Assembly: GCF_000485595.1 (NCBI RefSeq)
Contig: NW_014577578.1
Coordinates: 157,790-187,789, forward strand
Length of the DNA stretch: 30,000 bases
Reading direction: 5' to 3'
From: Priapulus caudatus
Taxonomy: Eukaryota; Priapulida; Priapulimorpha; Priapulimorphida; Priapulidae
Shown here: positions 1 through 30,000 of the stretch, one piece after another
How positions within the stretch are numbered: position 1 is the stretch's first letter
Layout: every line of letters begins with the position of its first letter
Notes under the pieces: generated by a model
What the model saw: only the letters and a program-made list of their open reading frames with translations
Database searches by the model: none
What the model was told of the DNA's origin: nothing
Position numbers and translations under genes: made by a program

Positions 1-13
1 CTATGTATCGCAA

Positions 14-327
14 TACTATGTATCGCAACACTCTGTATTAAACTAATATAACCTGTTACAAAAATTTGAAGTGACGAGCGGCGGATATATTGAGCACCAT
101 TTCTGTTGACCTGTGACGTACGCATTCCCAATGCGCATAGCGTTCGGCTAACTTCGTCATGACGTCACGACTGACAGCAGGCATCTAATGATACATTCGA
201 TCTTGGAGTTGGGAATGCATGCGTCACAGGTCAACAGAAATGGCACTGGAAGAATCGCCGCTCGTCGCTTCGAATTTTTGTAACAGGTTATATTAGTTTA
301 ATACAGAGTATTGTGATACATAGTATG
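14..327. mobile_element. Foldback (inverted-repeat) element, about 314 bp
   Basis: The left arm (14-131) is repeated in inverted orientation at 209-327, with a loop of about 77 bases. Arms share ATACTATGTATC at the outside and CATTCCCAA at the inside. The arms differ by scattered substitutions, so the element is not recent. There is no coding capacity. I found no convincing target duplication; the left flank (1-28) carries a short tandem repeat of CTATGTATCGCAA. It is probably a MITE or foldback transposon; its superfamily is unknown. Confidence 0.75.
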
Positions 328-362
328 GAAGTTATAGTCTCTGAAAACGCACCAGCAAACTG

Positions 363-383
363 CCCTGAGTGATTCACTCAGGG
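363..383. repeat. Short perfect hairpin
   Basis: CCCTGAGTGA and TCACTCAGGG form a 10-bp stem with a one-base loop. It stands alone, with no target duplication seen. The surrounding stretch 328-612 holds nothing else I can recognise. Confidence 0.5.
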
Positions 384-612
384 GTTCCTTCACACAAAAG
401 GATAGGCTCGCGTTGTAACCCTATCCTGTGTTTGGGTTACATTATTGTATCTAAAACACCCCGTGCAAATAGTCTAGATATAAGCAAGAGTACATAATAG
501 AGAAGAGTATGAAACGGTTTTAACAGCGTTTTGCATAGTTTTCAACTTGTAAATATCCTATCAATTGATATGTGAATAAATATATTCAAACTTTACCTTG
601 TTTTCGTCTATG

Positions 613-1065
613 ATTCTCCCTTAATCATATGACACCACAAATTTACCTGAAAATCGTATGTGTTCTTCAAAAAAGTTATTTGAATACGACACGGAACCTT
701 TCGCACAGTTTTCACGCATGGATGCATGTTTTAGACTAAACTTTCCATCAGGATTAGTGTTCTATTGTCTATGACGGAGCTTTGGGGGCTGTAAGGGATA
801 TTAGGCATCGAATTGTATTCAGCGTGCAGCGTTTCCAGCGTGCTAAAAATAAATGTGCTCACGGCCCGCTAGCTAGCAGCTGATTCCCTTACGGCCCCCA
901 GCGTACCGTCATAGACAATAGAACACTAATCCCATATCAAAGTTTGGTCTAAAACATGCATCCATGCGTGAAAACTGTGCGAAACCGTGTCGTATTCAAA
1001 TAACTTTTTTGAAGAACACATACGATTTTCAGGTAAATTTATGGTGTCATATGATTAAAAGGATA
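613..1065. mobile_element. Foldback (inverted-repeat) element, about 450 bp
   Basis: Arms of about 180 bp (613-798 and 884-1065) are inverted copies of each other, for example AATCATATGACACCAC near 623 against its complement near 1042, and GGGGGCTGTAAGGGA against TCCCTTACGGCCCCC inside. The loop is about 85 bases. The short open frame at 964-1209 lies in the right arm and is judged non-coding. Its sequence is unrelated to the foldback at 14-327. Confidence 0.8.
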
Positions 1066-1582
1066 CTCTCCACGTTGTGCACAGGTATTGCTCTAGTGAA
1101 GATTAAACGTTTATTGGCGAATGAATCCAATCAATCACTTGTTTTATTTATAGAGGAGATATATCTCTATGCTCAAGCCAAAAGATTTTATGAAATTTCC
1201 AGCACGTAATTATGTTACCACACAAATTTTGAATTTTTATGTAAAAATGGTATTTTGGATATTTCTCAACTACCAGAAAGAGTGAGAATACAAAATTTTT
1301 GCCACATGTTAAGCACAATATGGACCAAAATAGTGCGTCAGGATTTTTCTTAAATTTTCATATTTACTGAGAAAACTGGAAAAAAAACTGCTTAAAAATC
1401 AAGTTGTTTGTTAAAATAGAACATTTTAGCGAATAAAGAGGCATAACTAATAAAGTACGGCACTTAATAACAATCCCTGACACATTTCTTTACCACAATA
1501 TGTTACCATTAAAACGAGTGTAAAATTAAATTATGTGGGATACTTATTGGATCAGGGTAGTAGTACAGCTGTAGCAGGGTTG
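1066..1582. other. AT-rich intergenic stretch, nothing recognised
   Basis: No open frame with family resemblance, no inverted repeat of note and no tandem array was seen here. Confidence 0.4.
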
Positions 1583-1590
1583 ATGTTGAT

Positions 1591-1630
1591 CAGGAGTAGA
1601 TAATAGGGAATTCCCTATTATCTACTCCTG
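1591..1630. mobile_element. Micro-palindrome insertion, 40 bp, with 8-bp target duplication
   Basis: A perfect 40-bp palindrome starts CAGGAGTAGATAATAGGGAA and is followed immediately by its exact complement, ending CTCCTG. It is flanked by identical ATGTTGAT at 1583-1590 and 1631-1638, as expected for a target-site duplication. The flank has a GTTGAT periodicity, so the duplication is a little less certain than at the other copies. It belongs with the elements at 13075, 17102, 18565, 20270 and 24321. Confidence 0.7.
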
Positions 1631-1777
1631 ATGTTGATGGATACTTGCTCAGTGAATATCGTGAAAATGCTGGTTGTATCATGTGTCTGACGTCATAATG
1701 ACAGGCTTTCAGATTTGAAAAGTACAGGAGGACTACTAATGACTCCCCTAGGACACCATAGGGGGTCTTTTCACGCT

Positions 1778-1895
1778 CCATAATCACACCCTTAAGAGGC
1801 ATGATGGAGAGCTCCACTAAAAATCACACCTTTAAAAGGGATGATGGAGAGCTCATTGAGGGCTCTCCATCATGCCTCTTGGTGTGTGATGATGG
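1778..1895. repeat. Hairpin with internal direct repeat
   Basis: Inverted arms about 36 bp long (1778-1814 and 1860-1895) share CATGATGGAGAGC and its complement. Inside, the left-arm sequence (AATCACACC..GATGGAGAGCTC) is repeated directly at about 1822-1854. It looks like a small foldback repeat with a partial tandem duplication. Confidence 0.6.
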
Positions 1896-2064
1896 AATCA
1901 TGACCAATCCTCAGTCTAGAGTGAAATCCAAAACGAAAATTGAGATGTCATGTCAATCTACTGATTATCATTCATCTTCACCTTCATTCATTCAATGGCT
2001 TCGTCAGGATTACATTCTTTTCATCCAACAACCCAACACTAGCACACAGATTAATAAAAGAGTT

Positions 2065-2140
2065 GAACGCACGGACGATCATGCGATTCTACAAGCTGCA
2101 TCTGACTATGTCAGATGAGCTAAAAACAATGCAAATGAGA
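2065..2140 (+). repeat. Dispersed repeat, copy 1
   Basis: This stretch contains TTCTACAAGCTGCAT, CTGACTATGTCA and GATGAGCTA in the same order as the reverse complement of 25822-25905. About 75-80 bases align with small indels. It is a decayed member of an interspersed repeat of unknown class. The open frames across it (1801-2118, 1940-2194) are not considered genes. Confidence 0.6.
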
Positions 2141-2368
2141 CAATCAGTGCATGCAGTCATACTTTGTACACAACATGCATACAGCAACATGTAAACCAGG
2201 CCTCCGTGATTATGAATGATTGTTGACCTCGTCGATTTCGCCAAAGCATAATCTTGACTTTTCATTTGGGGAACACCTTTACGATAATTAGACACAATTT
2301 CTGGCGTCCGAGACATTATTAGAGTTATTTTAACAAAATCATGCTATGAAAAAGTAACTCTGGCCAAG

Positions 2369-2461
2369 CCTAAAATAGCTCCCATAAAAAAATTACGACA
2401 GCTCTTTTTTCATACAAAATCAAAAAAGAGCTCTCGTTAAAAAAAAGAAATTTTTAGGCTG
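2369..2461. mobile_element. Small MITE-like hairpin, about 93 bp
   Basis: The outer inverted ends AGCCTAAAA / TTTTTAGGCT enclose an inner stem AGCTCTTTTTT (2400-2410) / AAAAAAGAGCT (2422-2432). It is AT-rich and non-coding. Similar AAAATAGCTC pieces occur in the intronic hairpin at 20464-20600. Confidence 0.5.
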
Positions 2462-2761
2462 TACTGTATACACCATATTTTTTGCGTACAGATATTTGCG
2501 CAAATTCAGACTTGACAGACAATTTCGCAAGTGGTTAATTTTGCGGTCGGTGAATTATGAATTATTCGGTATTGCTCGGTATGAATTATTCTATTGTTGT
2601 TATTTTCGCGGTCGGTAACACGTTCGCATAATCCGCAAAAATTAAACCACCGCGGAATATACAGCGTATACAGTACGCTACTCGTAGATGCGTGGCCACG
2701 GCGACAAGCTGGGCAGTGACAGACGGGAGAGATACCATCAGGACACACTACTCGCGGATAC

Positions 2762-2775
2762 GTTGCCGTGGCAAC
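2762..2775. promoter_or_regulatory. X-box-like motif (RFX site), isolated
   Basis: GTTGCCGTGGCAAC is a perfect palindromic match to the RFX X-box consensus GTNRCC-N0-3-RGYAAC. No gene is recognised within several kilobases, so a function is unproven. It sits in one of two imperfect direct repeats beginning TACTCG (about 2680 and 2750). Confidence 0.3.
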
Positions 2776-2957
2776 GCGCTCACCTTCTTTCGCAGCTTCC
2801 CTCGGATGTGGCAGAGCCGCTTGATGCCGTCGAAGCACATTGCTTCCAGCCTGCCGTTACCAAGCATCTTCACGACCTGCGCATATTCTGCCGGTCGCAG
2901 AGAGAAAGAAAAGAGAGTCAGTCGTTACCTGCAAGTGCAGTGACATGCATGCTGGAG

Positions 2958-3428
2958 AGAGAGGAGGAGGGAGGGAGGGAGGGAGGGAGGGAGGAAAGGA
3001 GAAAGAATGAGAAAGAGTGAGAGAGCGGGGGAAGAAAGAGAGAGAGTGAGAGAGAGGGGGAGGGAAAGATAACGACAGAGAGAGACTGCGCGGCGAAGAA
3101 CTGCCGGGTGCGTTCAGAGAGAAGCCGAGCAGAAAGTGTGCGTGCCGTGAAAGCGCTGTCTGCAAAAAGTGCGCTCGGCCGGGAAATAGCGACTGGCAGC
3201 GCGATATCGGCGACCCTAGTACGTAGCACCGCCCGGAAGATGCGCGGAGAAAGCGAGGCAGAGATGGGAGGAGAGAGATGGAAAGAGAGATAGGCAGAAA
3301 GAGAGCGAGCGAGAGCGAGAGAGATAGTGTGTCAGAGAGAAAGAGATCAAGAGAGAGAGGAAGAGAGAACGAGAGAGAACGAGAGAGAACGAGAGAGAGT
3401 GTAGGGGGAAAGATGGAGACAGACATAC

Positions 3429-3482
<54 letters not shown>
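2958..3482. repeat. GA-rich purine tract with (GA)n microsatellite
   Basis: From 2958 to 3070 the + strand is GGGA/GAGA-rich. A less regular GC-rich stretch follows, then GAGA-rich DNA from about 3240, ending in a pure (GA)n run at about 3429-3482. The serine/leucine-rich minus-strand frames (2857-3426, 3216-3788) are translations of this simple sequence and not genes. Confidence 0.85.
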
Positions 3483-3487
<5 letters not shown>

Positions 3488-3683
3488 CCTTAGTTCGCTG
3501 TGCAGTGTAAATTTCAAGAGCCGAACCGAAATTTACTTTCACCGCCAACCGCCATGTTTCCACTACGCATGCGTTTCGAATATTTTGATCAGAACGCGGA
3601 AAACCCGAAACGACATAACATACCATAGCGTTGCAACTCGCATTGGCGCGAGCATAAATAAGCATCATATACTCGTGTACATA

Positions 3684-3955
3684 CAGGGGCCTATCTAGGA
3701 TTTTTTTTCGAGGAGCGACAGCAAAACTTTCCGGGAATCGAGGAAAAAGCTGCAATCGGGAATGACACAGGAGTGTGCCGGCACCCAAAAAGAAACGTTG
3801 CTGTTTCGACGATCAAATAGGATCGATGTTTGCTGGGTCATATTTATTACGGGAAAATTACGTTCGTCACTTTTTTCGCCAAATAAGACTTTCAATTGCC
3901 AGATTACTAATTTGTTCGCCATTGGCGAATTGGCGAGTGGGTAGCGAGGGCCCTG
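3684..3955. mobile_element. Possible hAT-like non-autonomous element
   Basis: The ends read CAGGGGCCTATCTAGG and, as the complement of the right end, CAGGGCCCTCGC. CAGGG-type ends are typical of hAT transposons. The length is about 272 bp and there is no transposase. The flanking 8-mers do not match, so the boundaries are uncertain and the match could be partly fortuitous. Confidence 0.35.
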
Positions 3956-4201
3956 ATATAAATATTAAAACATTGAAAACCAGGAAACATTAATCTACAA
4001 CAACTGAATCATTATCATTGCGAAGATATGTACTCGACTTGTGTTTAGGCCTACGCACTGTGAAAACCAGGTCCATTGCCGATTTTACTATTTTTAGTCG
4101 CACCGGACATGGCGGCTTTCTTGTTGTGTTCAGTCAATTAATCTCAGAAAATACGGCCTACCTCGATAAATAAGTAGAGCCCAGTAGCACCCAGTTACCG
4201 C

Positions 4202-4682
4202 CAGTGTTTGCCACTGAGCAGAAAAAGCTGTAGGCTTGCAGGGCCTATAGCTCCTAAAAGCTGCAGGCCCGCCAGCAAAGCTGTAGGCCGCCAATTTTGG
4301 AGCAAATTACAGTACTTAATAAAACAGCATATCATGTTCTTCCTTGTGTTTATTAGTCATTATCAATGTCCATAATCATAATCCCTCTGTTTTTCCTTCC
4401 AACAGGGTTCCAGGCTATCGCTCTTTCATTTACAATCAGGCTGCGCGAATATGCAGTGGGCGAACGCATTGTTTACATGTATGTCACGGATTAGTTTTCA
4501 AATAAATACCCCTGGAAGTTAATATATGCAAGAAAAGATTTTTACAGGTAACAGTTTCTCAGTGTTTCGAATTTTCGGTGATCAAATAGCGATAGGATCA
4601 GCGGGCCTGTTTTATCAAGAAGCTGTAGGCCCGCCGGCATAAAAAACTGTCGGCGGCGGGCCGACGTGAATTTCGAACCCTG
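4202..4682 (+). mobile_element. hAT-like non-autonomous element, 481 bp, with 8-bp TSD
   Basis: The element begins CAGTGTTTGCCACTG and its complement begins CAGGGTTCGAAATTCAC. It is flanked by an exact 8-bp duplication GTTACCGC at 4194-4201 and 4683-4690. A CAGTG/CAGGG-type end with an 8-bp target duplication is the hAT superfamily signature. It contains recurrent AGCTGTAGGC / GCAGGCCCGCC segments and no open frame of note. A second, inverted copy lies at 21018-22177, sharing both ends and about 150-190 bp next to each end. Confidence 0.85.
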
Positions 4683-4896
4683 GTTACCGCGAGCAAGCCA
4701 GAGGTTTATAGATTCGTTTGAGCTATTACATGTGACGCTAGCCGTGTCGATGGTTGGATACCGAGCCAACTACAAGGTTTTATGGGCAAGAATTTGAAAC
4801 GGTATTCTAACCCTAGCAATACCGTTTCTTGGAGCTAGGGCCTACTGTCAGTTCTGATCAGCCGTAGCCGTGGCCTCTCGTACTGTAGCTCCCGTA

Positions 4897-5023
4897 TCCG
4901 AGTTCCCTCTGACCAACTTCAATGACCACACCGACAATTTTTGGTGGATTTGGTGTGGTGGATGTGGTGTGGAAAAACCCACCAAAAATCGTCGGTGTAG
5001 GCATTGGTCAGAGGAAACTCGGA
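4897..5023. repeat. Hairpin repeat, 127 bp
   Basis: Inverted arms share TCCGAGTT.CCTCTGACCAA outside and ACACCGAC.ATTTTTGGTGG inside. The central part is a GGTGTGG-rich stem. It is about 55 bases upstream of the TIR element at 5080 and was probably a separate insertion. Confidence 0.65.
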
Positions 5024-5079
5024 CTACGCATGATTGATCGTATGCCAGCCTCCAGACTAGCCTCTAGTAGTAGTGCTCA

Positions 5080-5305
5080 AGGGGTCGTTGTCGTAACAGG
5101 TACTACAGATGTGTACCCGAGGTACATATATGTATACACAAAGTGTACCAGACTTGTACTACAGAAGTGTACCCTAACCCTAACACTAACCCTAACCATA
5201 ACCCTAACCCTAAACATACCTCATATAAAACTATAAACATAATACTAAACAACCTAAAACTACCTCGGGTACATATCTGTAGTACCTGTTACGACAACGA
5301 CCCTT
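5080..5305. mobile_element. TIR element with internal telomere-like repeats, 226 bp
   Basis: Terminal inverted repeats of 45 bp (5080-5124 and 5261-5305) differ at about two positions; they contain GGTCGTTGTCGTAACAGG and GTACCCGAGGTA. The internal region is AT-rich and holds degenerate CCCTAA repeats at about 5167-5216. No clear target duplication was found. There is no transposase, so it is a non-autonomous DNA transposon of unknown superfamily. Confidence 0.8.
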
Positions 5306-6595
5306 CGTGCCACAGGCACTTGAAGCGTTTCAACTGTAAACACACGCCGCCGCCATTGCGCGCACACTGAAGGCCAAGACACACTGCAGCGACAACGACC
5401 GACCGTAACGACAAACGACTTTTCAGAAAATTAGAAACTATTGTTTCCTATGAGCCATTGCACACTGACGCGACGACGACCGGCGACAACCTCGACGACA
5501 AAAATATTTATAAACGTTTCTATTGCCAGCGCGACTGTCGCCGGCGACACGTTACAAAATGGCCAATCCCACCCAGCCGGTTTCCATCGGCATGGCGTGA
5601 CAGTCCGCGGCGGGAGTTACGTCATAAAGTGGATAACACGAATGGGCTAGCCAGGAGAAGTGAGACTGTTACGCAGCGCTAAAACTCGCTCACCGCCGTG
5701 TCAGAAAGGTGGGCGGATGGCCGCGAACCCATCGAACACCAAACCGGGTGCCGCAGACTTGCGGGGCCCGAGGCGCGCATGATTATTGGTTTGGTGTACG
5801 TGTCGGGGGGCGCTATAGATGGAGTATTACATATGCTGGCTTTGGTGGGGGCGTTAAGTTATTAGTGTGACTTGAGTTAGTAGTTCTCGCTGGTGAGTGA
5901 CAATAGAGCCGGTTTGTACGGGGGAGCTAATATCTGTTTGATTTAAAAATAGCGAGCAGCAGAGTTTTTTGTCGTTTGCTCTAAATGATGGCACTGTGGG
6001 TTGGGGTGGGGGGGGGGGGCTGGTTCGCGGGGGCCGGGGTGGTGAACTTTGACGTTACGGCGGTGTCGGCTCTCTGATCGCTGCAGTCGGTTCGGCCTGC
6101 GCCAGCGCCGCGACTTTGTCGTTCGTGGTTCGTTGACCGCGGCCTGGCTCGCTGTCAGCTGGTCAGTTGTGTTTGGCCTTGAACATAAGGGGTCGTGACC
6201 TATTACTTGGGTCAGGGGCTTCCTGGCGCATGTGGGTATACAGTATACCTACATATTATATATGTAGGTAGTATATTAGTGTGTGCAGTGGCGCGCAATG
6301 GCGGCGCGTGCGCTGTTTACATGGCGAAGGACGCTTCACAAGTGCTTGTGCTTCGGTGCGAGTAGTCAGGTACTGAGCTAGTAGTACTATGTCTAGGTAG
6401 GGGATATAAGGTATGCTGTGTAGAGGGGCGAAAAAGGGGGAGAGAGGGGCCGAAGTAAAAATTAGTATAGGCGTATACCTACAACACATTTTCGATCAGA
6501 TGATTTACTTTGATATTGATGCTACGCGATTTAATTTGCGGATCTATTACACACCCTTATTCCTCTTGGCTAGCTCGTATTTAGCCACTTAAGCA
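5306..6595. other. GC/CpG-rich intergenic stretch, no gene recognised
   Basis: The region is richer in CpG than its neighbours (CGACGACGACCGGCGAC near 5474) and has a long G run near 6007-6019 within a G-rich segment that could form a quadruplex. A 25-bp palindrome lies at 6246-6270 (TACCTACATAT and its complement). The 21-mer at 5313-5333 recurs exactly at 15913-15933. Short open frames show no family resemblance. It could contain a CpG-rich promoter or unknown repeats. Confidence 0.35.
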
Positions 6596-6622
6596 ACAAG
6601 CCAGAAACAGTTTCTGGCTTGT
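6596..6622. repeat. Perfect hairpin, 13-bp stem
   Basis: ACAAGCCAGAAAC is followed after one base by GTTTCTGGCTTGT. No flanking duplication is seen. Confidence 0.5.
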
Positions 6623-6903
6623 ATTCGTAACGATTATGCAGCTTTTTGTCAGCACGCCATTAACCCATGTCACACTGATTACATGCGCCAGAAAATCCAC
6701 ACACAGATGGAAACGCTGATGGAACAAGTTTACGCAACAAAAGCCACCAGGTACATGCCTCTTGTTATCGCGTCTTCCTAAATACGAAAACGTCGAAAGT
6801 GCCCGAATCCGGCACCGACAAACAAAATGTTCGAAAAAAAAGATGGCACCACTTACATCGAAAGGAAGTTAATTCTACATACACGCACGCCTCGCGATTG
6901 CGC

Positions 6904-7017
6904 AAACACACACACACACACACACACAACACACACACACACAACACACACACACACACAACACTACACACACCACACACACACACAACACACAAACACA
7001 CACACACACACACACAG
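6904..7017. repeat. (CA)n microsatellite
   Basis: Nearly pure ACAC on the + strand with small interruptions. The strand bias flips to TG-rich just downstream, where the degenerate minisatellite begins. Confidence 0.95.
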
Positions 7018-7095
7018 GCCCGCCGGAAGCAGTTCTTGTGATTGGGAGGCAAAGACCCATAAAGGCGGCTCTACGATTGTGGTTTTATCACGATT

Positions 7096-10000
7096 TGGCG
7101 CGCGTCGAGCGCTGTCAGTGCGCGACGTGTGTGCGTGGAGCGCGTGGTGTGTTCAGGACGTGTGTGCTGACGGCGTCGTGTGCGACTGTGGTGGTGAGCG
7201 CGTCGTGTGGCCGTGAGCGCGGGGTTGTGCGTGGAAGCGCATGGTGGCTGGGAGGCGTGTATGCGACGTCGGGCTGTGTGTGTGACGTCGGTGCGTGAGC
7301 GGTGTGTGCGATTTGTGTGTGGCTGAGCGTTGTGTGTGTGATGATCAGGTGTGCGTGTGTGCGTAGTGGTAGTGCGACTCCGTGTGGCCGTGTGCGAGTG
7401 TTGTGCGTGAGCGCGTCCGTGTGCGGCGTGTGGCGTGAGCCGCGTGGTGCGTGAGCGGTGTGTGCAGGTGGAGGCGATGTGTGCTGACGCGCGTGTGTTG
7501 TGAGTGTGTGCCGTGAGCGCGTGTCAATAGCGACGTGTTTGGTGAGCGATGTCGTCTGGCCGGGTGTGCGTGAACGCGTGTGTGCGACGTGTGTGCGTGA
7601 GCGCGTATGCGACGTGTGTGCCCGTGATGCGCGTGTGGCGTGAGGCCGCATGTTGTGTCACGTGTGTGCGCTTGAACGCGTGTGGCGACATGTGGGCGTG
7701 AGCGCGTGTGTGCGACGTGCTGTGCGGTGAGCGCGTGTGTGCGTGAGCGCGTATGTGTGCGACGATGTTGCTGAGCGCGTGTGTGTTATGTGGCTGCGTC
7801 GAGCCGCGTGTACTGCGACGGCTGTGCGCGGAGCGTATGTGTTGTGCCGGGGGGACGCGGTGTGCGATGAACGCGTGTGTGCGACGTGTTGCGTGAGCGC
7901 GTGTATGCCGACGTGTGTCCGGAGCGCGTGTGTGGCGTGAGGCGTATGTGCCACCAGGGGTGTGACGTGTGTGCGTGAACGCGTGTGTGCGACATGCTGG
8001 CGTAGAAGCGGTGTGTGCGAGTGTGTGCCGTCGAGCGGGTGTGCGACGTGTTTGTTGCGTGTTGAGCGCGTGTTTTGCGACGTTGTGGTGCTGTGAGCGC
8101 GTGTGTGCGTCGGCTTGATGCGCGTGGTGTGCGAGTGTGGCGTGAGCGTGGTTGTGCGTGAGCGCACGTGTGCTGAGCCGCGTGTGTTTGACTGATGTGT
8201 GGCGTGACGCGTGTGTGCCAGTGTGTCGTGTGTGCGACGGGTTGCGTGAGCGCAGTCGCGTAACGACCTGTGGCGTTGAGCGCGGTATCAAACGCGAGTG
8301 TGTGCGTCGAGCGTGTGCATGTGAGGGTAGCGCTGAGCCGCGTTGGTGCGTGAGCGCGTAGTGTCGCTGACTGTGGGCGTGATGCGCGGTGTGCGACCGT
8401 GTGTGCGTAGACGCGGGTGCGACCCAGCACCGTGTGTGGCGGGAGCGGTCGTGTTTGACGTGTGTGCCGTGCAGCTGGGCGTGTGTGTGACGTGTGTGCG
8501 GTGCGGTAGGTGCTGCTATGTGTGCGGTGACGGGGCGTTGTAGTGCGTCGCGATGCGCGTGTATGCCGACGTCGGTGTGCCGGGAACGCGTTTGTGCGAC
8601 CGTGTGTGGCGTAGCAGGCCGGGCATTGTTGGATGTGTTCGGGTGCCATCCGCCGTGAGCGCGTGGTGTGCCCGACGTGGGTGCGTCCGAGCGCGTGTCC
8701 GTGCGTGAGCGCGTGTGTGCGTGAGCGCGTGTGTGCGACTGTTGGTGCGTCGAGCGGTCTGTGGCGCGTGGTGCGTGAGCGCGTGTGTAGCGTGAACGCA
8801 ATGTGTGCGACGTGGGTGCGTGAGCGCCTGTTGCGTGTGTGCTTGAAGCGCCGTGTGCGACGTGGTGTGCGTGAGCGCGGTGTCGGTGCCGTGAGCGTGT
8901 TGTGTGCAGTAGAGCGCATTTGTGCTGAGCGGTGTGGGGTGATGTACAGTGTGCGTGCAGCGCGTCCGTGTGCGGAACCACACCACGAAGACCGCCGGCA
9001 GCCGCTGTGTGGTGTGAGTGAAACGTAGTGTGCCGTCCGAGCGCGTGCGTGCCCGACGTGTGTGGCGTGGGAGCGCGGTATGGCGACCCCTTGTGGTGCG
9101 TTGAGCGCGTCGGTGTGGACCTGTCCGCCGCGGGTGTGCGTGAGCGGTGTGTGGACGGGTGTGCGTCGAGCGCGTGTGTCGACGTGGTGTGCCAGTGCAG
9201 CGCGCTGTGCAGTGTGTGATGGTGAGGTTTGTGCGATCTGTGTGCTGGTTGAGCGCGTGTGTGCGGTTGCGCGTGTGTGCATGCATGTGTGCGTGAAACG
9301 CCGTGTGTGCGTGAGCGGGTCCCGTGTATTGCGACTGATGTCGTGAACCGTCGCGGCGACCGTGTCTTTTTCCCTGTGCTTGAGCGCTGTGTGCGAACTG
9401 CTGCGTGTGTGCGTAGAGCGCGGGTGTGCGGCGTATGTGTGCGCTTGTGCGACGTGTGTACGTGAAGCCGTGCAGGTGCGCGACGGTGGTGCGAGTCGAG
9501 CGGCGTGTATGCGACGAGACGCTCGCGCTGTGTGGCCGTGCGCTGCCGGTCGCCCGTGTGGACGTGTGTGCGAGTGGAGCGGCGTGCCCGCTGCGTGGGC
9601 TCTGCCCCCCCCAGCCCGCTTTCCATCGTGTGTCTCCTCCTCTGCATATCCCTTACAGACACCTCGTGCGTGGAGCGCTGTACGTGCGGACGTTGTGTGC
9701 TAGGCAGGCGCGTGTGCTGTCAGGGATCCGTCTCCCTCTCCTTCCATATCAACCTCCCGTTATACTCACTTTCAAGCTTTCTTTTCGGGTCATGCGTCGA
9801 CAGCGCGTGTGTCTGGCCTAGAGTACTGCCTCGTGCGTTGCGATGTGATTCAGTGCGTTGAAGCGCGTGTGTCGCGATGACGCGTGTGTATGCCCACCGT
9901 CCGTCGGCTTTTCTTCCGCCTCGTCCAAGGTCCTGTATCCTTACTCCGAGGGCACTGACCTATTGCGGCCTTCGGGACCGTTCCACGTGAGCAGCCCCTC

Positions 10001-10530
10001 CCAACGCGCTGCGCTCAACGGCTGTGTGCGTGACGAACGCGTGTGTGCGACAGTGTGCTCGCGGCGCCAGCGCTTGTGGTGCTAGTGTGTGCGTGAGCGC
10101 GTCGTTGTGTGCGTCGACGTCGCGCTGGGGCCGGGGGTGACGTCTCCGCTCCCCTATGCGCCGCCGCGTCGTCTACCCTGTGGTGATGCGCGTGCTCCTC
10201 CATCGCCGTTACATGCTGCCTCGTTGTACAGTCGCTGGCCTCGTGGCGTGACGGGGTGTGGTGCACACTGTGGGGCTGCGTTGAGCGCGCAGGGTCCGTG
10301 TGTGGCCTCTGGAGCGCCGTGTGTGCGACCTTGCTTTCGAATGGTGCTGTGAGCGCCGGTGTGGTGCGTGAACCACTGTATCGCGACTGTCGGCGCGCGT
10401 GTAGCGCGCTTATTTAGACGGTGCCCCTGCACCATCCTGTACCACTCCCTGTGCCGGTGACTCGCGCGCGTCGTGCGTACGTGTGGTCGATTACGAGTCG
10501 CGCATGTCGTGTGACGTGTCCAGCTGCATG
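7096..10530. repeat. Degenerate GTGCG minisatellite, about 3.4 kb
   Basis: The + strand is dominated by variants of GTGCGTGAGCGCG followed by TGTGTGCGACGTGT, a unit of roughly 26-28 bases, from 7096 to about 9340. It becomes more interrupted, with pyrimidine-rich blocks, to about 10530. Units vary mainly by one-base insertions and deletions. The core alternates purine and pyrimidine over long stretches, which favours Z-DNA. The 712-codon minus-strand frame at 7524-9662 and its companions consist of THTRAH-type low-complexity peptide and are artefacts of the repeat. Confidence 0.85.
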
Positions 10531-11658
10531 AGCGGTATGCTGCGGCTAGTGCAGCGTCATTCCACGCAAAGGGCGCGCCAAGATCGAAAACTTAAATGAT
10601 GTATAAATTATGCTTTTGAACGTTAGTCTTGCTTTTTGCTTTTAGTCTATTTGCATTCTAGTTGCATTTGCGTCTATCTTTCCCTAAAAACATTAGTTCT
10701 TAGAACAAGTCTTTGCTCATACATTCATCTTTTTCTTCCCACTCTTCTTTTTTTGGGGGGCCTTTTTGGTTTTTGCCCCTCCCCCTTTTTGATTGGCGGG
10801 CGGCCGCCCCCCCCACTGTCTGGGCTCTGCCGTGACCACACACACACAACCGCGCTGGCGCCGGCGCCCGCACGCACACACCAGACATGCGCACGCATAC
10901 AGTGTCTGTAGATCGAAGTCCGCAACCCCCGAGTCCGAGTCGAGTTCCATTTCTGATAAAAAAAAGGGGGCACAGAACCGACAAAGGCCATTCACTTCTA
11001 TGTATGTGTGTTCAAAAAATGGGGGGGGGGGGTGTTGTTTCCTGTCCCCTGGATCTGTCCACTTGTTTTGCATAAAATAGAAAGCACCACTAAAACTGCC
11101 ATAAGCTCGACACTTCTTTAGTGGACCAGCATATCTTGTGTCGACTTAGAAAATAACGTGTTGGAAAATAAAATAAAAATAACAATTAAAAATGTGGCAT
11201 TTGCATTGTTTACGCCTCACGAACCATTTCTATTGTATGCTAGAATGAATAGCTGCATCTTCTATCCCCGATCATCTCTACCCTCTTCTGTGAGCACTAT
11301 GTAGATTGACTCTAGGACAAAAGCTGCAATCCGTGCATCGCTAGCACATGTTCTGTGACTACAGTGCTCTTTATAGTCATGCCGAAACCATCACACGCAG
11401 ACCATCTCTGAATGTTCGATATCGAAGACGTGTCAAAGATAAGCGGATCCATTTGTGTTTTACTGGTAATGACACGGCTTGTTGCACCAACGATGAGAGA
11501 TTGCGGAGACTCCTCAGTCAACCCCTTACATACTAGTCCCTACTACCTTCCGAATTAGTGTTAGAAGTCATAATAGCTATTACCTACTAGGTACTCGCAA
11601 TAGTTCCATGACATTCATTTTACACCTTTCGCCCTTATAATGCACTTCGTCCTTGCCA
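10531..11658. other. Intergenic, no gene recognised
   Basis: This stretch contains T/G/C homopolymer-rich patches (10735-10820, 11017-11035) and a short CA-rich segment at 10835-10890. The short minus-strand frame at 11312-11521 has normal-looking composition but no recognisable family and no splice support. Confidence 0.35.
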
Positions 11659-12014
11659 GCCCAGTGCTAGACGACTCTCATAATCGCTCGCGCCTGCTGT
11701 ACATTATTATTGCCCGTGTTGAGATACGAATGCTATCCGCGCGTCGTAACTCGGGGGGAAACTCGGCCTACGCGCGATCTTAAAGCGCCGACCAAACAGC
11801 ATCTACGACTACTATGTATGTGTGCGGCCTCGAGCCGCGTTTCTCCTCGAACCCCGGTCCTCGATTTCCGGAGGGCTCTGGAGTCCCGTTACGTCCGAGT
11901 CCGAAGTCATTGCATCGAGGCCGAGGACCGCAGGACGGCCAAAGGGAAACGGTCTCCGAGGACCGCCACGTCTCGAGACCCATGCAAAGACCGGTCTCGA
12001 GACCTACAACACTG
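11659..12014. repeat. Possible hAT-like repeat fragment with CTCGAGACC dyads
   Basis: The right end, read as its complement, begins CAGTGTTGTAGGTCTCGAG, close to hAT-type ends. It is followed by repeated GGTCTCGAGACC palindromes and CCGAGGAC motifs. A weaker CAGTGCTAG lies at the left (about 11660), but the flanks do not form a target duplication, so the left limit is uncertain. The overlapping open frames reflect the GC-rich dyads. Confidence 0.35.
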
Positions 12015-12239
12015 ACGCATACACATACACATCATTTTTAGTAGCCTAGAATTATTTTTGAGCCCGCAATCCATTTTTCATAGTTAAGAAACATAAAAGA
12101 AATAATTAGGCATATGTTTCTGTTTTTGTGTGTGCCTTCCGGTGTGATATATGTGTGTATTTCAGTGCATGGCATATTGCTGTTTCTGGTACCTTTCAGC
12201 ACTTCTCGGGATTTCGCTGGACCTATGTTGTGCTCACTG

Positions 12240-12312
12240 TGCGTGCGTGCGTGCATGCGTGTGCGTGCGTGCGCGCAATTATAATATTATATATATATAT
12301 ATATATATTATC
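12240..12312. repeat. (GTGC)n and (AT)n microsatellites
   Basis: GTGCGTGC repeats run to about 12275, followed by an AT run at about 12288-12310. The AT run abuts the 3' end of the LINE fragment downstream and may be its tail. Confidence 0.8.
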
Positions 12313-12838
12313 AAGAGTGAATAAAAACAAATATATATAAATATGAAATAACCTCATAACCTCCTCATAAGTGATAATCTTCAAAAGTCCTGGAGACTAT
12401 AACGAAGATGGAGAGAGTGGATCAAGTCGGTAGATCCACACTGCGGATTGCAGCGGAAAAAGTTGTGAATTTGCTATTTACTAAGGATGAAGGCAGTGAA
12501 TTCCAATACGGAATCACAGAGACAAAGAAGCTCAACTTAAAGGGATCCTTAGAAGTTTGTACATGCCGAAAACAGTGATCACGCTCAGATGAGCGGGTGC
12601 AGCGAACAGGCTTCATTAAGCAAGAAGGAATGGCAATTTTCATCTCACCATGATAAATTTTATAGAAAGTTATGAGTTTTGAGTGAAGAAAGTGGACACG
12701 AAGAGGAGGCCATTCAAGACGAGCCAAAACAACATCAGTACTATCATCATAGTTTCTGGAGACCCATCTCGCAGCTTTATGCTGAATGGTGTCCAATCTA
12801 GAGCAGTTCTGAAGTCTATAGGGGCACCAGGCTGTTAA
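12313..12838 (-). pseudogene. Non-LTR retrotransposon 3' fragment: C-terminus of the reverse transcriptase ORF
   Basis: The minus-strand frame 12838-12422 translates to about 138 residues ending in a stop at 12422. It resembles the C-terminal part of Jockey/CR1-type LINE ORF2 proteins, downstream of the catalytic reverse transcriptase motifs: AWCPYRLQNCSRLDTIQ, KAARWV, FYKIYHG and SFFVSVIPYWNSLPSSLV, matching the family patterns Q.KAAR and SFFP..I..WN.LP. Everything upstream (catalytic YADD region, endonuclease, ORF1) is absent, so this is a 5'-truncated dead copy as expected from target-primed reverse transcription. The 3' untranslated part runs to about 12313 and ends beside an (AT)n run. 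The last bases resemble one arm of the micro-palindrome family (see findings). Confidence 0.8.
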
Positions 12839-13074
12839 ATAAATAAATAATAAATAATTAGCAGACTTGGCCTATGTTATATATACACTTGCAAGAAAAT
12901 CGGCCCAAAAATAAAAGATAAATGTTCATATATATGATTGATAGAGAATTACACACATATTGAACTTATTTGAATCCTATGCAACCTCACCGTTTCACCG
13001 GTCGGCATTCGCCGCCCATAATAGGTTTATTCCATATATTACGCACTTTGGAATTTTGACACGAGAGATAAGAT

Positions 13075-13107
13075 CAGGAGTGTATCAAAAGTTTTGATAC
13101 ACTCCTG
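13075..13107. mobile_element. Micro-palindrome insertion, 33 bp, with 7-bp target duplication
   Basis: CAGGAGTGTATCAAAA, one central base, then the exact complement ending ACTCCTG. It is flanked by identical ATAAGAT at 13068-13074 and 13108-13114. This is the shortest member of the family seen here; it leaves no room for anything but its own stem. Confidence 0.8.
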
Positions 13108-13177
13108 ATAAGATATATAAGAGATGGCGCCACGATGTCCAAATTCAACATTGGAGGTCATGTATATCAATTCGGAG

Positions 13178-13596
13178 GGGTGTTGCTATACCCCGGGCGT
13201 GGAGGGAGGTCACGTGATAACGTTGACGATGACGTTCAAAATGTTAACCCTAACGGTAAACTCTCACTCCAACACCGCCACCACTAACACTCACACTAAA
13301 TATGTATGTGTCGCCGCGCTATATATAGGCAGTGTTATTCACAAAAATTAATCTATGGTGTGGGGACAGATATCATGATGCAAAAATCCTAACCCTAACG
13401 TACCCTAACCCTAACCCTAACCCTAACACTATCACTAACCCTTAAAATTAAAAATTAATAATTAATAATTAAAAATTAACCCTAACCCTAACCCTAACCC
13501 TAACCCTGACCCTAACCCTAATCCTAACACTATCCTAACACTAGTGCTGCCACGTTGCGGTCACCTCCCTCCACGCCCGGGGGATAGCATTACCCG
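13178..13596. mobile_element. hAT-like TIR element with telomeric repeats inside, 8-bp TSD
   Basis: The inverted ends GGGTGTTGCTATACCCC and (complement) CGGGTAATGCTATCCCCC continue into CCGGGCGTGGAGGGAGGT. Exact 8-bp direct repeats ATTCGGAG flank the element at 13170-13177 and 13597-13604. The 419-bp element has no transposase. Two CCCTAA tracts occupy its middle. The TSD length fits hAT (also P-like) transposases; the ends are not a standard hAT sequence. Confidence 0.8.
13388..13545. repeat. Interstitial telomeric repeats (CCCTAA)n
   Basis: CCCTAACCCTAA tracts lie at about 13388-13440 and 13475-13545, separated by an AT-rich spacer of AAAATTAATAATT type. Both tracts are imperfect. They lie inside the TIR element, so they are interstitial and do not mark a chromosome end. 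Confidence 0.9.
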
Positions 13597-13604
13597 ATTC
13601 GGAG

Positions 13605-14206
13605 TACACCGGGTGACCGATCGTGACGGCAGCCTTTAAGAATAAGCAACCGTCGAATATACAACTGAACATCGGTAACTTAATTAGAATTTAATTAGAA
13701 CAAAATTTGTGTTGAAACTAAGAAATATAAGCTTTTCAATAATCCGTGACGACCAATCACAATTAAATACTAAACTCTAAGTCAACAAAAACGACCAATC
13801 ACATGTTAGATAATACAGCAATGTTTGCAATCGCATATGTTTACAGTTTTACTATGGTGAAAACACCAAAAACTTGATGAGGTTAGGCCTACACATTTCA
13901 ATATACCTTTGAATCAGGTAAGCAGGACGTTACCAGAGAGACATGATACAAGATTGCGTGGCACAGCTTTGCTGTTGATCCTAAGCGCTGCGCGCGGATG
14001 AGACGCGCAGTTCCACGGGATATGCGCATGCGACCGCGGGGATGTTCAATTCACAATTGTATGAAGCGCTGTCTGCAGTGGAGACGTGCGCCAAACTCCA
14101 TGACAGATGGCGCTCTCGCTCATGAGCTCAATCTACGAGTATCCTGAGTGTACGAAGGTGCACTGTATGCAGTTTGGCATCGGCCTAGACTTGTACCCGG
14201 TCGACA
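13605..14206. other. Intergenic, nothing recognised
   Basis: ACGACCAATCACA occurs twice (about 13750 and 13790). No coding frame or element with clear ends was found. Confidence 0.35.
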
Positions 14207-14262
14207 GTTCCACACGCTACACTAACAGCGGCAGTGTAGCGAAGGATACTTGCCGGAGGGAA
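14207..14262 (+). repeat. Direct repeat A, partner at 15064-15121
   Basis: ACACGCTACACTAAC, then GTGTAGCGAAGGATACTTG, recurs in diverged form 15070-15114 (ACACGCTCCACTAAC, then GTGTAGCGAAAGATACTTGG). Each copy contains its own small dyad (CGCTACAC / GTGTAGCG). The roughly 860-bp interval between them includes the open frame 14595-14969 (124 codons), which I do not recognise and consider unlikely to be coding. Confidence 0.5.
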
Positions 14263-15063
14263 GGTGGCGAACGGGTACCATTCTAGCATCGGCCGGGCAT
14301 TTCATTATTTACGAAAAGTAAACACAGTCGGTATAGGAACTGGGCAAGTCGGTGACGCCCCATTCATGCCCATCAATGAAGAAGGCGGGGCTTATTCTGA
14401 TTACGGAGATGCAAAAATGCAACAAAAGTACGTAGCGCAGTGCGCAAACGGTGTGTTATTTTCGTTTTTGTGCCAAACTCTATCGTAGGAAACCGTTCTA
14501 TCCTAGCAGAATGCCCTAGTTCCTGAGATCGGCGATTTCGTACTGTGATGGGTCCCCACCTATAACAATTTATAAGGGAGGTGCGGCGTAGGCTGTGATT
14601 GGAGGACACAAAGTGTCAATCCTCGGCTCGCCTCGGCATTATGGCCACATCACGTCTAGAAAGGGAATGTTCGGCTGCTTGACGATCTGCAGCCCGGATA
14701 TACGCGCGAAGCGCGAACAGCGCCACCTCGTGGTGCCTTTTGAGACAATTCGCGGCCCTGTATGTAGAACTAACTACTCGAAGCCCTCTGGGTACTACAG
14801 AAAGCCCGAGAATCGGTCAATTGAGCAGTTCTGGCGATTGCAGAAGCCTTTCGACTCTGCACGTAGGGCGAGAATAAATCCAATGGTCGTAATTGCTAAT
14901 TTTTTTGGTTGGCGCGTTACGTTTTCGTCTAGAAAAGCGATTTCTAATTTATTTAATTTAACGCCCTGAACTTATTCTCGTACATATCGCGTCCCATAGA
15001 TGGCGCGACGAGGCTCTCTTCGAGGGATTTTCCAGAGAATTTTCCTTAGACTGCCCCGCGGTG

Positions 15064-15121
15064 GAGAGTTTGACACGCTCCACTAACTATAACTTTAGTG
15101 TAGCGAAAGATACTTGGCCGA
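15064..15121 (+). repeat. Direct repeat B, partner at 14207-14262
   Basis: This is the second copy of the repeat described at 14207. The pair could be the ends of a larger element or a segmental duplication. Confidence 0.5.
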
Positions 15122-15425
15122 GTTAAGGCCCGTACGAGTCTAGCTGGAGTCGTGACGTGGGCCACCAGCCATCTTAGTTCTCCGCAGGCCTGACTGATTG
15201 ATGGTTGTTTAGACTGAGAATTCCTTCGAGTTCGGATAGTAAGATCGCAAGCGATATGCAATATGGAATTTGATATGTCCTCTTGACCCCGCGCTGCCCG
15301 TGGCGACGGCACGTCGTGCGAGCACGTGCTGGGCCTGCTGGCGTGGCCGTGGGAGTTTTTACACGTAGCTAATCCTACAACACGCCGCCACTGACACACA
15401 AATATATATATGCACATAACCCGTG

Positions 15426-15512
15426 GCGGCAGAGCGAGCGAGAGCGAGAGAGAGAGAGAGAGACAGACTGCGGGGAGTGCGAGAAAGAGAGGAAGATAGT
15501 GGGAGAACGCCA
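15426..15512. repeat. GA-rich simple repeat
   Basis: GAGCGAGAGCGAGAGAG runs into AGAGAGACAG and a purine-rich tail. The leucine/serine-rich minus-strand frames over it are not genes. Confidence 0.75.
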
Positions 15513-15657
15513 GATAAGGTAGGAAAATACGGCAGGTGACGGTACGACGGCGAGGATGTACAAACGCGTGTCAATCCATAATCGGAAAACCCCCCCCTCG
15601 AAAGCCGATGTAGCCGAGCCGATGTACGTGTCCCGAAAACTCCGCGATGTTACGCTG

Positions 15658-15714
15658 CCCGCTATACGCATTCGCGCGCCCGCCTTCCTTCGGCGCGCGA
15701 ATGCGTATAGCGGG
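15658..15714. repeat. GC-rich hairpin with 23-bp perfect stem
   Basis: The left stem (15658-15680) starts CCCGCTATACGCATTC and the right stem (15692-15714) is its exact complement, with an 11-base loop. Its GC content contrasts with the AT-rich micro-palindromes, and the flanks give only an offset TTACGC match. Confidence 0.65.
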
Positions 15715-15912
15715 GGAGCTTACGCATAACATCCCGCGGCCGCGTGCGCCCAGTCCCGCGGAAGTGCGCGGCTTAACCGCTTTCGGCGGTCGGGGAACAA
15801 CGCATCTTTTGCGCAAGGCCAATTAGGCCATCTTGTATCCGGTCTCTCTGGATGTGAGAAAACGCAATTTCCTCGCCATACTTCGTCTTTCATCGTTAGG
15901 TACGTGCACATG

Positions 15913-15933
15913 CAGGCACTTGAAGCGTTTCAA
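15913..15933. repeat. 21-mer shared with 5313-5333
   Basis: CAGGCACTTGAAGCGTTTCA plus one further A is identical at the two sites 10.6 kb apart. It is probably the edge of a dispersed repeat, since flanks on both sides differ. Confidence 0.5.
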
Positions 15934-16299
15934 TAAAATACAATGCTAACTAAATACGAAATCTATTTACTACCAAATTCTTACTGTTTCTATACTCTCT
16001 TTCACCTATTATTGCCGACAGTTTCCTGTCAATTCCGTCCAAATCCTACGTGCAACCATATACGCTGCCGGTGACATATTGCTCTCGCGGCTCCACTGTT
16101 GCACGCTTACACTAATATATATAGCAGGTAGGAAAGCGGGATCGCAAAATTCGCTCGACGCTCGCTGGATTTCACACTTTCACAGCACGAATACGTACAC
16201 ATCCAACAGCTGCCATCTTTGTTTCTATGTCAAGAACAGTGTTCATTTGTTATAAAAACGCTGTCTCTGTTCGTAACCGAGCTGTGTCACGCGAAATCA

Positions 16300-16655
16300 C
16301 AGAAAGACTGACGAAATTCTCGCGATTGCGAACTTTGCCCTGTAATGTAAATGGCTGTCAGAATCAGGGCTATATATAGACTGGGACTCACTCCCACCTC
16401 GATTACCCATCGAGTGACTAAGCTAAGCCGAGAGGTGGAAGCGAGTGCCAGTCTATGGACTATAGGCGGCGTGCAGGCGGCGCACTGCTTTCCAACTTTC
16501 GTACGAGCCTCGCCATTGGAACGTTGCAAAAACGTTGCAGCGTTGCGGCGCAAGAATGAGGTCACGAAGAGCGCCGGTAGGTGTTTCTTGATTCTGACAG
16601 CCATTTACATTACGTGGCAAGGTACGCGAACGCGAGAATTTCATCAGTCTTTCTA
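16300..16655. mobile_element. Foldback element, about 356 bp, with nested inner hairpin
   Basis: Outer arms (about 16300-16367 and 16589-16655) share AGAAAGACTGACGAAATTCT and TGTAAATGGCTGTCAGAATC with their complements. Inside lies a second stem (AGACTGGGACTCACTCCCAC / its complement with changes, around 16378-16455). It ends about 10 bases before the next foldback at 16665. Open frames on both strands (16287-16604, 16351-16710) read through the arms and are not genes. Confidence 0.75.
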
Positions 16656-16664
16656 TATATCTAA

Positions 16665-18456
16665 TACTAGCTGCGGGTACCCGCTGCGCTGGGTAAAATC
16701 GTGCTACTAATTCATAGTACTATAATAATGGGACAGAATAGGAACATTGGGTAAAAATCGACACTAACATTGCAGACAATATTAATATTTAGAAATGAGT
16801 GTAATAAGATAATAAGCATGGGAAAAACGAAAAAACTGTTACATATGACATTTATATGACAGCACAACCGAACTTAGAACCCCTGGGACATAATAGTAAT
16901 ATGGTGTAAATGACAAAAAGTTATTATAAGAGCATGTAGGAATGGGTTGGACTTTTCATTTGAAAGCCTCTTGATAAAGAATGTATTTCGTCTTATTCTC
17001 TGGTGCAAATATGTAAAGATTCCTGGTGTCTCCAACTCTTGAGCTCCCCACGTACAGCTATCCATTGTGAGATCGTAGCATGAATAAAAGGAATATAGTA
17101 TCAGGAGCTAATAATGACAAATTTGCCATTATTAGCTGCTCATAGTATAGATAGAGACACACAACCATGCACATTGAAATGAAGAGATTTCCCTACTGAA
17201 TCAGAAACTGCATAGCTTTCGAATGGTACAATGCATTGTGAGATCGTAGCATCTGAACTGAACCTCTGAGCTGAGTGAGTAGTACCTCTGAACTGGTGAA
17301 ACTGGTGCTGGTTGTGGTGTGTTTTAGTATTGGTTTCGGTTTCACAATACCAGCAGCCGGATGAGATGGGGAATCGATTTTTCTCTCTGTGGCAGCACTG
17401 TACAGTCAGTGCTGACATTGTGTGAAGATTCACGAATTGACGGGTTTTTCACGGATTTTTCGGTGAGTTTAACGGTTTGACAGGTTTTTTTCATCTAGGA
17501 ACACTCCCCGGGTATAAGAGATGGCCCTGTGAAAATTGCATCCAGATCGCTTGGGCGGTTTGGCCGCCTATAGGGAAGATACATACATACATTCATAGAT
17601 AGATAGATACATACGAACTCAAATATATATTAGATGTATTTGAGTTCGTATGTATGTATGTATGTATCTTCCCTATAGGCGGCCAAACCGCCCAAGCGAT
17701 CTGGATGCAATTTTCACAGGGCCATCTCTTATACCCGGGGAGTGTTCCTAGATGAAAAAAACCTGTCAAACCGTCAAACTCACCGAAAAATCCGTGAAAA
17801 ACCCCTCAATTCGTGAATCTTCACACAATGTCAGCACTCACTGTACAGTGCTGCCACACACAGAAAAATTGATGACTATTTCTCTCCCTCATTTCATCAG
17901 CTGCTGGTATTGTGAATCCGAAACACATTCCGATCAGCCGCACGTGCGTGCCCCCTCGCCTCTGATCCCCTCGCCTGCATTACGCTGTCGCTGTCGTTAC
18001 GACTGCATTGTTTATCAAGCGGCTTTCAAATGAGAAGTGCAACCCATTCGTACATGATGTTACGTGCCGTACGTGCCATACGTACATGCCGTACGTGGGC
18101 AGCTCAACAGTTCGAGACGCCAGGAATCTTTACATATTTCCACCAGAGAATAACACAAAAAACATTGTTTATCAAGAGGTTTTCAAATGAAAACTGCAAC
18201 CCATTCGTACATGCTGTTATAATAACTTTTTCTCATTTACACCATATTACTATTATGTTCCAGGAGTTCTAAGTTGGGTTGTGCTGTCATATAAATGTCA
18301 TACGTAACAGTTTTTTCCCCATGCTAAATTGTAAATATTGATATTCGGTGCAATGTTATTGTCGATTTTTACCCAATGTTCCTATTGTGTCCGATTATTA
18401 GTAATATGAATTAATAGCACGATTTTACCCAGCGCAGCGAGTACCCGCAGCTAGTA
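16665..18456. mobile_element. Inverted dimer / giant foldback, about 1.8 kb
   Basis: Two copies of an approximately 890-bp sequence lie in opposite orientation. Outer ends are TACTAGCTGCGGGTAC; inner ends are (ATAC)n tails meeting at a near-perfect palindrome around 17625. By eye the arms are essentially identical for about 100 bases either side of the centre, differ by only about 2% over the next 100, and are about 90% identical at the outer ends. The right arm has an internal partial duplication (TTTATCAAG.GG.TTTCAAATGA at about 18010 and 18166). Similar short peptides from both arms (sharing ETPGIFTY) reflect the shared DNA and do not make a gene. The transposon class is unresolved. Confidence 0.8.
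17102..17141. mobile_element. Micro-palindrome insertion, 40 bp, with 7-bp target duplication
   Basis: CAGGAGCTAATAATGACAAA is followed by its near complement (17 of 20 pairs), ending GCTGCTC instead of the usual CTCCTG. Identical ATAGTAT flanks it at 17095-17101 and 17142-17148. It lies in the left arm of the 1.8-kb inverted dimer. Confidence 0.75.
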
Positions 18457-18564
18457 TATATATATAAATGAAGTCGCCTAATAAAAATCCGTGCGTAATG
18501 ACCCAGAGGCGGCATCTATCGGGGAAAAAGTAACAAAATCCATTAATCAGTTATAATCTACAAT

Positions 18565-18620
18565 CAAGAGCATATAATTATAAAGAAGGTATTCTTTATA
18601 CCCTTCTTTATACGCTCTTG
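18565..18620. mobile_element. Micro-palindrome insertion, 56 bp, with 7-bp target duplication
   Basis: The ends are CAAGAGCATATAA and its near complement TTATACGCTCTTG. The middle forms its own stem, TATAAAGAA-GGTA-TTCTTTATA. Identical CTACAAT flanks it at 18558-18564 and 18621-18627. It differs from the other copies by CAAGAG in place of CAGGAG. Confidence 0.75.
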
Positions 18621-18835
18621 CTACAATCTATTCCTTATGAGCCCATAGCCTTAGCCTCAGAGGTGGTAAGGGGGCAGCTGCACACGTTAGATTTTGAAAG
18701 AAAAATCAACACAAGCTAGACAAGTGCAATTAACCACGAAACACAATTATATCATGTCATCCATGAGGCCCTTATGTAGCACACACCCCTGCCGCGCTAC
18801 GCACATAGCTGTACACGTGTTAGCTCTAGAACTAT

Positions 18836-18880
18836 AGTCCTTCGCTCTGCACCAGAAACCTTTGCAGAGCGAAAAAGGAC
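18836..18880. repeat. Hairpin, 11-bp core stem
   Basis: TTCGCTCTGCA (18841-18851) pairs with TGCAGAGCGAA (18863-18873), extended by GTCC / GGAC beyond a two-base bulge. It lies about 190 bases upstream of the SLC22 start codon; no function is inferred. Confidence 0.45.
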
Positions 18881-18910
18881 ACAGGTTTAGTTGACTTGAA
18901 GCTCTGACTC

Positions 18911-18939
18911 TGCTAACCTGAAGCATTTCTTTCATTCAG
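18911..18939 (+). promoter_or_regulatory. Possible 3' splice site of a 5'-UTR intron
   Basis: TGCTAAC matches a branch-point consensus and is followed by ATTTCTTTCATTCAG, a good polypyrimidine tract and AG at 18938-18939. This would place an untranslated first exon upstream and start the ATG-bearing exon at 18940. The frame is open from 18940 to the ATG, but the next Met is at 19063. If true, the X-boxes downstream would lie in transcribed DNA. Confidence 0.3.
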
Positions 18940-18991
18940 GGAAAGCACTTCTATATAGTTGCAACAAAGTGGCGAACCCTGGGCAGGACCT

Positions 18992-19050
18992 GTTACCAGG
19001 GCAACACCTTGGGGTGCGTAACCAAGGCAACACACAGTAACCACGGTAAC
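18992..19050. promoter_or_regulatory. Cluster of three X-box (RFX-type) motifs upstream of the SLC22 start
   Basis: GTTACCAGGGCAAC (18992-19005), GTAACCAAGGCAAC (19018-19031) and GTAACCACGGTAAC (19037-19050) each match the X-box consensus GTNRCC-N2-RGYAAC perfectly. They end 12 bases before the ATG. X-boxes bind RFX transcription factors, which drive ciliary and some immune and endocrine genes in animals. The motifs also form a loose tandem repeat (spacing 26 and 19), so a chance minisatellite origin is possible. Confidence 0.5.
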
Positions 19051-19062
19051 CAACGCGTCGAG

Positions 19063-19205
19063 ATGCATTTCGACGAGGTGCTGGAGCACCTCGGTGAGAT
19101 GGGGCGCTATCAGTGGCGCATGCTGTTCTTTGTGGGACTTCCCATTCTGTTTGTGGGGATGGAGACGATGGCGCCAGTCTTTCTAGCCGCGGTTCCGCAC
19201 CACAG
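19063..19205 (+). CDS. SLC22 exon 1 (residues 1-47 plus 2 nt)
   Basis: It encodes the cytosolic N-terminus and TM1. The ATG is preceded by GTCGAG, so a purine is at -3. The upstream frame is open but lacks another ATG nearby. The exon must end at 19205 (CACCACAG) to give the H-H-R-C-F-V-P junction; the next intron bases are GCAAGT, a strong GC-donor consensus. Confidence 0.85.
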
Positions 19206-22200
19206 GCAAGTATTCTCGGTAGTGTCAGGAGCGAATGAATAACAATGGAGAGAATGAAAACGAGTGTTGGCGTTTATTCACTCCAGTGTTTCAATTTGCC
19301 TTTATTTATTTGAGACAGTGTTTCAATTTGCCTTTATTCATTCCAGTGTTTTAATTTGCCTTTATTTATTCCAGTGTTTCAATTTGCCTTTATTCATTCC
19401 AGTGTTTCAATTTGCTTTTATTCAATCCATTTACAACTCATTATAATAATTTTGTCATTATTCACGTGACGGAAAATCGCATAAAAGCGACAAGACAAAT
19501 TTGCAATCTCCTCACCATCTGCACAGTAGAATCGCTAGCTTAAAAAAACGAGTGATAACACTAGAACATGCGCGACAACACAAGAACGCTCTCTTGGTTC
19601 CCGCGTCAGGTGCTTCGTGCCGGGATGCGACGACCCCATCGACCCCACCTACAGCGCCCCCTGGCTGAACGGGACGATACCCTGGGAGATGCGCGATGGG
19701 GCGTGGCAGCGCAGCCAGTGTGACTACTACGCAGTGCCGTCCGACGTTGTGCGAAACTGCTCGGTCGCCCGTCGCCGCGGCGACGCCGACGACAAGCCCC
19801 GGGTGGCGACCTGCGACAGATGGGTGTACGACACGTCCATCTATGCGGCTACCGTGACGACGGAGGTGATTTGCTTGTTGCCGTGGTCACGGATGTATTT
19901 AACCGACACTGTGTCGTGCATTGCGTTGCTATGCCATATGCTTTAATTGCTACACTATGCGTTGCTATGCTGTGCCATGATACGCTATATATGCTATGCT
20001 AAATGTGTATATATATATATATATATACATATAATATATATACAGAAAATATTGAAATGATGACAACTGGAGACATAATTATGCACTAATGTTTTCACTT
20101 TATTAGCTTATCAGGTGCATATATCTTCAGGTATATGATATGCACCTGAAGAGCTAATGAGGTGAAAATGTTAGTGCATAACTATATGTCTCCAGTTGTT
20201 ATCATTTCAATGTTTTGTGTGTAATTTAACTTGCATTTGGAAAATTGAGCTTTATATATATATATATACCAGGAGTGAATAATAACAGATTATATCATCT
20301 ATTATTATTCACTCCTGTATATACTTTAGCTTTCTTTAGGCTTCTTTAGATCAGTTTACCTTCCAAGTTTATTCTTAAGCTAGACAGCCTGGCTGTTCGT
20401 TACCCTCGGACTACCGCACCGTATGTTGGTGGGGCTGGCGCGCATTCATTGATGTTCCACGGTTCAGGTAAAAAATTCTTTTTCAAGTCTGTGGGAAAAA
20501 TAGCTCTCGTCAAAACTTTTACGGGAGCTATTTTGAGCCTCACGGGAGCGATTTCGGAGGTTTGGGAGCTCATCGCTCCCGTGCATTTTTTACCCTGGTG
20601 TTCACCGTCTCGGTTTGCTTCCTCTGCGCAGTTTGACGTCGTGTGTGGCAGGGAGTGGCTGATGGCTCTCTCGCAGGCGATGTTTATGGCAGGAATCCTC
20701 GTCGGAAACGCCGTCTTTGGGTCGCTGTCTGACAAGTAATTTAATAGTTAAAATTTTTTAATTTAGTATTTTAAGTTTGAGGCCTTGGAAGGCATTGTCA
20801 GAAATAATCTTATTAGTGTTAGTCTTAGATAATAGTCTTAACATGAGTCTTAACTTTAGTGTTAACGTTAACTGGAATTTAGTTTAAGTCTTGACGTTAA
20901 CAAATAATTTGATGCCTTGGAGGGCATTGTCAGAAATAATATTATTCGTGTTAGTCTTAAACAATAGTCTGAACACACTTTTACGTTAGTCTTAACGTTA
21001 ACAAGTAAGTTTGAGGCCAGTGTTCGAAATTCACGTCGGCCCGTCGCCGACAGTTTCGATGCCCGGCCTACAGCTTCTTGATAAAACAGGCCCGCTGATC
21101 CTACAGCTATTTCATCACCGAAAATTCGAAACACTAAGAAACTATTACCTGTAGAAATACCCTAACCCTACCCCTAACTCTAACCGACTCGGCTATCTTA
21201 TATACGCGTGTACCCAATTAATCTATGGTGTATAACCTTTTGCTTTCAATATTTTGCATCTGAACTGACAATCAATCCCAACCAACTGGTGTAGGCTAGC
21301 TGGCACAATAATGTTCATTTTCATACTTCAAATCCGAGTGTTTTCTAGCTTATCAAGAAATCTTAATCGTGAATTAAATCGTGAATTAATTTCCAACGGC
21401 ATTATTACGGGGCAGGTAACCCAGTCTAACACGAGGTAGAGTAGACTGGTACACTTACTGACCACTCCTGCCATTGTATGTTTTGTACATAACACTAGGG
21501 GTAGAGCCCACAATAACAAAATACAAACAGTGGACATAGCCAAAGGCAAATGGTAAGTCAGATCCAGAACAGTGTGTCGATAGTAAAACTACATAATACA
21601 AATGAGTAAAATGATATAAGAAGATTTACAGTACCAGTATAGTTAATTGGTATGTATATGCAGTGTTGGAAAAAAAGACAAAAATTCCATCCGGTCCTGA
21701 TTAAAAGGACCTTTCTTGAAAATTAGCCAGTCCTGCTCCAAAAGTAGCCAGCCCTGCTGAAAAGTTACCAGTCAGGGACTATGGGACCAGCTGCTATTTC
21801 CAACACTGGCTTTGCCCATGCAAAACAAACATTTTCACCCCACATGCAGTGCTTCAAATTTACACACAGAGTGTCCCAGATTGCATCTCAGAACTTCTAC
21901 AATTCAAAAATTTTCCAGGGGCCCATTCCCCGGACCCCCTTAGCACGGAGCAGCACCCCCATGCTATAATGAAAAAGCTTGGACAACCCTGGGGATTATG
22001 ATTATGGACATTGATAATGACTAATAAACACAAGGAAGAACATGATATGCTGTTTTATTACTGTAATTTGCTCCAAAATTGGCGGGCCTACAGCTTTGCT
22101 GGCGGGCCTGCAGCTTTTATGAGCTAGCCTATAGGCCCTGCAGGCCTAAAGCTTTTTCTGCTCGGTGGCAAACACTGTTTGAGGCCCAGGAAGGCATTGT

Positions 22201-25200
22201 CAGAAATATAGTGTTATAGTCTTAGATAATAGTGTTAACATGAGTCTTAACGTTAACTCGAATTTAGTTCTAGTCTTAACGTTAACAATTAAGTAATGCG
22301 ATGCCTGGGAGGGCATTGTCAGAAATAATATTATTCGTGTTAGTCTTAAACAATAGTCTTAACACACTTTTACGTTAGTCTTAACGTTAACAAGTAAGTT
22401 TGAGGCCCGGGAAGGCATTGTCAGAAATATAGTGTTAGTCTTAGATAATAGTGTTAACATTGAGGCTTAACATTAAATTTTTCTCGTGGATCTGACCTCA
22501 ACGTTAAATTTTTCTCGTGCATCTGACCTCGGTGCGCTTCGTGTGAGAAACCCGCAACTTTACGATGTTTTTGTTAGTGATCTTCGAGAAAAGTTCAGTT
22601 TTAAGACTTAATGTTAAGACTAATCTTGTTTCCGACCAGAGCTAAACTCCTGTTTGCCTCAGATAGCGCTCCTAGCACCAAATATTCGCGATTTTGTGTC
22701 AACTTATTTCGCCGCGTGGAGCGAGACCATCGTCATTGCAGCACCGATTCATTCTCGCAATCTATAATTTTTTATAGTCCAAGTCTAAAGTCTTCATAGT
22801 TGCGCACGACTTTTGCGTTTGACTGTTGAACTTTTACGAAGAAGTCGTTGTGCAAAAAAAGTTTCAACTACGCTTAAAATCGATCATGTTATGACGCGCA
22901 CCGCGAACAACGCGACGTTACTCCAGCGTGCATTAATGCGTTCACTTGTCGTCGTCGGCACGCGCTGCGAACAACGCGACGTCACTCTATCGTGCATTAA
23001 TGTGTTCACTTGTCGCCGTTGTCGTGGCGACACAGGTACGGCAGAAAGCCGCTGCTGTTCGTGGCGTTGGTCCTGATGGTGGCGTCGGGCGTGGGTTCCC
23101 CGTTCACGACGAACATCTACGCTTACACGGCCGTGAGGTTCCTCGTCGGAATGGGGTGTTCGATGTTCGCGGTCGCCTTCATCCTCGGTGAGTTCGTCTC
23201 GCGCGGAACATTTGCGAGTGTTTTTTTCGCAAACGCCGGCGAAATACATCTTCGGTAGAGCGTGATATATCTACTGAATCGAGTGTGAGAATGCGGTGAG
23301 AACGTTTGTTACGCGGCGTAGCGAAAACCATTTAATTTCAATATTTAAAATTAAAATTAATTTTTTTTGTACAAATTGAGAGTTTGGTAGATGCGCCATA
23401 TCTCTCTACACATGCACGTACACGCGTACGCACGCAGACACGCGCACGCACGCACACACACTTGTAGGGTATGTATATATATGTACTCAGACACTACACA
23501 ATTCAGACACGATGCCTTCGATTCGGACAGTGATAGCACATGATTTCGAGATGGTCCCCGCAACACTGCCGCGAGCGGCTCACCTCACCTTACGCAGTGT
23601 TGTCTCGATGCAGGTGTGGGGATGTGCGGGCGATATCCATTGAATCAACCATCAGAATCATTTGTTACGAGGTTTACTGCACCATTCCACAACCAAGAAA
23701 AGAATTTTTTTTTCAATCGTTGAAACGAATGATTTGGACAGGGATATCGCACGTGATTTCTAGATGTTTCTACGCGGTGTCTTCTCCGACAGGTGTGGAG
23801 ATGTGCGGGCCGTCTAAACGTCTTCTCGCGGGAATGCTGGGCATGTACTGGTTCGCTCTCAGCTACCTCACCCTCGCCGGCGTCGCTTACTTCTTCCGGG
23901 ATTGGAAGCAACTGAGCCTCATCATCTCCTGCCCGGCGGCCATCTTCTTCGGATTTTGGTGGTGAGAGTTCTAGCTATAGTCCCGTATTATAGTTCTCGT
24001 TAAAATGCTACTAAGGGAAGCTCTTCACTATGAAGACACGATAAAGGTATATGAAGGAGCAAGTGTATATGAGGTGAGACATCACTCGGTAGTATCCAGT
24101 ACTAACTGCATAAGTAAAATGAACTCGAGTATGTGTGATTTACGACGAAATTTTATACATAGCTACATACGTTATTGCGTAGCTAACCCTGGGTGAGCTG
24201 GTGGCGGGGGGGGGGGCAGTGTGCAGGTTCCTGTGAGATAAACCAGGAGTTTGGAATAATGTAGATCATAATATAAGGAATATATAAAGTATAAGAATAT
24301 ATATATAGGAATAATATAACCAGGAGTGTCATAATATAGATGTGTCATATTATCTATATTATGACAATCCTGGAGTTACCAGTTTACCTGTTATGCAGTA
24401 CCATAGCTAGCTAACCCATCTTGCCTGGGGTGGGTTGGGGGTGGGGTTGGCAATTAAAGCCACCTGCATGGTGTGGTTTTGGGAATGTGACTGCCATTGA
24501 CCATACGATGTATCAAAATTTCACTGGGGGTGGGGGCAACTGACACCCTTGTCCCCAGTAGCCGTTGGTTCGGATGCTAACTTATTTTGTTACGTAGCAA
24601 TGCAAGACTTGCTGTCATACGACATGCTGTCATAAAATTGCGAAGCATAACAAACCCGTTTCATCGCTTGGTCTCCGAACCCGTGCTCTAATCTAACGTT
24701 GCTGCAATTTTTTAATTTACGGAGAATAGTCGTTGTCTGATCTGTCAGAACCGGATTCCATTTTCCGTTTTGGATTCCAGGTTGATTCCGGAGTCAGTGC
24801 GGTGGCTGATCTCGCAGGGGAGGATGGAGGAAGCTGAGGCAATCGTGAGGAAGGTTGCCGTGGTTAACCGGGTGCGGCTTCCTGATTCGCTGTTCGACAG
24901 TCTCGAGGAAGAGACGGAGGTGGGTTGTATTTGTCTCGTGATGCTGTGTATGTGTGTGTGTGGGGGGGGGGTGTATGTGTGTTTGTGTCTGCATGTGCGT
25001 GTGTGTTTGTGTCTGCATGTGCGTGTGTGTTCGTGTGTGCGTGCATGCGTGCATGCGTGAGTGTGTATACAAGCTTTCAGTTTCAGTACATAGACACGCG
25101 TGAAGCGCACGTAAATCATGCATCTGTACAATGCCGTGAGCCGATTTTTAGCTCACCTTGACGTCGTGGGTCGTCGTCCGTCGTTCCTCCGTCCGTCCGT

Positions 25201-28200
25201 CCGTCAACATTTCGCTACGGTCAACGATAACTCAGAAACCGTTTGGCCCACATGTTTGAAATTGGGTATAGTTGTTACTGCTATGCTCCCATATTAAACG
25301 TCCTATTGGAGCACGCCAGCGACATACTTCGAAGCCACGCAATTTTTTGGCAAAAATGGGAATTGCCATAGTCAGTTCAGGTTCAACAGATTTTGCTCAT
25401 TTTAGGTATGTGAATGAATAAGGGCTAGGGGTTTTGATATTTAAAAAAAATCATGCAAATTAAGGTAGGGTTGGCAATTATATAGCGTATTATTATAGAC
25501 ACAAACAGCTTGAGTGTCAACACCTCCGTCTTCTTCGATTGTACAAATTCATTAGACAATATCTTTAATGCAAAATGGTATTTCGCTCCACCCTTGCCGA
25601 TAAAACGCTATATTGAGTAAAGCGTTTTACACAAAACATGTCGGAACGCATCATAACCTATTATAGTTCAAACCGCCATCTGCTCACAGAAGCTGGTATA
25701 GACGCCACTCTACGCGCACATTGTATTCATTTCTGGTTTCATAATATTATTATTGCGATTATAACGATTGCAATCTTTCTATAATGTCAGTTCGAATGTT
25801 TGCTATAAACGATTCTGTTACTTACTCATTTGTCCTGTTTCTAGCTCATCCTGACATAGTCAGTCATGCAGCTTGTAGAAATTGCATGGGCGTGGCGTTC
25901 CATTAAGCCTGTTACAGTGCGCTGGCCGTTATGGCGCCGTCTGTCGCAACAGCTGGGACAAATCTAAACCGCCCGAGGCGTACAGTCACGCATATTTCGG
26001 GACGATGGGGAGGGGGTAATCGCTGCGCGAAAGCGATTGGGATGATCGAAGCTGGGTCTAAAGTCAAAGCAAGAGGGTGTAGAAAGAAGGGGGAAGCATT
26101 CCCTTAGACTTAAGGTAGAGGAGGAAATCAGAATTGGCGGCCACAATCTAAACGGCCAACGCTGGCTGTGAATAGTCGGTGTATAGCATCATGGTAGGAA
26201 AAGCCATCACTGTGCCGAAATTGGAGGTCACAGGTCAAAGGTCAATGGGGCACCTGTAGGGCAGATTTTAGACATTTTCTGAGGACATGGTCTGACGGAG
26301 CAATTGAAAAACATATTTGTTTCAGCAGTGACCTAGCTTTTTTATGGCTTTATTGAAAGGACCATGAAATCTACTTTCCGCTGACATGCGAGGAGTAAGT
26401 GTCGGATAACCTTTTGACCCTCAAGAGGAGGGTTAAACATTGATTTGTTTCTCAACTGCGTTGGCGAGTACCTGTGGTTGTGGAAAGCTCCCATTTTACA
26501 GTGAAATTCCACACATAACTCTTACTTGAACAACGCTTACTTAGGAGATAATGAGATGACTTATATATGAGATTCTGTAGTGTACATTATGAATAGTGGG
26601 AATACAGTCACTAGCACTCAAATAATTACCCAGGAGTGAGGCTGCGGATTTCCCAGACTTAATTTTCTCATCAAATTTTGGCACCAATATAGACGCAAGT
26701 GTGTACGTTCTTGAGCTTATTCAGTCCACTAAGCACTGGCCTACCTTGTACTGAAATTAGTTTACAGATATATGCTATCGTATTGCTGTAAATTGTAATC
26801 TTGCACGAGCTGCTCTGGTTGTATCAACCATTGAGCTATTTTGTAACGAGCCAGATGTGCCTCGCAAGGGGTTTAATGTACCTTATTACCTGACACCATA
26901 GAACGCACGTTATGTATAGTAATAATATGGTAATTATTCGCTCCTGCTTTTTGCAATCTGTCGTCACACTGACAGCTGCCATTGCTGCAATGCTGTGGGT
27001 GACCGATGCAACGATGCCTTTGATAGCGGCCCACCATCTATCGGAATTTTATTACACTAGTTTGATGTGTTGTTTTTTTGGGGTTAGAAATGAACGTATG
27101 TATAGGACGTCTTGCTATGCACAAATGAATTTATCAGTAGAACACCAGACACCAGATGAGCCCTGTCGCTCTGCGGCACATGTTTGTGGTGAGCTACAGT
27201 GTCATTGACACTTTCATTACAATGAAAAATGTAACTGTACCTTTGTTGTGTCGTACATTCTAGCGGGACCACATGAAACACAAGGACACCATCCTTGACC
27301 TCTTCAGGTCGCGAGTGATCTTGCTAAGGACCATTGCACTGGGATATGTCTGGTAGGCAAACCCATATCAACTATATACTACCAAGAGCTAATAATAGCT
27401 AGAGTGTACAACGGAAAAACGGGAAAATAGTGCTATTTCACGAAATGATTATTCTACTTTGCCTGCGAGTCTAGAATAATTTTATGGTATTGCATTAAGC
27501 AGAATTCTTTGCTCTCTAAAACAAGACCAACCGCTTGTCAATACAATACTCCTAGGCTGAGATATTAGCTCCTAAACCTCCCCTCCCACAGGCATCACAG
27601 CTCCTCGAATCCACATCATTCAGCAACCTACACGCCTCTAAGCATTTCGGCTATCGGTTTCCGTCACCGCTTGGAGCGCTGAAAATTGATGTCACATGCC
27701 CAAATTTGGTACTATTACAACACCATATAGTAACTGAGCTGCATTGTAAAAACTTAATTAAGAAAACATTGCCGGCTCCATCATGACGGGCATTAGCCGT
27801 GCTAGGAAAGATAATGGGAGATAAGGGCATAGGCGATGCTCCCGAAAGTCCGTTCATTCATAAAGTTATGGCGGAAAAACCGAACTTTCACGAAGCAACC
27901 TTAGAGGCGTGTAGGTTGCTGAATGATGTGGGTTCGAGGCGCTGTGATGCCTGTGGGAGGGGAGGTTTAGGAGCCAATATCTCAGCCCAGGAGTATCGTA
28001 TTGACAAGCGGTTGGTCTTGTTTTAGAAAGCAAAGAATTCTGTTTAATGCAGTACCATAAAATTATTCTAGACTCGCAGGCAAAGTAGAATAATCATGTC
28101 GTGAAATAGCACTATTTTCCCGTTTTTCCGTTGTACACTAGATAGTAGTGGAAGTAGATGGATAGAAGCAAATATGTAGAACATCTACAAATACGACTGT

Positions 28201-30000
28201 GCTGCAACTATCTCTTGCAGAAAAAACTATATTCTCATTTAAATTCTTAAATTATTATAATATTTATTATTTATATCATATATATATATAAAATTTTAAA
28301 CATTAATTATATCATCTATTATTCTAATTTTTTTATTAATTAGTATATTTCTCAGAGTGATTATAATAGATTATTTCACCTAATTATAGTTATAATAATT
28401 TTTTTATTTATCTATTATTATTATTGATTATTATGTTTAGATAATCTATTATTCACTCGCTGATATTATCATTCATTAATTTTATAATTTTTATATATTT
28501 TACATACCGCAGCGATGGCTCAATGGCTAGAGTGCTCGGGGCCTCGCCATGCGGAAGGTCGTGGCGTTGAAATCCCAGCCGGGGTCATACCAACGACTTG
28601 AAAAATTGGTAAACACTTCTCTGCTTAGCACTCAGCAAAAGAGATGAGTGTGGAATATTCCCGTCCGGTGTTGAGCTTAGTCAAGCTGATACAGTCGGTA
28701 AATCTGCCCTTCAAATAAATTGTGCCATGGAGAACTGACAAGAAATGGACCGAGCCAGATTTCCTGGAGTGGGGTTCTACTTCATGTGGATTAAAACCTG
28801 TGGTCCAGTATAAAATAAAGTAACCAACAAAACAAAAACAAACCATTATTATCGTTTACTTATATTGTGCCGATGTGTATGTAGTAGTGTTAATGAAAGG
28901 GCTTCCGTCAGTTTGTCATCCAAATAGGCCCGCCAGAATTCACAAAGAGATCGTATGAATTACACCGGGAGGGCGGTTCGTTAAAGACCGGGGCCTCTAC
29001 TCGGGTGGATCACCGCTAAACCAGGGCCTAGTAAAACACGACAAAAAGACAAAACAAGGGGTCAGGATTTGCTGAAATGGGTCGGCGCTATGTCTTTGCT
29101 TAGCTTATTTCGCCAACGTTGTGCCTGCACCCCTTGCCCACGAGATTTTGGTAAGCCCAATATGTAAGTAGAATAGCGATGTACTATTGAAGTTTAATGG
29201 CTTCGGTGAGCTTATTTTGGCATAGTTTCGGATATGAGATGTACAAGTTGAATCTTTAGCAGCAGATATCGGATTGGCGGGGGGCGGCCCGTGTGGATCA
29301 CGGTTTTCAGTTTGCCGGCTATTTCAAAGCCTGGAGTGTGCGGGTGTCGTGAACGCGAGCGTCAGCTCAACCAGCCCGACATGAAATCTTATTATTTCTA
29401 ACTTTGGAGTCCGCTTCAGTCCGAACCAACTACATCAGGCATACAATCAAACATTTGTTGTGGGTGCTGTGTGGTTTGTGTGCATGCCGTGTTAGTGCGT
29501 GCTTGTGCGTGCATGCGTGCGTGCTGTGTGTCGTGGCGCGCGTGGGTGATTGTGTTTTCACGTTGTGTACTTGCCAAACAAATGGTTAATGTGCTTACGT
29601 GTAAGCCATGATGTAATTTATTCTGTATTGACATCTCACCATAAAAAAAACAACGTGTGCAACAACTTAACTCTTCTCTCTCTCTCTCTTCTCTCTCTCT
29701 CTCTTCTTCTCTCCTCGGCACTCTCTCTCTCTCACTCTCTCTCTCTCTCTCTACTCTCTCTCTACTCTCCACGTCTTCTCTCTCTCCTCTCTCTGCTCTC
29801 TCTCTCTCTCTCTCGTCCGTCATCTTCTCTCTGTAGGTTTGGTCAACAGGCCTCGGTTCTACTAGGTTTGTCGCTGAACACGACGGCCTCCCGCGCCGGC
29901 CGGCGCGGGGGTGGCCGCACGTCCTACGCCTCGACTTGCCTCCCCTCCCTGGCGGCCCGGCGTGGACCCGATCTCGTCTGGGTACAGCGGTTCTGTCGCC
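19063..30000 (+). CDS. SLC22-family organic ion transporter, 5' about 405 codons, 3' end beyond window
   Basis: This is a 12-TM major facilitator superfamily carrier of the SLC22 family, which moves organic cations, anions, zwitterions or carnitine across the plasma membrane. Eight exons join in frame (phases 2,0,2,1,2,0,2). The start ATG at 19063 gives the family-like N-terminus [19 protein letters not shown]1 is about residues 18-42. The extracellular loop (43-142) holds six cysteines (49, 54, 85, 98, 116, 138) and N-glycosylation sequons at N68 and N97. Then come TM2, the MFS motif GSLSDKYGRK (163-172), TM3-TM6, PESVRWL (278-284), an intracellular loop with DLF, and TM7 into GLSLNT (361-366). 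From memory the 104/152/169-nt exon ladder resembles vertebrate OCT/OCTN genes. The paralogue and substrate cannot be assigned without the C-terminus. Introns 2-7 have GT donors; intron 1 has GC. Confidence 0.9.
19285..19430. repeat. 28-bp minisatellite in intron 1, about 5 copies
   Basis: The unit is CCAGTGTTTCAATTTGCC plus TTTATTCATT. Clean copies start at 19345, 19373 and 19401, with a diverged, insertion-bearing copy before them. The array follows a segment starting CAGGAGCGAATGAATAAC at 19226 that resembles the end of the micro-palindrome family. Confidence 0.8.
19610..19865 (+). CDS. SLC22 exon 2 (residues 48-133)
   Basis: It encodes most of the large extracellular loop: five of six cysteines, both sequons (NGT, NCS) and the family motif [10 protein letters not shown]. 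The acceptor is GCGTCAG at 19609. The donor is GAG|GTGATT; the frame happens to stay open about 80 bases into the intron, which is not coding. Confidence 0.9.
20050..20212. mobile_element. Foldback element in intron 2, about 163 bp
   Basis: Arms of about 75 bp share ATTGAAATGATGACAACTGG, GACATA, TGCACTAA and TTTTCAC with their complements. The loop lies around 20130. It is AT-rich and preceded by an (AT)n run (20008-20040). Confidence 0.8.
20270..20317. mobile_element. Micro-palindrome insertion in intron 2, 48 bp, with 7-bp target duplication
   Basis: CAGGAGTGAATAATAACAGA pairs with TCTATTATTATTCACTCCTG (one mismatch) around a short TATATC centre. Identical TATATAC flanks it at 20263-20269 and 20318-20324. 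The left flank is an (AT)n run, which weakens this particular duplication slightly. Confidence 0.75.
20464..20600. mobile_element. MITE-like hairpin pair just upstream of exon 3
   Basis: The ends CAGGTAAAAAAT and (complement) CAGGGTAAAAAAT enclose two hairpins: AATAGCTCTCGT / ACGGGAGCTATT and ACGGGAGCGAT (20541) / ATCGCTCCCGT (20572). It ends about 30 bases before the exon 3 acceptor. Target duplication not seen. Confidence 0.5.
20632..20735 (+). CDS. SLC22 exon 3, 104 nt (residues 134-168)
   Basis: It encodes FDVVC with the sixth loop cysteine, TM2 and the first part of the MFS motif GSLSDK. The acceptor is TGCGCAG and the donor AA|GTAATT. The length and both phases fit the SLC22 pattern. 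Confidence 0.9.
21161..21186. repeat. Short telomere-like tract
   Basis: CCCTAACCCTACCCCTAACT continues for one more degenerate unit. It lies inside the hAT-like copy, at a position where the 4202 copy has no such repeat. Confidence 0.7.
21661..21808. mobile_element. Nested short TIR element, 148 bp
   Basis: The ends CAGTGTTGGAAA and TTTCCAACACTG are perfect 12-bp inverted repeats. The inside has repeated AG.CAG(T/C)CCTGCT and CAGTCAGGGACTATGGGACC pieces. The flanking 8-mers differ, so it may be old or have slipped ends. It sits within the 21018-22177 element. Confidence 0.6.
22903..23035 (+). repeat. 64-bp tandem duplication abutting the exon 4 acceptor
   Basis: GCGAACAACGCGACGT.ACTC, CGTGCATTAATG and GTTCACTTGTCG occur at 22903 and again at 22967. 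The second copy ends in the functional acceptor GACACAG (23035). The first lacks the AG. Confidence 0.8.
23036..23187 (+). CDS. SLC22 exon 4, 152 nt (TM3-TM4)
   Basis: It begins YGRKPLLF, completing the MFS signature, and runs through TM3 and TM4 ([19 protein letters not shown]). The donor G|GTGAGT is near-consensus. Residues 168-219. Confidence 0.9.
23403..23465. repeat. CA/CG-rich simple repeat in intron 4
   Basis: ACGCACGCAGACACGCGCAC-type alternating sequence. It is simple repeat only. Confidence 0.7.
23518..23640 (+). pseudogene. Relic duplicate of the exon 5 acceptor region (pseudo-exon)
   Basis: GATTCGGACAGTGATAG, CACATGATTTCGAGATG and CGCAGTGTTGTCTC match the true exon 5 upstream sequence at about 23730-23792. 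The copy includes a usable AG (23612-23613) and the first 18 exon bases in diverged form (GTGTGGGGATGTGCGGGC against GTGTGGAGATGTGCGGGC), then departs from the exon. It could act as a decoy or alternative acceptor but would not give SLC22 sequence. Confidence 0.7.
23793..23961 (+). CDS. SLC22 exon 5, 169 nt (TM5-TM6)
   Basis: It starts [10 protein letters not shown], the conserved cytosolic loop after TM4, then TM5 (about 229-253) and TM6 (257-275). The acceptor is TCTCCGACAG. The donor TGGTG|GTGAGA is chosen because it keeps the W-L-I-P-E-S frame with exon 6. Confidence 0.9.
24321..24372. mobile_element. Micro-palindrome in intron 5, 52 bp, no target duplication seen
   Basis: CAGGAGTGTCATAATATAGA pairs with the complement of TCTATATTATGACAATCCTG with one mismatch, around a 12-base centre. 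The flanks (ATATAAC, GAGTTAC) do not match. A further AACCAGGAGT lies upstream at 24244, so the site may be rearranged. Confidence 0.6.
24781..24919 (+). CDS. SLC22 exon 6, 139 nt
   Basis: It encodes [14 protein letters not shown], the SLC22 signature at the start of the large intracellular loop, then a charged helix ([12 protein letters not shown]) and an acidic end. The acceptor is GGATTCCAG and the donor GAG|GTGGGT. Residues 275-321. Confidence 0.9.
24950..25060. repeat. GT-rich simple repeat in intron 6
   Basis: TGTGTGTGTG, a G run, then GTGTCTGCATGTGCGTGT repeated twice. The cysteine/valine-rich frames over it are artefacts. Confidence 0.85.
25151..25905. repeat. Putative dispersed repeat with AGCTCACC edge; minus copy of the 2065 repeat at its right
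   Basis: AGCTCACCTTGACG followed by CGTCGTCCGTCG and (CCGT)n resembles an edge motif I recall from common marine invertebrate repeats. The right portion, 25822-25905, is the reverse complement of the 2065-2140 repeat. Whether both belong to one element is unknown. Confidence 0.4.
25906..26620. other. Intron 6 interior, no coding sequence recognised
   Basis: Apart from the AGGTCA cluster at 26225, nothing distinctive was seen. The open frame at 25964-26146 (minus) shows no family. Confidence 0.4.
26225..26244 (+). promoter_or_regulatory. Triple AGGTCA direct repeat (overlapping DR1 elements)
   Basis: Three exact AGGTCA half-sites are spaced by single bases (26225-26230, 26232-26237, 26239-26244). 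DR1 sites bind HNF4, RXR heterodimers and COUP-TF, and HNF4 controls several vertebrate SLC22 genes. Such strings also occur by descent inside invertebrate repeats, so function is only a possibility. Confidence 0.35.
27264..27352 (+). CDS. SLC22 exon 7, 89 nt
   Basis: It encodes the end of the intracellular loop (DTILDLFRS) and the start of TM7 ([12 protein letters not shown]). The acceptor is CATTCTAG and the donor TG|GTAGGC. Phase 0 in, phase 2 out, fitting exons 6 and 8. Confidence 0.85.
27398..28141. mobile_element. Large foldback element in intron 7, about 744 bp
   Basis: Arms of about 243 bp (27398-27642, 27899-28141) share GTGTACAACGG, AAAACGGGAAAATAGTGCTA and CTTAGAGGCGTGTAGGTTGC with their complements; the loop is about 256 bases. 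The left flank carries CAAGAGCTAATAATAG, resembling one arm of the micro-palindrome family. Transposase absent. Confidence 0.8.
28206..28506. repeat. Very AT-rich stretch with stacked hairpins
   Basis: ATTATATCATCTATTATT near 28308 repeats the centre of the 20270 micro-palindrome. CTCAGAGTGATTATAATAGA (28351) pairs loosely with TCTATTATTCACTCGCTGA (28445), giving a larger, decayed relative. Confidence 0.5.
28508..28844 (+). mobile_element. tRNA-derived SINE, about 337 bp
   Basis: A tRNA-like head holds an A box (TGGCTCAATGG, 28516-28526) and a B box (GCGTTGAAATCC, 28564-28575), the RNA polymerase III internal promoter. An unrelated body of about 250 bases follows, with an A-rich tail (AACAAAACAAAAACAAA). 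Orientation is + as the host gene. A flanking duplication is not clear. Confidence 0.75.
28895..29056 (+). repeat. SINE-tail-related repeat
   Basis: CCTCTACTCGGGTGGAT, then AAACCAGGGCCTAGTAAAA and an AC-rich A tail, parallels the body end of the neighbouring SINE (TTCTACTTCATGTGGAT, then ACCTGTGGTCCAGTATAAAA). No tRNA head is recognised here. Confidence 0.5.
29466..29550. repeat. GT/GC-rich simple repeat
   Basis: TGTGTGCATGCCGTG- and GTGCGTGCATGCGTGC-type sequence in intron 7. Confidence 0.65.
29671..29836 (+). repeat. (CT)n tract ending at the exon 8 splice acceptor
   Basis: About 165 bases of nearly pure pyrimidine (CTCTCTCTCT with small interruptions) end in CTCTCTGTAG at 29836. It both is a microsatellite and supplies an unusually long polypyrimidine tract to exon 8. 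Confidence 0.85.
29837..30000 (+). CDS. SLC22 exon 8, partial at window edge
   Basis: It begins in the phase left by exon 7 and encodes [15 protein letters not shown], a clear match to the SLC22 TM7 end. The frame stays open to the edge. Residues from about 372 on are arginine/proline-rich and do not look like the expected TM8, though VQRFCR at the very end resembles the RFGRR motif. Divergence, small indels or sequence errors are possible. Confidence 0.7.

Follow-up and report, generated by a model that had tools for sequence, protein, structure and literature searches.

Short CARGAG-ended palindromes in Priapulus caudatus as possible excision scars of P-type transposons

A 30,000-nt stretch of Priapulus caudatus DNA (NW_014577578.1, positions 157,790-187,789, assembly GCF_000485595.1; referred to here as the window, to which all coordinates below belong) contains six palindromes of only 33-56 bp with CARGAG ends, which raises the question of whether such short structures arrived as mobile units or were left behind when something larger departed. 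The palindromes were noticed in a sequence-only reading, and a direct check of the sequence agrees with it on their coordinates, ends and flanking repeats, including the copy at 24321-24372 that lacks a duplication. That reading offered two origins, mobile hairpins and the repair of a break with staggered ends. The second fits well if the break is taken to be a P-type cut; the first is not favoured. The account preferred here, with moderate confidence, is that the palindromes are repaired empty sites of departed DNA transposons of the P superfamily, or of transposons that cut in a like manner.

The six palindromes, to which no strand is assigned, differ in length and in the quality of their arms. 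Palindrome A (1591-1630, 40 bp) is perfect and loop-free, and is flanked by ATGTTGAT, an exact direct repeat of 8 bp, at 1583-1590 and 1631-1638. Palindrome B (13075-13107, 33 bp) has perfect 16-bp arms around a loop of 1 nt, flanked by the 7-bp ATAAGAT at 13068-13074 and 13108-13114. Palindrome C (17102-17141, 40 bp) has arm mismatches at positions 1, 4 and 16 and a right end reading CTGCTC, with the 7-bp repeat ATAGTAT at 17095-17101 and 17142-17148. Palindrome D (18565-18620, 56 bp) has CAAGAG ends, a repeated TTCTTTAT in its centre and the 7-bp repeat CTACAAT at 18558-18564 and 18621-18627; its arms correspond, bar one mismatch, over the first 13 positions and lose register beyond. In palindrome E (20270-20317, 48 bp), the arms are mismatched only at positions 17 and 22 of 24, and the 7-bp repeats TATATAC at 20263-20269 and 20318-20324 adjoin a TA microsatellite. 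Palindrome F (24321-24372, 52 bp) is mirrored through position 21 with a mismatch at 6, followed by a 10-nt centre that includes GTGTCATA, a second occurrence of which is in the left arm; no direct repeat is found at its ends, though both arms are intact. The form common to all six is thus a pair of inverted ends with CA..TG termini, joined directly or via a short filler, with the exceptions of the right end of C and of the arms of D, which are alike over only about 13 bases.

Exact direct repeats of 7-8 bp abut both ends in five of the six palindromes (8 bp in A, 7 bp in B-E). Across the window, exact 7- or 8-bp repeats at the palindrome spacings occur at 440 of 179,611 positions (0.24%), a background rate at which repeats at five of six palindromes are not attributable to chance. 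A scan of the window for stretches of 24-120 bp bounded by 10-bp inverted ends (at most 2 mismatches) and exact 7-9 bp repeats returned 10 rows, as against a mean of 0.55 and a maximum of 6 after shuffling in 500-bp blocks (n=200), and a mean of 0.07 and a maximum of 1 after global shuffling (n=100). Palindromes A-E account for five of these rows; the others are a poly-A case, an element of about 100 bp at 14185-14286 (counted twice), part of the palindrome at 17373-17873, and an AT-rich case (28338). The duplications themselves have T at position 2 in four of five cases and A at the next-to-last position in all five.

Over the first 16 bases, arms of one copy are on average 93% identical and those of different copies 64%, and of all 720 ways to pair left with right arms the true one scores highest, bearing out the earlier observation that changes are mirrored within copies. 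The mirroring is imperfect, with arm mismatches at 3 of 20 positions in C, 2 of 24 in E, 6 of 26 in F and 14 of 28 in D. Between copies, the highest arm identity over 16 bases is 81%, and no pair among the six has a common centre or a full arm in common. The top rank of the within-copy pairing is what would be expected of the two ends of one element, and the mirrored changes would then be the two terminal repeats of a single departed transposon, which would make the hairpin-templated copying proposed earlier unneeded.

In the proposed mechanism, insertion of an element would duplicate 7, sometimes 8, bp of the target. The cut later made by the transposase would fall on the element border at the 3′ end of each strand and about 21 nt within the terminal inverted repeat at the 5′ end, so that each chromosomal end would carry the duplication and a 3′ tail of about 21 nt of terminal repeat. 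The two near-identical tails would then be end-joined. Where their self-complementary tips pair, AT on AT, fill-in would yield a 40-bp palindrome (2 × 21 minus a 2-nt AT overlap), as in A and C, whereas short templated synthesis ahead of joining would leave a filler, as in F and probably in E and D, and trimming would give a shorter product such as B. The fillers of F and D look templated: that of F matches nearby sequence at 8 of 10 nt (p 0.015) and that of D at 8 of 14 (p 0.038). The filler of E does not (p 0.38), all three being raw p values from three tests.

The tail kept on each side seems to be about 21 nt, a length chosen post hoc from these same data. It rests on A, C and F, since B ends at 16-17 nt, D needs an extra insertion, and the break in E is a single mismatch. 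Palindromes A and C each measure 40 bp, their centre falling after position 20. Within F, the mirroring runs through position 21 and all of positions 22-26 are then mismatched, while in E the sole inner mismatch, at position 22, is followed by two matching positions, a weak break. Positions 20-21 read AT in each arm of A, C, E and F, which in A and C is a consequence of where the centre lies. T at position 21 is found in 11 of 12 arms, a count set aside as evidence because the centre of A, B and C comes before that position. A tail of 17 nt was also considered, but 21 nt is preferred, as with 17 nt A and C would need six extra nucleotides that are palindromic by coincidence (GAATTC, AAATTT), and the mirroring of F to position 21 would go unexplained. 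Palindrome B alone is compatible with a tail of 17 nt.

The closest known counterparts are the footprints of the P element in Drosophila melanogaster. Fly P transposase makes its cut 17 nt within the terminal repeat, leaving 3′ tails of 17 nt, so that the donor site retains the duplication and 17 nt per end; it is also described as using internal binding sites. Table 1 of Chan, Yu and McVey 2010 (PMC2895639), from flies lacking Rad51, as are the other fly tables available from that paper, gives 66 isolates in 28 rows (the text gives 68 sequenced). By a selection of rows made by hand, 33 of the 66 retain the two duplications along with 12 nt or more of each terminal repeat, with 25-44 bp between the duplications, and 19 of the 66 are perfect, loop-free palindromes of 30 or 32 bp with an AT or TA join and intact duplications; some other isolates have templated insertions. 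The window palindromes resemble these footprints in the duplication, the inverted ends starting with CA, and the loop-free palindromes joined at AT or TA or else separated by fillers, from a few to some tens of nt long, that in the flies are often copied from nearby and in the window may be. They differ in that the flies keep 17 nt per side and an 8-bp duplication, whereas the window has tails of apparently some 21 nt and duplications mostly of 7 bp. The fly footprints, moreover, arose in the laboratory from one construct in repair mutants, whereas the window palindromes lie at natural sites.

In the P superfamily, duplications are 7 or 8 bp long. In Galileo, a member in Drosophila, they are mostly 7 and occasionally 8 bp, and the near-palindromic consensus GTANTAC is compatible with the nT..An pattern of the window (PMC4168063). 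The earlier reading fairly noted that 7 bp departs from the usual hAT length, and the mixture seen in the window is the one reported for Galileo. Galileo copies are, in contrast, annotated elements with terminal repeats and partly with transposase segments, whereas neither an element nor a transposase is seen in the window. Zebrafish Pdre2/THAP9 is likewise a P-type element in a non-insect animal host, but it has 13-bp terminal repeats and 8-bp duplications, and the portions of its description available mention no natural palindromic scars (PMC10983969). A survey of rice DNA-transposon excisions, of other superfamilies, similarly concerns scars in natural genomes, with fillers averaging 13 bp; unlike the present case, the scars were found by comparing two species and were mostly deletions and fillers, and no terminal-repeat palindrome is described in the text available (PMC4423477). 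Of the 94 excisions in that survey, only 8 left a clean pair of duplications, and flanking sequence was lost in 43, indicating that scars with intact duplications are not necessarily the common outcome.

The main rival, rather unlikely, is that the palindrome is itself an ultra-short MITE, a non-autonomous transposon of two terminal repeats with almost nothing between them, whose transposase makes the 7-8 bp duplications. MITEs have inverted ends, target duplications and no coding capacity, and the palindromes are alike in these respects. Insertion alone would suffice, with no need for excision, to produce related ends at six sites and exact duplications at five, and the high density of palindromes and the missing donors would be explained without mass excision. 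An amplified unit should recur, however, and the copies share no internal sequence, although six are few to judge by; they are also smaller than typical MITEs. Mobile hairpins are disfavoured by the lack of a common centre or full arm and by a size of 33-56 bp, in which internal binding sites could hardly, if at all, be accommodated; the 33-bp palindrome B has no space for sites like those of P transposase, and the two ends of such an element would need to be brought together over about three helical turns. That the palindromes are instead longer fold-back MITEs, whose centres were lost by hairpin deletion so that only the outermost stems remain, is improbable. The large near-perfect palindromes at 27403-28139, 17373-17873 and 621-1058 indicate that the genome does carry fold-back elements, but a scan for donors found no large inverted repeat with CARGAG ends and a 7-8 bp duplication, and deletion would have to halt at nearly equal depth on both arms to give the loop-free or 1-nt-loop centres of A, B and C.

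Less probable still is that the palindromes are scars of some other superfamily (hAT, Mutator, KDZ or an uncharacterised one) whose excision happens to leave terminal-repeat sequence behind. The CA..TG ends and the single 8-bp duplication, that of A, also suit hAT, and to our knowledge the cut geometry of several animal superfamilies is not established. For hAT, the normal duplication is 8 bp, against 7 bp in four of the five cases here, and its excision changes the flanking DNA but is not known to retain some 20 nt of terminal repeat; membership in hAT was dropped on these two grounds. The explanation given least credence, a highly improbable one, is that the palindromes arose de novo by template switching during replication, or by quasipalindrome correction that copies one arm onto the other. 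Such processes would yield mirrored changes directly and could act secondarily on any of the palindromes, but neither the CARGAG ends common to six sites nor the exact flanking duplications of 7-8 bp are predicted by them, and the duplications disfavour them as the sole origin.

Several observations weigh against the excision-scar account. The donor scan covered elements of up to 12 kb lying wholly within the window, flanked by exact 7-8 bp duplications that are not of low complexity and bounded by 14-bp inverted ends (at most 4 mismatches, ungapped), and found no CARGAG-ended element besides the palindromes. So many scars with no nearby donor would demand heavy excision, and the density of palindromes is high. 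The absence of a duplication at F and the CTGCTC right end of C likewise count against it. Pfam found no transposase among 26 distinct reading frames (from 53 of at least 100 aa in the window), a weak negative because the SLC22 frames were likewise without a Pfam match; two sub-threshold matches to viral families are read as chance. Likeness to the fly P terminus is too weak to serve as an argument: aligned globally with the 17-nt terminus of the fly element, E gave p 0.018 and F p 0.026, while the other four gave 0.37-0.94. In the P-element literature available, no description of a 21-nt tail was found, nor were genome-wide palindromic P scars or MITEs this small, in a coverage thin for subscription journals. 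The commonest arm, CARGAGTGAATAATAAYAGA, had no match in viral contigs or in genome contigs of viruses and prokaryotes, and the paired-arm pattern none in viral contigs; given the make-up of these collections, the scans are uninformative on animals. A bolder extension of the scar account is doubtful: that the host has, or had, diverse P-type transposons whose transposase cuts about 21 nt rather than 17 nt inside the ends, and that their removal was so frequent that scars are abundant and elements scarce, perhaps through regular developmental removal in the sequenced tissue.

If the excision-scar account is right, short palindromes that repeat annotation easily misses would form a readable record of transposon departures. 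Each scar would yield the target duplication, the depth of the cut in the terminal repeat and the repair pathway, with no need for a second genome. P-type cutting geometry could then be measured from sequence in other animals, and past excisions counted beside surviving insertions.

Beyond the palindromes, the 14-base end motif has six further matches of at least 14 bits in the window, where 100 shuffles gave 0.38 on average and 2 at most. Four are lone ends: CAAGAGTGAATAAAAACAAAT at 12312-12332 (+ strand, 17.7 bits), with no partner seen, CAGGAGCGAATAATTACCATA at 26926-26946 (− strand, 19.3 bits), CAAGAGCTAATAATAGCTAGA at 27383-27403 (+ strand, 15.7 bits) and CAAGAGTACATAATAGAGAAG at 485-505 (+ strand, 14.1 bits). 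Such ends fit one-sided repair. The idea that the end at 27383 marks an insertion into one arm of the old palindrome at 27403-28139 was dropped, as only 5 bases match. An inverted pair of end matches 61 bp apart (15.0 and 15.3 bits), at 19226-19286, may be a degenerate seventh palindrome; its right end falls within the first unit of a 28-bp minisatellite, and no clear duplication is present. The window is animal DNA with exons of an SLC22 transporter. Palindrome D lies upstream of the frame 18922-19242, a putative first SLC22-like exon by visual reading, E lies upstream of an SLC22 exon in the reading frame 20350-20736, and F lies between the SLC22 exons near 23770-23965 and 24780-24910.

Six short palindromes with CARGAG ends, here called A to F, were recovered exactly where the sequence-only reading had placed them, starting at 1591 (A, 40 bp), 13075 (B, 33 bp, the shortest), 17102 (C, 40 bp), 18565 (D, 56 bp), 20270 (E, 48 bp) and 24321 (F, 52 bp). 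The flanking duplications claimed for five copies are likewise present: exact direct repeats abut both ends of five of the six, 8 bp long at A and 7 bp long at B, C, D and E, and F is without one. The background rate of an exact 7- or 8-bp repeat at the spacings of these palindromes is 440 in 179,611 window positions. A scan of the window for exact direct repeats with 10-bp inverted ends (at most two mismatches) returned ten rows, five of which are A to E; under the same criteria 200 block shuffles yielded 0.55 rows on average (at most 6), and 100 global shuffles 0.07 (at most 1). Of the 19 short palindromes in a generic list, 13 fall outside the CARGAG family, one with an 8-bp A-rich repeat, one with a 6-bp repeat and 11 without any repeat of at least 5 bp. 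Because this list reduces C and D to their cores, the repeats of these two are missed in it.

The two halves, or arms, of each palindrome share an A at positions 2, 5 and 13 from the outer end (12/12 arms). Across the outermost 16 bases, identity averages 93% for the two arms of one copy versus 64% for arms of different copies (maximum 81%), and the true left-right pairing ranks best among 720 possible pairings, supporting the proposal that changes are mirrored within each copy; the earlier observation as a whole is confirmed in the window. Mismatches within the half-length number 0/20 in A, 0/16 in B, 3/20 in C, 14/28 in D, 2/24 in E and 6/26 in F. Unpaired ends are present too, since matches to the 14-base end motif of at least 14 bits occur outside the palindromes (6 versus 0.38 expected), at 485, 12312, 27383 and 19226 on the plus strand and at 19286 and 26946 on the minus strand. 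The interval 19226–19286 is possibly one degenerate pair of ends. Within it starts a 28-bp minisatellite (19273–19429, 5.5 copies), the unit of which resembles the end motif (TTTATTCATTCCAG).

A and C, both 40 bp, have their centre after position 20. The arms of F match through position 21, except at position 6, and mismatch at each of the five positions further in; those of E mismatch at 17 and 22 only, so that a break after 21 rests on a single mismatch. Four palindromes (A, C, E and F) have AT at positions 20–21 of each arm; in A and C this is dictated by the centre position. Each chromosome end may thus have kept a tail of 21 nt of terminal repeat ending in AT, a length picked after the data were seen. 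Two such tails overlapped by AT would give 40 bp, as in A and C, and with 6 or 10 extra bases would give the 48 bp of E or the 52 bp of F; D could be accommodated only with additional insertion and B only with trimming. Judged by sequence, the extra bases of F and D look copied from nearby (GTGTCATA, p = 0.015, and TTCTTTAT, p = 0.038, respectively; uncorrected), and for E such copying was not detectable (p = 0.38, uncorrected).

A palindrome-forming excision mechanism is already known from flies. P-element transposase cleaves the 3′ ends at the element border and the 5′ ends 17 bp further in, which produces 3′ tails of 17 nt (PMC7776569). Chan and colleagues tabulated repaired P donor sites from flies without Rad51 (PMC2895639, Tables 1–3). 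Table 1 holds 66 isolates, the paper's text giving 68 sequenced; 33 of the 66, hand-picked, have lost neither 8-bp duplication and still carry 12 nt or more of both terminal repeats, with 25–44 bp between the duplications, and 19 of these are perfect 30- or 32-bp palindromes joined through AT or TA. The anatomy is like that of the window palindromes, whereas the tail is 17 nt in the fly and seemingly about 21 here, a figure chosen post hoc. Duplications of the P superfamily are 7 or 8 bp, and those of Galileo mostly 7 bp with the consensus GTANTAC (PMC4168063); the window duplications, with T at position 2 in 4/5 and A next to last in 5/5, are compatible with this pattern. Likeness to the fly P end is weak and confined to the terminal sequences of two of the six copies.

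The best reading, somewhat better than an even bet, is that the palindromes are natural excision footprints, donor sites repaired after departure of a P-type transposon with a stagger longer than that of the fly element. Against it count the weak fly-P likeness, the missing duplication at F and the failure to find a donor or transposase: a window scan up to 12 kb, excluding low-complexity duplications and gapped ends, yielded no CARGAG-ended element with a 7–8-bp duplication besides the palindromes, and no transposase appeared in the 26 of 53 reading frames searched, a weak negative. Its chief rival, that the palindromes are themselves mobile as ultra-short MITEs, is rather unlikely: a mobile unit would be expected to recur with its centre, yet a common centre is found in none of the six copies, and the 33-bp copy is too short for internal binding sites of the kind P transposase uses. 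Six copies are nevertheless a small sample, and a genome-wide count could reverse the shared-centre argument. Two further points weigh against the footprint reading. For other superfamilies in rice, both duplications were cleanly left in just 8/94 excisions and flanking sequence was lost in 43/94 (PMC4423477). If the window is typical, excision would have to be very frequent to leave five or six footprints per 30 kb. Searches of open-licence papers gave no description of natural palindromic scars with a 21-nt tail.

Judged by its coding potential, the window is animal DNA with predicted SLC22 transporter exons, because reading frames at 20350 (E = 3.3 × 10−4), 23537 (8.5 × 10−6) and 24716 (3.6 × 10−9) match solved SLC22 transporters, with a weak match at 23001 (0.078). 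Palindrome F sits between the exons of the 23537 and 24716 frames. Palindrome E immediately precedes the exon of the 20350 frame and is putatively intronic, an assignment that depends on frames at 18922 and 19539 that are SLC22-like by eye only.

Other repeats accompany the palindromes. Palindrome C is flanked by a 19-bp direct repeat (CATTGTGAGATCGTAGCAT, 17063–17081 and 17234–17252, 171 bp start to start), and inverted 230-bp arms (16829–17058 and 18088–18317, 91% complementary, about 1 kb apart) surround both it and a large palindrome at 17373–17873. This and two further near-perfect large palindromes (27403–28139 and 621–1058, the latter with TTAA-like ends on its borders) have arms of 240 bp (17373–17873 and 27403–28139) and 74–100 bp (621–1058) that are 88–99% complementary, which suggests fold-back elements from other families. 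A 100-bp element at 14186–14285, with imperfect inverted ends and exact 9-bp direct repeats (GCATCGGCC) on either side, looks like a small MITE of a different family from the CARGAG palindromes. Finally, an element of about 420 bp (13178–13595) with 36-bp inverted ends (89% complementary) and ATTCGGA flanking both sides contains two telomere-like arrays, CCTAAC at 13388–13442 and TAACCC at 13477–13543.
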